Shown here piece after piece: positions 1 through 64,000 of a stretch of DNA of 64,000 nt. The notes beneath the pieces are model-generated. The model saw only the letters and a list, made by a program, of their open reading frames with translations, did not search any database and was not told the DNA's origin. How positions within the stretch are numbered: the first letter of the stretch is position 1; every line of letters begins with the position of its first letter. The stretch is from Streptomyces sp. NBC_01283 (GTDB lineage Bacteria > Actinomycetota > Actinomycetes > Streptomycetales > Streptomycetaceae): NCBI RefSeq assembly GCF_041435335.1, contig NZ_CP108430.1, positions 3,764,501 to 3,828,500 of the forward strand. Reading direction: 5' to 3'. Position numbers and translations under genes: made by a program.

Positions 1-752
1 GCGTCCTGCTGGCCGCCCTCTGGGGTTCGCTCCCCGTCGCTCTCGTGCAGTGGATGGGCTACACGGAGTCGCTCTTCACGGCGCTCACCGCGTGGTCGCT
101 GTACGCCGTGCTCACCGGCCGCTGGGTCTGGGCGGGTGCGCTGGCCGCGCTCGCGGGCCTGACCCGCCCGACGGGTGTGGCGCTCGCGGCGGCCGTCTCC
201 CTGACCGCACTGCTCACGCTGCTGCGCCGGTGCCGGCCGATGCGCCGGGGAGAGGTCACGCACCTCCTCCTGGGTGCCCTGCTCGCGCCGCTCGGCTGGC
301 TCTCGTACGTCGGCTGGGTGGGGTTCCGGCTTGGCCGCTGGGACGGCTACTTCGCCGTACAGAAGCTGTGGCACAACGAGTGGGACGGCGGGGTGGGGAC
401 GTGGCGGACCGTGCGGGACCTGCTGTCGGCCAAGGGTCCGCAGCTGTTCCTGATCATGGTGACGGCGACGCTGCTGGCGTCGGCGGCGCTGTTCGTCCTG
501 TCGGTGGGCGACCGGCAGCCGCTGCCACTGCTGGTCTTCACGGGACTGCTGCTGCTGATCGTGCTCGGCAGCAAGGGGGTCTACTTCCCCCGGGCCCGCT
601 TCCTGCTCCCCGGCTTCCCGCTGCTGCTGCCGCTCGCGGCGGCCCTGGCCCGCGCCCGCCCGCATGTCGCCGTGACGGTGATGGTGACCGCGGCCGTGAC
701 GTCGGCGGCGTTCGGGGGCCACATGCTGCTGGCGTGGATGGGCCCTCCGTAG
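1..752 (+). CDS. PIG-V-like mannosyltransferase family membrane protein, 5' truncated by window edge
   Basis: The frame enters from the left edge (codons in phase from base 3) and runs about 250 residues to a TAG, so the N-terminus lies outside the window. The visible part is very hydrophobic with several membrane segments. A YTESLF motif near residue 20 and an RPTG motif near residue 55 resemble the PIG-V/GPI-mannosyltransferase-like family common in actinobacteria, which in that setting probably uses a polyprenyl-phosphate sugar donor. The family assignment rests on these motifs only. The gene converges on the PH-domain gene that follows, with a 36-bp gap holding only a short GAGCC/GGCTC hairpin. 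Confidence 0.65.
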   Translation, partial: VLLAALWGSLPVALVQWMGYTESLFTALTAWSLYAVLTGRWVWAGALAALAGLTRPTGVALAAAVSLTALLTLLRRCRPMRRGEVTHLLLGALLAPLGWLSYVGWVGFRLGRWDGYFAVQKLWHNEWDGGVGTWRTVRDLLSAKGPQLFLIMVTATLLASAALFVLSVGDRQPLPLLVFTGLLLLIVLGSKGVYFPRARFLLPGFPLLLPLAAALARARPHVAVTVMVTAAVTSAAFGGHMLLAWMGPP

Positions 753-788
753 GCAGAGGCGCGGGGAGCCGTGGCGGCTCAGGTACTC

Positions 789-1439
789 CTAGGCGACGGC
801 GAGGACCACGGCGAGCAGCACCGCTCCGGCCACGGCGGGCGCGATGATCTCGTAGCCCCAGCGCACCACGGGTTCGCCCTGCGCGGACTTCGCCCCGGCG
901 CGCCGCTCGGACAGTTCGCGCAGGTCGTCCATGATCTGGTCCCCCGCGGCGCGCAGGGACTCCGGCTGGGCGGGCCGCCGCGAGGCGCCCGTGCCGATGC
1001 TCGGGTCGCCCGACGCGACGCCCTGCGTCTTCCTGCGGGCGACCTTCTTGCGGCCGCGGAGGGAGACGGGGACGGCCCAGAGCTGGTACTTGGTGCCGGA
1101 CTGGGTGAAGACCTCGTTCGAGTACCCGGAGCGCAGCCCCGAGACGGACGCCCACGGCAGCGTGATCGTCCGGAAGGGGTTGCGGATGCGCATCCGGTCG
1201 TCGTTGGCGTACACGGCGGGGCGCACGGTGAAGGCGACGACGAGCGGCACCGCGAGGAGCAGTCCGGCGAGCGCGAGCCACGGGGTGCGGCCCTCCCCGC
1301 GGATCATCGCGTCGATGCCGAGCCAGCCGCCGAGGGCGAGCAGCAGGACGCCTCCGGCGATACCGCCGGACGACCGGAAGGTCCGGTCCTTGTACTCGGG
1401 GTCCTGGGGCTCCGCCACGGGGGGCTCGGGGTCGGTCAT
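789..1439 (-). CDS. PH-domain membrane protein
   Basis: A protein of 216 residues. Two hydrophobic segments (about residues 28-40 and 55-75) precede a bacterial PH-like domain containing a short run NPFRTITLPW, typical of actinobacterial membrane PH proteins. A last hydrophobic segment sits at the C-terminus, so the protein is probably membrane-anchored at both ends. The frame is open further upstream to 1502, but I chose the ATG at 1439 because the upstream residues are low-complexity and the conserved part begins after it. The binding partner and cellular role are unknown. It is transcribed away from deoC, so the 118 bp between the two starts serve both genes. Confidence 0.8.
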   Translation of the reverse strand: MTDPEPPVAEPQDPEYKDRTFRSSGGIAGGVLLLALGGWLGIDAMIRGEGRTPWLALAGLLLAVPLVVAFTVRPAVYANDDRMRIRNPFRTITLPWASVSGLRSGYSNEVFTQSGTKYQLWAVPVSLRGRKKVARRKTQGVASGDPSIGTGASRRPAQPESLRAAGDQIMDDLRELSERRAGAKSAQGEPVVRWGYEIIAPAVAGAVLLAVVLAVA

Positions 1440-1522
1440 ACCCCTGATTCTGCCTGAACCCGCGCGGGGGGCCGCCGGTGCGCCCCCGGAGAGGCCGGAC
1501 AACCCGGTCGGTACCCACCCCC

Positions 1523-1551
1523 TGTACAGCCGCTACGCGCGTAGATATGCT
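1523..1551 (+). promoter_or_regulatory. deoC promoter with CTACGCGCGTAG operator in the spacer
   Basis: A -35 like TGTACA (1523-1528) and a -10 TATGCT (1546-1551) are separated by exactly 17 bp. The perfect 12-bp palindrome CTACGCGCGTAG (1533-1544) lies inside the spacer. Six bases after the -10 comes G1558, the first base of a GTG codon, so the transcript is probably leaderless. The same palindrome recurs at five other nucleoside-gene promoters in this window. A protein bound here would occlude RNA polymerase. Confidence 0.7.
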
Positions 1552-1557
1552 CCCCTC

Positions 1558-2520
1558 GTGACCATGCCCACTGCACCCGCAACTCCGCACGCACTGACTG
1601 ACGCCACCGCGTCGGACCGCACGCTGCGCCGCTTCCTCCACGGGCTGCCAGGCGTCGACACGGTCGGCCTGGAGGCGCGCGCCTCGGCGCTCGGCACCCG
1701 TTCGATCAAGAGCACGGCGAAGGCGTACGCCATCGACCTCGCCATCTCGATGATCGACCTGACGACGCTGGAGGGCGCCGACACCCCGGGCAAGGTCCGG
1801 GCGCTCGGCGCGAAGGCCGTGAACCCGGATCCGACCGACCGCGGCACGCCGAGGACCGCCGCCGTCTGCGTCTATCCGGACATGGTGGCCACCGCCAAGG
1901 AGACCGTCGGCGACAGCGGCGTCAAGGTCGCCTCCGTCGCGACCGCCTTCCCCGCGGGCCGTGCCGCCATCGACGTGAAGCTCGGCGACGTCCGCGAGGC
2001 CGTCGCGGCGGGTGCCGACGAGATCGACATGGTCATCGACCGCGGCGCCTTCCTCGCGGGTGACTACATGACGGTGTTCGAGCAGATCCGCGCCGTGAAG
2101 GAAGCCTCCGGCGCGGCCCGGCTCAAGGTCATCTTCGAGACCGGTGAGCTGTCCACGTACGACAACATCCGCCGTGCCTCCTGGATCGGCATGCTCGCGG
2201 GTGCGGACTTCATCAAGACCTCGACCGGCAAGGTCGGCGTCAACGCGACCCCCGCGAACACCCTCCTGATGCTGGAAGCCGTGCGCGACTTCCGCGAGCA
2301 GACCGGGGTACAGATCGGCGTGAAGCCCGCGGGCGGCATCCGCACCTCCAAGGATGCGATCAAGTTCCTCGTCCTGGTGAATGAGACCGCGGGCGCGGAC
2401 TGGCTTGACAACCACTGGTTCCGCTTCGGCGCCTCATCGCTCCTCAACGACCTCCTGATGCAGCGCCAGAAGCTGGCCACGGGCCGCTACTCCGGCCCCG
2501 ACTACGTGACGGTGGACTGA
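1558..2520 (+). CDS. deoC: Deoxyribose-phosphate aldolase
   Basis: The enzyme cleaves 2-deoxyribose 5-phosphate to glyceraldehyde 3-phosphate and acetaldehyde in cytosolic deoxynucleoside catabolism. The Schiff-base lysine motif IKTSTGK and the VKPAGGIRT motif carrying the second active-site lysine are both intact. Length is about 320 residues, with an N-terminal extension typical of actinobacterial and eukaryotic-type DeoC. Start choice: GTG 1558 and ATG 1564 are both in frame and neither has a Shine-Dalgarno. The -10 hexamer six bases before 1558 favours a leaderless GTG start. The aldehyde dehydrogenase begins 3 bp downstream, which fits removal of the acetaldehyde product. Confidence 0.95.
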   Translation: MTMPTAPATPHALTDATASDRTLRRFLHGLPGVDTVGLEARASALGTRSIKSTAKAYAIDLAISMIDLTTLEGADTPGKVRALGAKAVNPDPTDRGTPRTAAVCVYPDMVATAKETVGDSGVKVASVATAFPAGRAAIDVKLGDVREAVAAGADEIDMVIDRGAFLAGDYMTVFEQIRAVKEASGAARLKVIFETGELSTYDNIRRASWIGMLAGADFIKTSTGKVGVNATPANTLLMLEAVRDFREQTGVQIGVKPAGGIRTSKDAIKFLVLVNETAGADWLDNHWFRFGASSLLNDLLMQRQKLATGRYSGPDYVTVD

Positions 2521-2523
2521 CCC

Positions 2524-3969
2524 ATGACTTCCACGACTTCAGCTTTTGAGTACGCCCCCGCACCGGAGTCCCGCTCCGTCGTCGACATCGCGCCGTCGTA
2601 CGGCCTGTTCATCGACGGCGAGTTCGTGGAAGCGGCCGACGGCAAGGTCTTCAAGACCGTCTCGCCCTCCACCGAAGAGGTCCTCTCCGAGGTCGCGCAG
2701 GCATCCTCCGAGGACGTCGACCGCGCGGTGAAGGCCGCCCGCAAGGCCTTCGAGAAGTGGTCGGCGCTGCCGGGCGCCGAGCGCGCCAAGTACCTCTTCC
2801 GGATCGCGCGGATCATCCAGGAGCGCAGCCGCGAACTGGCCGTCCTGGAGACGCTCGACAACGGAAAGCCCATCAAGGAGACGCGCGACGCGGACCTCCC
2901 GCTGGTCGCCGCGCACTTCTTCTACTACGCGGGCTGGGCCGACAAGCTCGACCACGCCGGGTACGGCGCGGACCCGCGGCCGCTCGGTGTCGCGGGCCAG
3001 GTCATCCCCTGGAACTTCCCGCTCCTGATGCTGGCCTGGAAGATCGCCCCGGCCCTCGCGACGGGCAACACGGTCGTCCTGAAGCCCGCCGAGACCACTC
3101 CCCTGAGCGCCCTGTTCTTCGCGGACATCTGCCGCCAGGCGGGCCTGCCCAAGGGCGTCGTCAACATCCTTCCCGGGTACGGCGACGCGGGCGCCGCCCT
3201 CACCGCCCACCCGGACGTGAACAAGGTCGCCTTCACCGGCTCGACCGCCGTCGGCAAGGCCATCGCGCGCCAGGTCGCGGGCACGGACAAGAAGGTCACG
3301 CTCGAACTGGGCGGCAAGGGCGCGAACATCGTCTTCGACGACGCCCCCATCGACCAGGCCGTCGAGGGCATCGTCACCGGCATCTTCTTCAACCAGGGCC
3401 AGGTCTGCTGCGCCGGTTCGCGTCTCCTCGTACAGGAGTCGGTCCAGGACGAGGTGCTCGACGCCCTCAAGCGGCGTCTGACGACCCTGCGTCTGGGCGA
3501 CCCGCTGGACAAGAACACGGACATCGGCGCGATCAACTCCGCCGAGCAGCTCGCCCGCATCACCGCGCTCACCGAGACGGGCGAGGCGGAGGGCGCCGAG
3601 CGCTGGTCCGCCCCGTGCGAACTGCCCTCGTCCGGCTACTGGTTCGCGCCGACGCTCTTCACGAACGTCACGCAGGCGCACACCGTCGCCCGCGACGAGA
3701 TCTTCGGCCCGGTGCTCTCGGTCCTCACCTTCCGTACGCCGGAAGAGGCCGTCGCCAAGGCCAACAACACGCAGTACGGCCTCTCCGCCGGCATCTGGAC
3801 GGAGAAGGGCTCGCGCATCCTCGCGGTCGCCGACCGCCTGCGCGCGGGCGTCATCTGGGCCAACACGTTCAACAAGTTCGACCCGACCTCGCCCTTCGGC
3901 GGCTACAAGGAATCGGGTTACGGCCGCGAGGGCGGCCGCCACGGCCTGGAGGCTTACCTCGATGTCTGA
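2524..3969 (+). CDS. Aldehyde dehydrogenase
   Basis: An NAD(P)-dependent aldehyde dehydrogenase of 481 residues, full length for the family. The oxyanion Asn lies in IPWNFP, the general-base Glu in LELGGK and the nucleophilic Cys in GQVCCAGSR; the C-terminal SPFGGYKESG motif is intact. It starts 3 bp after deoC and its stop overlaps the next gene by 8 bp, so the three genes are one operon. Inference from context: it oxidises the acetaldehyde released by DeoC to acetate. The actual substrate cannot be read from the sequence. Confidence 0.92.
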   Translation: MTSTTSAFEYAPAPESRSVVDIAPSYGLFIDGEFVEAADGKVFKTVSPSTEEVLSEVAQASSEDVDRAVKAARKAFEKWSALPGAERAKYLFRIARIIQERSRELAVLETLDNGKPIKETRDADLPLVAAHFFYYAGWADKLDHAGYGADPRPLGVAGQVIPWNFPLLMLAWKIAPALATGNTVVLKPAETTPLSALFFADICRQAGLPKGVVNILPGYGDAGAALTAHPDVNKVAFTGSTAVGKAIARQVAGTDKKVTLELGGKGANIVFDDAPIDQAVEGIVTGIFFNQGQVCCAGSRLLVQESVQDEVLDALKRRLTTLRLGDPLDKNTDIGAINSAEQLARITALTETGEAEGAERWSAPCELPSSGYWFAPTLFTNVTQAHTVARDEIFGPVLSVLTFRTPEEAVAKANNTQYGLSAGIWTEKGSRILAVADRLRAGVIWANTFNKFDPTSPFGGYKESGYGREGGRHGLEAYLDV

Positions 3970-4849
3970 GCGTTTGAGTGTCTTCAAGACCTACAAGCTG
4001 TACGTAGGGGGCAAGTTCCCCCGCAGCGAGAGCGGCCGGGTGTACGAGGTGACCGACTCAAAGGGCAAGTGGCTGGCCAACGCCCCGCTCTCGTCCCGCA
4101 AGGACGCGCGTGACGCGGTGGTCGCCGCGCGCAAGGCGCAGGGCGGCTGGGCGGGCAAGACGGCCTACCTGCGCGGTCAGATCCTCTACCGCGTCGCGGA
4201 GATGCTGGAGGGCCGCAAGGACCAGTTCGTCCGCGAGGTCGCCGAGGCGGAGGGGCTGTCCAAGTCCAAGGCCGCCGCGGTCGTCGACGCGGCGATCGAC
4301 CGCTGGGTCTGGTACGCGGGCTGGACCGACAAGATCGCCCAGATCGTGGGCGGCGGCAACCCGGTCGCGGGCCCCTTCTTCAACCTCTCCTCGCCGGAGC
4401 CGACGGGTGTGGTGACGGTCGTCGCCCCGCAGAAGTCGTCGTTCCTCGGCCTGGTCTCGGTCATCGCCCCGGTGATCGCGACGGGCAACACCGCCGTCGT
4501 GATCGCCAGCGAGGACTCCCCGCTCCCGGCGCTCTCGCTGGGCGAGGTGCTCGCCACCTCCGACCTGCCGGGCGGCGTCGTGAACATCCTGTCCGGCCGT
4601 ACGGCGGAGATCACCCCGTCGCTCGCCGCGCACCAGGACGTGAACGCGATCGACCTCGCGGGCGTCGACGACGACGTACTGGCGAAGGAGCTTGAGGTCG
4701 CCGCGGCGGACAACCTCAAGCGCGTCGTCCGTCCACAGCCTGTGGACTGGTCGGCGGATCCGGGCACGCACCGCCTGACGGCCTTCCTGGAGACCAAGAC
4801 GGTCTGGCACCCCACTGGTTCGCTCGGCGCGTCCGGCTCCTCGTACTGA
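3962..4849 (+). CDS. Aldehyde dehydrogenase-like protein lacking the catalytic domain
   Basis: A protein of 295 residues that follows the first part of the aldehyde dehydrogenase fold: N-terminal region, Rossmann strand, then ATGNTAVV and GGVVNILSG. It ends before the catalytic domain. It contains no cysteine at all, and the conserved PWNFP stretch is replaced by PQKSSF, so it cannot perform the normal thiol-based chemistry. The ATG overlaps the stop of the preceding dehydrogenase by 8 bp, which implies translational coupling. The frame is long and clean, so this looks like a retained pseudoenzyme or partner subunit of its neighbour. A strong terminator follows. Confidence 0.85.
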   Translation: MSERLSVFKTYKLYVGGKFPRSESGRVYEVTDSKGKWLANAPLSSRKDARDAVVAARKAQGGWAGKTAYLRGQILYRVAEMLEGRKDQFVREVAEAEGLSKSKAAAVVDAAIDRWVWYAGWTDKIAQIVGGGNPVAGPFFNLSSPEPTGVVTVVAPQKSSFLGLVSVIAPVIATGNTAVVIASEDSPLPALSLGEVLATSDLPGGVVNILSGRTAEITPSLAAHQDVNAIDLAGVDDDVLAKELEVAAADNLKRVVRPQPVDWSADPGTHRLTAFLETKTVWHPTGSLGASGSSY

Positions 4850-4884
4850 GGCCCGCCCTCACACCGGACCACTCCCCGCACGAC

Positions 4885-4932
4885 GAAGCCCCGGCCCTCC
4901 TCCGTCCAGGAGGGCCGGGGCTTCGCCCTTTT
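4885..4932 (+). terminator. Intrinsic terminator after the deoC operon
   Basis: A perfect 17-bp stem (4885-4901 with 4908-4924) and a 6-base loop are followed by a run of five T at 4928-4932. It lies between the convergent deoC operon and the TetR gene. Confidence 0.9.
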
Positions 4933-4942
4933 TCGGCCCGGC

Positions 4943-5680
4943 TCAGATGCCGAACCGTGCCGCGATCCCGTCCAGGACGCATTCGAGGCCCGTCTCGAAC
5001 ATCCACGTGGCGTCGTCCTTGCGGCGCGAGCGCAGGCCGTAGCGCCGGTAGGTGGGGTAGCGGCCGGTGCCCATGAGGTACGTCATCTGCGGTGCGAGGC
5101 CCATCCGGGTCTCGTCGCCCGACGACCAGCCCTCGGACCGCGTCCACTCCCGCAGGGCCGTCTCGGACGAGGCCGCGCCGTGCGCGTAGGCGCTGACCGT
5201 GCGGAAGGCCGCCATCATCGAGTCCTCGTCGAGCCCGAGGCCGTCGAGCGCCGCCAACTGCCGCTCGGCGATGGCCATCCGGCCCGGCGTGAGCACGAAG
5301 AGAGCCGTGGGCAGCTGACCCACCCACGGGTGGCGCAGCATCATCTCCCGCGTCAGCAGGGCGAAGGCGTGCAGCACCTCACGCCATTCGGTCAGCTCAT
5401 CGGGGATCCGGTGCTCGGCCGCCACCCGCTCGGCCATCAGCGCCCACAGGTCGTCCTTGCCCGAGACGTGCCGGTACGCCGCCATGGGCGCGACCCCCAG
5501 CTCGGTGGCGAGCCGTCGCATGGTGACGGCGGCGAGGCCCTCCGCGTCGGCCACCCGCACCGCCACGGCGCCGATCCGCTCCAGGGACAGCGATGCGCGG
5601 GGCGCGGCGGCCGGCTTATCGAGGCGCTCCCAGAGCGACTTGTCCGGCACCGCCTTGCCGTCCTTCTTCTGGCCAGCCAC
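4943..5680 (-). CDS. TetR family transcriptional regulator
   Basis: A protein of 245 residues. The TetR helix-turn-helix is near residues 50-75 (TMRRLATELGVAPMAAYRHV). The C-terminal ligand domain continues to the end and includes an HPWVGQLP segment typical of the TetR_C class seen beside efflux pumps. I chose GTG 5680 because GAGAGGAG lies 7-8 bases upstream; the frame is open much further but without a usable start. It is divergent from the FMN reductase and MFS genes, and the shared 126-bp gap holds large inverted repeats. It probably represses itself and that operon until a toxic ligand binds. Confidence 0.88.
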   Translation of the reverse strand: MAGQKKDGKAVPDKSLWERLDKPAAAPRASLSLERIGAVAVRVADAEGLAAVTMRRLATELGVAPMAAYRHVSGKDDLWALMAERVAAEHRIPDELTEWREVLHAFALLTREMMLRHPWVGQLPTALFVLTPGRMAIAERQLAALDGLGLDEDSMMAAFRTVSAYAHGAASSETALREWTRSEGWSSGDETRMGLAPQMTYLMGTGRYPTYRRYGLRSRRKDDATWMFETGLECVLDGIAARFGI

Positions 5681-5707
5681 AGCCGGGCTCCTCTCGTCGA
5701 AGGACGA

Positions 5708-5763
5708 GCGTACAACGTATCCCTCTGTAGACGCTGTACACATTGCGCGTGTACGTTGTACGC
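5708..5763. promoter_or_regulatory. Inverted-repeat operator between tetR and the reductase/efflux operon
   Basis: GCGTACAACGTA (5708-5719) is repeated perfectly as its inverse TACGTTGTACGC (5752-5763), with 32 bp between. Inside are further TGTACA/GTGTAC half-sites (GTACAC at 5736-5741, GTGTAC at 5749-5754), and CGTACACAC follows at 5775. The arrangement suggests two or more TetR dimers. It sits in the divergent gap just upstream of the TetR start. Confidence 0.75.
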
Positions 5764-5806
5764 AGCTCGATACGCCGTACACACATCCGCGTTCCAGGGG
5801 GTCCCC

Positions 5807-6424
5807 ATGTCCAGCGCCAGCTCCGGCACCAGTTCCAGCAGCAGCCCTCTCCGCGTGGCCGTCGTCGTCGCCAGCACCCGCGAGGGCCGGTTCGCGCCCG
5901 TCGTCACCCGGTGGCTCACGGGACACCTCGAACAGCGCGACGACATGACCACCGACGTCGTCGACCTCGCCGAGACCCCGCTGCCGACCGTCTTCCCGGC
6001 CTTCGGTCAGCCGCCCGCGCCCGGCACCGAGGAGGCCCTCGCCCTGGTCTCGCCGCGCCTCGCGGCGGCCGACGCGTTCCTCTTCGTCACGCCGGAGTAC
6101 AACCACAGCTTCCCGGCGTCCCTGAAGAACGCCGTCGACTGGCACAACACGCAGTGGCACGGGAAGCCGATCGGCTTCGTCTCCTACGGCGGCCTCTCCG
6201 GCGGCCTGCGCGCGGTGGAGCAACTCCGTCTGGTCATGGCCGAGTTGAATGCCATGACCATCCGCAACACGGTCAGCTTCCACAACGCCTTCGGCAGCTT
6301 CGGCGAGGACGGCGCCGTCGACGACCCCATGGTCGACACCGCGGCCAAGGCGCTCCTCGACCAACTGGCCTGGTGGGCGCACGCCCTGCGGGACGCCAGG
6401 TCCCACACCCCGTACGCCGCCTGA
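5807..6424 (+). CDS. NAD(P)H-dependent FMN reductase
   Basis: A flavodoxin-fold oxidoreductase of 205 residues. After a Ser-rich leader the Rossmann-like strand VAVVVASTREGR starts the fold, and the family motif TPEYNHSFPASLKNA is present with the FMN-contacting GGLSGG further on. Proteins of this group reduce FMN, quinones or azo compounds with NAD(P)H in the cytosol. The ATG follows a GGGGG ribosome site. The MFS pump follows 29 bp downstream, so the two genes probably form a detoxification operon under the divergent TetR. The substrate is unknown. Confidence 0.9.
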   Translation: MSSASSGTSSSSSPLRVAVVVASTREGRFAPVVTRWLTGHLEQRDDMTTDVVDLAETPLPTVFPAFGQPPAPGTEEALALVSPRLAAADAFLFVTPEYNHSFPASLKNAVDWHNTQWHGKPIGFVSYGGLSGGLRAVEQLRLVMAELNAMTIRNTVSFHNAFGSFGEDGAVDDPMVDTAAKALLDQLAWWAHALRDARSHTPYAA

Positions 6425-6453
6425 CCCGACGCCGCTTCGCACCAGGGGGACCC

Positions 6454-7950
6454 ATGATCCGGACCACGCCAGCGACGCCCACTCGGGACGCTGATCCCAC
6501 GGCCGAGGGCGGACCGTCGAAGCTCGTCCTCTTCGGGCTGCTGCTCGGCCTGATGCTCGGACTGCTCGACGGCACGATCGTGGGCACCGCCCTGCCCACG
6601 ATCGTCGGTGACCTCGGCGGCCTCGACCACCTCTCCTGGGTGGTGACGACCTATCTGCTCACCGCCTCGGTCTCCACACCCATCTGGGGAAAGCTCGGCG
6701 ACCTGTACGGGCGCAAGGGCAGTTTCCTCTGGTCGATCGCGGTGTTCCTCGCGGGCTCGGTCCTCTCCGGGCTCGCCCAGGACATGGGGCAGCTCATCGC
6801 CTTCCGCGCCGTACAGGGCCTAGGCGCGGGCGGTCTGATGGTCGGCGCCATCTCGATCATCGGTGTCATGCTGCCGCCCTCGCAGGCGGGCCGCTCGCAG
6901 TCGATGATCGGCGCGATGATGCCCGTGGCACTGGTGGGCGGACCCCTGCTCGGCGGTTTCCTCACCGACCAGCTGGACTGGCGCTGGGTCTTCTACGTCA
7001 ACGTGCCCATCGGCGGGATCGCCCTGCTCATCATCGGCCTGTGCCTGGACCTGCGCACCGAGCGGGTCACGGCCCGCATCGACTTCGCGGGGGCCGCCCT
7101 CCTCTCCACGGGCATCCTCGCCCTGACCCTGCTCGGCAGTTGGGGCGGGACGACGTACGGCTGGTCGTCGCCGCAGATCCTCGGACTCGGCGTGCTCGGC
7201 GCGGGCTCCCTGGTCTGGTTCGCGCGGGTCGAGCGGCGGGCGGCCGAACCGATCATCCCGCCCCGGCTCTTCACCGACCGCAACTTCACGCTCGCCCAGG
7301 TCCTCACCTTCCTGGTGGGCGCGGCCATGCTCGCGGCGTCCTCGTACCTGCCGCAGTACATGCAGTTCGTACGCGGCGCCTCGTCCACGGCCAGCGGCAT
7401 GCTGCTGCTCCCGCTGATGGGAGGCATGTTCGGGGCGCAGCTCCTGCTGGGCCGGATCACGGCCAACGGCGGCGGCTATCGCGCGTACACCATCGTCGGG
7501 GGCGCGTTGACGGCCGTGGGCGGTCTCGCGCTCCTCACGGTCGGCGCGGACACTCCCACCGCCGTGCCGTCCGCGCTGACGTTCGTGCTCGGCGCGGGCA
7601 TGGGCTTCCTGATCCAGAGCACCCTGCTCATCACGATCAACAGCGCGGAGCCGCGCGACATGGGCGCCGCCACCGGCACCACCACACTCCTGCGCACGAT
7701 CGGCGGCTCACTGGGCATCGCCGTCATGGGAGCCGTCTACGCGAGCCGCCTGGCATCGGGCGGCATGCCGGAGGGGGGCACTTCATGGACCCCGGAGGCG
7801 GTCGGGAAGATGCCGGACGCGGTCCAGGAAGCGGTGCGCACGGCGGTCACCGGCGGCATGCACGGTGTGGTCCTTGGCACAGCACTCCTCGGCGCGGCGG
7901 CCTTCGCGGTGGCGTGGCTGGTGCGGGAAGTCCCCCTGCGGAAGGAATAA
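6454..7950 (+). CDS. MFS drug efflux transporter (DHA2/EmrB-QacA type)
   Basis: A protein of 498 residues with about 14 hydrophobic segments. It carries the DHA2 motifs: D and R in the first segment (GLLDGTIVGTALPTI), the loop 2-3 motif GKLGDLYGRK, and the motif C region GPLLGGFLTD followed by WRWVFYVNVPIG. It works as a proton-driven exporter in the cytoplasmic membrane. The start has a GGGGGA site upstream. Context with a TetR repressor and a flavin reductase suggests export of a redox-active or aromatic toxic compound. The substrate is not predictable. Confidence 0.92.
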   Translation: MIRTTPATPTRDADPTAEGGPSKLVLFGLLLGLMLGLLDGTIVGTALPTIVGDLGGLDHLSWVVTTYLLTASVSTPIWGKLGDLYGRKGSFLWSIAVFLAGSVLSGLAQDMGQLIAFRAVQGLGAGGLMVGAISIIGVMLPPSQAGRSQSMIGAMMPVALVGGPLLGGFLTDQLDWRWVFYVNVPIGGIALLIIGLCLDLRTERVTARIDFAGAALLSTGILALTLLGSWGGTTYGWSSPQILGLGVLGAGSLVWFARVERRAAEPIIPPRLFTDRNFTLAQVLTFLVGAAMLAASSYLPQYMQFVRGASSTASGMLLLPLMGGMFGAQLLLGRITANGGGYRAYTIVGGALTAVGGLALLTVGADTPTAVPSALTFVLGAGMGFLIQSTLLITINSAEPRDMGAATGTTTLLRTIGGSLGIAVMGAVYASRLASGGMPEGGTSWTPEAVGKMPDAVQEAVRTAVTGGMHGVVLGTALLGAAAFAVAWLVREVPLRKE

Positions 7951-7996
7951 CAGAAGGAGTGACAGAAGGAATGTCAGGGGGACCCCGCGTCAGGGG

Positions 7997-8398
7997 CTAG
8001 CCGGGCAGCAGCGCCGCAACCGAGCTCACCACCGGCAGGTCGCTCAGCGACGCGCCCTGGGTCAGCGGGGCCGTCAGCGGCGCCGTGGAGATCGGCTTGA
8101 AGTCCGCGATCTGGGTGCCCAGGGCGTTGTCCAGCGGGTCGGACCCCGTACCGGCGAGCGGGTTGAGCTTCAGGTCCTTGGTCGGGCCGAGCCCGCCCGC
8201 CGCGACCTCCTGCAGCGCACGCAGCACCCCTTCGCCGGCCGCCGGCAGGTTGTCGGACGCCGGAGGCACCGGGGCGGGGGCGGCGCTCGCCGTGGCCGCG
8301 CCGCCGATGCCGAGCGCCGTGCCCGCGACGGTGACCGTGAGGCCCGCGCGCAGCAGGGCGCGGGAGAGGTGCTTGGAGGCTGTTGCGTGCCGTGCCAT
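7997..8398 (-). CDS. Small secreted protein, function unknown
   Basis: A protein of 133 residues beginning with a cleavable signal peptide (basic MARHATASKHLSR, hydrophobic core, then ATASAAPAP). The mature part is about 95 residues, rich in Pro, Leu, Ala and Gly, without Cys and without a recognised domain. A second secreted protein of nearly the same size and composition lies at 14205-14609. The two share the signal-peptide style, an N-terminal LP(A/V)-type stretch and hydrophobic Leu/Pro segments, so they may be distant paralogues. It is transcribed towards the MFS gene and probably ends in the shared 46-bp gap. Confidence 0.75.
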   Translation of the reverse strand: MARHATASKHLSRALLRAGLTVTVAGTALGIGGAATASAAPAPVPPASDNLPAAGEGVLRALQEVAAGGLGPTKDLKLNPLAGTGSDPLDNALGTQIADFKPISTAPLTAPLTQGASLSDLPVVSSVAALLPG

Positions 8399-8521
8399 GG
8401 GTACCGCCCATATCGTCTTGAGTAATCAGATGTGCACGTAGCGTAGTTGAGGTGGGATGCGGGCACCAAAGCCCTACCCGTCGGGTCGCCTGGGCGGCTC
8501 AATGCAGCACACTGGTCTCTC

Positions 8522-9160
8522 GTGAGTTCCCATCCCCCGATACCCACCCGAGTCGTGCTGCTCGCCGGTCCCTCGGGTTCAGGCAAGTCGTCGTTCGCCG
8601 CCCGCTCCGGGCTGCCCGTCCTGTGCCTCGACGACTTCTACAAGGAATGTGACGACCCGACGCTGCCGCAGGTCCCCGGCAGCACGGACATCGACTGGGA
8701 CTCGCCCGCGTCCTGGGACACGGATGCCGCCGTCGCAGCCATCGACGAGCTGTGCCGTACGGGTCGTACCCGCGTCCCCGTCTACGACATCGCCACCAGC
8801 TCGCGCACGGGCGAGTCCACGATGGACATCGAGCGCACGCCCGTCTTCATCGCGGAGGGGATCTTCGCGGCGGACATCGTGGAGCGGTGCCGGGAGATCG
8901 GTGTGCTCGCCGACGCGATCTGCCTCCGGGGGCGGCCGTCCACCACGTTCCGGCGGCGGCTGGTGCGGGATCTGCGCGAGGGGCGCAAGTCCGTGCCGTT
9001 CCTGCTGCGGCGCGGGTGGCGGCTGATGCGGGCCGAGCGCGCGATCGTCGCCCGGCAGACCGCGCTGGGCGCCCACCCCTGCGGGAAGGACGAGGCTCTG
9101 GGGCGGCTCGCGGCCGCTGCCGCCGGGCGGTGCGCCAAGGCTCGCGCCGAGGCCGCGTAA
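8522..9160 (+). CDS. Uridine kinase-like P-loop kinase
   Basis: A protein of 212 residues with a P-loop GPSGSGKSSF at about residues 15-24, then CLDDFYK as in uridine/cytidine kinases, and a later basic RRRLVRDLREGRK lid-like region. The expected reaction is ATP-dependent phosphorylation of uridine or cytidine in the cytosol. This is pyrimidine salvage, which fits the nucleoside theme of the region, although no CTACGCGCGTAG operator is found at this gene. I chose GTG 8522 because the conserved part starts shortly after it and the upstream residues do not look conserved; no strong ribosome site is visible. Confidence 0.85.
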   Translation: MSSHPPIPTRVVLLAGPSGSGKSSFAARSGLPVLCLDDFYKECDDPTLPQVPGSTDIDWDSPASWDTDAAVAAIDELCRTGRTRVPVYDIATSSRTGESTMDIERTPVFIAEGIFAADIVERCREIGVLADAICLRGRPSTTFRRRLVRDLREGRKSVPFLLRRGWRLMRAERAIVARQTALGAHPCGKDEALGRLAAAAAGRCAKARAEAA

Positions 9161-9209
9161 CTCCGTACGCGGGAAGGGGATCGCGGGAGAAGGGCCGGAC
9201 AAAGCAGAA

Positions 9210-9240
9210 GGACCGGAAAGACCCCCCGGCCTTCCGGTCC
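9210..9240. terminator. Hairpin between convergent uridine kinase and sigQ
   Basis: A 9-bp stem GGACCGGAA (9210-9218) pairs with TTCCGGTCC (9232-9240) across a 13-base loop. It lies in the 172-bp convergent gap and is likely to act for either strand. No T-run follows, as is common in Streptomyces. Confidence 0.55.
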
Positions 9241-9332
9241 CGCCACTTGATTCCCCCGTGATCCCCGTTTTCCCCCGTGGATCCCCCCTGCTACCGCCAC
9301 TTCCCCCCGGGAGCGGCGGCCCCCCATGATCC

Positions 9333-10109
9333 CTAGGCGACCAACTCGCCGAAGGACTCTTCCTGGTCACGGCCGAAGCTGAGGACGTCGTCCTCGCGCA
9401 TCCGGCGCAAGGAGCGCCAGATGCTGGACTTCACCGTGCCCACGCTGATGTCGAGGATGTCCGCGATCTCGGGGTCCGTGCGGCCCTCGTAGTAACGAAG
9501 GACCAGCATCGTCCGCTGCAGTTCGGGGAGGCGGGCCAGGGCCTGCCAGAGAACCGCGCGGAGTTCGGTGCCACGCATCGCGTCCGTGTCGCCCGCCGTC
9601 TCCGGCAGCTCCTCGGTCGGGTATTCGTTGAGCTTGCGGCGCCGCCAGGCGCTGATGTGCAGGTTGGTCATGGTGCGGCGGAGGTAACCGCCGACCGCGG
9701 CCTTGTCGCTGATCCTGTCCCAGGCCCGGTATGTCGAGAAGAGGGCGCTCTGGAGCAGGTCCTCGGCCTCGAAACGGTCACCGGTCAGGTGATAGGCGGT
9801 TGCGTACAGGGAGGCACGACGCTCCTGGACGTAGGCGGTGAACTCCGCCTCCGACGCTGATGTGCGCTCCCCCGTGTCCTCCCTGTACGCGGCTCCCCCG
9901 TGAGCCCTTTCGCTTCCCCCGTTGTCCCCGCGGGTCTCCCCCGGGAACACGTCAACCACCGTCATGTACGCGGTGTGCTGACGCCCGGTGCCGCGAGCGC
10001 ACCCCCGCCCGCTCACGGCACCGGACTTCTCGTGCCTCTCGGCAGGCCGGATCACGTCGTGGAGACGCGTGATTACTGCGCTTGAGCTGGTGCTGTGCAG
10101 TGTGTTCAT
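9333..10109 (-). CDS. sigQ: ECF RNA polymerase sigma factor SigQ
   Basis: A SigE-type ECF sigma factor of 258 residues. After a variable N-terminal stretch of about 90 residues comes region 2 (YATAYHLTGDRFEAEDLLQ) and region 4 with the helix-turn-helix RTDPEIADILDISVGTVKSS. It is divergent from afsQ1-afsQ2, which is the known position of sigQ. In S. coelicolor SigQ is tied to AfsQ1/AfsQ2 control of antibiotic production and nitrogen response. I chose ATG 10109, preceded by GGGGGG; a shorter form starting at an internal ATG (MTVVDVF) about 140 bp downstream is possible. A candidate AfsQ1 site lies in the divergent gap. Confidence 0.9.
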   Translation of the reverse strand: MNTLHSTSSSAVITRLHDVIRPAERHEKSGAVSGRGCARGTGRQHTAYMTVVDVFPGETRGDNGGSERAHGGAAYREDTGERTSASEAEFTAYVQERRASLYATAYHLTGDRFEAEDLLQSALFSTYRAWDRISDKAAVGGYLRRTMTNLHISAWRRRKLNEYPTEELPETAGDTDAMRGTELRAVLWQALARLPELQRTMLVLRYYEGRTDPEIADILDISVGTVKSSIWRSLRRMREDDVLSFGRDQEESFGELVA

Positions 10110-10192
10110 CTCGCGCCCCCCGTCGGTGGTGTCCGGCTTTTCCGTGTGACCAAAACTCTGCCCGACCCACTTCATGACGGTGTCCGCCGACT

Positions 10193-10208
10193 GTCACAGG
10201 CCTGCAAC
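10193..10208. promoter_or_regulatory. Candidate AfsQ1 binding site between sigQ and afsQ1
   Basis: GTCAC, six bases, then GCAAC. The AfsQ1 consensus as I recall it is GTnAC-n6-GTnAC, so the first half-site is exact and the second differs by one base. It lies in the sigQ/afsQ1 divergent gap, where AfsQ1 is expected to bind. Confidence 0.5.
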
Positions 10209-10321
10209 AGGCGTTCCATGTGTAGGGGAGATGTGAGGATGGGGCCCCTCCCGGCCCTTTCAGGGCCCGGGGGAGCTCCAACAGTCGAACTGTGCCCCTG
10301 CCATGGGACAGAATGACGTCC

Positions 10322-10999
10322 GTGCCTTCCCTGTTGCTGATCGAGGACGACGACGCCATCCGTACGGCCCTTGAGCTTTCGCTCACCCGCCAAGGGCATC
10401 GGGTGGCTACTGCTGCCACCGGCGAGGACGGCCTGAAACTGCTCAGTGAGCAGCGGCCGGACCTGATCGTGCTGGATGTGATGCTGCCGGGCATCGACGG
10501 GTTCGAGGTGTGCCGTCGCATCCGGCGCACCGACCAGTTGCCGATCATCCTGCTGACCGCGCGCAGCGATGACATCGACGTGGTCGTCGGGCTCGAGTCC
10601 GGTGCCGACGACTATGTCGTGAAACCCGTGCAGGGACGGGTGCTCGACGCCCGTATCCGTGCGGTCCTCCGGCGCGGTGAGCGCGAGGCCAATGACGCCG
10701 CGACGTTCGGTTCGCTCGTCATCGACCGTGCCGCGATGACCGTCACGAAGAACGGCGAGGACCTGCAGCTCACGCCGACCGAGCTGCGGCTGCTCCTGGA
10801 GCTGAGCCGCAGGCCCGGACAGGCGCTGTCGCGGCAGCAGTTGCTGCGCCTGGTGTGGGAGCACGACTACCTCGGCGACTCCCGGCTCGTCGACGCGTGT
10901 GTGCAGCGGCTGCGCGCGAAGGTGGAGGACGTCCCGTCCTCGCCGACGCTGATCCGTACGGTGCGTGGGGTCGGCTACCGGCTGGACACTCCTCAGTGA
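10322..10999 (+). CDS. afsQ1: Response regulator AfsQ1
   Basis: An OmpR-family response regulator of 225 residues, the same length as S. coelicolor AfsQ1. The receiver domain has the acidic pair EDDD near residue 8 and the phosphoacceptor Asp in LIVLDVMLPG, with Lys in VVKPV. The C-terminal winged helix includes LTPTELRLLLEL and ends RTVRGVGYRL. AfsQ1 activates sigQ and influences antibiotic and nitrogen genes. I chose GTG 10322 because the domain begins immediately; an in-frame ATG lies 9 bases earlier. Its stop overlaps the GTG of afsQ2 by 4 bp. Confidence 0.95.
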   Translation: MPSLLLIEDDDAIRTALELSLTRQGHRVATAATGEDGLKLLSEQRPDLIVLDVMLPGIDGFEVCRRIRRTDQLPIILLTARSDDIDVVVGLESGADDYVVKPVQGRVLDARIRAVLRRGEREANDAATFGSLVIDRAAMTVTKNGEDLQLTPTELRLLLELSRRPGQALSRQQLLRLVWEHDYLGDSRLVDACVQRLRAKVEDVPSSPTLIRTVRGVGYRLDTPQ

Positions 11000-12576
11000 C
11001 CAAACCGCAGGACAAGCTCCGCGGTTGGGCCGCGGCGCGCAAGGCGATAATGGCGGGGCTTCGCTTCACGAGCCTGCGGCTGCGGCTGGTCGTGGTGTTC
11101 GGTCTGGTGGCGCTCACCGCCGCCGTGACGGCTTCCGGGATCGCGTACTGGCTGAATCGCGAGGCGGTCCTGACCCGCGCGCAGGACGCGGCGCTGAAGG
11201 ACTTCCAGCAGGAGATGCAGACCCGCGCCGGCGCGCTGCCGCCCAATCCGACCCAGGACGAACTGCAGCAGGCCGCGGGGACGATGGCCAACAGCAGCCA
11301 GCGCTACAGCGTGCTCCTGATCGGGAAGAACGGCGACGGTGACACGATCGTCGGCTACTCCGACCTGGACGCCTTCACGCTCGCCGACGTGCCCAAGTCG
11401 CTGCGCAAGACGGTGAACAAGGAGCAGCCGCTCACCTCCAGCAACAAGAGTCCGTATCACCTGTACTGGCAGCGGACCGTCGACAACGGCACCCCGTATC
11501 TCGTGGGCGGCGCCAAGGTCATCGGCGGCGGGCCGACCGGTTACATGCTCAAGTCGCTCGAACCGGAGGCGAAGGACCTGAGTTCGCTCGGCTGGTCGCT
11601 CGCGATCGCCACGGGGCTCGCGCTGATCGGTTCCGCGCTGCTCGCGCAGGCCGCGGCGACCACCGTGCTCAAGCCCGTGCACCGGCTCGGCGTTGCCGCG
11701 CGGCGGCTCGGCGAGGGCAAGCTGGACACGCGCCTGAGGGTCTCGGGCACGGATGAACTCGCCGATCTGTCACGGACGTTCAACCGGACCGCGGAGAGCC
11801 TGGAGAAGAAGGTCGACGACATGAGCGCCCGTGACGAGGCGTCGCGGCGCTTCGTCGCCGACATGTCGCACGAGCTGCGTACGCCGCTGACCGCGATCAC
11901 CGCGGTGACGGAGGTCCTCGAGGAGGAGCTGGACGCGGAGACCGGTTCCGTCGACCCGATGATCGAGCCGGCCGTACGCCTCGTGGTCAGCGAGACCCGC
12001 AGGCTGAACGACCTGGTGGAGAACCTGATGGAGGTCACCCGCTTCGACGCGGGCACGGCCAGGCTCGTCCTGGACCACGTCGACATCGCCGACCAGATCA
12101 CGGCCTGCATCGACGCCCGCGCCTGGCTCGACGCGGTGGAGCTGGACGCGGAGCGCGGCATCATGGTGCGGCTCGACCCGCGCCGTCTGGACGTCATCCT
12201 GGCGAACCTGATCGGCAACGCGCTGAAGCACGGCGGCTCCCCGGTGAAGGTCTCGGTGCGGCTCGCGGGCGAGAAGCTCGTCATCGCGGTGCGTGACGGA
12301 GGCCCCGGCATCCCCGAGGACGTACTGCCGCACGTCTTCGACCGGTTCTACAAGGCGAGCGCGTCCCGGCCGCGGTCGGAGGGCAGCGGTCTGGGGCTCT
12401 CCATCGCCCTGGAGAACGCCCACATCCACGGCGGGGAGATCACCGCCGCGAACTCGCCCGAAGGCGGCGCCGTGTTCACGCTGTGGCTGCCGCGCGATCC
12501 GTCGGAGCTGCTGCCGGACGACGAGGCCGCGGAGGGCACGGACGGCGGCGACGCCGTCGAGGGAGAGGCACGATGA
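10996..12576 (+). CDS. afsQ2: Sensor histidine kinase AfsQ2
   Basis: A membrane sensor kinase of 526 residues. The first membrane helix is at about residues 25-50, followed by an extracellular sensing region of about 140 residues. A second helix (LAIATGLALIGSALLA) leads into a HAMP linker, the H-box DMSHELRTPLTAI, and the ATPase core with N (NLIGNALKH), DGGPGIP and GSGLGLSIA boxes. It phosphorylates AfsQ1. GTG 10996 overlaps the afsQ1 stop, and its own TGA overlaps the ATG of the lipoprotein gene, so the three are translationally coupled. Confidence 0.95.
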   Translation: MTKPQDKLRGWAAARKAIMAGLRFTSLRLRLVVVFGLVALTAAVTASGIAYWLNREAVLTRAQDAALKDFQQEMQTRAGALPPNPTQDELQQAAGTMANSSQRYSVLLIGKNGDGDTIVGYSDLDAFTLADVPKSLRKTVNKEQPLTSSNKSPYHLYWQRTVDNGTPYLVGGAKVIGGGPTGYMLKSLEPEAKDLSSLGWSLAIATGLALIGSALLAQAAATTVLKPVHRLGVAARRLGEGKLDTRLRVSGTDELADLSRTFNRTAESLEKKVDDMSARDEASRRFVADMSHELRTPLTAITAVTEVLEEELDAETGSVDPMIEPAVRLVVSETRRLNDLVENLMEVTRFDAGTARLVLDHVDIADQITACIDARAWLDAVELDAERGIMVRLDPRRLDVILANLIGNALKHGGSPVKVSVRLAGEKLVIAVRDGGPGIPEDVLPHVFDRFYKASASRPRSEGSGLGLSIALENAHIHGGEITAANSPEGGAVFTLWLPRDPSELLPDDEAAEGTDGGDAVEGEAR

Positions 12577-13175
12577 ACCGCCGAAGGCTCCGTGGCGCGC
12601 TGCTCGCCGCCGTGCTGACCGCGACCCTGGCGGGCTGCGGGATCCGCTCGACGGAGGTGCCGACGGACTTCGGTCCCGGCCCCTCACGGGTGCCCTGTGT
12701 GATGTCCGGGTCGAGCATCGCGTCGCAGTCCACCAGCGGGGTGCCGGTGCAGGTCTTCCTGGTGTGCGCGGCGCAGCTCGTGACCGTCGACCGGTCGGTG
12801 CGGATCTCCACCGACAAGGCGACGACGGACCGGGTCCGGATCGCGCAGGCCCTCGTCGACGAGCTGTCGCACTCGCCGTCGGCGCCGGAGAAGCAGGCGG
12901 GCTTCGCCACGGACGTACGCGCCGGGACGGTCGTCAGCGGTCCCGGGAAGGGGGACCCGGACGACGCGCTGCGGTTCAGTACGTCCCCGGAGGACCTGTC
13001 GGCGTTCGCACTGGCACAGATCGTGTGCACGTTCGCCGACAGCGCGGCGGCGGGCGACGACCGTGAGGTGATCATGGGCGGCCCCGGCAGCGATCCGCTG
13101 CGCCGCTACGAATGCACCCAGGCGGTCCGCCAGCGCCCCGGTACGGTGGCTCCGCCCACCGAGACGGTGAAGTAG
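12573..13175 (+). CDS. Lipoprotein co-transcribed with afsQ1-afsQ2
   Basis: A protein of 200 residues with a lipoprotein signal peptide: basic MNRRRLR, a hydrophobic core and lipobox LAGC around residues 18-21. The mature part holds three further cysteines (at PCVMSG, LVCAAQ and YECTQ) and has no catalytic motif I recognise. The ATG overlaps the afsQ2 stop (ATGA). A lipoprotein gene in this place is conserved next to afsQ2. Inference: it sits outside the membrane near the AfsQ2 sensor domain and may tune signal sensing. Confidence 0.85.
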   Translation: MNRRRLRGALLAAVLTATLAGCGIRSTEVPTDFGPGPSRVPCVMSGSSIASQSTSGVPVQVFLVCAAQLVTVDRSVRISTDKATTDRVRIAQALVDELSHSPSAPEKQAGFATDVRAGTVVSGPGKGDPDDALRFSTSPEDLSAFALAQIVCTFADSAAAGDDREVIMGGPGSDPLRRYECTQAVRQRPGTVAPPTETVK

Positions 13176-13229
13176 CCGAACAAGTCAGTCACGGTGTGCG
13201 ATCAGGACAGTGCCGCGCACCGGGACGAG

Positions 13230-13820
13230 ATGCGCGGAACCGATCCTGCCGCCAGGCGCGTCTTGGGGGGCGTGCGTCAAGGCTCGGGCGGCCACGGGGC
13301 CGCCATCCGCTTCCGTGCGACAGGAGGATTCCTCCTCGTCGCGCATCTTCTGTTCGTCGGATGGTTCACGCTGCGTCCACTGGACGTGCCCTGGGTCAGC
13401 GCGGCGAACCTGCAGCCGTTCGCCGGCATCAAGGCGGATCTGGCGCTCGGTCCTGTGCAGGCCGCCCGGCAGATAGGCGGTGGTCTGCTCCTCCTCGCCC
13501 CGCTCGGTGTGCTGCTTCCGCTCGCCGGTGGGCGGGTTCACGTGTCACCGCTGGGTTCGCTGGTGCGGACGATCGCGGCGGGCGCGCTGATCTCGCTCGG
13601 CATCGAGCTGCTGCAGACCGGGGTCCCCGGGCAGGTCGTCGACATCGACTCGCTGTTCCTGAACGCGGTGGGCGTGACCCTCGTGCATCTCGCCGTGGTG
13701 CCCGCGGCCAGGGCCAGGCTCCGCCGCCGTACCGGCGTGGACCATCGTGCGACCCTCCTGCGGGAGGACGCGTCTCAGGGTCCGACCCCGACGATTCCCA
13801 GGGTCGGTATCGCACCCTAG
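13230..13820 (+). CDS. VanZ family membrane protein
   Basis: About 196 residues with roughly four membrane helices. The VanZ-like features are the WFTLRPLDVPW stretch after the first helix, the NLQPFAGI segment, and LISLGIELLQTGVPGQVVDIDSL towards the end, all typical of the family related to VanZ of teicoplanin resistance. The biochemical role is unknown. The start is uncertain: GTG 13194, ATG 13230 and GTG 13272 are all in frame, and none has a convincing ribosome site. The conserved part begins after all three. Confidence 0.8.
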   Translation: MRGTDPAARRVLGGVRQGSGGHGAAIRFRATGGFLLVAHLLFVGWFTLRPLDVPWVSAANLQPFAGIKADLALGPVQAARQIGGGLLLLAPLGVLLPLAGGRVHVSPLGSLVRTIAAGALISLGIELLQTGVPGQVVDIDSLFLNAVGVTLVHLAVVPAARARLRRRTGVDHRATLLREDASQGPTPTIPRVGIAP

Positions 13821-13910
13821 AGCGACGCATCGGCCGCTTCGCGAACGTAGCTTTGAGTCATCGGGGAAACGCCCCCGGACCTCACGTCGCCGGTTCACGA
13901 AGGAGTCACC

Positions 13911-14114
13911 ATGACCGCCCTTGCCCGCCCCACCCACGGCCGGATGATCGGCGGAGTATGTGCCGCCCTCGCCCAGCGTTTCGGTACGTCGGCGACCACG
14001 ATGCGTGTGATCTTCGTGCTCTCGTGTCTTCTTCCCGGCCCGCAGTTCCTGCTCTACATCGCGCTCTGGGTCCTGTTGCCCTCCGAGGGCAAGGCCAGGC
14101 AGGCCGCCTGGTGA
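13911..14114 (+). CDS. PspC domain small membrane protein
   Basis: A protein of 67 residues that consists almost entirely of a PspC domain: HGRMIGGVCAALAQRFG, then the hydrophobic helix VIFVLSCLLPGPQFLLYIALWVL. PspC proteins sit in the membrane and are linked to envelope stress sensing. The ATG has a near-perfect site (GAAGGAG) 5 bases upstream. No other phage-shock gene is next to it. A bidirectional terminator follows. Confidence 0.9.
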   Translation: MTALARPTHGRMIGGVCAALAQRFGTSATTMRVIFVLSCLLPGPQFLLYIALWVLLPSEGKARQAAW

Positions 14115-14141
14115 ACCGGCGGCCCTCGCCGCCACCCACGT

Positions 14142-14188
14142 ATGCCGATGGGGCGCACCCCTGAGAAAGGGGTGCGCCCCATCGGCAT
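14142..14188. terminator. Bidirectional terminator between convergent genes
   Basis: A perfect 20-bp stem (14142-14161 with 14169-14188) around a 7-base loop TGAGAAA. It lies between the PspC gene and the convergent secreted-protein gene. Confidence 0.9.
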
Positions 14189-14204
14189 GTGCGCGAGGCC
14201 GTGG

Positions 14205-14609
14205 TCAGCCGAGCGGCAGACCGTTCACGGGCAGGCCCTGCAGGGGCAGCCCCTGCGTGGGCAGGGCGCCGGCGAGCGGCAGGCCGCCGAGCAGCCCGGA
14301 GACCGGGTCGCCCGCGGCGGGCTTGCCCCTGTCGGAGGCGTCCTGCATGCTCTTGCCGAGCTTGTCGACGGTCGGCGCGGAGGCCTGCAGGGTGCTGCCG
14401 AGCGCGTTCTGGCCCGCGGAGACCGCCTCGGGGCCGCCGGCGGGCAGGTTCTCGGCGACCTGGTCCACGGGGAGCACGGCGGTGGCGGAACCCAGAGCGT
14501 CCGTGGCGTCGGGCAGGGCCGGAGCGGCGCTGGCGGCACCCGCGCCCACGGCGGCGAAGGCGGCACCGAGAGCGGCGACACCGAGGGTCTTGGCGGCAGA
14601 CTGCTTCAT
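14205..14609 (-). CDS. Small secreted protein, function unknown
   Basis: A protein of 134 residues with a signal peptide (MKQSAAKTLG, hydrophobic core, GAASAAPAL). The mature part is about 105 residues without cysteine and ends in a repetitive Leu/Pro/Gly tail, with LPTQGLP, LQGLP and VNGLP as near-repeats of a GLPL unit. It resembles the secreted protein at 7997-8398 in size, composition and signal peptide. No enzymatic motif is visible. An AAGGA ribosome site lies upstream of the ATG. A structural or surface role is a guess. Confidence 0.78.
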   Translation of the reverse strand: MKQSAAKTLGVAALGAAFAAVGAGAASAAPALPDATDALGSATAVLPVDQVAENLPAGGPEAVSAGQNALGSTLQASAPTVDKLGKSMQDASDRGKPAAGDPVSGLLGGLPLAGALPTQGLPLQGLPVNGLPLG

Positions 14610-14700
14610 CTTCTATGCGTCCTTGATGACGGGGACTTTTGAGCGGCCCATGACCGTAAACATGTGAAGGGGCAGTCCGCAAACAGCGAAACAGCGAAAA

Positions 14701-14730
14701 CGCGGCCGGGAATTAATGTTCCCGGCCGCG
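14701..14730 (-). terminator. Intrinsic terminator after add
   Basis: A perfect 12-bp stem (14701-14712 with 14719-14730) with a 6-base loop. On the minus strand it is followed by TTTT. It stands 21 bp beyond the add stop codon. Confidence 0.88.
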
Positions 14731-14751
14731 CCCGTATTGCTTCAATTCCTG

Positions 14752-15921
14752 CTACACGTCGACAGAAGCCCTGGTGGAAGCGGTCTGACGGAACAGCCAT
14801 TCGGACTTCAGCTCGGCATATCCGGGCTTGATCACGTCACTGATCATGGCCAGGCGTTCATCGAAAGGAATGAACGCTGATTTCATCGCATTGACTGTGA
14901 ACCACTGCATGTCGTCGAGCGTGTAGCCGAAAGTACCGACCAGGTGCTCGAATTCGAGGCTCATGCTGGTGCCGGACATCAGTCGGTTGTCGGTGTTCAC
15001 CGTGGCCCGGAAGTGCAGCTTGCGGAGCAGCCCGATGGGGTGCTCGGCGTACGAGCTCGCGGCGCCGGTCTGCAGGTTCGAGCTGGGGCACATCTCCAGG
15101 GGGATGCGCTTGTCGCGCACGTAGCTGGCGAGGCGGCCGAGCTTCACCGTGCCGTCGTCGGCGACCTGGATGTCGTCGATGATGCGCACGCCGTGCCCGA
15201 GCCGGTCGGCGCCGCACCACTGCAGGGCCTGCCAGATCGACGGCAGGCCGAAGGCCTCGCCCGCGTGGATGGTGAAGTGGTTGTTCTCGCGCTTGAGGTA
15301 CTCGAAGGCGTCGAGGTGGCGGGTGGGCGGGAAGCCCGCCTCCGCGCCCGCGATGTCGAAGCCGACGACACCGAGATCGCGGTAGCGGTTGGCGAGTTCG
15401 GCGATCTCCAGGGCGCGTGCGGCATGCCGCATGGCGGTGAGCAGCGCGCCCACGCGGATGCGGTGGCCGTTGGCCTTCGCGCGCCGCTCGCCCTCCCGGA
15501 AGCCTTCGTTGACGGCCTCGACGACCTCTTCGAGGGTGAGGCCCTGCTCCAGGTGCTGCTCGGGGGCGTACCGGATCTCGGCGTAGACGACGCCGTCCTC
15601 GGCGAGGTCCTCGGCGCACTCGGCCGCCACGCGCTTGAGGGCGTCCTTCGTCTGCATCACCGCACAGGTGTGCGCGAAGGTCTCCAGATAGCGCGGCAGC
15701 GAACCGGAGTCGGCGGCCTCCCGGAACCAGATCCCCAGCTTGTCGGGGTCGGTCTCGGGCAGACCCTCGTACCCGGACTCGCGGGCGAGGTCGACGATCG
15801 TGCCGGGGCGCAGGCCACCGTCGAGGTGGTCGTGCAGGAGCACCTTCGGGGCGCGGCGGATCTGTTCGGCGCTGGGCGTTTCGCGGTCCGTCTGACCGGC
15901 TTTGGTGGTCTGGCTCGTCAT
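14752..15921 (-). CDS. add: Adenosine deaminase
   Basis: A protein of 389 residues that deaminates adenosine and deoxyadenosine to the inosine forms in the cytosol. The metal-binding HDHLDGG motif is at about residues 30-36, the FTIHAGE motif carries the ligand His and the catalytic Glu, and GHGVRI and NTDNRLMS carry the remaining His and Asp residues. Actinobacterial length is normal. The ATG at 15921 has no ribosome site. Instead a -10 hexamer TAGAGT ends 6 bases upstream, so the mRNA is probably leaderless, as at deoC. The promoter carries the shared palindrome of the nucleoside genes. Confidence 0.95.
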
Positions 15922-15927
15922 CTCGGC

Positions 15928-15956
15928 ACTCTAGCGCCTACGCGCGTAGATCTCAC
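15928..15956 (-). promoter_or_regulatory. add promoter with CTACGCGCGTAG operator in the spacer
   Basis: On the minus strand, -35 GTGAGA (15956-15951) and -10 TAGAGT (15933-15928) are separated by 17 bp. The perfect palindrome CTACGCGCGTAG (15938-15949) lies inside the spacer. The base 7 positions after the -10 is the A of the ATG. This is the same layout as at deoC. Confidence 0.7.
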
Positions 15957-16023
15957 GGGTCGATACGTAACAGTGACCCCGCGGACGGGTGGCGTACACC
16001 ATCGCTTCTGACACTGTTCTGTC

Positions 16024-16788
16024 ATGGCACAGCAAGCGACGCCCGATTCCGCGCGCGCGGCCAGGCTCGGGCGCGTGATCGGCGCCCGTCCCTCGGCGGT
16101 CAGCGGCGCGGTGCTGCTGCTCCCCGGCGGCCACGAGACCTCCGCCCGCAAGCCGTCGCCGTTCGCCGCCGCCTCGCTGCGCGCGCTCGGCCGCAGGCTC
16201 GCCCAGGACGGCCGGGATGAGGGGCTCGCCGCGCATGTCGTGCACTACCGCTGCCGCGGGTGGAACGGCGCGCAGGCGGAGCTCGCGCGGGACGCGGAGT
16301 GGGCGGCGGACGAGATCATCCGGCTGTACGGCGACGTCTCGATCTGCCTCGTCGGCAGGGACATGGGCGGTCGGGCCGCCTTGCGGGCCAGTGGCCACGA
16401 CGCGGTCAACTCCGTGCTGGCACTGGCCCCTTGGCTGCCCGAGGACGACGTGGCCGCCACGCCCGAGCCGGTGAAGCAGCTCGCCGGGCGCCGGGTCCTG
16501 ATCGTGCACGGCACGACCGACGAGCGGACCGACCCCGAGCTCTCGTTCCGTCTCGCGGAGCGGGCGAAGAAGGCGAACCGGGAGGTGTGCCGGTTCGAAG
16601 TCCATTCCGACGGCCACCGGTTGCAGCAGCACCAGTCCGAAGTCCAGGCCCTGGCTTCGGACTTCGTCATGGGCTCGCTGTTCGGACACGCGTACGCGCG
16701 CCCCCTGGAGGACGCGCTGGCGGCCCCGCCGCCCCTGGGTCTTCGCATGCCGCTCGCCGCGGGGTTCGGGGATTCGTTACGGCACTGA
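16024..16788 (+). CDS. Alpha/beta hydrolase
   Basis: A protein of 254 residues with an alpha/beta-hydrolase layout: an early strand VLLLPGGHE, a nucleophile-elbow position GRDMGGR in which Asp replaces the usual Ser (as in dienelactone-type or haloalkane-type variants), LIVHGTTDERTDPE carrying an acidic residue, and a late SDGHRLQQH with the catalytic His. The substrate is unknown. No Shine-Dalgarno is visible at the ATG. It is divergent from add and convergent with the LysR gene, with only 6 bp between the two stops. Confidence 0.8.
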   Translation: MAQQATPDSARAARLGRVIGARPSAVSGAVLLLPGGHETSARKPSPFAAASLRALGRRLAQDGRDEGLAAHVVHYRCRGWNGAQAELARDAEWAADEIIRLYGDVSICLVGRDMGGRAALRASGHDAVNSVLALAPWLPEDDVAATPEPVKQLAGRRVLIVHGTTDERTDPELSFRLAERAKKANREVCRFEVHSDGHRLQQHQSEVQALASDFVMGSLFGHAYARPLEDALAAPPPLGLRMPLAAGFGDSLRH

Positions 16789-16794
16789 GGGCCG

Positions 16795-17796
16795 CTACTC
16801 CGGCAGCAGCCGCCCCCTCCTCCCCAGCAGGAACTTCTTGAACGCCGCCACCGGCGGGGTGTCCGGATGGCCGTCCAGCCAGGCCACACCGATCTCGCGG
16901 ACCGCCCGCTGGCCCGTCACCGTCAGTTCGACGACTCCCGGGCGGGGGACGGCCGGTGGCGGCAGGAGGGCGGCCCCGAGGCCCGCCGCGACCAGCCCCC
17001 GCAGCGTCTCCGCCTCCTCCCCCTCGAACGCGATCCGCGGCTTGAAGCCCGCCTCCTGGCAGAGGTCGTCCGTGATGCGCCGCAGGCCGTACCCCGGTTC
17101 GAGGGTCACGAAGGCCTCGTCCGCCGCCTCCGCGAGGCGGACCCGCTTGCGCCCCGCGAGCCGGTGGTCGTCGGGCACCACGAGACGCAGCCGCTGCTCG
17201 TCGAGGCGCCGGGCCACGAGGTCGGGGGCATCCGGCACGGGCGAGGTGAGGCACAGGTCCAGCTCCCCCGCCCGGAGCCGCTCGATCATCGCCTCCCCGT
17301 AGTTCTGTACGAGGCTGAAGCGGACCCTCGGATGGTCCGCGCGGAAGGCGCGGATCAGGCCGGGCACGGTCTCCGAGCCCATGGTGTGGAGGAACCCGAA
17401 GGCCACCTTGCCCGACGCCGGGTCCGCGTCCGCCCGTACGGATTCGGCGGCCCGCTCCACCTCGCCGAGCGCACGTTCCACGGAGGCGAGGAACGTGCGG
17501 CCCGCCGGGGTCAGGGACACCGTCCGGCCATGCCGCGCGAACAGGTCGACCCCCAGGTCCTGTTCGAGGCGTACCAGCGCGCGGGACAGCGTCGACTGCG
17601 GCACCTGCATCTCCTGCGCGGCCCGCGTCACGTGCTCCGTCCGCGCCACCCCCGCGAAGTACGCGAGCCGCGGCGAGAGCAGCGCGGACCACGACTCCGG
17701 GGTGAGCCCGGCGGGCGCCGCCGCGGCGGCCGACCCGATGTCTCCTACGTAACTGCTCTGCGACAGACGCCGCTCTGAACTGCGCTCATGCACCAT
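16795..17796 (-). CDS. LysR family transcriptional regulator
   Basis: A protein of 333 residues. The winged helix-turn-helix lies at about residues 45-75 (VTRAAQEMQVPQSTLSRALVRLEQDLG), followed by the type 2 periplasmic-binding-like effector domain. I chose ATG 17796; an earlier in-frame start at 17823 would place the N-terminus inside the probable operator. It is divergent from an MFS transporter gene with a palindromic box in the 62-bp gap, so it probably controls that transporter and itself. The effector is unknown. Confidence 0.9.
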   Translation of the reverse strand: MVHERSSERRLSQSSYVGDIGSAAAAAPAGLTPESWSALLSPRLAYFAGVARTEHVTRAAQEMQVPQSTLSRALVRLEQDLGVDLFARHGRTVSLTPAGRTFLASVERALGEVERAAESVRADADPASGKVAFGFLHTMGSETVPGLIRAFRADHPRVRFSLVQNYGEAMIERLRAGELDLCLTSPVPDAPDLVARRLDEQRLRLVVPDDHRLAGRKRVRLAEAADEAFVTLEPGYGLRRITDDLCQEAGFKPRIAFEGEEAETLRGLVAAGLGAALLPPPAVPRPGVVELTVTGQRAVREIGVAWLDGHPDTPPVAAFKKFLLGRRGRLLPE

Positions 17797-17810
17797 AGGA
17801 ACGATTATGG

Positions 17811-17852
17811 CCAATCCATGCATTGGACGGATGAGTCCTGTGTGCCTACGTT
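17811..17852 (+). promoter_or_regulatory. LysR box and leaderless promoter of the MFS gene
   Basis: CCAATCCATGCATTGG (17811-17826) has inverted CCAAT/ATTGG arms, the form of a LysR box. It overlaps a -35 like TTGGAC (17823-17828) or TGGACG (17824-17829). The -10 TACGTT (17847-17852) ends six bases before the MFS ATG at 17859, so the transcript is probably leaderless. Confidence 0.6.
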
Positions 17853-17858
17853 CGATGC

Positions 17859-19169
17859 ATGCCTCCTGCCAGTAGCGGGGCGTCCGCCACCCACGCGGCC
17901 GCCCTCACCCCGTCGTCCCCTCTCATTGATCCCGCTGAACCCGCCGATCCCGCCGACACCCGCCTGACTCCCGGTGGGCCCGGCTATCGCCGGATGAGCT
18001 TCGCCCTCTTCCTCGCGGGTGTCGCCACGTTCGCCCTCCTCTACTCGACGCAGGCGCTGCTCCCCCTGGTATCCGCCGACTTCGGCGTGAGCGCGAGCTC
18101 GGCGAGCTGGACGGTGTCGGCCGCAACCGGCGCGCTGGCCCTCTTCGTCCTGCCGCTGAGCGCGCTCAGCGAACGGTTCGGGCGACGGACGCTGATGACG
18201 GCCTCGCTGACCGTGGCCGTGACCGTGGGGCTGCTCGTTCCCTTCGCGCCCTCCATCGGCGTCCTCATCGCGCTGCGCGCCGTGCAGGGCGCGGCGCTCG
18301 CCGGTCTCCCGGCGTCCGCGATGGCCTTCCTCGCCGAGGAGGTGCGGCCCAAGGCGCTGGTCGCCGCGATCGGCATGTTCGTGGCGGGAAATTCGATCGG
18401 CGGCATGAGCGGGCGCATCATCACCGGCTGGGTCGCGCAGGCATGGGGCTGGCGCGCGGCCGTGGGCGTGGTGGGTGTCGTGGCCGTCCTGTGCGCCCTC
18501 GCCTTCCGCGCGCTGCTCCCCGCGCCGCGCCACTTCACGGCCGGGTCGCTCAACCCCAAGGCCCTGGGCCGGACGATCCGTTCACACCTCTCCAACCCGC
18601 TGCTGTGCCGCCTGTACGCGATCGGCGCGCTGTTCATGACCGTGTTCGGCGCGGTCTACACGGTGATCGGCTACCGCCTCACCGAGGCGCCGTTCTCGCT
18701 CCCGCAGGGCATCATCGGCTCGATCTTCCTGGTCTACCTCGTCGGTACGGTCTCGTCGGCCGCCGCGGGGAAGCTGGTCGCGCGGCTCGGCCGGCGCGGG
18801 GCGCTGTACCTGGCGGTGAGCACGACGGCCGGCGGGCTGCTGTTCTCCCTGTCCGACTCGCTGCTCATGGTGCTGCTCGGGCTCGTCCTGATCACCGCGG
18901 GCTTCTTCGCCGGCCACGCGGTGGCCTCCTCATCCGTGAGCCGTACGGCCACCGCGGGGCGGGCGCAGGCTTCGGCGCTCTACCAGTCCGCGTACTACCT
19001 GGGATCCAGCGCGGGCGGCACGCTCGGTGCGGTCGCCTTCCACGCGGGGGGCTGGGCCGGGACGGTGGGCCTGGGGCTGCTCGCGGTGTCCGGCGTCGTC
19101 TCCCTCACCGTCTGGGGGTCGCACGCGGCTCGCGTCCAGGAGCGGCGGGGGCTCGTGGCCGCGCACTGA
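17859..19169 (+). CDS. MFS transporter
   Basis: A protein of 436 residues with about 12 membrane helices after a polar N-terminus of about 40 residues. MFS features are the loop 2-3 motif SERFGRRTLM, the FLAEEVRPKALVAAIGMFVAGNSIGG stretch in the first half and the repeat ARLGRRGALYL in the second half. This resembles the YnfM/arabinose-efflux-like group. It works as a proton-coupled transporter in the cytoplasmic membrane. The divergent LysR and its box indicate inducible expression; the substrate is unknown. Confidence 0.9.
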   Translation: MPPASSGASATHAAALTPSSPLIDPAEPADPADTRLTPGGPGYRRMSFALFLAGVATFALLYSTQALLPLVSADFGVSASSASWTVSAATGALALFVLPLSALSERFGRRTLMTASLTVAVTVGLLVPFAPSIGVLIALRAVQGAALAGLPASAMAFLAEEVRPKALVAAIGMFVAGNSIGGMSGRIITGWVAQAWGWRAAVGVVGVVAVLCALAFRALLPAPRHFTAGSLNPKALGRTIRSHLSNPLLCRLYAIGALFMTVFGAVYTVIGYRLTEAPFSLPQGIIGSIFLVYLVGTVSSAAAGKLVARLGRRGALYLAVSTTAGGLLFSLSDSLLMVLLGLVLITAGFFAGHAVASSSVSRTATAGRAQASALYQSAYYLGSSAGGTLGAVAFHAGGWAGTVGLGLLAVSGVVSLTVWGSHAARVQERRGLVAAH

Positions 19170-19277
19170 GCCACCCCTCTTGCCTGCGGGTCTTCCTACT
19201 CCGGGGGCCGTTGTCAGTGGGCTGCGGTAGCTTCCGAAGTGCTGGGACTTTCGTGGCAGCCGCAGGGGTGGGTGGGG

Positions 19278-20285
19278 ATGACTGACATCGCAGGGACGAC
19301 GTCGGAACTGGACGTCACGCTGGAGAAGCACCGGGTCGAGCTGACCGGGTACTGCTATCGCATGCTGGGCTCGGCCTTCGAGGCCGAGGACGCGGTGCAG
19401 GACACGATGGTCCGCGCCTGGCGGAGCTACGAGAAGTTCGAGGGCCGCTCCAGTCTGAGGTCGTGGCTGTACCGCATCGCGACGAACGTCTGTCTGGACA
19501 TGCTGAACGCGGGCAACCGCCGGGCCCGTCCCATGGACCTGACCGCGGCGGCGCCGCTGGCCCAGGCCGCGCTCACCCCGCGCCCCGACAACGTGTGGCT
19601 GGAGCCGATGCCGGACGCACGCGTGCTGCCCTCCCCCAGCGACCCCGCCGAGGCCGCCGTCGCGAAGGAGTCGGTGCGGCTCGCGTTCGTCGCCGCCCTG
19701 CAGCAACTGCCGCCCAAGCAGCGGGCGGTGCTGATCCTGCGCGAGGTCCTCGCGTGGAAGGCCAGCGAGGCGGCCGAGCTCCTCGACACCTCGGTGGCCT
19801 CCGTCAACAGCGCGTTGCAGCGGGCGCGGGCGACGCTCGCCGAGGGTCCGGCCGACGACACCGCCACGTCCGACCCGCTCGACGAGGAGCAGCAGAAGCT
19901 CCTCGAGCGGTACGTGGCGGCGTTCGAGGGCTATGACATGGCGGCGCTCACCGCCCTGCTGCACGAGGACGCCATCATGACGATGCCCCCGTTCGACCTG
20001 TGGCTGCGGGGCACGGACGACATCACCGGCTTCATGTCGACCATCGGCGCGTCCTGCGCCAACAGCCGTCTCATGCCGGTCGACGTCAACGGCACGCCGG
20101 GCTTCGCCCACTACAAGCCCGACCCGGAGAAGGGTGGGTTCACGCCGTGGGCGGTTCAGGTCATCGAGATCTCAGAGGGGCGGATCGCGGGCTTCCACTG
20201 CTTCCTGGACACGCCCCGGTGGTTCCCGCTGTTCGGTCTGCCGCTGCATCTCGACCTCAATGGGGAGCCCGACGAGGTCCAGTAG
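19278..20285 (+). CDS. ECF sigma factor with SnoaL-like C-terminal domain (SigG-like)
   Basis: A protein of 335 residues. Region 2 (YCYRMLGSAFEAEDAVQDTMVRAW) and region 4 (LPPKQRAVLILREVLAWKASEAAELL) are followed by an added domain from about residue 205 to the end, starting LLERYVAAFEGYDM, of the NTF2/SnoaL type. This is the layout of the actinobacterial SigG/TIGR02960 group, in which the C-terminal domain modulates activity. I chose ATG 19278 with GGTGGGG upstream; an in-frame start at 19239 lacks a site. The last 114 bp overlap, on the opposite strand, a STAS-domain gene. Confidence 0.9.
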   Translation: MTDIAGTTSELDVTLEKHRVELTGYCYRMLGSAFEAEDAVQDTMVRAWRSYEKFEGRSSLRSWLYRIATNVCLDMLNAGNRRARPMDLTAAAPLAQAALTPRPDNVWLEPMPDARVLPSPSDPAEAAVAKESVRLAFVAALQQLPPKQRAVLILREVLAWKASEAAELLDTSVASVNSALQRARATLAEGPADDTATSDPLDEEQQKLLERYVAAFEGYDMAALTALLHEDAIMTMPPFDLWLRGTDDITGFMSTIGASCANSRLMPVDVNGTPGFAHYKPDPEKGGFTPWAVQVIEISEGRIAGFHCFLDTPRWFPLFGLPLHLDLNGEPDEVQ

Positions 20286-20567
20286 CTCGCGCAGGGGCGG
20301 GGCCGGGTTCCGCAGGCGGATCCGGCCTCCCGCTCGGCGGGCGGTGAGCTGGAGTCGGGCGAGGGCGTCTATCGCCGCCAGGACGGGCGGGCCCACGCCC
20401 GCGACGTCGCAGACCAGGACTTCTTCCGCGCCGGTCGCTTGCAGCAGGGTTCTGGCCTCCTCGCAGAGGCGGTGCGTTGCTTCTCGGTCGAGGGTGCCGG
20501 TGAGGGTGAGGGCGGGGTTCTGGTCTGCATCCATGTTGGGGGGACTGGGCGGAGGGCCGGAACTCAT
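20172..20567 (-). CDS. STAS-domain protein (anti-sigma factor antagonist type)
   Basis: About 131 residues with a STAS-like domain: LTLTGTLDREATHRL, a central EEVLVCDVAGVGPP strand-helix where SpoIIAA proteins carry a phosphorylated Ser after Asp, and LRLRNPAPPLRELLDLVGLP at the C-terminal end. The central loop reads DVAGVGPP, so the usual regulatory Ser is not at the expected place. It overlaps the 3' end of the convergent sigma gene by 114 bp. The start is ATG 20567 or ATG 20534. A link to a partner-switching anti-sigma factor is inferred from family only. Confidence 0.75.
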   Translation of the reverse strand: MSSGPPPSPPNMDADQNPALTLTGTLDREATHRLCEEARTLLQATGAEEVLVCDVAGVGPPVLAAIDALARLQLTARRAGGRIRLRNPAPPLRELLDLVGLPIEVEMQRQTEQREPPGRVQEAVEARDPPL

Positions 20568-20600
20568 CGGTGCGTCCTCAAACGCCGGACAGGCTGAAAG

Positions 20601-20638
20601 ACACCGGCCGGGCTGGATATATCCAGCCCGGCCGGTGT
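20601..20638. terminator. 38-bp perfect palindrome, terminator
   Basis: The sequence is self-complementary from 20601 to 20638 (centre between 20619 and 20620), so it forms a 17-18-bp stem with a minimal loop. It lies downstream of deoA and upstream of the STAS gene on the minus strand, and should end deoA transcription. Confidence 0.85.
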
Positions 20639-20664
20639 TCGAGGCCATCTTGTGCGGGGTGTGC

Positions 20665-21942
20665 CTACGCGATGCGGTCCAGGACGATCGGCGTGGCCGA
20701 GAAGCCCGTGCCCTCGGGGGCGATGTCGAAGGAGCCCTCCACTGCCTGCAGGGCGTACTCGAAGCGCTCCGGGGTGTCCGTGTGCAGGGTCATGAGCGGC
20801 TGGCCCGCGGTGACCCGAGCGCCCGGCTTCGCGTGGAGCTCCACGCCCGCGCCCGCCTGCACCACGTCCTCCTTGCGGGCACGGCCCGCGCCCAGGCGCC
20901 AGGCGGCGACGCCGACGTCGTACGCGTCGAGGCGGGTCAGGACGCCGGACGACGGTGCCGTCACGACGTGCGTCTCGCGGGCCACCGGCAGCGTCGCGTC
21001 CGGGTCGCCGCCCTGCGCGGAGATCATCCGGCGCCAGACATCCATCGCCGAACCGTCGGCCAGCGCCTTCGCCGGGTCGACGTCCTTGAGGCCCGCAGCG
21101 TCCAGCATTTCGCGCGCCAGGGCGAGGGTCAGGTCGACCACGTCCGCCGGGCCGCCGCCCGCGAGGACCTCGACCGACTCGCGGACCTCGAGCGCGTTGC
21201 CCGCCGTCAGGCCGAGCGGCGTGGACATGTCCGTGAGCAGGGCCACCGTGCGTACGCCGTGGTCCGTGCCCAGGCCGACCATCGTGGAGGCCAGCTCGCG
21301 GGCGTCCTCCAGGGTCTTCATGAAGGCGCCGGTGCCGACCTTCACGTCCAGGACCAGCGAGCCCGTACCCTCGGCGATCTTCTTCGACATGATCGAGGAG
21401 GCGATCAGGGGGATGGCCTCCACCGTGCCCGTCACGTCGCGAAGGGCGTACAGCTTCTTGTCCGCGGGGGCCAGGCCGTCGCCCGCGGCGCAGATGACCG
21501 AGCCGACGGAGTCCAGGACCGAGAGCATCTCCTCGTTCGAGAGGAGGGCCTTCCAGCCCGGGATCGACTCCAGCTTGTCCAGGGTGCCGCCGGTGTGGCC
21601 GAGGCCCCGGCCCGAGAGCTGCGGCACCGCAGCGCCGCACGCGGCGACCAGCGGGGCGAGCGGCAGCGTGATCTTGTCGCCGACACCGCCCGTGGAGTGC
21701 TTGTCGGCCGTGGGACGGGACAGGGAGGAGAAGTCCATGCGCTCGCCGCTCGCGATCATCGCGGCGGTCCAGCGGGCGATCTCGCCGCGGTTCATGCCGT
21801 TCAGCAGGATCGCCATGGCGAGGGCGGACATCTGTTCGTCGGCGACCACGCCGCGCGTATAGGCGTCGATGACCCAGTCGATCTGCTCGCCGCTCAGCTC
21901 GCCGCGGTCCCGCTTCGTACGAATCACGGAGATGACGTCCAT
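20665..21942 (-). CDS. deoA: Thymidine phosphorylase
   Basis: A protein of 425 residues that cleaves thymidine and deoxyuridine with phosphate to the base and 2-deoxyribose 1-phosphate. The thymidine/pyrimidine-nucleoside phosphorylase signature GRGLGHTGGTLDKLES is intact, as is the phosphate-site KHSTGGVGDK region. I chose ATG 21942, preceded at 7 bases by GAGGGG; the frame is open to 22020 without a better start. It stands downstream of cdd in the same direction but has its own promoter region with the shared operator, here with one changed base. Confidence 0.95.
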   Translation of the reverse strand: MDVISVIRTKRDRGELSGEQIDWVIDAYTRGVVADEQMSALAMAILLNGMNRGEIARWTAAMIASGERMDFSSLSRPTADKHSTGGVGDKITLPLAPLVAACGAAVPQLSGRGLGHTGGTLDKLESIPGWKALLSNEEMLSVLDSVGSVICAAGDGLAPADKKLYALRDVTGTVEAIPLIASSIMSKKIAEGTGSLVLDVKVGTGAFMKTLEDARELASTMVGLGTDHGVRTVALLTDMSTPLGLTAGNALEVRESVEVLAGGGPADVVDLTLALAREMLDAAGLKDVDPAKALADGSAMDVWRRMISAQGGDPDATLPVARETHVVTAPSSGVLTRLDAYDVGVAAWRLGAGRARKEDVVQAGAGVELHAKPGARVTAGQPLMTLHTDTPERFEYALQAVEGSFDIAPEGTGFSATPIVLDRIA

Positions 21943-21982
21943 GGCATAACCCCTCTTTGCGCCTAAAACGGTGATCGCGACT

Positions 21983-21994
21983 CTACGCGCATAG
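21983..21994 (-). promoter_or_regulatory. Nucleoside-regulon operator upstream of deoA
   Basis: CTACGCGCATAG on the plus strand is a one-base variant of the perfect palindrome CTACGCGCGTAG. On the minus strand it runs into a -10-like TAGAGT, which shares three bases with the end of the operator. The leader to the deoA ATG is about 40 bases and includes a good ribosome site. Confidence 0.6.
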
Positions 21995-22009
21995 AGCCAC
22001 GAGATGAAG

Positions 22010-22048
22010 ACGGCCCCCACCCGGCCTGAGGCAACGGGCAGGGGCCGT
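22010..22048 (-). terminator. Hairpin after cdd
   Basis: ACGGCCCC (22010-22017) pairs with GGGGCCGT (22041-22048), and the inner CCCG and CGGG segments extend the stem with gaps. It lies immediately beyond the cdd stop and before the deoA promoter. Confidence 0.55.
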
Positions 22049-22051
22049 ACG

Positions 22052-22441
22052 TCAGTTGAGGTGCTCCGGCCCGAACGGGTCCGGCAGCATCTCCCCCAGG
22101 GTCCGGATGCCCGCGGCCGTCTCCAGGAGGAGCGTCGCGCCGCCGAACTCGTAGAGCAGCTGGCGGCAGCGGCCGCACGGCATCAGGATCTCGCCCTTGG
22201 CGTCGACGCAGGTGAAGTGCGTCAGACGGCCGCCCCCGGTGAGCTGGAGCTGCGAGACGAGGCCGCACTCGGCGCACAGGCCGAGGCCGTACGAGGCGTT
22301 CTCGACGTTGCAGCCGGAGACCGTGCGGCCGTCGTCCACAAGGGCCGCGGCACCGACCGGGAAGCCTGAGTAGGGCGCGTACGCACGGGACATGGCCTCG
22401 CGCGCAGCATCCCGCAGCGCGTCCCAGTCGGTATCCGTCAC
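22052..22441 (-). CDS. cdd: Cytidine deaminase
   Basis: A protein of 129 residues, the usual size of tetrameric cytidine deaminases. It converts cytidine and deoxycytidine to uridine and deoxyuridine. Zinc-site motifs are CAECGLVSQ (Cys-Ala-Glu) and PCGRC, and NVENASYG binds the substrate sugar. The GTG start at 22441 overlaps the permease stop (GTGA), so it is translationally coupled to the ABC transporter. It feeds imported pyrimidine nucleosides to DeoA. Confidence 0.95.
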   Translation of the reverse strand: MTDTDWDALRDAAREAMSRAYAPYSGFPVGAAALVDDGRTVSGCNVENASYGLGLCAECGLVSQLQLTGGGRLTHFTCVDAKGEILMPCGRCRQLLYEFGGATLLLETAAGIRTLGEMLPDPFGPEHLN

Positions 22442-23697
22442 GTTCGTCCCTTTCGGTAGGGCTGGCCGTCCGCCTTCGGCATCCGAAGGCGCTGGGCGGA
22501 GAGCGAGAGCACGAGCAGCGTGACGACGTACGGCGTCGCGGTGACGACCTGGTTGGGCACCTCGTCGGTCAAGCCGTACCACGCGAACATCAGCGCCGAG
22601 ACGGCCGCGGTGATCGCCGCGGGCACGTAACGCTTGCGCCATACGAGGTAGGCCGCGCCGATGACCAGCAGGATCGCGAGCAGCAGGAGCAGTGCGTGCA
22701 CGTTCGTGCCGCCGCCCCGGAGCTTCAGGCTGTCGGTGTAACCGAACAGTCCGGCACCGAGCGCGAGTCCGCCGGGCATCCAGTTGCCGAAGATCATGGC
22801 GGCGAGGCCGATGTAGCCGCGCCCGCCGGTCTGGCCCTCCAGGTAGATGTTGGAGGCGACCAGGGAGAGGAACGCGCCGCCCAGGCCCGCCAGACCACCG
22901 GAGATGATCACCGCGAGGTACTTGTACTTGTAGACGTTCACGCCGAGGGACTCGGCGGCGACCGGGTTCTCGCCGCAGGAGCGCAGCCGCAGACCGAACG
23001 ACGTGCGCCACAGGACCCACCAGCTCAGCGGCACCATCGCGACGGCGATGACGGTGAGCGGCGAGAGGTCCGTGAACAGGCCGCCGAGCAGGCCCGCGAG
23101 GTCCGAGACGAGGAACCAGTGCTTCTCGTTGAGGTCCTGCAGCCAGTCGGAGAGACCCGGCACGGAGAAGCTGCCCAGCGAGTCCACCGGCGGCGACTGC
23201 TTGGACGTGCCGCCCTCCTTGCCCTCGAAGGCGAAGGTGGAGAGGTAGCGGGTGGCGCCCAGGGCGAGGATGTTGAGGGCCACACCGGAGACGATGTGGT
23301 TGACGTTGAAGGTGACCGTGACGATCGCGTGCAGCAGACCGCCGAGCGCGCCGCCGAGTATGCCGAAGAGGATGCCGACCCACGGGCCCCACTGGTAACC
23401 GGCGAACGCGCCGAACCAGGTGCCGAGGATGAGCATGCCCTCAAGGCCGATGTTGACCACGCCCGCGCGCTCGGCCCACAGGCCGCCGAGGCCCGCGAGG
23501 CCGATCGGCACGGCGAGCCGCAGCGCGGTGGACATCTGCCCGGTGGAGGTGATGCCGTCCGCGCCGGTGATCAGCCGGACCACGGACGTCAGGGCGAGGA
23601 CGCCCGCGATGATCAGCAGGAGGACGGGGAGCGAGATGCGGCGGCGGCCCGGCGCGGGCTGCTTGGCCGGGGGCTTGGCTACGGTTGCCGAGCTCAT
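22438..23697 (-). CDS. Nucleoside ABC transporter permease, second subunit
   Basis: A BPD_transp_2 family permease of 419 residues with about ten hydrophobic segments. The WAERAGVVNIGLEGMLILG motif and SCGENPVAAESLGV coupling loop are characteristic of YufQ/NupQ-type permeases of the BMP-nucleoside transporter class. The ATG at 23697 overlaps the stop of the first permease (ATGA). It forms the membrane channel with that permease. Confidence 0.92.
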   Translation of the reverse strand: MSSATVAKPPAKQPAPGRRRISLPVLLLIIAGVLALTSVVRLITGADGITSTGQMSTALRLAVPIGLAGLGGLWAERAGVVNIGLEGMLILGTWFGAFAGYQWGPWVGILFGILGGALGGLLHAIVTVTFNVNHIVSGVALNILALGATRYLSTFAFEGKEGGTSKQSPPVDSLGSFSVPGLSDWLQDLNEKHWFLVSDLAGLLGGLFTDLSPLTVIAVAMVPLSWWVLWRTSFGLRLRSCGENPVAAESLGVNVYKYKYLAVIISGGLAGLGGAFLSLVASNIYLEGQTGGRGYIGLAAMIFGNWMPGGLALGAGLFGYTDSLKLRGGGTNVHALLLLLAILLVIGAAYLVWRKRYVPAAITAAVSALMFAWYGLTDEVPNQVVTATPYVVTLLVLSLSAQRLRMPKADGQPYRKGRT

Positions 23698-24833
23698 CGG
23701 GCAGCCACCTCCTTCACGGTGTCGTTGTTGCCGTTGCCGTTGGCACGGGCCGCGGCGGCCAGTTCCTCGCCGACGCGCTGCTGCTGGCGGCGGAGCCCCC
23801 AGCGGCGTACGGCCTCGTAGGAGACGACGACCGCGATCACGATGAGGCCCTGCATGATCACCGCGATCTCCTTGTCGTACGCGACCGGGGTCGCGTAGTC
23901 GAGGGCAGGTGACGCCTTGTCGAGGAAGGCGATGAGCAGCGCGGCGAAGGCGATGCCGACCGGGTTGTTGCGGCCGAGCAGGGCGATGGTGATGCCGGTG
24001 AAGCCGAGGCCGGTGGGGAAGCTGAGGCTGTAGGTGTGGACGTCGCCGAGCAGGATCGGCATGCCCGCGAGGCCCGCGACAGCGCCGGAGATCAGCATCG
24101 CGCTGAGCACCATGCGCTTGGCGTTGACGCCGGAGGCCGCGGCGGCCGACTCGGAGGCACCGGTGGCGCGCAGGTCGAAGCCGAAGCGGGTGCGGTTGAG
24201 GATCAGCCAGTACAGGACGCCCGCGAGCGCGGCGATGATCACGAAGCCGTAGATCTCGCCGGACTCGCCCATGCTGATGCCGGGGAACCAGCCGGACTTG
24301 GACATCTCGCCGGTGGTCTGGTTGTTGCCGACCGGGACACCGAAGTTCTCGGTGAGGGTCATGTAGCCGATGACGCTCGTCGCGATGGCGTTGAGCATGA
24401 TCGTCGCGACGACCTCGCTGACCCCGCGGGTGGTCTTGAGGATGCCCGCGATGCCGGCCCAGAAGGCGCCGGTGAGCATGGCGACCAGGATCAGGAGCGG
24501 GATCTGGAGGGGGGCCGGGAGCGCCACGTGCGCGCCGACGACGGCGGTGGCCATCGCGGCGAGGCGGTACTGCCCGTCCACCCCGATGTTGAAGAGGTTC
24601 ATCCGGAAGCCGACGGCGACCGCGAGCGCGGCCAGGTAGTACATGCCGGCCTGGTTGATGATCAGGACCTGGATGTCGGAGAAGGTGGCCTGCTCGAACA
24701 TCAGGCTGTACGGCTCGAACGGGTTCTTGCCCGATGCGATCAGGACGACCGAGGTCAGTGCCACGGCCGCGATGAGTGCGATGACCGGTCCGGCCACCGC
24801 GAGGAGCACGCGCTCCTTGTCGAACTTCTTCAT
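23694..24833 (-). CDS. Nucleoside ABC transporter permease, first subunit
   Basis: A protein of 379 residues, the YufP/NupP-type partner of the second permease. It starts MKKFDKERVL, with membrane helices throughout, the FRMNLFNIGVDGQY motif in the middle and the coupling loop FDLRATGASESAA. It ends in a polar tail rich in Gln and Asn. The ATG overlaps the ATPase stop by 4 bp, and its own stop overlaps the next start by 4 bp. Confidence 0.92.
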   Translation of the reverse strand: MKKFDKERVLLAVAGPVIALIAAVALTSVVLIASGKNPFEPYSLMFEQATFSDIQVLIINQAGMYYLAALAVAVGFRMNLFNIGVDGQYRLAAMATAVVGAHVALPAPLQIPLLILVAMLTGAFWAGIAGILKTTRGVSEVVATIMLNAIATSVIGYMTLTENFGVPVGNNQTTGEMSKSGWFPGISMGESGEIYGFVIIAALAGVLYWLILNRTRFGFDLRATGASESAAAASGVNAKRMVLSAMLISGAVAGLAGMPILLGDVHTYSLSFPTGLGFTGITIALLGRNNPVGIAFAALLIAFLDKASPALDYATPVAYDKEIAVIMQGLIVIAVVVSYEAVRRWGLRRQQQRVGEELAAAARANGNGNNDTVKEVAAR

Positions 24834-26440
24834 CGGGTCTCGTCCTCCTCGGAGCCGTCACCGGACTCGACGTGTTCCAGGTGTCCGGACGCGGCACCGG
24901 TCATCGCCGAACCCAGCTCCTCCGGCGTGATGGTGGCCGGGTCGGCGTCCGCCACGAGCCGTCCGCGGTAGATCACGCGGAGGGTGTCGGAGAGGCCGAT
25001 CAGCTCGTCCAGGTCGGCGGAGATCAGCAGTACGGCGAGTCCCTCGCGGCGGGCCTCGCGGATCTGGTCCCAGATCTGGGCCTGCGCGCCGACGTCCACA
25101 CCGCGGGTGGGGTGGGCGGCGATCAGGAAGCGCGGCTTGTGGCTCATCTCGCGGCCGACGATCAGCTTCTGCTGGTTGCCGCCGGAGAGGGACGCGGCCG
25201 TCACGTCGATGCCCGGGGTGCGCACGTCGTACTGCTCGACGATGCGCCGGGTGTCGGCCTGCGCGCCCTTGGGGTCGAGCCAGAAGCCGCCCTTGCCGCG
25301 GGAGTTGGGCTTCTCGGTGACGTGCCCGAGGATGCGGTTCTCCCAGAGCGGCGACTCCAGGAGGAGGCCGTGGCGGTGGCGGTCCTCGGGGATGTAGCCG
25401 ACGCCCTGCTCGCGGCGGTGGCGCGTGGCCATGGCGGTGATGTCCTGGCCCGCCATACGGATGACGCCGGAGTCGGCGTGCTTGAGGCCGATCAGTGCGT
25501 CGATCAGCTCGGTCTGGCCGTTGCCCTCGACGCCCGCGAGGCCGAGCACTTCGCCCTCGTGGATGGTGAAGGAGATGTCGTCGAGGAGGGCGCGGCCCGA
25601 CTCGCCGTCGGCGAGCAGCTTGAGCGCCTCGACCTCGATCATCGGCCGGTCGGTGACCGTCGACTCGGCGGTCTCCGGCGTCGGCAGCTCGCTGCCGACC
25701 ATCAGCTCGGCGAGCTGGCGCGGGGTCGTCTCGGACGGGACGGCCGTGCCGACCGTCGTGCCGCGCCGGATGACGGTGATGTCGTCGGCCACGGAGAGGA
25801 CTTCGCCCAGCTTGTGGGAGATGAAGATGACGGACAGGCCCTCGGACTTCAGCTCGCGCAGGTTGTCGAAGAGCGCGTCGACCTCCTGCGGCACGAGGAC
25901 CGCGGTCGGCTCGTCCAGGATCAGCGTGGTGGCGCCGCGGTAGAGGACCTTGAGGATCTCCACGCGCTGCCGGTCGGCGACGCCGAGGTCCTCGACCATC
26001 GCGTCGGGGCGCACCCCGAGGCCGTAGCGCTCGGATATCTCCGCGATCTGGCGGCGGGCCGCGGCGCCGATGCCGTGCAGCTTCTCGCTGCCGAGAACGA
26101 TGTTCTCCAGGACCGTGAGCTGGTCGGCGAGCATGAAGTGCTGGTGCACCATGCCGATGCCGCGCACGATGGCGTCGGCGGGGCTGGAGAAGCTGACCTG
26201 CTCGCCGTCGACCGTGATGGTGCCCTCGTCCGGCTTCTGCATGCCGTAGAGGATCTTCATCAGGGTCGACTTGCCCGCGCCGTTCTCACCGACGAGGGCG
26301 TGCACGGTGCCCTTGCGGACGGTCAGGCGGATGTCGTGGTTGGCCACGACGCCCGGGAAGCGCTTGGTGATGCCGTCGAGTTCGACGGCAACGGCCTGGG
26401 CCGTGGTCTTGCCCCTGTCTGGGCTGGTGGACGCGTCGAT
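24830..26440 (-). CDS. Nucleoside ABC transporter ATP-binding protein (two ATPase domains)
   Basis: A tandem-domain ATPase of 536 residues of the RbsA/YufO type. The first domain has Walker A GENGAGKSTL and a degenerate signature around GVADRQRVEIL. The second has a degenerate P-loop GVEGNGQTEL and an intact LSGGNQQK signature. The conserved first strand of the fold (VELDGITKRFPGVVANHD) has no ATG, GTG or TTG in front of it. The only in-frame conventional start, GTG 26347, would remove it. An ATC codon at 26440 has GAGGAG eight bases upstream, so I propose an ATC start. The operon continues with two permeases and cdd. Confidence 0.88.
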   Translation of the reverse strand: MDASTSPDRGKTTAQAVAVELDGITKRFPGVVANHDIRLTVRKGTVHALVGENGAGKSTLMKILYGMQKPDEGTITVDGEQVSFSSPADAIVRGIGMVHQHFMLADQLTVLENIVLGSEKLHGIGAAARRQIAEISERYGLGVRPDAMVEDLGVADRQRVEILKVLYRGATTLILDEPTAVLVPQEVDALFDNLRELKSEGLSVIFISHKLGEVLSVADDITVIRRGTTVGTAVPSETTPRQLAELMVGSELPTPETAESTVTDRPMIEVEALKLLADGESGRALLDDISFTIHEGEVLGLAGVEGNGQTELIDALIGLKHADSGVIRMAGQDITAMATRHRREQGVGYIPEDRHRHGLLLESPLWENRILGHVTEKPNSRGKGGFWLDPKGAQADTRRIVEQYDVRTPGIDVTAASLSGGNQQKLIVGREMSHKPRFLIAAHPTRGVDVGAQAQIWDQIREARREGLAVLLISADLDELIGLSDTLRVIYRGRLVADADPATITPEELGSAMTGAASGHLEHVESGDGSEEDETR

Positions 26441-26454
26441 GGCGCACTCTCCTC
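26438..26454 (-). promoter_or_regulatory. Ribosome site and probable ATC start codon of the ABC ATPase
   Basis: On the minus strand GAGGAG (26454-26449) is followed after eight bases by ATC (26440-26438), in frame with the ATPase. No ATG, GTG or TTG occurs in frame before the conserved N-terminal strand. An out-of-frame GTG lies 7 bases upstream of the ATC. Confidence 0.6.
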
Positions 26455-26478
26455 GGGAATCCTCAGGAAAGGGGCCAC

Positions 26479-26490
26479 CTACGCGCGTAG
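26479..26490 (-). promoter_or_regulatory. Nucleoside-regulon operator upstream of the ABC transporter-cdd operon
   Basis: A perfect CTACGCGCGTAG palindrome lies 39 bases before the proposed ATPase start. It is identical to the sites at deoC and add. No strong -10 hexamer follows it on the minus strand (TAGGTG is the best candidate). Confidence 0.65.
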
Positions 26491-26520
26491 CGCCCCTGGT
26501 TCGACGGGAGTTGAGCAGTC

Positions 26521-26575
26521 GGCCGCGCGAACGGGGCGCGGGGGAACATCGTCCCCCACACCCCGTTTCGCGGCC
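26521..26575 (-). terminator. Terminator after the first BMP lipoprotein gene
   Basis: GGCCGCG and GAACGGGG pair with CCCCGTT and CGCGGCC across one bulge, with an inner GGGGGA/TCCCCC stem. It lies 30 bp beyond the lipoprotein stop, so the ABC operon needs its own promoter. Confidence 0.75.
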
Positions 26576-26604
26576 GTGACTTCGCTGTTGCAGCGCAGTC
26601 GTGG

Positions 26605-27660
26605 CTACAGCGTGGTCTTGACCTTGATCTTGCCGCTGGTGATGTCCTGCTCGGCCTTCTTCAGGGCGGCCTGCAGGTCCTTCATGCTCTTGAACTCGGG
26701 GTTCGAGTCGGCGAGCGCGACGCCACCGGACGCCAGGTCCGCACGGACCACGCCGCCCTTGGCGTTGTCATCCTGGACCGACTTCGTCAGGTTGTACACC
26801 GCTCCGGCGACGTCCTTGGTCGCCGAGGTCAGGATGTACTTCTTGTACTTGGCGAGGGCCTTCTGCTTGTACTGGTCGGAGTCGACACCGATCGCCCAGA
26901 CCTTCTTGGCGGCCGCCGCCTCGATGACGCCCTGACCCGAGAGACCCGCGGCGTGGTAGACCACGTCGGCACCGCCCTCGATCTGGCCGCTGGCGCCCTC
27001 CTTGCCCTTGTCCGGGCTGGAGAAGCCGCCGTCCTCGGCCTTCTCGGTGAGGAACTGGCGCTTGATCTTGACCGACTTGTCGGTGGCCTGGACGCCCTGG
27101 ACGAAGCCGGCCTCGAACTTGCGGATCAGCGGGTTGTCCACACCGCCGATGAAGCCGACGCTCTTCTTCTTGGTGGCCTTGGCCGCGGCGACGCCCGCCA
27201 GGTACGAGGACTGCTCCTCGTTGAAGACCAGGTCCGAGACGTTGTCCGCCTTGATGGTGGCGTCGTCGACGATGCCGAAGGTGACCTTCGGGAACTTCGC
27301 GGCGACCTCCTTCACGGCGGGCGCGTAGGCGTAGCCGATGCCGATCACCGGGTTGTAGCCCTGCTTGGCGAGCTCGGTGAGACGCTGGGCCTTGTCGGCG
27401 TCGGACTCGCCGTCCGTCGGCTCGACGGCCTTCTTGCCGATCTTCAGGTCCTTGGCGGCCTTGTCCATGCCGGCGGTCGCGGCGTCGTTGAAGGACTGGT
27501 CGCCCTTGCCGCCGACGTCGTACGCGATGGCGACGCCCTTGCCCTTGCCGTCGCTCTTGGAGCCTGCGGCGTCGCTGGACGTGCCGCCGCAAGCGGTGGC
27601 GGATACGGCGAGTGCGGCGGTCGCGATGCCCGCTGCGGCGATTCGGGAAACCCGGCGCAT
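26605..27660 (-). CDS. BMP family nucleoside-binding lipoprotein (first copy)
   Basis: A substrate-binding lipoprotein of 351 residues for the ABC transporter downstream. A signal peptide with the lipobox cysteine at about residue 24 (SATAC) is followed by the BMP/PnrA domain: GGKGDQSFND, then NPVIGIGYAYAPAVKEVA, GFIGGVDNPLIRKFEAGF, AAGLSGQGVIEAA and VWAIGVDSDQYK. PnrA-type proteins bind purine nucleosides. I chose ATG 27660 because the signal peptide then has normal length. Its promoter carries the regulon palindrome. A close paralogue lies upstream. Confidence 0.93.
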   Translation of the reverse strand: MRRVSRIAAAGIATAALAVSATACGGTSSDAAGSKSDGKGKGVAIAYDVGGKGDQSFNDAATAGMDKAAKDLKIGKKAVEPTDGESDADKAQRLTELAKQGYNPVIGIGYAYAPAVKEVAAKFPKVTFGIVDDATIKADNVSDLVFNEEQSSYLAGVAAAKATKKKSVGFIGGVDNPLIRKFEAGFVQGVQATDKSVKIKRQFLTEKAEDGGFSSPDKGKEGASGQIEGGADVVYHAAGLSGQGVIEAAAAKKVWAIGVDSDQYKQKALAKYKKYILTSATKDVAGAVYNLTKSVQDDNAKGGVVRADLASGGVALADSNPEFKSMKDLQAALKKAEQDITSGKIKVKTTL

Positions 27661-27735
27661 AGAGAGGAACTCCTTATGTACAAGCAAGCACAAGCACGTA
27701 CGAGCGCCTCACCTGGCGCTGATTTCGCCGCAGCG

Positions 27736-27747
27736 TAACGCGCGTAG
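27736..27747 (-). promoter_or_regulatory. Operator and -10 of the first BMP gene
   Basis: TAACGCGCGTAG on the plus strand keeps the ACGCGCGT core of the regulon palindrome. On the minus strand it runs into a -10 TACGCT (27737-27732), sharing two bases, followed by GAAATCAG where the transcript probably starts. The second BMP gene has the same layout. Confidence 0.6.
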
Positions 27748-27821
27748 ACCTGACATAAGAACCCTTCTGTCCCGTCCGTTATCGAGCTGTGGCCGCGGGG
27801 TTGCGGGAGCGTGTACGCAGT

Positions 27822-27854
27822 GTGGGGCGCCCCGCACACAGCGGGGCGCCCCAC
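27822..27854 (-). terminator. Terminator between the two BMP genes
   Basis: A perfect 14-bp stem (27822-27835 with 27841-27854) and an ACACA loop lie 17 bp beyond the stop of the second copy. The two BMP genes are therefore separate transcription units. Confidence 0.88.
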
Positions 27855-27871
27855 GGGCATCACAGGTACGG

Positions 27872-28987
27872 CTACGGAACGGTCTTGACCGTGACCTTGC
27901 CGTCGATGATGTCCTTCTTGGCCTTCTCCACGGCGGCGACCACGTCCTTCATCGCCGTGTACTTCGGATTCGTGTCGGAGAACCCGACGCGTCCCGACTT
28001 CAGGTCGTAGCGCTGCTCGCCCGTCATCGGCTTGCCCTCGACGACCGACTTGGTGAGGTCGTAGACGGCGCCGCCGACGTCCTTGAGGGCCGAGCCGAGG
28101 ATGTAGTCCTTGTACTTGGCCAGGGCCTTCTGCTTGTACTGGTCGGAGTCGACGCCGATCGCCCACACCTTCTGCGAGCCCGCCTCCTGGATCACGCCCT
28201 GACCGGAGAGCCCCGCCGCGTGGTAGATCACGTCGGCGCCCGACTCGATCTGGCCACTGGCCGCGTTCTGTCCCTTGTCGGGGCTGGAGAAGCCGCCCTC
28301 CTCGGGCTTCTCGGTCAGATACCGCTTCTCGATCTTGATCTTCGGGTCGACGGACTTCACGCCCTGTACGAAGCCGGCCTCAAACTTGTGGATGAGGTTG
28401 ATGTCGACGCCGCCGATGAATCCGACGTGGTCGGCCTTGGTGGCCTTGGCCGCGGCGACACCGGCCAGGTACGAGCCCTGCTCCTCGTGGAAGACGAGGT
28501 CGGCGACGTTGTCCGCCTTCACCGTGTTGTCGTCGATGATGCCGAAGGTGGTCTTCGGGAACTTCTCGGCGGCTTCCTTCACGGCGGGCGCGTAGACGAA
28601 GCCGACGCCGATCACCGGGTTGTAGCCCTGCCGCGCCAGCTGCTCCAGACGCTGCACCTTGTCGGCGCTGGACTCGCCGTCGCCCGGCTCCATGTCGACG
28701 CCGCCGACCTTGAAGTCCTTGCGGGCCTTGGAGTAGCCGGAGTACGCGGCGTCGTTGAAGGACTGGTCGCCCTTGCCGCCGATGTCGTACGCCAGGCCTA
28801 TGCCCTTGCCCTTGTACTCCGAGGACCCCGAGGACTTGTCGTCCTTGTCGTCGTCCTGCGAAGCCTCGTTGCTGGTCTTGCCGCACGCCGAGGCCGCGAG
28901 GGCGAGGGACGCCACCACCACGGCCACTTGGGAAAGCCTCGATCCACGAGATCCGTGGATTCCACGAGATCCACCACGAAGACGCAT
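27872..28987 (-). CDS. BMP family nucleoside-binding lipoprotein (second copy)
   Basis: A protein of 371 residues, paralogous to the gene at 26605-27660 along its whole mature length: IGGKGDQSFND, NPVIGVGFVYAPAVKEAA, GFIGGVDINLIHKFEAGF, AGLSGQGVIQEA and VWAIGVDSDQYK. The N-terminus carries a signal peptide with lipobox cysteine (AASAC) after a longer basic stretch, then a Ser/Asp/Lys-rich linker. I prefer ATG 28987 because AGGGG lies at a suitable distance; a GTG 9 bases earlier lacks room for a ribosome site. The two copies probably bind different nucleosides and share one ABC core. Confidence 0.92.
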   Translation of the reverse strand: MRLRGGSRGIHGSRGSRLSQVAVVVASLALAASACGKTSNEASQDDDKDDKSSGSSEYKGKGIGLAYDIGGKGDQSFNDAAYSGYSKARKDFKVGGVDMEPGDGESSADKVQRLEQLARQGYNPVIGVGFVYAPAVKEAAEKFPKTTFGIIDDNTVKADNVADLVFHEEQGSYLAGVAAAKATKADHVGFIGGVDINLIHKFEAGFVQGVKSVDPKIKIEKRYLTEKPEEGGFSSPDKGQNAASGQIESGADVIYHAAGLSGQGVIQEAGSQKVWAIGVDSDQYKQKALAKYKDYILGSALKDVGGAVYDLTKSVVEGKPMTGEQRYDLKSGRVGFSDTNPKYTAMKDVVAAVEKAKKDIIDGKVTVKTVP

Positions 28988-29045
28988 AGGACGCACCCCT
29001 CACGTTCCCCAAAGCACCGTTGACGGCACTGATTTCGGCGCACAG

Positions 29046-29057
29046 TAACGCGCGTAG
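29046..29057 (-). promoter_or_regulatory. Operator and -10 of the second BMP gene
   Basis: TAACGCGCGTAG on the plus strand is identical to the site of the first copy. On the minus strand it overlaps a -10 TACTGT (29047-29042), and GAAATCAG follows as in the first copy. Confidence 0.6.
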
Positions 29058-29162
29058 AAAGGGAGGGGAACGGGGTTTCGCGCGGCCGTTACCTATTCGT
29101 GCCGAGGGCCGGTTACGTCCGGGTGAACGGGTGTGCCGTAACCGGCCGATAGCGGTGGTTAC

Positions 29163-30425
29163 CTACCGGGCGCCGTCGAGCAGTGCCGCGGCGGTGAAGA
29201 GCTCGACACCCGCCGTGATCGCCGACTCGTCGGCGTCGAAGTCGCCCTGGTGCAGATCGCGGACGGTGCGCTCGCCGGGCGTACGGACGCCGAGGCGGGC
29301 CATGGCGCCCGGCACGTGCTCCAGGTACCAGGAGAAGTCCTCGCCGCCCAGGCTCTGTTCGGTGTCCTCGACGGCCTGCGGCCCGCGCCGCAGCTCCATG
29401 GATTCGCGCAACAGCTCGGTCACCTCGGGGTCGTTCACCACGGGCGGCACCCCGCGGATGTAGTTCACCTCGGACTTGGCGCGGTACAGGTCGGCGATCT
29501 CCTGGATGGCGCCGTGCACCAGGTCGGGCGCCTTCCGCCAGGCGGTGAGGTCCAGGCAGCGGACGGTGCCGGAGAGTTCGGCGTGCTGCGGGATGACGTT
29601 GCAGGCGTGGCCGGACTCGATGCGGCCCCAGGTCACCGCGAGCCCCGAGCGGGCGTCGATGCGGCGGGCGACCAGGGCGGGCACCTCGGTGACGACCTTG
29701 GCGGCGGCGGTCACGAGGTCGGTGGTCAGGTGGGGGCGCGCGGTGTGACCGCCCGCGCCGTCCAGTGACACCTCGAGCCGGTCGCAGGCGGAGGTGATCG
29801 CGCCGTGCCGCAGCCCGATCTTCCCGGCGTCGACACGGGGGTCGCAGTGCACGCCGATGATGCGGCCCACCCCGTCGAGCACACCCGACTCGATGGCGTC
29901 GGGCGCGCCGCCGGGCAGGACCTCCTCGGCGGGCTGGAAGATCAGCCGTACGGGGCAGGGCAGTTGCCCCTGCTTCGCGAGCTCGGCGAGGACGAGCCCG
30001 GCGCCGAGCACCACGGTGGTGTGCACGTCGTGCCCGCAGGCGTGGGCGCGGTCGGGCACGGTGGAGCGGTACGGAACGCCCAGCTTGGTGTCCGGGATGG
30101 GCAGCGCGTCGATGTCGGCACGCAGCGCGAGCATGGGGCGCACGCCGTCCCACTCCTCGGCGCCGATGTCACAGACGAGTCCCGTGCCGATGTCGAGTAC
30201 GCGGGGTTCGAGACCCGCGCGCTCCAGCCGGGCCTTGAGCGCCGCGGTGGTGCGGAACTCCTGGTTTCCGAGCTCGGGGTGCATGTGCAAGTCGCGGCGG
30301 AAGGCGATGAGTTCGGCGCGCAAGGCATCCGGGAGCGCACCGGGGAGTGCTGCTTCCCCGGGGGCGTCCCCCGCTGTTTCCCCGGGCAGATCAGCCCCGG
30401 ACCCTCGCTCGGAATCTCGTGACAT
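29163..30425 (-). CDS. M20 family amidohydrolase
   Basis: A metallopeptidase-like amidohydrolase of 420 residues. The metal-site motif HACGHDVHTT, the catalytic IFQPAEEVLPGGA and a late GGEDFSWYLE match the M20D group (IAA-amino acid hydrolase, hippurate hydrolase, AmbB-like). It removes an acyl group from an amino acid or similar amide in the cytosol. I chose ATG 30425 with AGAGGG upstream; a GTG 12 bases earlier overlaps that site. It reads in the same direction as the BMP genes but about 105 bp ahead of the second BMP promoter, and it carries no regulon palindrome of its own. Confidence 0.9.
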   Translation of the reverse strand: MSRDSERGSGADLPGETAGDAPGEAALPGALPDALRAELIAFRRDLHMHPELGNQEFRTTAALKARLERAGLEPRVLDIGTGLVCDIGAEEWDGVRPMLALRADIDALPIPDTKLGVPYRSTVPDRAHACGHDVHTTVVLGAGLVLAELAKQGQLPCPVRLIFQPAEEVLPGGAPDAIESGVLDGVGRIIGVHCDPRVDAGKIGLRHGAITSACDRLEVSLDGAGGHTARPHLTTDLVTAAAKVVTEVPALVARRIDARSGLAVTWGRIESGHACNVIPQHAELSGTVRCLDLTAWRKAPDLVHGAIQEIADLYRAKSEVNYIRGVPPVVNDPEVTELLRESMELRRGPQAVEDTEQSLGGEDFSWYLEHVPGAMARLGVRTPGERTVRDLHQGDFDADESAITAGVELFTAAALLDGAR

Positions 30426-30744
30426 CAGTTGGTTCACCCTCTGAAGAGTAGGGCGGCGCGTGGGCCAACTGACCCACGATCAACAAAAGTTCAGCCCGAT
30501 AGGGTAAGAAAAAGTGGCCGCGTGGCGCATGAGTGCTGGTCGCGCTGGGTATTCTCTCGCGCCCCATCAGGGAGGCAGACGAGGCCACAGGGGCTGCGGA
30601 CGAGGTCATCGAGGCTCCCCGGAGGCCAATGGGTCGGGATCCGGCCTATTGCAAATCTACCGTCGCGGACATCCGGCATGCGACCTCCCGCGCCTCCCGA
30701 GGCGGCCCGTGCGGGGCGGCGCGCCCGCGGTGGTACCGGGCGTT
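30426..30744. other. Intergenic region with no convincing gene
   Basis: These 319 bp lie between the start of the amidohydrolase gene and the end of the TetR gene, both on the minus strand. Open frames here have no ribosome site and no family motif. The segment around 30640-30665 (TATTGC, TTGCAAATCTACC) is less GC-rich than its surroundings and could hold a promoter of the amidohydrolase or a small RNA, but I cannot support either. Confidence 0.4.
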
Positions 30745-31302
30745 TCAGCTGCCCCCCGCGCTCGTCAGGAGCGCGCTCGCGACCACCCCGAAGAGGCGCT
30801 CGGCGCGCGGGGCGAGCGAGGGCTGATCGCCGAGCCAGGCCAGCATGGCCACCAGCGCGAACACATCGGAGCCGTCGATGTCGCCGCGCGCCGTGCCCGC
30901 GGCCTGGGCGCGGGCGAGGAGGCGCGCGCCGGCCGAGCGCAGGGTGACGCACGAAGCGTGGAGCGCGGAATCGGGGTCCTCGATGGCGGCCGCCATCAGG
31001 ACGGTCACACCCCGGTACTCGGTGGTCCACACGACGCAGTCGCGCAGCCAGGAGACCAGGGCTTCGTCGGGTGCGCTCGACGTCTCCAGCTCGCCCGCCC
31101 TGGCCGTCAGCTCGTCGAAGCTCGTGCGGAGCAGGGCGTCGAGCAGCGCCTCGCGCGTCGGGAAGTGGCGCAGCAGCGTCGCGAGCCCGACGTCGGCCCT
31201 GCGCGCGATGTCGCGCAGGGACACCTCCACGCCCTGCTCGGCGATGGCGGTGCCCGCTACGGCGAGCAGGTGGTCGCGGTTCTTCTGGGCGTCGGCCCGC
31301 AT
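30745..31302 (-). CDS. TetR family transcriptional regulator
   Basis: A protein of 185 residues. The helix-turn-helix spans about residues 25-47 (VSLRDIARRADVGLATLLRHF) and the rest is a TetR ligand domain of the SbtR-like type. I chose ATG 31302 with GAGGGAAG upstream; the frame is open to 31404, but those residues overlap the operator region. It is divergent from a medium-chain reductase gene, and three copies of a 15-bp half-operator lie in the gap, so it most likely represses that gene and itself. Confidence 0.88.
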   Translation of the reverse strand: MRADAQKNRDHLLAVAGTAIAEQGVEVSLRDIARRADVGLATLLRHFPTREALLDALLRTSFDELTARAGELETSSAPDEALVSWLRDCVVWTTEYRGVTVLMAAAIEDPDSALHASCVTLRSAGARLLARAQAAGTARGDIDGSDVFALVAMLAWLGDQPSLAPRAERLFGVVASALLTSAGGS

Positions 31303-31388
31303 GTCTTCCCTCTTGGCTGTCCCGGCATGGCTGCCCCGGCATGACTGTCCGGCTCGGCTGTCCGGCTCGATGCTTGCGCTTGACGATC

Positions 31389-31448
31389 CGGATCGGTGGT
31401 CCATATATTCGGATCAGTGGTTCACTTATGTGGACCGCTGATCCGAAT
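31389..31448. promoter_or_regulatory. Triple TetR operator in the divergent gap
   Basis: CGGATCGGTGGTCCA (31389-31403) and CGGATCAGTGGTTCA (31410-31424) are direct repeats exactly 21 bp apart. TGGACCGCTGATCCG (31431-31445) is the inverse copy. The last two make a long palindrome with perfect arms ATTCGGATCAG (31407-31417) and CTGATCCGAAT (31438-31448). Confidence 0.75.
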
Positions 31449-31481
31449 CAGCGTATCCCGCAACGCGAGCAGGAGAAAACG

Positions 31482-32504
31482 ATGCCGACACAGCCGACAC
31501 AGCCGACGATGAGGGCGGTCCGGCTCCTGGAGCACGGCGGGCCCGAGGTACTGCGCTACGACGAGGTGCCGATGCCCGAGCCGGGGCCGGGCGAGGTGCT
31601 CGTCCGCGTCCACGCGGCCGGCATCAATCCCCCCGACTGGTACCTGCGGGACGGGATGTCCAACCTGCCTCCGGAGACGAGGCCGAGGTTCGAGCTGCCC
31701 GTGATCCCCGGGACGGATCTCTCCGGCGTCGTCGAGGCGGTCGCCGCGGATGTGGACGGCTTCTCCGTCGGCGACGAGGTCTTCGGTCTGCTGCGTTTCC
31801 CCAGCTTCGAGGGCCACGCCTACGCCGAGTACGTGGCCGCGCCCGCCTCGGACCTCGCACTCAAACCGGTCGGCATCGATCACGTGCACGCCGCCGGAGC
31901 GCCCATGGCCGGGCTCACCGCATGGCAGTTCCTGATCGAGCTCGGGCACGATCACCCGTCGCCCTTCCAGGCGGCCCGGCATCGTCCGGTGCCGCTCGGA
32001 GCCGACACGACGGTGCTCGTCAACGGCGCCGCGGGCGGCGTGGGGCACTTCGCGGTCCAGCTCGCGAAGTGGCAGGGCGCCCGCGTCATCGCGGTGGCGT
32101 CGGGCGGTCATGAAGCGTTCCTGCGCGAGCTCGGCGCCGACGAGTTCATCGACTACACGAAGGGGCGCCCCGAGGAACTCGTGCACGACGTCGACGTCGT
32201 CCTCGACGCAGTCGGCGGCCCCGACAGCAGGCGCTTCCTGCGCACGCTCAAGCGCGGCGGCTCCCACTTCCCCGTGTTCTTCGGTGCGTTCGACGATGAA
32301 GAGACCGCGAAGCTGGGCGTCACGGTCACGGGCACCCAGGTCCGCTCGAACGGCGCGCAGCTCGCCGAACTGGGCCGCCTGCTCGACGCGGGCACGGTCC
32401 GGGTCGCGATCGACAGCACGTTCGCGCTCGCGGACGCCCGGGCCGCGCACGAACGCGCAGCCCGAGGTCACATCCGGGGCAAGATCGTGCTCACGGTCCC
32501 GTAG
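31482..32504 (+). CDS. NADP-dependent medium-chain oxidoreductase (quinone reductase type)
   Basis: A protein of 340 residues. It has the MDR fold with GroES-like N-terminus (EVLVRVHAAGINPPDWYLRDG), the nucleotide motif NGAAGGVGHFAVQLAK, and no zinc-ligand cysteines, so it belongs to the zinc-free quinone oxidoreductase/enone reductase group. It reduces an electrophilic carbonyl or quinone with NADPH. The ATG has AGGAG upstream. Expression is probably induced when the divergent TetR binds its ligand. Confidence 0.9.
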   Translation: MPTQPTQPTMRAVRLLEHGGPEVLRYDEVPMPEPGPGEVLVRVHAAGINPPDWYLRDGMSNLPPETRPRFELPVIPGTDLSGVVEAVAADVDGFSVGDEVFGLLRFPSFEGHAYAEYVAAPASDLALKPVGIDHVHAAGAPMAGLTAWQFLIELGHDHPSPFQAARHRPVPLGADTTVLVNGAAGGVGHFAVQLAKWQGARVIAVASGGHEAFLRELGADEFIDYTKGRPEELVHDVDVVLDAVGGPDSRRFLRTLKRGGSHFPVFFGAFDDEETAKLGVTVTGTQVRSNGAQLAELGRLLDAGTVRVAIDSTFALADARAAHERAARGHIRGKIVLTVP

Positions 32505-32532
32505 AGGCCCAGCAAGCTCCGTAGAGCGAGCG

Positions 32533-33669
32533 TCACGCCGTGGCGCCGGCCGCCGCCCCCGCCACTCCCGGTGCGCCGGCCGCGCCCGCCGCCACCGAGG
32601 CCAGGCGGTGTACGTCGCGGGCCGTGCCCGTGACGCCCGACAGGAAGCCCTGGGCCCGCGGTGAGGCGTTCTCCGTCAGCCAGGCCGGGTCGATGTCGCA
32701 GACCGCCACGCGGACCTCCGTGCCCGCGAGGGCGAGCGGAAGGGTGTGGACCACCGTCGACGGGAAGCTGAGGATCGTCCGGCCGATCGGGCCGCGCCGT
32801 GCGATCAGTTCCAGCGGCAGGTCCGGGCGGACCACCTGCAGGCCCGTCTCGACCGCGAGACGGTGGAGTTTGTCGGAGCTCTCGCGGCGGTGTGCGAAGT
32901 AGCGCGTCGCGCCGTGCGCCCGGGAGAGGGCGCGGACCGCTTCCACGTAGCGGTCCAGGTCCACCACGCCCGTCTCCACCAGGGAGGTGCCGACCAGGTC
33001 GGCGCCCTTGGAGACGCGCGGCGGGCCGAAGCGGTCGCGGGTCCAGGCGAAGCTGTTGACCGTCACACGCACCCCGTCCGGGGCCGATTCGATCGGCATG
33101 GAGGAGAAGACCTCCACCGTGCGCCTGCCGCCGGGCGTCAGGCGGCGCCGGGCGGAGGCCGAGATCGGGGCGAAGGCGATGTCGCGGGCGCCGGGACGGC
33201 CACCGCGGCGGTGCCAGCGCACCAGGCGCTCACCGGCGGCCAGTTGGGCCACGAACTCCATCGTGGCCGTGCCGTCGTCCACGACCACGAGGGAGCGGGC
33301 CCGCGTGATCGTCAGGAGCAGCTGTACGTAGCGCGAGAACGGGTCGCCGATCACGATCCGGTCCGCCCCGCGCAGCGCGCCCGTCAGGCCGCCGATGGTC
33401 TGGAAGGGAGCCGCGGCTCCGCCGCGCGCCTCCTCCCAGCGGACGTTCAGGCCCTCGTCACGGGCCAGCTGGGCCATCCGGCGCAGCTGGCCGCGGGTCA
33501 TGGGGTCGTTCGGGGAGAGGACGACGACGGTGAGTCCCCCGGCCGGGCCGGTCGCCCCTGCCGAATGCGCCCACTCAAGGACGTTGAGCAGCTGCACAGG
33601 GCTCTCCACGAACGCCAGGGTGGTGGGCGCCGCGGTGGTGGGGGCCTTCGGCCCGGGTCGGGGACTCAT
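32533..33669 (-). CDS. Putative GT52-like sialyltransferase-family glycosyltransferase
   Basis: A protein of 378 residues. It opens with LAFVESPVQLLNVLEW, a signature like the TPLQ/SPLQ start of GT52-type sialyltransferases, and contains VVVDDGTATMEF in the middle and SFPSTVVHTLP near the C-terminus, where this fold binds CMP. The C-terminal 25 residues are Ala/Gly/Pro-rich. It is the last gene of the minus-strand nonulosonic acid operon, 69 bp after the synthase. Inference: it transfers an activated nonulosonic acid to a glycan in the cytosol. Family assignment is by motif memory. Confidence 0.65.
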   Translation of the reverse strand: MSPRPGPKAPTTAAPTTLAFVESPVQLLNVLEWAHSAGATGPAGGLTVVVLSPNDPMTRGQLRRMAQLARDEGLNVRWEEARGGAAAPFQTIGGLTGALRGADRIVIGDPFSRYVQLLLTITRARSLVVVDDGTATMEFVAQLAAGERLVRWHRRGGRPGARDIAFAPISASARRRLTPGGRRTVEVFSSMPIESAPDGVRVTVNSFAWTRDRFGPPRVSKGADLVGTSLVETGVVDLDRYVEAVRALSRAHGATRYFAHRRESSDKLHRLAVETGLQVVRPDLPLELIARRGPIGRTILSFPSTVVHTLPLALAGTEVRVAVCDIDPAWLTENASPRAQGFLSGVTGTARDVHRLASVAAGAAGAPGVAGAAAGATA

Positions 33670-33738
33670 CGTCGTATGACCGTGTCCTGTCCTGGTAAGG
33701 GGACCTGGTGAGAGGTCCCGTCAAGAGCGTCCGCGCGC

Positions 33739-34671
33739 TCAGACCGCGACCGGCTCGCGCTCGGCCGCGTCGGCCTCGGCGACGACGCCCGCGACACGGC
33801 GGAGCTTCTTCATCGGGCCGAGCTCCGACTCGTAGACCTTCTTGACGCCGTCACCGAGGGAGGCCTCGATGGTGCGGATGTCGCGGACGAGGCGGGTCAG
33901 GCCCTGCGGCTCGACCGACGCGGCCTGGTCCGAGCCCCACATGGCGCGGTCGAGGGTGATGTGGCGCTCCACGAAGGTGGCGCCGAGGGCGACCGCGGCG
34001 AGCGTGGTCTGCAGGCCCGTCTCGTGGCCGGAGTAGCCGATCGGGACGTTCGGGTACTCGCCCTGGAGGGTGTTGATGACGCGGAGGTTGAGCTCCTCGG
34101 CCTGCGCCGGGTACGTCGACGTGGCGTGGCACATCAGGATGTTGTCCGAGCCGAGGACCTCGACCGCGTGACGGATCTGCTTCGGGGTCGACATGCCGGT
34201 CGAGAGGATGACCGTGCGGCCCGTGGCGCGCAGGGCGCGGAGCAGCTCGTCGTCCGTCAGCGACGCGGAGGCGACCTTGTGGGCCGGGACGTCGAACTTC
34301 TCCAGGAAGGCGACGGCCTCGGTGTCCCACGGGGAGGCGAACCAGTCGATGCCGCGCTTCTTGCAGTGCTCGCCGATGGCCTGGTACTCGGCCTCGCCGA
34401 ACTCCACGCGGTGGCGGTAGTCGATGTACGTCATCCGGCCCCAGGGGGTGTCGCGCTCGATGTCCCACTGGTCGCGCGGGGTGCAGATCTCCGGGGTGCG
34501 CTTCTGGAACTTGACCGCGTCACAGCCGGCGTCGGCGGCCACGTCGATCAGGGCGAGGGCGTTGTCGAGCTCGCCGTTGTGGTTGATGCCGATCTCACCG
34601 GTGATGTAGACGGGGTGGCCGGGGCCGGCGGTCTTCGAACCGAAGGTGCGCAGACGGGAGTTGGAGCTCAT
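33739..34671 (-). CDS. NeuB-type nonulosonic acid (9-phosphate) synthase without SAF domain
   Basis: An aldol-condensing synthase of 310 residues that joins phosphoenolpyruvate with a hexose or its 6-phosphate to give a nine-carbon 2-keto sugar acid. Motifs along the NeuB barrel are EIGINHNG, DAVKFQKRTPE, DWFASPWD, ILSTGMST, MCHATSTYPA, GYSGHETG and VERHITLDR. The protein stops right after the barrel (KKLRRVAGVV), so the C-terminal antifreeze-like SAF domain found in most NeuB proteins is absent. I chose ATG 34671 with AAGGAAAG upstream. It lies 14 bp after the CMP-sugar synthetase. Kdn or its phosphate is the likely product, given no NeuC epimerase nearby. Confidence 0.9.
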   Translation of the reverse strand: MSSNSRLRTFGSKTAGPGHPVYITGEIGINHNGELDNALALIDVAADAGCDAVKFQKRTPEICTPRDQWDIERDTPWGRMTYIDYRHRVEFGEAEYQAIGEHCKKRGIDWFASPWDTEAVAFLEKFDVPAHKVASASLTDDELLRALRATGRTVILSTGMSTPKQIRHAVEVLGSDNILMCHATSTYPAQAEELNLRVINTLQGEYPNVPIGYSGHETGLQTTLAAVALGATFVERHITLDRAMWGSDQAASVEPQGLTRLVRDIRTIEASLGDGVKKVYESELGPMKKLRRVAGVVAEADAAEREPVAV

Positions 34672-34685
34672 GACAGGAACTTTCC

Positions 34686-35981
34686 TTACTTGTTGAGGGA
34701 GGGGCCGAGGATCCATGCGGCGATCTCTCGGATCGCGCCGTCACCGCCGGGGAGAGCGGTGACCGCGCGTGCGGCGCCGCGTACGACGTCGTGGGCGCTC
34801 GCGACCGCCACGGGCCAGCCGACGAGGCCGAAGCACGGGAGGTCATTGACGTCGTTGCCGACGTAGAGCACGCGCTCGGGAGCGATGCCCTGCTCCTCGC
34901 ACCACTGCTTGAGTGCGAGGTCCTTGCGGTCGATGCCGTGCAGGACCGGGATCTTGAGCTTCCTGGCCCGGGCGGCGACGACCGGGTTCTGTTCCGTGGA
35001 CAGGATCAGCAGCGGGATGCCCGAGTCACGCAGGGCGGCGATGCCGAGGCCGTCCCCGCGGTGCACGGAGACGAACTCCCGTCCGTCGGAGTCGATCAGC
35101 ACCCTGTCGTCGGTCTGGGTGCCGTCGAAGTCGAGTACGACCGCGTCGATGTCGTCGCGGGTCGGAAGGGCGTCGGCCCGGCCGGAGTCGAAGAGCGGCG
35201 CGAGCGCCCTGGCGCGGGCGAGGTCGTGCGGGTCGTCGATCTCCAGGACGCGCGCGGGGTCCGTGCGGACCAGCTCCGTGCGGCCGAAGAAGCGGTGCTT
35301 GTGCTCGCGGAAGCCGGCCACGTCCATGGCATAGACCGCGCCGGTCTCCAGGAGGTCCTGGGGGCGGTCCTGGCGGCGCGGGCGGAAGGACTTGTCGTGG
35401 TTGACGCCGTAACCGCCGTCGGTGGCGGTCGCGCTGGCGACCTTCGTGGTGCCGCCGACCTCGCCGGTGCGGCGGGCGTCGAGGGCCGCGGGCTCGTCGT
35501 CGGCGTCCCGCCACACGAAGCCGTGGAAGGGCGCGACGGTCAGCGCCGTGTCCGCGCCGCCGTCCACGATCGAGCCGACCACGCCGTCGATGTCCTCGCG
35601 GACGATGAAGGGGCTGGTGCACTGCACGAGCAGGACGACGTCCACGGAGGTGCCGTGCAGCGCCTCGTGGGCGTCCATCGCGTGCAGCACCGCCGCCTCA
35701 CTGGTCGCGGTGTCCCCCGCGATCGCCGCGGGCCGCAGGACCACCTCGGCGCCGGCCGAGCGGGCGGCCTCGGCGATCACGTGGTCGTCCGTGGAGACGA
35801 CGACGTCCGTGACGAGCCGCGACGCCAGGCACTCGCGGATGGCGCGCGCCACCAGGGGCACACCGCCGACCGGGGCCAGGTTCTTGGCGGGCACGCCCTT
35901 GGAGCCGCCGCGGGCCGGGATGACGGCCAGGACGCGGCGCACCGGCTGTACCGGGGTACCCGCTGGCTGGGGGTGGGACAT
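34686..35981 (-). CDS. CMP-nonulosonic acid synthetase fused to HAD phosphatase
   Basis: A two-domain protein of 431 residues. The N-terminal cytidylyltransferase domain (about residues 15-245) has PARGGSKGVPAKNL for CTP binding and LLVQCTSPF. The C-terminal domain (about 275-425) is HAD type: DFDGTQTDD with both Asp residues, LSTEQNP, and VGNDVNDLP. HAD domains of this KDO8P-phosphatase-like class remove the 9-phosphate of nonulosonic acid phosphates. So one protein may both dephosphorylate and activate the sugar. ATG 35981 has AAGGAG 5 bases upstream. It sits between the putative glycosyltransferase and NeuB genes. Confidence 0.9.
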   Translation of the reverse strand: MSHPQPAGTPVQPVRRVLAVIPARGGSKGVPAKNLAPVGGVPLVARAIRECLASRLVTDVVVSTDDHVIAEAARSAGAEVVLRPAAIAGDTATSEAAVLHAMDAHEALHGTSVDVVLLVQCTSPFIVREDIDGVVGSIVDGGADTALTVAPFHGFVWRDADDEPAALDARRTGEVGGTTKVASATATDGGYGVNHDKSFRPRRQDRPQDLLETGAVYAMDVAGFREHKHRFFGRTELVRTDPARVLEIDDPHDLARARALAPLFDSGRADALPTRDDIDAVVLDFDGTQTDDRVLIDSDGREFVSVHRGDGLGIAALRDSGIPLLILSTEQNPVVAARARKLKIPVLHGIDRKDLALKQWCEEQGIAPERVLYVGNDVNDLPCFGLVGWPVAVASAHDVVRGAARAVTALPGGDGAIREIAAWILGPSLNK

Positions 35982-36052
35982 GGGGGCTCCTTGAGGGCCA
36001 GGAAGAGGGCCTTGAGCAGGTCGGGGGCCTTGCGAGGGCCCTTGCGGGGGGA

Positions 36053-37396
36053 TCACAGCTCGCCCATCCGCCGGATGACGGGGGCCACGCGCTGCACCCC
36101 GTGCCGGTAGGCGCCGCGGGCCGCGCTGCGGACGGCCTGGCGCACGGGGCCCGGCTCGCGGTCCGCCGCGGGGGCGCCGGGGAGCGGGGCTCCGTCCGGG
36201 CCGAGGTGGTGGCGGGCCAGGATGCCGGGGAGGTATCCGGGGGCCGTGGTGAGGCTGTAGTACGGGGCGATGGGCGGCAGTTGGGGCTGTGCGAGCAGGT
36301 CCGCGACGCGCTGTCGTGCCGCGTCGAACGCCTTGGCGTACGTCCCGTCGGGTGCCACGCCCTGCCGTGCGACCCACTCCGGAGCGGCCTCGGGGCTGTG
36401 CCCGGCGTCGATCTCGTCCCAGGACGCCAGGCATCCGGAGCCGATGAAGTGGTGGTTGCCGAGCGCCTCGCGCACTCCGAGGTCGGTGAGGACCACGGTG
36501 GGGATGCGGCGGTGCAGGGATTCGAGCGCGGCGGTGGAGCTGATCGTGACGAGCAGGTCGGTGCGGTCCAGGACCTCGCCCATGTTCCCGTACACGAGGC
36601 GGCAGTTGGGCGGCAGGTCCTCGCCCTTGGCGAGCTTCTGGTAGGGCAGTTCCTCGATGTGCGTGGTGTGTTCGCCGGGCTTGCTGCGCAGCTTGAGCAG
36701 GACCTCGCGGTCCGGGTGCATCCGGGCGTGCTGGACCATGCGGCGCAGCAGGTACGTCCGGTGTGCGCGGCTGTCCGGCACGGAGGGCTGCGCGGCGAAG
36801 ACGACCGTGTACGGGTCGTGCTTCTGGTCCTTTCCGAGGTAGGCGGCGCCGCCGAGGAACGGCAGCGCGCTCTCCACGACGCCCGACGCGTCGGCGCCGA
36901 CCCCCTCGTACACGGCGCGGAAGCGTTCCGCGTCCTGCCGGGAGTTGGCGAGGACGACGTCCGCGCCGTGCCTCAGCAGCAGGCCGTCGGCGAGCTTCTC
37001 GTAGACGACGCCGACATAGCCGGTGACGACGACGGGCCGCTTCGTGCCCGCGGCGCCCTCCGCTATGCGGGCGAGTCCGTGCAGCACCGCCTGGACCGCG
37101 CCGCCCACGAGGGCGAGCACGATCACGTCGGGCGCATCGCGCTCCACCTCGCGCAGGAATTCGACGGCGGTGACCTCGCGGAGCGAGTCCGCGCGCACTC
37201 CGACCTCTTCGAGCTGACGGACGGTGGGCGTGGCCCGGCCCCGGAGGAGGCGTCCGTCGAGGTGCGTGTCCGCTCCCTCACCCGAATCCGCTCCCTCACC
37301 GGCGAGGCGGCTCGCGGTGAGCGCACCCCATTTCCACCGGGTGTCGGAGTCGGCGAGCACGGTGATCCGTGTCGTCCCGCTGTTGCTTACTGGCAC
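36053..37396 (-). CDS. Putative glycosyltransferase (DUF6716-like)
   Basis: A protein of about 447 residues with a GT-B-like impression: TVLADSDTRWKWGALT at the start, VTGYVGVVYEKLADGLLLR in the middle, then VVFAAQPSVPDSRAHRTYLL and VTISSTAALESLHRRIPTVV, the last resembling the Ser/Thr-rich nucleotide site of CDP-glycerol and sialyltransferase families. I recall actinobacterial members listed as DUF6716. I chose GTG 37396 because the conserved strand follows at once; no ribosome site is visible. It heads the minus-strand operon and is divergent from the GT2 gene. A polymer-building role is inferred. Confidence 0.7.
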   Translation of the reverse strand: MPVSNSGTTRITVLADSDTRWKWGALTASRLAGEGADSGEGADTHLDGRLLRGRATPTVRQLEEVGVRADSLREVTAVEFLREVERDAPDVIVLALVGGAVQAVLHGLARIAEGAAGTKRPVVVTGYVGVVYEKLADGLLLRHGADVVLANSRQDAERFRAVYEGVGADASGVVESALPFLGGAAYLGKDQKHDPYTVVFAAQPSVPDSRAHRTYLLRRMVQHARMHPDREVLLKLRSKPGEHTTHIEELPYQKLAKGEDLPPNCRLVYGNMGEVLDRTDLLVTISSTAALESLHRRIPTVVLTDLGVREALGNHHFIGSGCLASWDEIDAGHSPEAAPEWVARQGVAPDGTYAKAFDAARQRVADLLAQPQLPPIAPYYSLTTAPGYLPGILARHHLGPDGAPLPGAPAADREPGPVRQAVRSAARGAYRHGVQRVAPVIRRMGEL

Positions 37397-37594
37397 AGCC
37401 AAGACGCTAGGAAGGCATTCCGATTGGCGGCCCAACTCAGGTGCAACAAACGGTTAACAGCATGCCGACGAATGGCGAATCAGCCCGGGAATCCGCCGGT
37501 GGGCAGGCGGGTTAACCATTCCGCCACGCTTCGTTCACCTGGCATCTCACCTTCGGCCAAGACGAATGCCGGGCCGACACCTAACGTCACCCAC

Positions 37595-38572
37595 GTGGTT
37601 AAGCTCTCCGTCATCGTGCCGTTCTACAACGTGCAGCAATACGCGCCCGACACCTTGAAGAGTCTGCGAGCGAACGCACGCGACGACTTCGAATTCATTC
37701 TCGTCGACGACTGTTCGAAGGACGAGACTCCAGAGATCCTGGAGCGTGCCGCGCGCGAGCTGCCCGGCGCCGTCCATCTCAGACATGAGACGAACGGCGG
37801 TCTGGCGACCGCCCGCAACACAGGCCTTGACGCGGCGCGCGGCGAGTACCTCACCTTCCTGGACGGTGACGACTGGCTCGCGCCCGGCTATTACGCACAA
37901 CTCGTGTCCGCCATAGAGCAGTTGGGCTGCGACTTCGTGCGCACCGACCATGTGCAGTGCACCGCTCGGGCCCGCAGCATCCACCGTGTCCCGCACGGCA
38001 GGCGCGGTGTCGTCATGCCGCCGCGGGACGTCATCCTGCCCGCCGACCGGTCGACGTCCGTCGACTACGCCTACGCGTGGGCGGGCATCTACCACCGGCG
38101 CCTCGCCGACCAGGGCCTGCTGCACTTCACGGACGGCCTGCGCACCGCGGAGGACCGGCCGTGGATCTGGCGGCTGCACCGTGAGGCGGAGTCCTTCGCC
38201 GCGGTGGGTCTGCTCGGCGTTTTCTACCGGCGCGGGGTCGCCTCGTCACTGACACAGATCGGCGACGTACGACAGCTCGATTTCATCCGGGCATTCGACC
38301 AGGTGGTCCGCGAAACTGCCGAGGACCGGGACGCGGACAAACTCCTGCCGAAGGCAGTCCGCACCTATTGCGCGATCATTTCCCACCATCTGGGATCCAT
38401 CGAAAGGTTCGAGCCACAAGTGGCGCGGAAATTGAAGTCACTGAGCGCGGCCGCCCTGAAGCGGATGCCGCAGGGTGTTCTCGACGACGCCCTCGACTCC
38501 ATGGACATACAGCGGGCGACGCGCCTGCGCCGTCTTCGCCGGCGACCGGTGTCGGCGGAGGTGGCCGCGTAA
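37595..38572 (+). CDS. Family 2 glycosyltransferase
   Basis: A GT-A glycosyltransferase of 325 residues. It begins directly with LSVIVPFYNVQQY, then FILVDDCSKDETPEIL, and the DxD-like site TFLDGDDWL. EDRPWIWR is the catalytic-base region. There is no Shine-Dalgarno at GTG 37595. A -10-like TAACGT (37582-37587) ends seven bases upstream, which suggests a leaderless mRNA, although no clear -35 is present. Its stop overlaps the start of the next gene (TAATG). It probably adds a hexose or hexosamine to the cell-wall glycan. Confidence 0.88.
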   Translation: MVKLSVIVPFYNVQQYAPDTLKSLRANARDDFEFILVDDCSKDETPEILERAARELPGAVHLRHETNGGLATARNTGLDAARGEYLTFLDGDDWLAPGYYAQLVSAIEQLGCDFVRTDHVQCTARARSIHRVPHGRRGVVMPPRDVILPADRSTSVDYAYAWAGIYHRRLADQGLLHFTDGLRTAEDRPWIWRLHREAESFAAVGLLGVFYRRGVASSLTQIGDVRQLDFIRAFDQVVRETAEDRDADKLLPKAVRTYCAIISHHLGSIERFEPQVARKLKSLSAAALKRMPQGVLDDALDSMDIQRATRLRRLRRRPVSAEVAA

Positions 38573-39930
38573 TGGCGACGACGCAGATCTTCCTCGCGTC
38601 CACGCTGTACGGCACCGCGACGCTGGCCGCGGCGATCGACGCCGACCGCTTCGGCCCCGCCGACCGGCGGCTGCTGCTCGTCAGCAACAACGCGGCGACG
38701 CCGGAGACGACCCCCTCCGTGGACGAGATGCCGGGTTTCGCACGCCTGCGGGACCGCTTCGACGACGTACGGTCGTGGAACGAGGCCATCTCCCCTTTCC
38801 ATCCGGGCGGTTGGGCCCCCCGGGCGGACGACATCCCTATGTGGGAGCGGTACATCCGGCTCCTGTGGGACCTCGGTGACGACGACATCGAGCTGGCCGT
38901 CGAGTCGATCCAGGTCAACCCGGCCCTGGCCCTCACACAGATCTTCACGGGCGCGCCCGTGGACGTCTACGCGGACGGCCTGATGAGCTACGGCCCGACC
39001 CGCAACAAGATCGACCCGCTGGTCGGCACGCGGGTGCGCCGCCTGCTGCACCTGGACCTGGTGCCCGGCCTGACCCCGCTGCTCCTGACCGAGTTCGGCG
39101 TCGAGCCGGAGATCGTGCCGACCGAGGCGTTCGTGAAGGTCCTCGACCGCCTCGCCGACTCCGACGCGGACGTCCCCGACCTCCCCGACATCGCCGAGCC
39201 CGCCCTGCTCCTGGGCCAGTACCTCTCCGCCCTCGGCATCCTGACCGCCGAGGAAGAGGAGGAGCTCCATGTGCGCATGGTGCGCGGCGCCGCCGAACTC
39301 GGCCATACACGCGTGGTGTTCAAGCCGCATCCGACGGCCCCGGCCCGCTGGTCGCGCCTCCTGGAGAAGGAGGCGGAGGCGATCGGCGTGGAGCTGACCG
39401 TCCTGGACTCGCCGGTCCTCGCCGAGGTCCTGTACCAGCGGATGCGTCCCGCGCTCGTCGTCGGCTGCTTCTCGACGGCGCTGCTCACCGCGTCCGCGCT
39501 GTACGGCCTGCCCGTCGCCCGCACCGGCACGGAGACCCTCCTGGAGCGGCTCGCGCCCTACCAGAACAGCAACCGCGTCCCGGTCACCATCGTGGACGCG
39601 CTGATCCCCGACCTCGCCGACAAGGGGGCGGTCACCGGACGGCAGCCGGGCATGCCGGTCGCCGACCTGGGCGAGCTGCTCGTCGCCGTCGGCTTCGCCA
39701 TGCAGCCGCAGATCTACCCGCGCCGGCGCACGGCCGCCGAACGGTACCTCTCGACGCACCTCACCCCGCACACCTGGCGCTACTTCAAGCGGCGCCGCCT
39801 CACGGCCCTCGCCCTGCCCGGAGCGCTGCCCTCGCAGCTCTCGTTCATCCCGCGCAACGCGGCCGTACGCCGGGTCGCGCGCCGCGCCCGTTCGGTCCAG
39901 CGCTCCATCAAGCGGACCGCACTCGGATGA
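38572..39930 (+). CDS. Polysialyltransferase-family glycosyltransferase
   Basis: A protein of 452 residues. It carries the bacterial sialyltransferase motifs: VFKPHPTAP (the HP motif binding CMP) and VVGCFSTALLTASALYGLP (the Ser/Thr motif), with an N-terminal VNPALALTQIFTG region. This points to the polysialyltransferase family (PF07388/GT38-like). It would polymerise or transfer an activated nonulosonic acid in the cytosol. The C-terminal 60 residues are very basic and amphipathic, fitting membrane association. It overlaps both neighbours by 1 and 4 bp. Confidence 0.85.
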   Translation: MATTQIFLASTLYGTATLAAAIDADRFGPADRRLLLVSNNAATPETTPSVDEMPGFARLRDRFDDVRSWNEAISPFHPGGWAPRADDIPMWERYIRLLWDLGDDDIELAVESIQVNPALALTQIFTGAPVDVYADGLMSYGPTRNKIDPLVGTRVRRLLHLDLVPGLTPLLLTEFGVEPEIVPTEAFVKVLDRLADSDADVPDLPDIAEPALLLGQYLSALGILTAEEEEELHVRMVRGAAELGHTRVVFKPHPTAPARWSRLLEKEAEAIGVELTVLDSPVLAEVLYQRMRPALVVGCFSTALLTASALYGLPVARTGTETLLERLAPYQNSNRVPVTIVDALIPDLADKGAVTGRQPGMPVADLGELLVAVGFAMQPQIYPRRRTAAERYLSTHLTPHTWRYFKRRRLTALALPGALPSQLSFIPRNAAVRRVARRARSVQRSIKRTALG

Positions 39931-41069
39931 CCTCTCCCGGAACCACGCTCCCCCAGCACTCGGGGGCTCAGGCCCTCACGCGCTCGATACCGGCCCCGGC
40001 CGCCAAGCGTGCGCGGCCCCGCCTCAGGGCGCTCGACGGGCTGCGGCTCATCGCGGCCCTGATGGTGGCGGCCTACCACTACGGCGGCCGGGACGGCGAG
40101 ATCAGCGAGGCCTGGGGCAGCTCGCCGCAGGTCCAGTTCCCCACGGCGCACAACTGGTTCGCCTACGGCTGCCTCGGCGTACAGATCTTCTTCGTGATCA
40201 GCGGCTTCGTGATCTGCATGAGCGGCTGGGGCCGTCCGCTGCGCGCGTTCTTCGCGTCACGCGCCTCGCGGCTGCTGCCCTCGTACTGGGCCGCGATCAT
40301 CCTGGTCACGGCGGTCTTCGCGCTGCCCGTCGTCGCATACGAGGCGGTCTCGCCCAGCGACGCCCTGGTGAACCTGACCATGCTCCAGCAGCCGCTGGGC
40401 GTGGACCGCGTCCTCGGCGTCTGCTGGACGCTCTGGGCGGAGCTTCGCTTCTACGCCCTGTTCGCGCTCTTCGTGGTCATGCCGGGCGCCAACCGGGCCC
40501 GCGTGATCCTGTTCTGCGCGGTGTGGACGCTGGCCGCGGTCGTCGCGGAGGGCGCGAACGAGCCGCTGCTCGACCTCGTCCTGATGCCCGAGTACGCGCC
40601 CTTCTTCGTCGGCGGCATCGGCATCTACCTCCTGCACCGCGACCGCAAGGACCTCACGGCCTGGGGCATCGTGGGGGTGAGCTGGCTGATCGGCCAGCAC
40701 TACGCGGTCTCCCGCCTGTGGCACGCGCCGAACCCCGACTTCTTCTCCTACCGCACGTCCTTCGGCATCATCGCGGTCGTGACGGCGGGCTTCGCGGCGG
40801 TGCTCCTGATCGGGCTCGGCGCGCTGCACCGGGCCGACTGGAAGTGGCTGACGGTGGCGGGCGCCCTGACGTACCCGTTCTACCTGGTGCACGAGCACCT
40901 GGGCTGGGTGACGGTGGGCGTACTGCACCGGAAGCTCGGGCTCCCGTCGTACGCGACCTTCGGTCTCACGATCGCGGCGATGCTGCTGCTCGCATGGCTG
41001 CTGAACCGTTTCGTCGAGGAGCGGCTCACCCCGCTGATCCGCAACGGGCTCATGACCGCTCGGAAGTGA
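39927..41069 (+). CDS. Acyltransferase 3 family membrane protein
   Basis: A protein of 380 residues with about ten membrane helices, of the OafA/NodX type. The first helix carries ALDGLRLIAALMVAAYHYGG with the conserved His, followed by GVQIFFVISGFVICMSG and SRLLPSYWAA. Such enzymes O-acylate (usually acetylate) surface sugars across the membrane. The ATG overlaps the polysialyltransferase stop by 4 bp. Inference: it acetylates the nonulosonic-acid polymer or its lipid-linked unit. The last 20 bp overlap a small minus-strand frame. Confidence 0.9.
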   Translation: MTSPGTTLPQHSGAQALTRSIPAPAAKRARPRLRALDGLRLIAALMVAAYHYGGRDGEISEAWGSSPQVQFPTAHNWFAYGCLGVQIFFVISGFVICMSGWGRPLRAFFASRASRLLPSYWAAIILVTAVFALPVVAYEAVSPSDALVNLTMLQQPLGVDRVLGVCWTLWAELRFYALFALFVVMPGANRARVILFCAVWTLAAVVAEGANEPLLDLVLMPEYAPFFVGGIGIYLLHRDRKDLTAWGIVGVSWLIGQHYAVSRLWHAPNPDFFSYRTSFGIIAVVTAGFAAVLLIGLGALHRADWKWLTVAGALTYPFYLVHEHLGWVTVGVLHRKLGLPSYATFGLTIAAMLLLAWLLNRFVEERLTPLIRNGLMTARK

Positions 41070-41226
41070 CTCCGCCGGCTTCGGTGGTGGTCTCGGCGGT
41101 GTCGGTGGAGTCGTCGGCCGACACCGCGCGCGCTATGTCCATCGCCTCGCCCATGGCGACCTCGGCCTCCCCCATCGCGTCCACCAGCTCCTGGACCAGC
41201 CGCTCCAACGTCTCGCCTTCGTTCAT
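41050..41226 (-). CDS. Small acidic protein, function unknown
   Basis: A 58-residue frame, strongly acidic at the N-terminus (MNEGETLERLVQELVDAMGE), predicted mostly helical and ending in a Thr/Glu-rich tail. It fills the gap between the acyltransferase and the TetR gene in codon use typical of the region. No Shine-Dalgarno is present, but TAGTCT ends 6 bases before the ATG, as at the other proposed leaderless genes. It overlaps the acyltransferase end by 20 bp. I do not recognise it. Confidence 0.5.
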   Translation of the reverse strand: MNEGETLERLVQELVDAMGEAEVAMGEAMDIARAVSADDSTDTAETTTEAGGVTSERS

Positions 41227-41235
41227 GGGGCAAGA

Positions 41236-41892
41236 CTAGGCTCCCGGCGCGTCCCGCATCGTCGCCCCGATCCCGGCGACCACCGCGGCAAGCCCCTTCT
41301 CGAACCCCGCGTCGTAGTCACGGAACATCTCGTCGCCCGCGGCCGCCGCGAGCGGGTACGCGGCGAGGCGCTCGGCCCGCGCCGCCAGGTCGTAGCCGCC
41401 CTCCTCCTTCACGGGGTCGGGGCCCATGGACTGCTCCTCGATCACGTAGCCGATCGTGTAGCTGTACCCCGTGAGCCAGGCGCGGGCCGCCGCACCCGGC
41501 GTGAAGCCGCCGCCGGTGAGCATGCGCAGGTGGGCCTCCATGGGGGCGGCGTACGACATGTCCGTGAAGCGCGTACCGCTGTAGACCTTCGCGCCGTCGC
41601 GGTACATCAGCAGGTGCCGCCGCAGGCCCCGCAGCGCCGCGGAGAGGGCGTCCGGCCACTCGGTGTCCGGCTGCTCGTCCGCCGCGAGCTCCTCGTTCAT
41701 GCGCCGCAGCATCTCCGTCGCCATCTCGTCGAGCAGCGCCTGCTTGTCCTTGAAATGCCAGTACAGAGCGGGCGCCTTGACGTCCAGCTCCTTGGCGATG
41801 GCGCGCAGGGAGAGCCCTTCGAGGCCGGTCTCGTTCAGGAGCTTCAGGGCGGCGCGCGCCACGCGGGTGCGGTCCAGGGGTGTCGTAGCCAC
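41236..41892 (-). CDS. TetR family transcriptional regulator
   Basis: A protein of 218 residues. It resembles the TetR(B/D) class: a helix-turn-helix at residues 25-47 (LSLRAIAKELDVKAPALYWHF, where APALYWHF is the tetracycline-repressor recognition helix pattern) and a TetR_C domain with a GYVIEEQSM segment. It is divergent from an FAD monooxygenase, the classical layout of a drug-inactivating or aromatic-hydroxylase switch. The GTG at 41892 has no ribosome site. A TAAATT hexamer overlapping the operator ends six bases before it, so the mRNA may be leaderless. It should repress both genes. Confidence 0.9.
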   Translation of the reverse strand: MATTPLDRTRVARAALKLLNETGLEGLSLRAIAKELDVKAPALYWHFKDKQALLDEMATEMLRRMNEELAADEQPDTEWPDALSAALRGLRRHLLMYRDGAKVYSGTRFTDMSYAAPMEAHLRMLTGGGFTPGAAARAWLTGYSYTIGYVIEEQSMGPDPVKEEGGYDLAARAERLAAYPLAAAAGDEMFRDYDAGFEKGLAAVVAGIGATMRDAPGA

Positions 41893-41901
41893 CTTGACAA
41901 T

Positions 41902-41950
41902 TTAACACTGTTAAGCGCAGGCTCTGGGACATGGAACTTAACAGCGTTAA
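41902..41950. promoter_or_regulatory. Pair of TetR operators TTAACnnnGTTAA
   Basis: TTAACACTGTTAA (41902-41914) and TTAACAGCGTTAA (41938-41950) are perfect palindromes with 3-base centres. Their centres are 36 bp apart. The first overlaps the putative tetR -10 (TAAATT on the minus strand); the second covers codons 3-7 of the monooxygenase frame. Confidence 0.85.
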
Positions 41951-43433
41951 GGACAACATCGAGAGCGCCTCATCCGGGTTCATCACGACGGACGTACTCG
42001 TCGTGGGCGCGGGCCCCACGGGCCTGACCCTGGCCTGCGACCTCGCCCGGCGCGGTGTGCGCGCCCTGCTCGTCGAGCGGGCCGACGCCCTCTTCCCCGG
42101 CTCGCGCGGCAAGGGCCTCCAGCCCCGCACCCAGGAGGTCTTCGACGACCTCGGGATCATCGAGGCGGCCGAGGCGGCGGGTGGCACCTACCCGGTCGGC
42201 ATGATCTGGCGCGACGGCGAGCGGCAGGGCGAGCACCGGATGACCGACGAGACGGAGCCGACGGAGGACGCCCCGTACGACCGGCCGCTCATGCTCCCCC
42301 AGTGGCGCACACAGGAGATCCTCTACGCCCGCCTGCGCGAACTCGGCGGCGACGAGATCGAGTTCGGCGCCGCGCTGACCGGCCTCACGCAGGACGACGA
42401 AGGCGTCACCGCCCGGCTCTCGGACGGCCGGACCGTCCGCGCCGCGTACGCCGTGGCGGCCGACGGCGGCCGTTCGGCCGTGCGGGCCGCGCTCGGCATC
42501 GGCATGACGGGCGGGTGGGGCCTCCCCTGCTCGAACGAAGCCGAGAGCTCGGGGATCGTCGACCCGGACCCGATCCTGGTCGCCGACGTCCGCATCCCCA
42601 CCCTGGACCGCGACAACTGGCACATGTTCGCGCCCACCGCCGAGGGCGCGGGCTTCCTGGCCGTCTGCCCGCTGGCGGGCACGCCGGACTTCCAGCTCAC
42701 GGCCCAGTTCACGGACGGAACCGACCCCGACACCTCACTCGAAGGCGTACGCGAGGTCGTCGCCGCCCGTACGCACCTCACCGCCGACGAGGTGACCGAG
42801 GTGCGCTGGGCCTCCGGCTTCCGGCCGCGCGCGGCGATGGCGGACCGGTTCCGCGAGGGCCGCGTGTTCCTCGCCGGGGACGCGGCGCACGTGCACTCAC
42901 CGGCGGGCGGGCAGGGCCTGAACACGAGCGTGCAGGACGCCTACAACCTGGGCTGGAAGCTGGGCGCGGTCCTGCGGGGCGGCGCCCCCGCGGAACTCCT
43001 CGACACGTACGAGGCGGAGCGCCTGCCCATCGCCGCGCAGATGCTCGGCCTGTCCACCCGTATCCACCGGGGCGAGGAGCGGCGCGGGGCGGCCACCCGC
43101 CAACTGGGCCTGGGCTACCGGGACAGCTCCCTGGCGGTGGAGACCCGGGACGGCCTCCCGGAGGAGGCACTGCGGGCGGGCGATCGCGCGCCGGACGGGC
43201 CGTGCGGCACGGGGCGGCTCTTCGACGCGTTCAGGGGCCCGCACTGGACACTCCTCGCCGTCGGAACGGACGCGGAACTCCCGCTCCTGGACGCGGAGTT
43301 GGTGCACGTACATCGCATCGACGGCTACGCGCCCTACGGCAAGGGGCTCTTCCTGGTGCGGCCCGACGGGTACGTCGGCTGGGCGGGGGAGGATGCGACG
43401 GGGCTGACGGAGTACTTGGGGATGATCCGCTGA
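41931..43433 (+). CDS. FAD-dependent aromatic monooxygenase
   Basis: A class A flavoprotein hydroxylase of 500 residues. The FAD-binding GxGxxG is GAGPTGLTLAC at about residues 26-36, the NAD(P)H/FAD motif DG appears in VAADGGRSAVR, and the GD motif is AGDAAHVHSPAGGQGLN. A C-terminal domain (from about 400) resembles the thioredoxin-like tail of phenol and anthracycline/rifampicin hydroxylases. ATG 41931 is the only start before the Rossmann strand, although no ribosome site precedes it and an operator covers the first codons. The substrate is unknown; inactivation of an aromatic antibiotic or phenol is plausible. Confidence 0.88.
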   Translation: MELNSVKDNIESASSGFITTDVLVVGAGPTGLTLACDLARRGVRALLVERADALFPGSRGKGLQPRTQEVFDDLGIIEAAEAAGGTYPVGMIWRDGERQGEHRMTDETEPTEDAPYDRPLMLPQWRTQEILYARLRELGGDEIEFGAALTGLTQDDEGVTARLSDGRTVRAAYAVAADGGRSAVRAALGIGMTGGWGLPCSNEAESSGIVDPDPILVADVRIPTLDRDNWHMFAPTAEGAGFLAVCPLAGTPDFQLTAQFTDGTDPDTSLEGVREVVAARTHLTADEVTEVRWASGFRPRAAMADRFREGRVFLAGDAAHVHSPAGGQGLNTSVQDAYNLGWKLGAVLRGGAPAELLDTYEAERLPIAAQMLGLSTRIHRGEERRGAATRQLGLGYRDSSLAVETRDGLPEEALRAGDRAPDGPCGTGRLFDAFRGPHWTLLAVGTDAELPLLDAELVHVHRIDGYAPYGKGLFLVRPDGYVGWAGEDATGLTEYLGMIR

Positions 43434-43478
43434 GCCGCTGAAGCCCTGAAGCCCTGAAATACCGTCTCCCCAAGACAG

Positions 43479-43509
43479 TTGACCTCAATCAAACTTGAGG
43501 TTCTACGTT
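43479..43509 (+). promoter_or_regulatory. Promoter and operator of the MarR gene
   Basis: A perfect inverted repeat ACCTCAA/TTGAGGT (43482-43488 and 43495-43501, six bases between) overlaps a -35 TTGACC (43479-43484). The -10 TACGTT (43504-43509) ends six bases before the ATG at 43516. The spacer is 19 bp. Autoregulation and a leaderless mRNA are implied. Confidence 0.65.
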
Positions 43510-43515
43510 CTGGAC

Positions 43516-43980
43516 ATGGACACTTTCACGTACAGCCACAGCGACGAAGACCTCACCACCCAGCCCATCGGCTACTGGGCATCGGCGGCGGGCGAAGCCG
43601 TCGTCCACCACATCCGCACCACACTGGCCCAGGCCGGTCTCACCCAGCCCCAGTGGTGGATCCTGAACCAGGTCCTCGCCGAGGACGGCCGCGAGAAGGC
43701 GGCCGTGGTGGGCACCCTGCGCGGCTACCTGAACGTGGGTGACGGCCCCCTGCACCACGACATCCGCGCCCTGCGCGACCGCGGCCTGCTCACCGAGGAC
43801 GCCGAAGGCCGCCTCCGCATCACCGACGAGGGCCGCACGCTCAGGGACGAGACCGGCGTGCTCCAGCGGAAGCTGCGCGCGGAGATCCACGACGGCATCA
43901 CGGAGGAGGAGTACATCCGCACCCTCAAGGTGCTCCAGCGCATGATCCACAACGCGGGAGGGGCGGCCTGGCACCACTGA
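43516..43980 (+). CDS. MarR family transcriptional regulator
   Basis: A winged-helix protein of 154 residues. The sequence has the MarR pattern: GLTQPQWWILNQVL as the first helices, VGTLRGYLNVGDGPLHHDIRALRDRGLL as the recognition region, then LRITDEGRTLRDE as the wing. I chose ATG 43516 over the frame start at 43495 because of the promoter placement. No divergent or downstream target is obvious: the monooxygenase ends 82 bp upstream in the same direction and the LysE gene converges. It probably controls itself and a distant gene. Confidence 0.85.
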   Translation: MDTFTYSHSDEDLTTQPIGYWASAAGEAVVHHIRTTLAQAGLTQPQWWILNQVLAEDGREKAAVVGTLRGYLNVGDGPLHHDIRALRDRGLLTEDAEGRLRITDEGRTLRDETGVLQRKLRAEIHDGITEEEYIRTLKVLQRMIHNAGGAAWHH

Positions 43981-44031
43981 GGCACCTACGCAGTTGCGGC
44001 GCCTTCGCAGTACTACGTCCGGCACCCGCAC

Positions 44032-44688
44032 TCAGCCGCTGGCGAGCGAGAGCTTCGCCGCGAACCCGAGGAACAGCACACCCGCCGCCGAAGTGGCTCC
44101 CGCCGAGAGCCGCTTGCGGCGGCGGAAGGCGGCCGACAGCTTGGTGCCGCTGAATATCAGGGCGGTGAGGTAGAGGACGCTCGCCACCTGGGCGAGGACA
44201 CCCAGCACGAGGAAGGAGAGCGCGGGATAGGCGTATCCCGGGTCGACGAACTGCACGAAGAAGGCGATGAAGAAGAGGATCGCCTTCGGGTTGAGCAGGC
44301 TGATCACCAAAGCCCTGCGGAACGGCCGCTCCGCCGCGGCACCATCCTGCGGCTCCGTGCCGGCCTCGGCCGCCGGCTGCCGCCGCTCCCGCCACAGCGC
44401 CAGGGCCGCCCGCAGCATCCCGATCGCGAGCCAGGTCAGATACCCGGCACCGGCGTACTTCACGATCCCGAACAGCAGGGCGTTGGCCTGCAACAGGGAG
44501 GCCACACCGGCCGCCGACAGCGTCATCAGGACGGCGTCACCGCACCAGACGCCCGCGGCGGCGGTATAGCCGGTGCGTACGCCGCGGCGTGCGGCGACGG
44601 AGAGCACGTACAGCGAGTTCGGCCCCGGCAGCAGAATGATCAGGGCGAGGCCCGCGAGATAGGTCGGAAGATCGGTGACACCCAGCAT
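44032..44688 (-). CDS. LysE/RhtB family amino acid exporter
   Basis: A protein of 218 residues with six hydrophobic segments. The family motif LLPGPNSLYVLS appears in the first helix and KYAGAGYLTWLAIGMLR in the third, followed by a polar loop and ALVISLLNPKAILFFIAFF. These match the LeuE-like branch, which exports amino acids. I chose ATG 44688; the frame is open to 44754. It stands alone between a convergent MarR gene and the mutase gene. Confidence 0.9.
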   Translation of the reverse strand: MLGVTDLPTYLAGLALIILLPGPNSLYVLSVAARRGVRTGYTAAAGVWCGDAVLMTLSAAGVASLLQANALLFGIVKYAGAGYLTWLAIGMLRAALALWRERRQPAAEAGTEPQDGAAAERPFRRALVISLLNPKAILFFIAFFVQFVDPGYAYPALSFLVLGVLAQVASVLYLTALIFSGTKLSAAFRRRKRLSAGATSAAGVLFLGFAAKLSLASG

Positions 44689-44775
44689 GGGCGGAGTCTC
44701 GCACGCGCGTACGGCATGTGGGATCAGATGTCCGCACAGCGGACACCTGGCCACGTCAGGGAACGTCGGAGCGCC

Positions 44776-46356
<1,581 letters not shown>

Positions 46357-46501
46357 CGCTCTGTGCCTCCTGCCAGAGATCCTTCGTTACTTCTCCGGTA
46401 TAGCGGTGCTCCTCCAGCATGGGGCAACGTTCAGGGGTGGTCACTCGCGGGGAACACTCCCGGCGAGTCTGTCGAGCGGTCGAGGGATGACAGGGGGCAT
46501 T

Positions 46502-47350
46502 GTGCGCACAGGTGCGATAGCCGTGGGTGCCGTGGTCGCGGTCGCCCTGGTGGGCGGCTGCAAGGCCCAGGCCGATGGCTCGGACGGGAAGGCGCATCCG
46601 GTCCGGATCTCCCCGACGAAGACGGATTCGGGCGGCTCGGGTGATTCGCGCGGCCCGGATGATCCGTCCGGGAGGCCGGAGCGGACCTCGACCCCGAAGC
46701 CGGTCCCCAAGCCGGCCCCCAAGACCCTGCTCGCTCCCGGACAGCGCGGCGACCAGGTGCGTGAGATGCAGGCCCGGCTCCGGCAGATCGCCTGGTTCTT
46801 CGAGAACCCCTCGGGCACGTACGGCTCGTCCACGACCTCCGCGGTCAAGGGATTCCAGGCCAAGCGCGGGCTGCCCCGCACGGGCACGACGGACACGGTC
46901 ACCTGGCAGAAGCTGGTCGGCATGACCCGCAAGCCCACGAAGTACGAGCTCTACTCCGGGGGCGGCATTCCGGCGTCGAAGCCCGACAAGCGCTGCCTGA
47001 CCGGCCGGGTCATGTGCATCAGCAAGGAGAGCCGGACGCTGACCTGGATGATCGACGGCAGGACCGTCTCGACGATGGACGTGCGCTTCGGCTCGCAGTA
47101 CACGCCGACCCGCGACGGCACGTTCACCGTCTACTGGAAGTCCCGGCACCACGTCTCGACGCTCTTCGACACCGCCATGCCGTACGCGATGTTCTTCAGC
47201 GGCGGCCAGGCCGTGCACTACTCGTCGGACTTCGCGGCGACCGGTTACAACGGCGCGTCGCACGGGTGTGTGAACGTGCGGGACAAGAAGAAGATCGCGA
47301 GCCTGTTCGCGCAGGTCAAGAACGGCGACAAGGTCGTCGTCTACAAGTGA
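46502..47350 (+). CDS. L,D-transpeptidase lipoprotein with peptidoglycan-binding domain
   Basis: About 282 residues. A short lipoprotein signal with lipobox VGGC is followed by a Ser/Pro/Lys linker, a PG_binding_1 domain (LAPGQRGDQVREMQARLRQI to about KGFQAKRGLPRTGT) and a YkuD catalytic domain with ASHGCVNVRD, whose Cys is the nucleophile and His the base. It crosslinks meso-diaminopimelic acid residues of peptidoglycan outside the membrane. GTG 46502 has AGGGGG close upstream; ATG 46487 is an alternative. It diverges from the mutase gene. Confidence 0.92.
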   Translation: MRTGAIAVGAVVAVALVGGCKAQADGSDGKAHPVRISPTKTDSGGSGDSRGPDDPSGRPERTSTPKPVPKPAPKTLLAPGQRGDQVREMQARLRQIAWFFENPSGTYGSSTTSAVKGFQAKRGLPRTGTTDTVTWQKLVGMTRKPTKYELYSGGGIPASKPDKRCLTGRVMCISKESRTLTWMIDGRTVSTMDVRFGSQYTPTRDGTFTVYWKSRHHVSTLFDTAMPYAMFFSGGQAVHYSSDFAATGYNGASHGCVNVRDKKKIASLFAQVKNGDKVVVYK

Positions 47351-47380
47351 CGCGGGAGATCGATCCGCGGGAGATTAATC

Positions 47381-47419
47381 AGCGTGGGCGGGATCGGGGG
47401 AACGTATCCCGCCCACGCT
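47381..47419. terminator. Hairpin terminator between convergent genes
   Basis: A perfect 14-bp stem (47381-47394 with 47406-47419) around an 11-base loop follows the L,D-transpeptidase gene and faces the anti-sigma-like gene. Confidence 0.85.
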
Positions 47420-47550
47420 GGTGGCACTGAGCCAAAGGTACGGGGGGAACCCCTGGCTCGTGCGCGGGCCGATGACCAGTCGGCTCACTTCTTACTGCGT
47501 CACTGCTTCAAAAAACGTCACACCCGCAGCGAGCGGGGCTTTTCAGCAGG

Positions 47551-48621
47551 TCAGGAGCCGGGCAGCACGGGCTGGGCGCTGTACGAGGCGGAGACGGTGG
47601 GCGTGGGCGCCGGGTGCGGGTTCTGCGGGGTCGAGGGCGCCACGATCGGCGGGACGGGGCTGCTGCCGCCGTGGCCCCAGTGGTCGTTGCCGCCGGATGA
47701 TCCGTCGCCGTCGCCGTTGTCGCCGTCGCCGCCCTTGTCGCCGCCGTCGTCACCTCCGCCGTTGCCGCCACCGCCGTTGTGCTCACGGTCGCTGCCCGAT
47801 CCGTCCAGGACGCGACCGCAGAACTCGGTCACCCGCCTGGGTCCCTTGGCGGCCTCCTCCAGGCGGCGCCTCTTCTCGCCCTGGAGTTCTCCGCTGCGGT
47901 AGTCGCGGCAGGCGGAGACCACCTTGCGGTACCAGTCCTTCGCCTCGTCCTCGCGCTGCGGATCGCCGGAGCCGGGCTGGGTGGTGCCCGCGGTGCCCTT
48001 GGACGCGCCGTCGGAGTCCCCGGTCCGGCGCGGCGGCGGCGCGCTGGTGCCGGGCTCGTGCGCGGGGTCCTCCGGGGTGGTGGTCACATCGTCGGGCTCG
48101 ACGTCCGGGGTGTTGCTCGCGCCGTCCGACGGGGACACGAGCGGCTCGGGCGACGCGACGGACGACGCGGAGGCCGCGGGGCCCGGCTGTTCCCGGTCGC
48201 CGAACGGCGAGGGCAGCACGCCCGTACCGGCCGCGACGGCGACCCCGCCGATCATGCAGCCGGCGAGCACGGCGGCGAGTCCGTAGCGCAGGGGGCGGGC
48301 CCAGCGCGCGGGGCGCGGAGACTCGGCCGAGCGCCCGATACGTACGGTTACGCCCGCTCCCACGCGCGTAGAAGCCGCTCGGGCCTTGGGGCCGCGGGCC
48401 TCCCGGAACGCCGCGAGCGCGGCTGCCTCACCAGGGAGTTCGGAAGAAATGTCGGCGGGTACGACAGAGCCGGCGCGGTCGTCCGCAGCCAGCGAGGCCA
48501 GGGCCTTGGCCAGCTGTGCGGCCCGTTCCCGTGCGTGATCGTCGGTGCCGTCGACGGGCTCACCGCTCAGCAAACGCTCCGCCGCTTCGCGGTCCAGCCA
48601 CCTGTAGTCCTCGTCGGCCAT
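47551..48621 (-). CDS. Membrane partner of the ECF sigma factor (putative anti-sigma factor)
   Basis: A protein of 356 residues. The cytoplasmic N-terminus (about 110 residues, LDREAAERLLSGEPVDG, EAAALAAFREARGP) is followed by one membrane helix (YGLAAVLAGCMIGGVAVAAG) and a long extracellular part rich in Ser, Pro, Thr, Gly and Asp, with an Asp/Gly-rich stretch near the end and two cysteines. The ATG overlaps the sigma stop (TGATG), so the pair is translationally coupled. The layout is that of an anti-sigma factor that senses the envelope; no zinc-binding HxxxCxxC motif is seen. Confidence 0.8.
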   Translation of the reverse strand: MADEDYRWLDREAAERLLSGEPVDGTDDHARERAAQLAKALASLAADDRAGSVVPADISSELPGEAAALAAFREARGPKARAASTRVGAGVTVRIGRSAESPRPARWARPLRYGLAAVLAGCMIGGVAVAAGTGVLPSPFGDREQPGPAASASSVASPEPLVSPSDGASNTPDVEPDDVTTTPEDPAHEPGTSAPPPRRTGDSDGASKGTAGTTQPGSGDPQREDEAKDWYRKVVSACRDYRSGELQGEKRRRLEEAAKGPRRVTEFCGRVLDGSGSDREHNGGGGNGGGDDGGDKGGDGDNGDGDGSSGGNDHWGHGGSSPVPPIVAPSTPQNPHPAPTPTVSASYSAQPVLPGS

Positions 48622-49286
48622 CACATGTCCTTCTGCGCCCGCGAACGCGAATGCGTCACACCGGCGGATGTCACCGCGCGCCCGCGCCGCTCCCTCTGGG
48701 GCGGTACGGCGTCCAGTGCGCTTTCGTTCAGCGGGCCGTCCGCGCCGAGCAGTTCCGCGAGCCGTTTCAGGCCGCGGTGCGCGGCGGTGCGGACCGCGCC
48801 GGGGCGCTTGCCGAGGGTCTGGGCCGCGCTCTTGGCGTCGAGGCCGACGACGACCCGGAGCACGACCGCTTCCGCCTGGTCCTGCGGGAGCTGGGCTATC
48901 AGGGCGAGGGCGTCGCCGGTGGCGAGGGACTCCATCGCCTCGTCGGCGGTGTCCGCGTCGCCGGGTTTTCCGGTGAGCTCGGTCTCGTCGCCGCCTATCG
49001 CGGGGCGGCGGCCTCGCATACGTATGTGGTCCAGGGCGCGGTTGCGCGCTATGCGCGCGGCCCAGCCGCGGAACCGGTCGGCGTCGCCGCTGAACCGGTC
49101 CAGGTCACGGGCTATCTGCAGCCAGGCCTCGGACGCGACGTCCTCCGCGTCCGGGTCTCCGACCAGTGTGCGCACGTAGCCCAGCAGCCGCGGGTGCACG
49201 GCGCGGTACACAGTCCGGAACGCGGTCTCGTCCCCGTCCTGCGCCGCAAGCACCGCGGCGGTCAGTTCCGCGTCGTCCCCCAGCAC
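48621..49286 (-). CDS. ECF RNA polymerase sigma factor
   Basis: A protein of 221 residues. Region 2 has YVRTLVGDPDAEDVASEAWLQIARDL and RFRGWAARIARNRALDHIR. Region 4 has LPQDQAEAVVLRVVVGLDAKSAAQTLGKRPGAVRTAAHRGLKRL. A C-terminal basic tail follows. It starts with GTG 49286. It is followed at once by its membrane partner. A second sigma gene at 49974-50588 is a clear paralogue with the same region 4 wording. Confidence 0.92.
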   Translation of the reverse strand: MLGDDAELTAAVLAAQDGDETAFRTVYRAVHPRLLGYVRTLVGDPDAEDVASEAWLQIARDLDRFSGDADRFRGWAARIARNRALDHIRMRGRRPAIGGDETELTGKPGDADTADEAMESLATGDALALIAQLPQDQAEAVVLRVVVGLDAKSAAQTLGKRPGAVRTAAHRGLKRLAELLGADGPLNESALDAVPPQRERRGRAVTSAGVTHSRSRAQKDM

Positions 49287-49570
49287 AACTTCTCCCTATG
49301 CGCCTACACCGGTTGCGGTCCTGACCCCGCAGCCTGGCGCGAAGCAGCACGCTACGGGCTGAAGTGGGCCCGCGTCCATGTTTGGTACAACGTGCAACTA
49401 GCGCGTGACAGAACGCGGTGTGACAGAAAACGCACCCACGGCGCTGAAGGGAGTACGGGCCGCGTGCGGTCCGTCCGCGTGACGGCCGGGGTCTCTCCTG
49501 TGGGGGGTGGCGACCCCGGCCGCTCACCTTGGCGGGGCCTGCACATCTCCACCCTGCGGCTCCGAATCGC

Positions 49571-49780
49571 CCCGTCAGGGGCGCGGGGAACTGCGCGACC
49601 AGCCACGACGCGCGTGCGGACAAAGCACGACGCATGAGTCCCCGTCAGGGGCGCGGGGAACTGCGCGCTCGGCCACAACGCACGCGCGGACGAGACAAGA
49701 CGGACAGGCGCCCTGTCAGAGGCGCGGGGAACTGCGCGACCAGCCACACGACGCACGTGCAGCGGGAAGACGACGCAAGC
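49571..49780. repeat. Three tandem 70-bp repeats of a Streptomyces intergenic element
   Basis: CCCGTCAGGGGCGCGGGGAA begins unit 1 (49571-) and unit 2 (49641-), and a CCCTGTCAGAGGCGCGGGGA variant begins unit 3 (49711-). Each continues ACTGCGCG(A/C)(C/T)C(A/G)GCCAC and then diverges. Spacing is exactly 70 bp. The core resembles a repeat I remember as frequent in Streptomyces intergenic regions. Together with 49287-49570, where I see no gene, it fills the space between the two sigma loci. Two TGACAG copies 15 bp apart at 49406-49426 may belong to the sigma promoter. Confidence 0.8.
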
Positions 49781-49797
49781 CCCTCCCCCCGCCTCCC

Positions 49798-49977
49798 TCA
49801 GACGCGCCAATCGTCGTGTGGGCGAGTAGGCGGGGAAGGGTCAACCCTGGTGCGGGCGAGGCGGAACGCCGCGACCGCATGGCGCTGCGCCTCCGCGTCG
49901 ACCCGCTCGGCACGGATCGCCTCCGCGAGGATCGTGGCGAGGGGCTTCGCGGCCGGCCCCGGCCGCCACCCCCTCAC
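49798..49977 (-). pseudogene. Truncated anti-sigma-like gene coupled to the second ECF sigma gene
   Basis: A 59-residue frame. Its GTG overlaps the sigma stop (GTGA), as the full-length partner does at the other sigma locus. It contains ILAEAIRAERVDAEAQRHA and VAAFRLARTR, which correspond to the cytoplasmic EAAALAAFREARG region of the anti-sigma-like protein at 47551-48621. It ends HDDWRV where the membrane helix should begin. The stop lies 18 bp from the 70-bp repeat array. I read it as a remnant that lost its membrane and outer parts; a functional small protein is the alternative. Confidence 0.6.
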
Positions 49978-50588
49978 CGCAAGCCCCCCAACTGCTGGGC
50001 CAGTCGCCGAAGTCCCCGGTACGCGGCGGTCCGCACCGCCCCGGGCCGCTTCCCCAGCACCCGCGCCGCCGTCGACGCGTCCAGGCCGACGACGACCCGC
50101 AGCAGCACCGCCTCCGCCTGATCCCGCGGCAGCCCGGCGATCAGCGCGAGGGCCTCCTCCGTGGAGATCGACTCCAGCGCCTGCTCCGACGTGCTGTGCG
50201 GCCCGGGCAGATCGAGCATGTCCTGTTCGAGGGCGGACGGGCGAGGCCTGACCTTCTGGCGCCGCAGATGGTCGAGGGCCCGGTGGCGCGCGATGGTCGC
50301 CGTCCAGCCGCGAAATCCCGCGCCGTCGCCGCGGAACCGCCCCAGATCGCGGGCTATCTCCAGCCAGGCCTCGGCCGCGATGTCCTCCGCGACCTCGCCG
50401 TCGTGGCCGACCAGACCCCGCAGATAGCCGACGAGCCCCGGCTGCACCAGGCGGTACGCGACCGCGAAGGCCGTCTCGTCACCCTCCTGCGCCCGCGCGA
50501 CCGCAACGCCGAGCTCCTCGTCCCGCGCCCGTGCGCGACGGGGTTCCCCTCCTCGACCCACGCTTTCCCATCCGTACCGACGCGACAC
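49974..50588 (-). CDS. ECF RNA polymerase sigma factor (paralogue)
   Basis: About 204 residues. Region 2 has YLRGLVGHDGEVAEDIAAEAWLEIARDL and GFRGWTATIARHRALDHLRR. Region 4 has LPRDQAEAVLLRVVVGLDASTAARVLGKRPGAVRTAAYRGLRRL, nearly the same as the sigma factor at 48621-49286, so the two arose by duplication. The start is GTG 50588 or, with a better ribosome site (GGGAAAG), GTG 50561. Its expected membrane partner is reduced to a 59-residue fragment. Confidence 0.88.
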   Translation of the reverse strand: MSRRYGWESVGRGGEPRRARARDEELGVAVARAQEGDETAFAVAYRLVQPGLVGYLRGLVGHDGEVAEDIAAEAWLEIARDLGRFRGDGAGFRGWTATIARHRALDHLRRQKVRPRPSALEQDMLDLPGPHSTSEQALESISTEEALALIAGLPRDQAEAVLLRVVVGLDASTAARVLGKRPGAVRTAAYRGLRRLAQQLGGLR

Positions 50589-50644
50589 AGCTCACCGTGT
50601 CCGTGCCCCCACGCTGAGCTGCGCCAGGGCCCGCGGAAATGTCA

Positions 50645-50719
50645 CAGGCACGGATCGCAGGCGCGGATCACAGGTACGGATCAGAGGTACGGATCAGAGG
50701 TACGGATCAGAGGTAACGG
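50645..50719. repeat. 13-bp tandem repeat, five full units and one partial
   Basis: Units of the form (C/G)AGG(T/C)(A/G)CGGATC(A/G): 50645-50657, 50658-50670, 50671-50683, 50684-50696, 50697-50709, then a partial GAGGTAACGG. The last full units are identical. The array lies between the sigma gene start and the end of the lipoprotein gene. Confidence 0.85.
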
Positions 50720-50726
50720 ACGGGAG

Positions 50727-51584
50727 TCAGACCTCGAACAGCGAGCCCCCGCCGACGTCCATGCCGAGCGCTTCCAGGTCGAGGACCAGGGACGGGTCAG
50801 GAGCCTGCACGGTGACCGGCTTGTCGTAGTCGGACATCCGCATCTCCATCTGCTCGTCGCCCCGCGTCTGCGCCATGCCGACCATGTACGGCTTGTCGCC
50901 CGTCGCCACATAGGCCGTCATGTCGTGCCCGTCGTCCGTCGCGGTGAGCGGGGTGACCCGCTCCCCGTGCCACCGCCTCTCCGGCAGGGCGCGGGCGCCT
51001 TCCATGTCGGTGTCGGAGCCGTTGCCCAGCTGACCGAACACCTTGTCGAGATCACACATCTTCATCGGGGACGCGGCATCCGAACTCCCGCTGCCCTTCG
51101 GCATCTTCATGTACTTGCCGCGCGCGAGCGCCGTCCGCTCCCTCGCCCTGGCCGCGATCTGCGGGCCCCGCGCCACGGCTGCATCGCGGATCGCGTCGAG
51201 CGACGCGTCCGAGAAGCGGACGTAGACCGAGCCGCCGCCGACCATGACCAACTCGCCCTGCTGCATGGGCCCCGAGTCGAAGGTGCCCGTGCAGTTGCTG
51301 CTCCGGTCCATGTGCACCGAGACCTCCTGGTGCCCCTTGGGCGAGTTCATCTCGACCCCGATGCGCACGGATTCGGCGTTCTTGAGCAGTTCTATGGCCT
51401 CCCGCCCGAGCCGCTCGCCGCGTACCTCGTCGGCCGGGGCCGGCGCTTCCGTCGGCGTCCGCTCGACCAGCCCCTCGAACACCTTCCCCTTGCCCTCCGC
51501 GCCGCAGGACACGAGCGCCCCCAGCACGAGACAGCAGGCGACTCCCCGCACCCACCGGCGTCTCTCCCCCACCACTGGACCCAT
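50727..51584 (-). CDS. Lipoprotein, LppX/LprG-like fold possible
   Basis: A protein of 285 residues. A signal peptide ends in lipobox LVSC at about residue 27 (VACCLVLGALVSCG). The mature part has VRIGVEMNSPKGHQEVSVHM, NCTGTF and GGGSVYVRFSD, a beta-rich pattern like actinobacterial LppX/LprG-type lipid-carrier lipoproteins, followed by a second half of similar character. I chose ATG 51584 as the start that gives a normal signal peptide. It is divergent from the amidase gene. Its ligand is unknown. Confidence 0.75.
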   Translation of the reverse strand: MGPVVGERRRWVRGVACCLVLGALVSCGAEGKGKVFEGLVERTPTEAPAPADEVRGERLGREAIELLKNAESVRIGVEMNSPKGHQEVSVHMDRSSNCTGTFDSGPMQQGELVMVGGGSVYVRFSDASLDAIRDAAVARGPQIAARARERTALARGKYMKMPKGSGSSDAASPMKMCDLDKVFGQLGNGSDTDMEGARALPERRWHGERVTPLTATDDGHDMTAYVATGDKPYMVGMAQTRGDEQMEMRMSDYDKPVTVQAPDPSLVLDLEALGMDVGGGSLFEV

Positions 51585-51792
51585 CGCCCCCACAGTCCCC
51601 ACCCACGCTCTTCGTTCACAGCTGTCAGTTGACCCAGCGCAATCTTCTGTCCATGCGTCACACCCCGCGAGTGCGGCATACGTCACGTCACATTTCACCC
51701 ACCCCCTTACAACCGTTTGAGTCGTCGGACAGTCGTAAGCACTCGCTTTGGTCAACCGGTACAACCGTCGATCTCGCTAAGGGGTGGGGCAT

Positions 51793-54567
51793 TTGAGCCC
51801 GCGCAAACCGCGCGAAGCAGCGCCAAGCACGCACGCGTACAGACCACTGAGTCTCAAGCGCAGGGCGTGGCTGACGATCGGGGCCGTCGTACTGGGGGGC
51901 GCGGGGGCCGTCACGTACGCGATGGCCGATTCCTCGGACGGGAATCAGCCCGGCGACGTCTCGCGCGACAAGCGCCCGGTGAGCGTGCACGACATCGCGC
52001 TCAAGGCCGACGGTGCCAAGGAGAGGGAGCTGCCGCGCACGTCGACCGAGCAGTTCTCGCTGCTCGGTGTGTCGTGGACCGGCGTGACGAAGGAGCTGGA
52101 AGGCACGGCCCAGGTCCGCACCCGCTCCATCGAGAGCGACAAGTGGACCGGCTGGCAGAACCTGGACCTGGAGCTGCATCTGCCCGAGAAGGCCGAGGCG
52201 GGCATGCGGGCCGCTTCCGAGCCGCTGTGGGTCGGCCCCTCGGACGGCGTGGAGGTCCGCGTGCTCGCGGCGGACGGCAGCACGAGCGCCGCCCTGCCGA
52301 AGGGCCTCGAGGTCAACCTCGTGGACCCGGGTGTGACGTCCAAGGAGGCGAACAACCCGGCGCTCGACGGCTCGGCGATGGCCCCGGCGGCATTCGCGGC
52401 CGATGCGGCTGATGCGGCTGATGCGACCGAGACACCCGAGACGCCCACTCCGTCGGAGGCCCCCGCCTCTCCGGAGCCGACGTCGCCCGAGCCCACCGCA
52501 TCGGACCCCGCACCCGACCCCACCACCTCGGACCCCGGCACCGAGCCGCCCGCGTCCCCCGACCCCACGGGCTCGCCGTCCCCCGACCCCGAGCCCTCGG
52601 TCCCGACGGCTCCGCCGTCGACCGTCACCAAGCCGCCCGTGATCAGCAGGGCCGCCTGGGGCGCCGACGAGTCCCTCGTCAAGGATCCGCCGGAGTACAT
52701 AGAGAAGGTCAAGGCGGTCTTCGTCCACCACACGGTCGGCACGAACGACTACAGCTGCGCCCAGTCGGCCTCTCTGGTCCGCGGCATCATGACGTACCAC
52801 GTGGAGACCGAGGGCTGGAACGACCTCGGCTACAACTTCCTCGTGGACAAGTGCGGCCAGGTCTTCGAGGGCCGCGGCGGCGGCACCGATCTGCCGGTGC
52901 GCGGCGCGCACACGTACGGCTTCAACGGCGAGTCCGCGGGCATCGCGGTCCTCGGTGACTTCGAGGGCGACCCCGCCACGGACAAGCCCGCGCGCAAGCC
53001 GACCCGCGCCGCGCTGGAGTCGGTCTCCCGCGTCGCGGCCTGGAAGCTCGGCCAGTACGAGGGTGACCCGGCCGGCAAGGTCACGCTGACCGCCGCCGAC
53101 GACACCGGCGTGTGGAAGAAGGGCGACACACCCTCGCTCAACACGATCTCGGGCCACCGCGACGGCTTCGCGACCGCCTGCCCCGGCAAGAACCTGTACG
53201 CCAAGCTCGGCGAGATCCGCCGCTACGCGACCAGCGCCGGCCGCAACTCGGCCATCCCGACCGCGGACTTCAACCGCGACGGCATCACGGACCTGGTGGC
53301 GGGCACACCCAAGGCCTCGGGCGGCGTGGGCAGCCTGACGATCGTCCCCGGCGGCCTCGACGGCCCGGTGGCCGGTTCCAAGAAGACGCTCACCCAGTCG
53401 AGCCCCGGCGTCCCCGGCGCCTCCGAAGCGGGCGACAACTGGGCCGCGGCCACGGCGTGGGGCGACATCAACGGCGACGGATACGCGGACCTGGCGATCG
53501 GCGCCCCCGGCGAGGACGACGCCACGAACAAGGACCGCGGCGCGGTCACGATCCTCTACGGGCCCGCCTTCGACTCCGGCACGGACATGCAGCTGGCGGA
53601 CGACTTCCACTACCCGGGCGCCAAGTTCGGCTCCGCGGTGGCGGTCGGCGACTTCAACGCCGACGGCAAGGCGGACGTCTTCTCGGCGTCCACCGGCACC
53701 GGCGGCACGTGGGCGGCACGCTTCAAGGCGGGCACCGAGGTGGGCGGCACCCTGACGTCGGGCGACACGGCCATCGCGTACGCCGACGCCGCGTCCGGCG
53801 ACTTCAACCGTGACGGCTACGCGGACGTGGCCCTGAACTACCGCGACCAGGCCGGAATCGGCAAGGTCCAGTGGTTCAAGGGCACCAAGTCGGGCCTGAG
53901 CCGGGTGGGTTCCCTCTCGGTCAAGGGCGGCCGCTCGGTGGCCGTCGGCGACGTGAACGGCAACGGCTACGACGACCTGGTCATCGGCCAGCCGTACACA
54001 GCGGAGTCGGGCGCCTTCGCGGGCGGCCAGGTGACGGTCGTGCCCGGTACGTCGACCGGCTTCACGACCACGGGCCTCAAGACGGTCCACCAGGACACGT
54101 CCGGGGTCCCGGGCGCCGCCGAATCGGGCGACGCGATGGGCTGGTCGGTCTCGGCGGGCGACTTCAACCAGGACGGTTACGCGGACGTCCTGGCGGGCGC
54201 CCCGAACGAGGACATCACGCGCTCCGGCGCGGCCAAGAAGGACGCGGGCACGTCGCTCCTCCTGAAGGGCACGTCGTCGGGCCCGACCGGCACGGGCGCG
54301 CAGGCCTTCTCCCAGGACACGGAAGGCATCACGGGCTCCACGGAGTCCGCGGACCGCCTGGGTTCGTCGGTGCTCCTGGCGGACAGTTCGGGCTACGGCC
54401 GCGCGGACCTCGCCATCGGCGTGGACGGCGAGGACGAGGGCAACGGCACGATCCTGCAGCTGGACAGCGGCGCGTCGGGCGTCTCGACGACGAGCGGCGT
54501 GTACTACGGCCGTACGCAGTTGGGCACTCCGGCGGCGGCGCACTTGGGCGAGACGCTGACGCCGTAA
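51793..54567 (+). CDS. Secreted PGRP-type N-acetylmuramoyl-L-alanine amidase with FG-GAP repeats
   Basis: A protein of 924 residues. The N-terminal membrane/signal segment (LTIGAVVLGGAGAVTYAM) is followed by a beta-rich region of about 180 residues and a Pro/Ser/Thr linker. A PGRP/amidase-2 domain follows, with zinc ligands in FVHHTVG, SGHRD and ACPGKN, and Tyr in DLGYNF. At least six FG-GAP calcium-binding repeats of the form DFNRDGITDL or DINGDGYADL come after it. It cuts the peptide stem from peptidoglycan outside the cell. The frame is open from GTG 51784, but AAGGGG (51779-51784) overlaps that codon and sits 8 bases before TTG 51793, which I prefer. Confidence 0.9.
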   Translation: MSPRKPREAAPSTHAYRPLSLKRRAWLTIGAVVLGGAGAVTYAMADSSDGNQPGDVSRDKRPVSVHDIALKADGAKERELPRTSTEQFSLLGVSWTGVTKELEGTAQVRTRSIESDKWTGWQNLDLELHLPEKAEAGMRAASEPLWVGPSDGVEVRVLAADGSTSAALPKGLEVNLVDPGVTSKEANNPALDGSAMAPAAFAADAADAADATETPETPTPSEAPASPEPTSPEPTASDPAPDPTTSDPGTEPPASPDPTGSPSPDPEPSVPTAPPSTVTKPPVISRAAWGADESLVKDPPEYIEKVKAVFVHHTVGTNDYSCAQSASLVRGIMTYHVETEGWNDLGYNFLVDKCGQVFEGRGGGTDLPVRGAHTYGFNGESAGIAVLGDFEGDPATDKPARKPTRAALESVSRVAAWKLGQYEGDPAGKVTLTAADDTGVWKKGDTPSLNTISGHRDGFATACPGKNLYAKLGEIRRYATSAGRNSAIPTADFNRDGITDLVAGTPKASGGVGSLTIVPGGLDGPVAGSKKTLTQSSPGVPGASEAGDNWAAATAWGDINGDGYADLAIGAPGEDDATNKDRGAVTILYGPAFDSGTDMQLADDFHYPGAKFGSAVAVGDFNADGKADVFSASTGTGGTWAARFKAGTEVGGTLTSGDTAIAYADAASGDFNRDGYADVALNYRDQAGIGKVQWFKGTKSGLSRVGSLSVKGGRSVAVGDVNGNGYDDLVIGQPYTAESGAFAGGQVTVVPGTSTGFTTTGLKTVHQDTSGVPGAAESGDAMGWSVSAGDFNQDGYADVLAGAPNEDITRSGAAKKDAGTSLLLKGTSSGPTGTGAQAFSQDTEGITGSTESADRLGSSVLLADSSGYGRADLAIGVDGEDEGNGTILQLDSGASGVSTTSGVYYGRTQLGTPAAAHLGETLTP

Positions 54568-54586
54568 CACTCGGCACCAGGCGCTA

Positions 54587-54636
54587 GGCAGAGGGAAGGG
54601 CGGGACGGCCACGGCCGTCCCGCCCTTCCCTCTGCC
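54587..54636. terminator. Very long bidirectional terminator
   Basis: A stem of more than 20 bp (54587-54610 with 54613-54636, nearly no loop) lies between the convergent amidase and the next gene. It is a perfect inverted repeat. Confidence 0.9.
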
Positions 54637-54785
54637 ACATCAGCCCCTCTGCCTCCACGGGCAGGAGCTGGGAGCTGGGAGCTGCAGGAAAGTCCCGGCC
54701 CCGCGCGCGATCCGCCCAGTTCGGCGCGGAGGCCAGCGGGAAATTCTCGCAACAGCCAGACCCCAGAGACGATGCGCCGCCCCTC

Positions 54786-55406
54786 CTACACCCGCCCCCG
54801 CTCCCGCCGCGAAACGACCGCCCGCAGCACCCGGCGTCCCTCGGTGGACACATCCAGTGCCTGTCGCAGCCCGCCCGCGCCCGTGCTCCGGTCCGCGAGG
54901 AGCTCCAGGATCCGTATCTGCCGCCGCAGTTCGGCCGCGACCAGCGGTGAGATGTCCTCCGTGCGTCCCGCGCGCCGTGCCCGCAGGGACGCCGAACGGG
55001 GGCCGCCGTCCGGCGCGGTGTCCAGCAGCCGGTGGATCTGCAGTGCGGCGACCGAGCAGGCGTCGGCCCACTCCCGCAGTTCGGCGGTGGAACGCGCGGA
55101 GGGCGCGGCGCCGAGCATGCGGTACACGAGGACGACGGCCTCGTTCGCGGGCGACCTCCCGGGGGACTTCCCGGTGAACGTCCCGGAGGACTCCTCCAGG
55201 ACGTCCGAGCCGCCCAGCTCCACCCGCGCCTCGGCGAGGGCCGTGTCCCAGGCCCCGTCCTCCGCGAGACTCCGCCAGAGCGGCCGCAGTACCTCGTCGC
55301 CGCCGCCCAGGAGCGGCACGCACCGGTCCAGGCAGGCGAGTCCACTCGCCGCCAGACCCCTCTCGTCTGCCTCAGCGATCAACTCGACCAGACTCGGGCC
55401 GCTCAT
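54786..55406 (-). CDS. Conserved-looking protein, function unknown
   Basis: A protein of 206 residues, mostly helical, without membrane segments, cysteines arranged as ligands, or motifs that I recognise. It opens SGPSLVELIAEADERGLAAS and has a basic C-terminus (VLRAVVSRRERGRV). I chose ATG 55406, the second start of the frame, because the protein then begins with a helix in keeping with the rest. It reads towards the amidase terminator. No partner is evident; the neighbouring gene upstream is also unassigned. Confidence 0.7.
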   Translation of the reverse strand: MSGPSLVELIAEADERGLAASGLACLDRCVPLLGGGDEVLRPLWRSLAEDGAWDTALAEARVELGGSDVLEESSGTFTGKSPGRSPANEAVVLVYRMLGAAPSARSTAELREWADACSVAALQIHRLLDTAPDGGPRSASLRARRAGRTEDISPLVAAELRRQIRILELLADRSTGAGGLRQALDVSTEGRRVLRAVVSRRERGRV

Positions 55407-55581
55407 GATGTACGCCTCCCGTTGCGGACTCTGCATGACCTCTACTGCGCCCGGACCCGCAGGAACGTCACATCAAGCCACGCCCGGCATCACATCAAGC
55501 CATCGAAAGGCGTGGCCGTCGCAGGCCCGACGGCCCTCCCGCTCGCCGCCGCGCCTCGTCGCGACACCTCGCCGCGACACC

Positions 55582-56088
55582 TCACTGCGGCACCACGCCG
55601 AGCCGGTCCAGGAAGCGGAAGAAGAGTTCCTCCGCCGACGGTTCGGCGGCGGCGTTCAGCACGTCGAGCAGCGGCGCGGGCGCCACCGTCCTGCCCGACT
55701 CCGCCGCCCATGTCACCGCCCGGTCCGCCGCGTCGCGCGGTTCGAGGAAGTAGTCCTCCAGGCTGAGGCCGTCGTCGCCCAGATACCCGGCCATCGCCTC
55801 GCGGGCCAGGCACGTCGTCCATACGCCGCTCTCCGGCGCCGCCGCCTCGACGACCACGCAGTCGCTGTCCATGACGTAGCCGAAGAGCGCGGGCGAACCC
55901 GTCTCCAGGGCCAGGGTGTTCATGTTGCCGACGTCACGCGCGCCGTCACCGCCCGGCACCTCCCACACCTGCCAGCCGTCGTCCCGCTGGACGAGGAGGC
56001 TGAGCTCGTCCCGCACCCCTGCCACCGCCGCGAGCTCCACGAGTGGCCGCTCACTCCTGCCCACGACGTAGTAACCCCAGTAGCCCAT
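55582..56088 (-). CDS. Conserved-looking protein, function unknown
   Basis: A protein of 168 residues, no signal peptide or membrane helix. It opens MGYWGYYVVGRSERPL and contains LSLLVQRDDGWQVWEVPGGDG and LARE(A)MAGYLGDDGLSLEDYFLEP, a mixed alpha/beta pattern. The C-terminal LFFRFLDRLGVVPQ resembles a capping helix. I do not recognise the family. It is in the same direction as its neighbours with 175 bp to the next gene. Confidence 0.7.
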   Translation of the reverse strand: MGYWGYYVVGRSERPLVELAAVAGVRDELSLLVQRDDGWQVWEVPGGDGARDVGNMNTLALETGSPALFGYVMDSDCVVVEAAAPESGVWTTCLAREAMAGYLGDDGLSLEDYFLEPRDAADRAVTWAAESGRTVAPAPLLDVLNAAAEPSAEELFFRFLDRLGVVPQ

Positions 56089-56205
56089 GCTCGCGTCCCC
56101 CCGTGTGTTCGACTCTGCTCAACTGCGCTCGACGGCTTCGATCGGCTTTGGGCGAATACACCACAGACGTAAGCAAGTTCGCCACCAAAAAGCCGAAAAC
56201 GGATC

Positions 56206-57033
56206 TCAAGCGCTTTCTCCGTCGAGGCCGGGCATCGGCGCACCCGCCCTGGCCTTCGCGTCCTGCATCCGCGTGAGACGGCGTACGAGGAGGATCGCGA
56301 GGACGGCGGCCGCGATGTCGAGCGCGTCGGAGAACATCAGCTTGGAGACGGCCGCGTCGACCTCGTCGATCTCCTCGGCGTCCCAGTACGCGGTGGTCGC
56401 CCAGCGGCCGACGAAGAGGGTCGCGAGCCACAGCGTCCACCAGGCGTTGATCAGCGGGCGCGACGGACGGCCGGCCGGGCCGGACAGGGGCATCGTCCGG
56501 TCGAGGGCCACCGACCGGGGGCCGCTCGCGTCCCAGATGTCGATCGCGATCCGCCGCGGGAACCACAGGTTCACGACCGGCACGAACCAACTGCCCACGG
56601 TCCAGCCGCGCGTCTTGGTGTGGAGATATGGCTCGAACACCTCGGCGTTGACGCGGACCCGGTGGAACCAGCAGAGAAAGACGACGCACGTCGCCACCAG
56701 GGCGGCCGTCTGCAGCCAGCCGGAGACGCCGTACAGCGTGTCCGCCCGCTCGGCCTCGCGCACGAGATCCGAGCCGTACCACCCCGCTGTGTCGCGCGAG
56801 ATGCGCAGATCCTCCATCGCGCCCTGGATGACCGTGCCCGCCCACAGCGAGTACAGGTCGGCGGCGATGACGACGTCCAGCAGAGCGACGACGGCCCGGC
56901 CGAGTCCCGCCGGCGAGCGGAGGTGGGCGGGGCGTCCGCCGGGCCGGCTCGCCTGGGCGGCCACCGTGACGCACATGTCACAGAGGCCTTCCGACGTCGT
57001 CGCCGTATGGGACCGACATTCCGTGCACAGCAT
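56206..57033 (-). CDS. DUF4328-like membrane protein with N-terminal zinc ribbon
   Basis: A protein of 275 residues. A CxxC pair (CTEC) and a second (CDMC) near the N-terminus form a probable zinc ribbon, followed by five or so membrane helices. The segment FHRVRVNAEVF, TVGSWFVPVVNLWFPRRIAIDIW is the hallmark of DUF4328 proteins. Function unknown. I chose ATG 57033, which puts the CxxC directly at the start; the frame is open to 57069. Confidence 0.82.
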   Translation of the reverse strand: MLCTECRSHTATTSEGLCDMCVTVAAQASRPGGRPAHLRSPAGLGRAVVALLDVVIAADLYSLWAGTVIQGAMEDLRISRDTAGWYGSDLVREAERADTLYGVSGWLQTAALVATCVVFLCWFHRVRVNAEVFEPYLHTKTRGWTVGSWFVPVVNLWFPRRIAIDIWDASGPRSVALDRTMPLSGPAGRPSRPLINAWWTLWLATLFVGRWATTAYWDAEEIDEVDAAVSKLMFSDALDIAAAVLAILLVRRLTRMQDAKARAGAPMPGLDGESA

Positions 57034-57159
57034 GACCGAGCAACCCCCCACGGGTTCGTCCAGGAGCATCCAGGAGTGTCAAGGACGTCCAGGAGCGTCC
57101 GGGACAGGACGACAGAGGCCGCCCACGTCCCTCCCCAGGGCGTCGGCGGCCTCCGGAAC

Positions 57160-58758
57160 CTACCCTGTCCGGTCGGCCAGCTTCACGAATTCTCCCCAGG
57201 ACAGGCCCGGTTCGCGTGCGTCCCACAGCTTCTGGACCGTCGCCCGCAGCGGCATCCGGATGCCCCGCGCCACCTGTTCCTGCGTCTGTGAGTTCGCCAG
57301 GTCGCACCAGACCGCGAAGGAACCGCCGAGGATCTGGTCGTCGTACTTCGCGTCCACGGGCTTCGTCCCGCGGATCACCAGCGGGGTCCACTGCTCGTAG
57401 ATCCGCTGCCCGGTCGGATAGCGGAAGGTGTTGGGCTGGCCGAGCACGTAGTAGAGGTACTCGTCGTTGTAGTTGATGACCTTGCGGCCCGCCTTCAGGT
57501 ACTCGGCGGGCTCCCTCGCCCCGATCTCCTTGCCCGTCCAGTACGCGACGTCGAGATCCTCGTCGGCCTTCTCCACGCCGCCGCGGAAGAACCCGTCGTT
57601 CCAGGCCCTGAGCCCGCGCTCGAAGGGGCGCATGGTCTCGGCCCGGTCATTCAGCCAGCCGGTCGCGAGGTCCTGGACGCGGGCGCCGGACCCGTACTTC
57701 TCGCGGGCCGCCGACGCCAGTTGCGGATAGCTGGCCTCCGGGTCGGCGACCGTGAGGGCACGGTACTCGTCGGCGCCGAGATGCCAGTAGCGCCCGGGGA
57801 AGAGGTCCGCGTACTCCTCCAGGAGGTCGTCGACGATCTCCGCGGCCTGCGGCTTGGAGATGTCGACCGCGCCGCGCGCCGCGACGCCGCGGGTGTCGCG
57901 GAGCTGGAGGGAGGGGTGCGCGGCGATGACCGTGCCGAGGTGGCCCGGCGAGTCGATCTCGGGCACGACCGTGATGTGGCGGCTTGCCGCGAGCTTCAGG
58001 ATGCGGCGGACCTGGGCCTTGGTGAGGTGGTCGCGCGAGACGATCTCGGGGTGCGAGTCCGACTCGATGCGGAAGGCCTGGTCGTCGGAGAAGTGCAGGC
58101 CGAGCTCGTTGTACTTGAGGTCGCCGAGCTCGCGTACGCGGTCCTCGATCCACTTCGCGTCGAAGTGCTTGCGCGCGATGTCGAGCATGAACCCGCGCCG
58201 CGGCTTGGCGGGCTCGTCCCGTACGACGCCTTCGGGCGCGGTCCGGTCGCCGCGCACCTCCTGCTTCAGGGTGCGGGTCCCGTAGAAGACACCCGCTTCC
58301 TCGGGAGCGGTGATCTTCACCCGCTGCCCCTTCACGGAGAGGGTGTACGACTCGTCCCTGCCGCCGGAGGCGTCGGCGCCCTCCGGGTCGAGCGCGAGCT
58401 CCACGTCGCCCTTGCGGGGGTCGGCGTCACCGGCGTACGAGAGCTTCAGTTCGCCGGCGAGCAGCTTGCCCTCGTCCGCGAGGTCGTCGTCACCGGTGAC
58501 GACACGCCCGCCGTCCGCCGGCTTCCATCCGGGTCCGCGCGCCGCGCTGTGCTCGCGGACCGCGGGGATGGTGGCCGGGGCCTTGGAGAGGGGGTACGAC
58601 TTCGTGGGCGAGGGGGCCGGGGAGACCGCGGACTTGTTGTCGGAGGGGGGTTGCGCGGGCCCGCCGTCATTCCCGCCGCCGGGCCAGACGGCCACGGCGA
58701 GGGCGACGGCACCGGCGACGAGGGCCGCGGAGGCGATGGCGAAACGCCGCTGGATCAT
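57160..58758 (-). CDS. Beta-N-acetylhexosaminidase (GH20)
   Basis: A protein of 532 residues with an N-terminal hydrophobic signal/anchor and a Pro/Ser linker. The GH20 domain follows, including the preceding beta-alpha domain (VFYGTRTLKQEV), RRGFMLDIARKHF, VPEIDSPGH and the catalytic Asp-Glu pair in WHLGADEY. It removes terminal N-acetylglucosamine or galactosamine outside the cell, so it may serve chitin or cell-wall turnover. The start is ATG 58758 without a clear ribosome site; earlier in-frame GTG codons exist. The 290 bp to the next plus-strand gene hold nothing else that I can identify. Confidence 0.9.
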   Translation of the reverse strand: MIQRRFAIASAALVAGAVALAVAVWPGGGNDGGPAQPPSDNKSAVSPAPSPTKSYPLSKAPATIPAVREHSAARGPGWKPADGGRVVTGDDDLADEGKLLAGELKLSYAGDADPRKGDVELALDPEGADASGGRDESYTLSVKGQRVKITAPEEAGVFYGTRTLKQEVRGDRTAPEGVVRDEPAKPRRGFMLDIARKHFDAKWIEDRVRELGDLKYNELGLHFSDDQAFRIESDSHPEIVSRDHLTKAQVRRILKLAASRHITVVPEIDSPGHLGTVIAAHPSLQLRDTRGVAARGAVDISKPQAAEIVDDLLEEYADLFPGRYWHLGADEYRALTVADPEASYPQLASAAREKYGSGARVQDLATGWLNDRAETMRPFERGLRAWNDGFFRGGVEKADEDLDVAYWTGKEIGAREPAEYLKAGRKVINYNDEYLYYVLGQPNTFRYPTGQRIYEQWTPLVIRGTKPVDAKYDDQILGGSFAVWCDLANSQTQEQVARGIRMPLRATVQKLWDAREPGLSWGEFVKLADRTG

Positions 58759-59048
58759 CGGTTGCCGCCCGGACTCGGGAAGCCCGCCGGGCGGCCGGAC
58801 GGGCCGGTGGGGCCGGTGGGAGACGTCCGCCGCGGGGCGGCGGCGCAGGAATCCCCCCACCGGGCAGCGGGGACGAGACGAGCGGCGCAGGCAGCAGTCA
58901 TGCCGCGAGGGTAAAACGTGCCTCACAGCGGTACCGTCCACCACGCGAAGCGAAACTCTCCCATCCGGGTGAAATTCACGCATCCGTCAGACAGTCCCCA
59001 CCAAGCCTCGCTAGCGTTACGACAAATCCCCCCACGCCTCCCCTTTCG

Positions 59049-59600
59049 ATGCCCCCTGCCCAGGAGTCCCCGCTGCCCCCGCACCGTTCACCGAGCCCTC
59101 CGGCGCAGCCGAGCCGCGCCCCGGAGCAACTGAACAGCGCAGAGCCCGGCGCCGCCGAAGCCGCGCTGCTCGCCTGCTGCGGCAGCCATCTCTGGGCCCG
59201 CCGGCTCGTCGCCCACCGGCCGTATCCCGATCTGGACGCCCTGCTCGCCGCGTCCGACGAAGCGGCGTACGACCTGCCGCCCGCGGACCTCGCCGAGGCC
59301 CTGGCCTGCGAACCTCTACGTCCGGTGCTCCCCCGGCAGGGCACCTACACCGCCGCGCACACGGCCCTGCAGGCCGCGCACGCCGCGTACGAGAGCCGGT
59401 TCGGTCACGTCTTCGTGATCTGCCTTGACGACGTTCCGCCGACCCAGGCGCTCGATCATCTGCTCGCCGGAATCCGGGCGCGCCTCGGCAACGACCAGGA
59501 GGAGGAGCGGGTCATCGCGGCCGAGGAAATGCGGAAGCTGGCCCGCGGGCGACTCACCCGGCTCGTGCACGACCTGAATAGCCCGTACGTGCCTGTTTGA
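59049..59600 (+). CDS. OHCU decarboxylase-like protein lacking the catalytic His motif
   Basis: A protein of 183 residues. After a Pro-rich N-terminus it follows the OHCU decarboxylase fold: LLACCGSHLWARRLVAHRPYPDLDALLAASD, then YESRFGHVFVICLDD, and LLAGIRARLGNDQEEERVIAAEEMRKLARGRL. Where the family has its catalytic HP(R/D)(I/L)G, this protein reads ACEPLRPVLP. So it probably lacks uric-acid-pathway activity. It lies about 150 bp ahead of sdhC in the same direction. The start is ATG 59049 or a later one. Confidence 0.78.
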   Translation: MPPAQESPLPPHRSPSPPAQPSRAPEQLNSAEPGAAEAALLACCGSHLWARRLVAHRPYPDLDALLAASDEAAYDLPPADLAEALACEPLRPVLPRQGTYTAAHTALQAAHAAYESRFGHVFVICLDDVPPTQALDHLLAGIRARLGNDQEEERVIAAEEMRKLARGRLTRLVHDLNSPYVPV

Positions 59601-59749
59601 TTGCCTGTTTGATCACACCTGGCTACCCCGCGCGAGCGAACCGACAACTCGTCGATACGATGACGAGCGGCCGGTGGACCGTACCCGGCCGGGCCCGTCC
59701 GACCACCCAAGCCGGCTGGCCCCAATCCCCGCTCCCGGAGGGTTCTGCC

Positions 59750-60130
59750 GTGCCGGCTGGAACGCTGTACCGCGGCCGGGAAGGAATGTGGTCCTGGGTG
59801 GCTCACCGAGTCACCGGCGTCCTCATCTTCTTCTTCCTGTTCGTGCATGTGCTGGACACCGCTCTCGTCCGCGTCTCCCCGGAGGCGTACGACGATGTCG
59901 TCAGCACCTACAAGACGCCCCTCGTCGCACTCCTTGAGTACGGCCTGGTCGCCGCCATCCTCTTCCACGCGCTGAACGGCCTGCGTGTCATCGCCGTCGA
60001 CTTCTGGTCGAAGGGCCCGCGCTTCCAGAAGCAGATGCTCTGGACCGTCGTCGGCATCTGGGTCGTCCTGATGGTGGGGGCGCTCTACCCGGTCCTCGGC
60101 CACGCCGTCCGCGAAGTCTTCGGGAGCTGA
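59750..60130 (+). CDS. sdhC: Succinate dehydrogenase cytochrome b subunit
   Basis: A protein of 126 residues with three membrane helices: WSWVAHRVTGVLIFFFLFVHVLDTAL, LLEYGLVAAILFHALNGLRVIAVDF (which has the heme-ligand-type His) and MLWTVVGIWVVLMVGALY. It anchors the succinate dehydrogenase complex and binds quinone and heme. The GTG start at 59750 has a clear CGGAGG ribosome site; the frame is open from 59597, but those residues are not typical. It leads the sdhCDAB operon. Confidence 0.93.
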   Translation: MPAGTLYRGREGMWSWVAHRVTGVLIFFFLFVHVLDTALVRVSPEAYDDVVSTYKTPLVALLEYGLVAAILFHALNGLRVIAVDFWSKGPRFQKQMLWTVVGIWVVLMVGALYPVLGHAVREVFGS

Positions 60131-60136
60131 CGCCTG

Positions 60137-60628
60137 ATGTCCGACACCACGCTCGACAAGTCCGGAGTGTCCGGAGTGGGTCCCGTCGAAGGCGCCTCGC
60201 TCTACGACGTCGACAACCCGGCTCCCCTCATCGAGGCGCCGCGCAAGCGCACCTCCAAGACCCCGCGCTCGACCCGCGGCAACTTCGAGATGGCCGCATG
60301 GCTCTTCATGCGCCTGTCCGGCGTCGTCCTGGTCGTCCTGGTCCTCGGCCACCTGCTGATCCAGCTGGTGCTCGACGGCGGCGTGAGCAAGATCGGCTTC
60401 GCGTTCGTCGCGGGCCGCTGGGCCTCGCCGTTCTGGCAGGTCTGGGATCTGCTGATGCTGTGGCTCGCGATGCTGCACGGGGCCAACGGCCTGCGCACGG
60501 TCATCAACGACTACGCGGAGCGCGCCAACACGCGCCTGTGGCTCAAGGGCCTGCTGTACACCGCCACGGTGTTCACCATCCTTCTGGGCACGCTGGTGAT
60601 CTTCACCTTCGACCCGAACATCCGCTAA
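60137..60628 (+). CDS. sdhD: Succinate dehydrogenase membrane anchor subunit
   Basis: A protein of 163 residues. About 55 polar residues precede three membrane helices (WLFMRLSGVVLVVLVLGHLL, FWQVWDLLMLWLAMLHGANGLRTVI and LLYTATVFTILLGTLVIF). The RLSG and HGANGLR motifs are typical of SdhD. It forms the membrane part of the complex with SdhC. It begins 6 bp after sdhC. Confidence 0.93.
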   Translation: MSDTTLDKSGVSGVGPVEGASLYDVDNPAPLIEAPRKRTSKTPRSTRGNFEMAAWLFMRLSGVVLVVLVLGHLLIQLVLDGGVSKIGFAFVAGRWASPFWQVWDLLMLWLAMLHGANGLRTVINDYAERANTRLWLKGLLYTATVFTILLGTLVIFTFDPNIR

Positions 60629-60644
60629 AGCCGAGGCGAACCCA

Positions 60645-62399
60645 GTGAAGATTCACAAGTACGACACTGTCATCGTCGGCGCCGGTGGCGCGGGCATGCG
60701 CGCGGCCATCGAGTCGACGAAGCGCAGCCGCACCGCGGTCCTGACGAAGCTCTACCCGACCCGCTCCCACACCGGTGCGGCGCAGGGCGGCATGGCCGCC
60801 GCGCTCGCCAACGTGGAAGAGGACAACTGGGAGTGGCACACCTTCGACACGATCAAGGGCGGCGACTACCTGGTCGACCAGGACGCCGCCGAGATCCTCG
60901 CGAAGGAAGCCATCGACGCGGTCCTCGACCTGGAGAAGATGGGTCTGCCCTTCGGCCGTACGCCCAAGGGTGAGATCGACCAGCGCCGTTTCGGCGGTCA
61001 CTCCCGCAACCACGGCGAGGCTCCTGTCCGCCGCGCCTGCTACTCGGGCGACCGCACCGGCCACATGATCCTCCAGACGCTCTACCAGAACTGCATCAAG
61101 GAGGGCGTGGAGTTCTTCAACGAGTTCTACGTCCTGGACCAGCTCCTCGTAGAGGTCGACGGCGTCAAGAAGAGCGCGGGCGTGGTCGCCTACGAGCTCG
61201 CGACCGGCGAGATCCACCTCTTCCAGGCGAAGTCCGTGGTGTACGCGTCGGGCGGCACCGGCAAGTTCTTCAAGGTGACGTCGAACGCGCACACGCTGAC
61301 GGGCGACGGCCAGGCGGCCTGCTACCGGCGCGGTCTGCCGCTGGAGGACATGGAGTTCTTCCAGTTCCACCCGACCGGCATCTGGCGCATGGGCATCCTT
61401 CTTACGGAAGGCGCCCGTGGTGAGGGCGGCATCCTCCGTAACAAGGACGGCGAGCGCTTCATGGAGAAGTACGCGCCGGTCATGAAGGACCTCGCGTCGC
61501 GTGACGTCGTCTCGCGCTCCATCTACACGGAGATCCGTGAGGGCCGCGGCTGCGGTCCCGAGGGCGACCACGTCTACCTCGACCTCACGCACCTCCCGCC
61601 GGAGCAGCTCGACGCCAAGCTCCCGGACATCACGGAGTTCGCGCGCACGTACCTCGGAATCGAGCCCTACACGGACCCGATCCCGATCCAGCCGACCGCG
61701 CACTACGCCATGGGCGGCATCCCGACGAATGTCGAGGGTGAGGTCCTCGCGGACAACACCACGGTCGTTCCGGGCCTGTACGCGGCGGGCGAGGTGGCCT
61801 GCGTCTCGGTCCACGGCGCCAACCGTCTGGGCACCAACTCGCTCCTGGACATCAACGTCTTCGGCAAGCGCGCGGGCATCGCCGCCGCCGAGTACGCGGC
61901 GAAGAACGACTTCGTCGAGCTCCCGGAGAACGCCGAGGAGCTGGTCGTCTCCCAGGTCGAGCGGCTGCGCGACGCCACGGGCAACGAGCGGGTCGCCGAG
62001 CTCCGCAAGGAGCTGCAGGAGACCATGGACGCCAACGTCATGGTGTTCCGCACGGAGCAGACGATCAAGACGGCGGTGGAGAAGATCGCGGAGCTCCGCG
62101 AGCGCTACCTCAACGTCTCGATCCAGGACAAGGGCCGGCGCTTCAACACCGACCTCCTGGAGGCCATCGAGCTGGGCAACCTGCTCGACCTGGCCGAGGT
62201 CATGGCGCAGTCGGCCCTGGCCCGCAAGGAGTCGCGCGGCGGTCACTACCGTGAGGACTTCCCGAACCGCGACGACGTCAACTTCATGCGCCACACCATG
62301 GCGTACCGCGAGGTAGGCGACGACGGCACCGAGTCGATCCGACTCGACTACAAGCCGGTCGTGCAGACCCGCTACCAGCCGATGGAGCGTAAGTACTGA
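60645..62399 (+). CDS. sdhA: Succinate dehydrogenase flavoprotein subunit
   Basis: A protein of 584 residues. The FAD motif GAGGAGMRAAIE, the covalent-FAD His in RSHTGAAQGGMAAAL, GRTPKGEIDQRRFGGH and ARRTLG-like catalytic region, with HGEAPVRRACYSGDRTGH, are all intact. It oxidises succinate to fumarate in the TCA cycle and passes electrons to SdhB. The GTG at 60645 follows sdhD by 16 bp; its stop overlaps the sdhB ATG by one base. Confidence 0.96.
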   Translation: MKIHKYDTVIVGAGGAGMRAAIESTKRSRTAVLTKLYPTRSHTGAAQGGMAAALANVEEDNWEWHTFDTIKGGDYLVDQDAAEILAKEAIDAVLDLEKMGLPFGRTPKGEIDQRRFGGHSRNHGEAPVRRACYSGDRTGHMILQTLYQNCIKEGVEFFNEFYVLDQLLVEVDGVKKSAGVVAYELATGEIHLFQAKSVVYASGGTGKFFKVTSNAHTLTGDGQAACYRRGLPLEDMEFFQFHPTGIWRMGILLTEGARGEGGILRNKDGERFMEKYAPVMKDLASRDVVSRSIYTEIREGRGCGPEGDHVYLDLTHLPPEQLDAKLPDITEFARTYLGIEPYTDPIPIQPTAHYAMGGIPTNVEGEVLADNTTVVPGLYAAGEVACVSVHGANRLGTNSLLDINVFGKRAGIAAAEYAAKNDFVELPENAEELVVSQVERLRDATGNERVAELRKELQETMDANVMVFRTEQTIKTAVEKIAELRERYLNVSIQDKGRRFNTDLLEAIELGNLLDLAEVMAQSALARKESRGGHYREDFPNRDDVNFMRHTMAYREVGDDGTESIRLDYKPVVQTRYQPMERKY

Positions 62400-63169
62400 T
62401 GGCAACCCCGACCCTCGACAAGGAAGACGCCAAGCCCGAGGCCGGCTTCGCCGACTCCCCGTACATCACGGTCACCTTCCGCATCCGCCGCTTCAACCCC
62501 GAGGTCTCGGCGGACGCGACGTGGGAAGACTTCGAGATCGAGATCGACCCGAAGGAGCGTGTCCTCGACGCCCTTCACAAGATCAAGTGGGACATGGACG
62601 GGTCGCTGACCTTCCGTCGCTCCTGCGCCCACGGCATCTGCGGCTCGGATGCCATGCGCATCAACGGCCGCAACCGCCTGGCCTGCAAGACCCTGATCAA
62701 GGACATCAACCCGTCCAAGCCGATCACGGTCGAGGCGATCAAGGGTCTGACGGTCCTGAAGGACCTGGTCGTCGACATGGACCCGTTCTTCCAGGCGTAC
62801 CGCGACGTCATGCCGTTCCTGGTCACGACCGGCAACGAGCCGACGCGCGAGCGCCTGCAGTCGCCGGAGGACCGCGAGCGGTTCGACGACACGACGAAGT
62901 GCATCCTGTGCGCGGCGTGCACGTCGTCGTGCCCGGTGTTCTGGAACGACGGCCAGTACTTCGGCCCGGCGGCGATCGTCAACGCGCACCGCTTCATCTT
63001 CGACTCGCGTGACGAGGCGGGCGAGCAGCGCCTGGAGATCCTGAACGACAAGGACGGCGTGTGGCGCTGCCGCACGACGTTCAACTGCACGGACGCGTGC
63101 CCGCGCGGCATCGAGGTCACAAAGGCGATCCAGGAAGTGAAGCGGGCACTGATCACGCGCCGCTTCTGA
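62399..63169 (+). CDS. sdhB: Succinate dehydrogenase iron-sulfur subunit
   Basis: A protein of 256 residues. The N-terminal 2Fe-2S ligands are in RSCAHGICGSDAMRING with a later Cys in LACKTL, and the C-terminal 4Fe-4S and 3Fe-4S ligands are in CILCAACTSSCPVFW and CTDACPRGIEV. It carries electrons from SdhA to the quinone site of SdhC/SdhD. It is the last gene of the sdh operon and a strong terminator follows. Confidence 0.97.
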   Translation: MATPTLDKEDAKPEAGFADSPYITVTFRIRRFNPEVSADATWEDFEIEIDPKERVLDALHKIKWDMDGSLTFRRSCAHGICGSDAMRINGRNRLACKTLIKDINPSKPITVEAIKGLTVLKDLVVDMDPFFQAYRDVMPFLVTTGNEPTRERLQSPEDRERFDDTTKCILCAACTSSCPVFWNDGQYFGPAAIVNAHRFIFDSRDEAGEQRLEILNDKDGVWRCRTTFNCTDACPRGIEVTKAIQEVKRALITRRF

Positions 63170-63191
63170 TTTCTTCCTCGTCCGTACGCTG

Positions 63192-63228
63192 ACATGGGCC
63201 CCGCTCCTTCGAGGAGCGGGGCCCATGT
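63192..63228. terminator. Terminator after the sdhCDAB operon
   Basis: A perfect 17-bp stem (63192-63208 with 63212-63228) with a three-base loop lies 23 bp beyond the sdhB stop. Confidence 0.9.
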
Positions 63229-63302
63229 GCGTCCCCAGGACCCCCACAGATAGCGTGTGTTCGCTTGTGTTACGCCCTCACCACCCCACGGGAGAGTCCA
63301 GA

Positions 63303-63950
63303 GTGAACCGCCGCCCCATCCGGCTCCTGACCGCCGCGCTCACCGCGTCCGCGGCCCTGCTGTTGACCGCGTGCGGCTCGGGAGGCGACGACGGCGGCTC
63401 CTCGGACAAGATCGAGGGGGCGGGCGGCGGGGGCGACAAGGCTTCGGCGAGCGCTTCCGCGAAGCCGGACGGGGTGAAGCGCCCGGAGATCGAGCTCCCG
63501 GGCGAGTTCCAGGCGAACTTCGCGAACTGGACGAACAGCGACCCGAAGGTCCAGGAGATCCTGGACGACGGCAAGGAGGAGCTGCGGGCGAAGTACGCGG
63601 CGATCATCGAGTCGAACCCGGAGTCGGAGGCGGTGGCGTTCTACGACTCGGGCTCCTCCCTCACCACGGCCCGCAAGTGGATCAAGAGCTTCGCCGACAC
63701 CGACGACAGCCTGATCGGCGAGATCAAGGCCTACAACCCCAAGGTCAACGTCAGCGGCAAGGGCGCAGCCGTGTTCTTCTACTGCGTCGACGAGCGCGAG
63801 TCGTCCACGAAGAACCGCAAGACCAAGAAGGTCACCGCCACCCCCGACACTCCTGACTCCGTGCTGCAGTACCGGGCCAGGCTCACCAAGTCCAAGCAGG
63901 GTGTGTGGCAGACGGCCTCGCTCGAGACCGTCCCGGGCGGGTGCAAGTAG
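63303..63950 (+). CDS. Lipoprotein, function unknown
   Basis: A protein of 215 residues with a lipoprotein signal (basic VNRRPIRLL, hydrophobic core, lipobox LTAC), then a Gly/Ser/Asp linker and a compact domain of about 160 residues beginning IELPGEFQANFANWTNSDP. The C-terminal half has a DSGSSLTTARKWIKSF helix and FYCVDERESST, a beta pattern reminiscent of NTF2-like lipoproteins. GTG 63303 gives a sensible signal peptide, with GGGAGAG upstream. Its stop shares one base with the next start, so the genes are coupled. Confidence 0.8.
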   Translation: MNRRPIRLLTAALTASAALLLTACGSGGDDGGSSDKIEGAGGGGDKASASASAKPDGVKRPEIELPGEFQANFANWTNSDPKVQEILDDGKEELRAKYAAIIESNPESEAVAFYDSGSSLTTARKWIKSFADTDDSLIGEIKAYNPKVNVSGKGAAVFFYCVDERESSTKNRKTKKVTATPDTPDSVLQYRARLTKSKQGVWQTASLETVPGGCK

Positions 63951-64000
63951 TGCGGACCACCTCCAAGGCGGGCGTCTTTCTGCTCGCCACAGCCCTCACT
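63950..64000 (+). CDS. Start of a secreted or membrane protein, cut by the window edge
   Basis: GTG at 63950 overlaps the lipoprotein stop by one base, and seventeen codons are present before the window ends. They read like the start of a signal peptide: a basic/polar beginning (VRTTSKAG) then VFLLATALT. The rest is missing, so no function can be assigned. Confidence 0.6.
   Translation, partial: MRTTSKAGVFLLATALT

What the first reader, a model, noticed from the sequence alone, without database searches (positions are those of the whole stretch)
1533..29057. One palindrome, CTACGCGCGTAG, marks a nucleoside salvage regulon at six promoters
Exact copies lie at deoC (1533-1544), add (15938-15949) and the ABC transporter-cdd operon (26479-26490), a one-base variant at deoA (21983-21994), and core variants TAACGCGCGTAG at both BMP lipoprotein genes (27736-27747, 29046-29057). 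All sites precede genes for nucleoside uptake or breakdown. At five of the six (all but the ABC operon) the site sits at or between the promoter hexamers. Outside these I saw only a half-match (ACGCGCGTAGA at 48363) inside a coding region. No DeoR or LacI gene is in the window, so the regulator must be elsewhere.
Basis: partly seen in the sequence, partly recalled or inferred. Interest (0 to 1): 0.8.

Follow-up and report, generated by a model that had tools for sequence, protein, structure and literature searches.

The report
Streptomyces nucleoside-salvage operator and likely repressor
A 12-letter DNA switch sits in front of the genes with which Streptomyces take up and break down DNA and RNA building blocks; it is almost unchanged across the genus, it also marks genes far from this window, and the protein that probably reads it is encoded just outside the window.

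Summary
The six sites are real and not chance. The exact 12-mer occurs only four times in the 9.6 Mb genome, all within 30.3 kb: three in the window, one 3.8 kb upstream of it at a purine nucleoside phosphorylase gene (PNP). All 188 distinct same-genus genomes scanned hold at least two exact copies; outside the genus copies are rare.

The regulon is larger than reported. Gene-specific variants of the site are conserved at unlinked genes: NCS2 permease, secreted 5'-nucleotidase and secreted nuclease (30 of 30 loci each), NCS1 permease (10 of 20), second adenosine deaminase (7 of 13). At seven targets a -10 hexamer stands at a fixed distance, as expected for a promoter-blocking repressor.

A DeoR-family gene lies about 6 kb upstream of the window, 2.3 kb from the PNP site. 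It is present at 87-100% identity in 132 of 132 same-genus genomes; the 15 others of the order have only distant relatives or none. I propose it as the repressor, released by a pentose phosphate. Binding is not shown. It works like E. coli DeoR but scores below that family's cut-off. New member of a known kind.

The parts
1533..1544 (.). operator CTACGCGCGTAG of deoC; -10 TATGCT at 1546-1551
   Evidence: exact in 50 of 51 named loci holding deoC, the miss having its deoC start beyond the contig end; -10 at offset 13 in 51 of 51
1558..2520 (+). deoC, deoxyribose-phosphate aldolase, GTG start, looks leaderless
   Evidence: TIGR00126 181 bits, cut-off 117
15938..15949 (.). operator CTACGCGCGTAG of add; -10 TAGAGT at 15933-15928, minus strand
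   Evidence: exact at the cluster add in 17 of 17 loci; -10 at offset 16 in 16 of 17
14752..15921 (-). add, adenosine deaminase, looks leaderless
   Evidence: NF006847 643 bits, cut-off 412
21983..21994 (.). operator variant CTACGCGCATAG of deoA; -10 TAGAGT at 21985-21980, minus strand, overlaps it
   Evidence: present in 2 of 6 genomes read
20665..21942 (-). deoA, thymidine phosphorylase
   Evidence: NF004490 642 bits, cut-off 269
22052..22438 (-). cdd, cytidine deaminase (last part of the open frame 22052-23392; start not fixed)
   Evidence: NF004064 182 bits, cut-off 74, residues 319-445 of that frame
22438..23697 (-). ABC transporter permease (start not fixed)
   Evidence: PF02653
23694..24833 (-). 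ABC transporter permease
   Evidence: PF02653
24830..26347 (-). ABC transporter ATPase
   Evidence: PF00005
26479..26490 (.). operator CTACGCGCGTAG between a BMP gene and the ABC ATPase gene
   Evidence: exact in 7 of 7 genomes read
26605..27660 (-). BMP/PnrA-type substrate-binding lipoprotein
   Evidence: PF02608
27736..27747 (-). operator, reads CTACGCGCGTTA toward the BMP gene; -10 TACGCT at 27737-27732 overlaps its end
   Evidence: 9 of 9 BMP sites read share the letters and the -10 at offset 10
27872..28996 (-). second BMP/PnrA-type substrate-binding lipoprotein
   Evidence: PF02608
29046..29057 (-). operator, reads CTACGCGCGTTA toward the second BMP gene; -10 TACTGT at 29047-29042 overlaps its end

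Best explanation
The palindrome is the operator of one transcription factor that controls nucleoside scavenging in Streptomyces. The most likely factor is the DeoR-family protein encoded just upstream of the window (genome C1 3757393-3758370, minus strand; window coordinates about -7107 to -6130). As a repressor dimer it would sit between or on the promoter hexamers and keep RNA polymerase out. When nucleosides are taken up and split to (deoxy)ribose phosphates, such a phosphate would bind its C-terminal sensor domain and release it. The response would run from breaking down outside nucleic acids (nuclease, 5'-nucleotidase), through uptake (BMP-ABC transporter, permeases), to breakdown (add, cdd, PNP, deoA, deoC). 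Shown here: sites, conservation, promoter geometry, gene families, co-occurrence and linkage with the DeoR gene. Inferred: that this protein binds the site, that it represses, and what the inducer is.
For: Four exact copies in the genome, all at nucleoside genes in 30.3 kb. At least 2 exact copies in 61 of 61 and 132 of 132 same-genus genomes. PNP site exact in 76 of 76 named loci holding PNP, deoC in 50 of 51. The 12 bases do not vary at PNP (76), deoC (51) and add (17) while flanks do (2.00 bits per base against 1.15, 1.05 and 0.79). Unlinked targets with fixed variants: NCS2 permease 30 of 30 and 5'-nucleotidase 30 of 30 loci, nuclease 30 of 30. -10 at a fixed distance: PNP 76 of 76, deoC 51 of 51, add 16 of 17, 5'-nucleotidase 30 of 30, BMP 9 of 9, deoA 2 of 2, NCS1 9 of 10. 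DeoR gene: 132 of 132 same-genus genomes at 87-100% identity; of 15 other genomes of the order, 14 have best E-values of only about 1e-43 to 1e-40 (the one shown is 41% identical) and 1 has none. Median identity 98.5% in 80 loci against 91% for PNP and 87% for deoC. PNP site about 2.2-3.0 kb from the DeoR start in all 76 loci that reach PNP. HTH_DeoR and DeoRC domains. The only PDB match at E up to 0.01 is the deoxyribose operon repressor 7l6l. That DeoRC domains sense sugar phosphates is recalled.
Against: No binding or expression data. The DeoR gene's own upstream region has no site with up to 1 mismatch in any of 80 loci. Linkage and genus restriction would also fit another genus-wide factor. 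NCS2 and nuclease sites have no -10 at one fixed distance. NCS1 and the second add carry the site in only about half of the loci. A network inferred from expression data puts SCO4920, which I take to be this protein by recalled gene order, in a module with bldN and conservon cvn9; the passages seen name no nucleoside genes (PMC3224704). The structure model failed (mean pLDDT 46).
Confidence: 0.7

Rival explanations
1. The operator is real but is read by another factor, for example an unlinked LacI-, GntR- or TetR-type protein conserved in the genus; the DeoR gene is only a neighbour.
For: A 12-base palindrome with a central CG suits several families (recalled). No autoregulatory site at the DeoR gene. 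I did not screen the other regulators of the genome.
Against: The convergent TetR gene was found in only 39 loci, at 66-85% identity, where 71 of 80 have more than 1.5 kb on that side. The LysR gene beside add is 72-84% identical in the clusters read, and LysR sites look different (recalled). Among the sites read, no regulator gene stood out as carrying the site in front of it, except a CGNR zinc-finger gene in one genome (L330).
Confidence: 0.22
2. The DeoR protein binds the site but activates, or only fine-tunes, so that another regulator holds the genes off.
For: At PNP the site lies at about -37 to -26 of the likely start, near the -35; the DeoR family has some activators (NCBIfam names an L-fucose operon activator, NF007720).
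Against: At deoC, add, BMP, deoA and NCS1 the site lies in the spacer or on the -10, and in the second add and many nuclease genes at or behind the start codon, where repression is the usual outcome.
Confidence: 0.06
3. Chance or a composition effect of GC-rich DNA.
For: Matches with mismatches are not in excess in the window or genome.
Against: Conservation in 188 genomes, fixed -10 distances and unlinked orthologous sites.
Confidence: 0.01

Closest known systems
E. coli DeoR (with CytR) nucleoside regulon
   Same: DeoR-family protein; targets of the same kind (deoC, deoA, purine nucleoside phosphorylase, uptake); inducer deoxyribose-5-phosphate (regulon and inducer recalled).
   Different: The Streptomyces protein scores 73.6 bits on the NCBIfam E. 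coli DeoR model, cut-off 244. The operator is 12 bp and GC-rich, not the recalled 16 bp AT-rich one. Targets are separate promoters and include a secreted nuclease and 5'-nucleotidase.
B. subtilis DeoR (SorC family) dra-nupC-pdp regulon
   Same: Control of deoxynucleoside breakdown and uptake (recalled).
   Different: Different protein family: the candidate has HTH_DeoR and DeoRC, and no sugar-binding SorC domain was among its Pfam hits.
SdrA, DeoR-family regulator of S. avermitilis (Ulanova et al. 2013)
   Same: DeoR family in the same genus, reported to affect development and antibiotic production (title seen in reference lists; paper not held).
   Different: Whether SdrA is this protein is recalled as likely (SAV3339) and not tested; no nucleoside operator is known to me for it.

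Membership tests
DeoR/GlpR family of regulators (candidate protein) | N-terminal HTH_DeoR and C-terminal DeoRC sensor domain | tested here: met
   PF08220 52.3 bits (cut-off 21), PF00455 173.4 bits (cut-off 31.8)
E. coli DeoR equivalog | score above the curated cut-off of NF007961 | tested here: not met
   73.6 bits against 244
E. coli DeoR equivalog | 16 bp AT-rich operator (recalled) | tested here: not met
   the conserved element is the 12 bp CTACGCGCGTAG
DeoR-type nucleoside repressor system | targets are nucleoside uptake and breakdown genes | tested here: met
   families of targets; sites
DeoR-type nucleoside repressor system | operator placed to block the promoter | tested here: met
   fixed -10 distance at 7 of the 10 site sets scanned; not at NCS2, nuclease or the separate amidase element; ABC site not scanned
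DeoR-type nucleoside repressor system | the regulator binds the operator | not testable with these tools
   only linkage and co-occurrence
DeoR-type nucleoside repressor system | release by a (deoxy)ribose phosphate | not testable with these tools
   inferred from domain and pathway
Bacillus DeoR (SorC family) | SorC-type sugar-binding domain | tested here: not met
   not among the Pfam hits; DeoRC found instead

The most novel reading that the evidence does not exclude
One genus-wide repressor joins the whole path from outside nucleic acid to central carbon metabolism, and possibly purine synthesis (purSQL), with operator letters fixed promoter by promoter to grade the response: perfect palindromes at the enzymes, altered right arms at uptake and outside digestion. 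If the protein is SdrA, that regulator's reported effect on development and antibiotics could come from recycling the colony's own DNA.
Probability: 0.3. Interest if true: 0.7.

Novelty: new member of a known kind. Interest (0 to 1): 0.5.

Why it matters
It gives a testable function and DNA site to a very conserved Streptomyces regulator that the held papers seen mention only in passing, and predicts how these bacteria feed on DNA and RNA, perhaps including that of their own dying cells. It also offers a nucleoside-responsive operator. One gel shift and one gene deletion would test most of it.

Tried and rejected
Chance: rejected on the conservation data. TetR and LysR neighbours: weaker candidates. 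Autoregulation of the DeoR gene: looked for, not found. Sites outside the genus: 10 of 268 out-of-genus genomes in the class scan have an exact copy. I read 8 sites in 6 of those 10 (L101-L109; four genomes not read) and saw no nucleoside-salvage gene directly beside any; in G286, which has three copies, an adenosine-deaminase-like reading frame lies about 12 kb from one site and IMP-dehydrogenase-like and phosphoribosyltransferase-like frames 2-4 kb from another (my reading of the translations). Of 15 out-of-genus genomes in the order scan, 3 have one copy: two lie inside a frame that reads as IMP dehydrogenase, one beside nothing I recognise. Structure model: too poor to use. Rfam: nothing in window or L005.

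Papers: ten searches ran. Two papers name SCO4920; I saw passages of both and neither passage set mentions nucleosides (PMC3224704, PMC4848846). Of three papers citing SdrA I saw only reference-list passages. The five papers and the two I saw as listings only. Only open-licence papers are held, so this is not proof that nothing is in print.

Selection: of 18 one-mismatch sites outside the window I tested conservation of 5, picked by likely function (L007, L011, L016, L018, L019). The purS one (L015) has only genome G076 as second witness. The other 12 were not tested. In some searches 41 genomes were searched, but loci were capped at 30 per call, best matches first, so '30 of 30' means the 30 best loci. 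Off-cluster exact sites were picked from truncated listings.
Full report
OBSERVATION. In the whole 9.59 Mb genome the exact 12-mer occurs four times: the three in the window and one at C1 3760694, 3.8 kb upstream of the window start (window is C1 3764501-3828500), before a purine nucleoside phosphorylase gene. Matches with up to two mismatches are not in clear excess in the window (9 against 5.1 expected; 8 of 100 shuffles reach 9), and matches with up to one mismatch are not in excess in the genome (24 against 53 for the reversed pattern). The finding rests on the exact copies, their places and their conservation.

CONSERVATION IN THE GENUS. Exact copies number 2 to 6 in each of 61 genomes drawn from the genus and at least 2 in each of 132, together 188 distinct genomes by handle; the reversed control has 0 to 3. 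Outside the genus 3 of 15 genomes of the order have one copy and 10 of 268 of the class have one to three. In eight genomes whose clusters I read (this one and seven others) PNP, deoC and add have the exact site in 8 of 8; the ABC gene in 7 of 7 genomes that cover it (one of them, G018, read only there); 9 of 9 BMP sites read CTACGCGCGTTA toward the gene; deoA has a site in 2 of 6 (tallied by hand from the listings). In 80 named loci, the nearest relatives, the PNP site is exact in 76 of 76 that reach PNP and the deoC site in 50 of 51, the miss having its deoC start beyond the contig end.

UNLINKED TARGETS. I tested five one-mismatch sites outside the window, picked by likely function, in 41 genomes each, reading the 30 best loci (20 for NCS1). 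NCS2-type permease (PF00860): 30 of 30, CTACGCGCG[G/C/A]AG. Secreted 5'-nucleotidase (PF00149, PF02872): 29 of 30 with one mismatch and 1 with two, nearly all CTACGCGCGTTG; exact in genome G093 by my reading of the translated gene. NCS1 permease (PF02133): 10 of 20 loci within two mismatches. Secreted nuclease-like protein (GmrSD C-terminal domain PF07510): CTACGCGCGTCG in 27 of 30, CTACGCGCGTCA in 3. There the codons TAC GCG CGT are the only ones used in 29 of 29 in-register loci while neighbouring codons vary, so the DNA itself is kept; but only 19 of 30 loci have ATG at the start I assumed, so in others the site may precede the true start. The fifth site, at an amidase, is described under SIDE FINDING. 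A second, unlinked adenosine deaminase occurs in 13 of 41 genomes with the site over codons 3 to 7 in 7 of 13 (4 exact, 3 CTACGCGCATAG); of the other 6, one has a one-mismatch site at -115, one a two-mismatch site at -188 and 4 have none. Of 12 exact sites outside the cluster that I noticed in truncated listings and read, 6 are at this second add, 1 at the 5'-nucleotidase, 1 before purS (PF02700, L332) and 4 are unassigned. At purS of this genome the same place holds CTACGCGAGTAG (L015).

ANATOMY. A TANNNT -10 hexamer stands at one fixed offset from the first base of the site: PNP 24 (76 of 76), deoC 13 (51 of 51), add 16 (16 of 17), 5'-nucleotidase 16 (30 of 30), BMP 10 (9 of 9), deoA 9 (2 of 2), NCS1 9 (9 of 10); not at NCS2, nuclease or the amidase element. 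At BMP, deoA and NCS1 the hexamer overlaps the site, which may explain why an arm differs there. PNP, deoC and add look leaderless, 6 to 7 bases from -10 to start codon. The half CTACGCGCG is intact at PNP, deoC, add, ABC, BMP, NCS2, 5'-nucleotidase and nuclease sites; deoA and NCS1 each change one base of it when read toward the gene. Each promoter has its own near-fixed right arm. I read this as graded affinity (inference).

REGULATOR. A DeoR-family gene lies at C1 3757393-3758370, minus strand, about 6 kb outside the window and 2.3 kb from the PNP site. An ortholog of 87-100% identity is in 132 of 132 same-genus genomes; of 15 others of the order, 14 have only distant matches (best E about 1e-43 to 1e-40) and 1 none. 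In 80 loci its median identity is 98.5%, above PNP (91%), deoC (87%) and the convergent TetR gene (76%, found in 39 loci where 71 have room). Its upstream region is itself conserved but lacks the operator. This is guilt by association: strong, not proof.

MECHANISM. Best reading: a repressor on the promoter, released by a pentose phosphate made from nucleosides. Sites, places and pathway are shown; binding, sign and inducer are inferred from the family.

COMPARISON. It works like the E. coli DeoR/CytR system (recalled). The protein belongs to the DeoR family by domains but not to the E. coli DeoR equivalog. That it is SCO4920 in S. coelicolor rests on recalled gene order. Passages of two held papers mention SCO4920: one builds an expression-based module with bldN around it, the other lists it in a table of regulators in a glucose study; no nucleoside link in either set of passages. 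SdrA of S. avermitilis may be the same protein; this is recalled and the paper is not held.

SIDE FINDING. Before a pyrimidine-base catabolism operon (amidase PF00795, class III aminotransferase, dihydropyrimidinase TIGR02033 above cut-off) 29 of 30 loci carry CTACG[G/T]GCGTAG and none the nucleoside palindrome. It may mark a sister regulator, or a second reading by the same one.

Noticed in passing
L401 12148-12159 (G000:C1:2140147); L371-L400: Element CTACG[G/T]GCGTAG at -42 to -56 of the amidase gene of a pyrimidine-base catabolism operon in 29 of 30 loci, never CTACGCGCGTAG. CTACGGGCGTAG also precedes an aldehyde dehydrogenase gene (L022, G000:C1:7234837) and CTACGTGCGTAG lies at L012.
   Followed up: partly
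L005 13372-13470, minus strand: About 100 bases before the DeoR gene are strongly conserved, with TTCGGC-N7-GCTGAA, TATACCAC and a possible leaderless -10 TACTGT, but no nucleoside operator. Something else may control this regulator.
   Followed up: partly
L332 2023-2034 (G076); L015 1501 (G000:C1:4831880): Operator before purS-purQ-purL: exact in G076, CTACGCGAGTAG here, followed in both by a similar AT-rich stretch. Possible link to purine synthesis; only two genomes seen.
   Followed up: partly
L059 2002, L330 1943, L334 1971, L335 1971: Four exact operator copies, one genome each, beside genes without evident nucleoside role (a CGNR zinc-finger protein at L330, an HAD-type phosphatase at L334).
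   Followed up: no
window 29163-30437: M20-family amidohydrolase gene, next to the BMP genes also in the five other genomes read that cover this place; role in nucleoside use unknown.
   Followed up: no
L300-L312: Second adenosine deaminase in 13 of 41 genomes, with the operator laid over its first codons in 7 of 13.
   Followed up: partly
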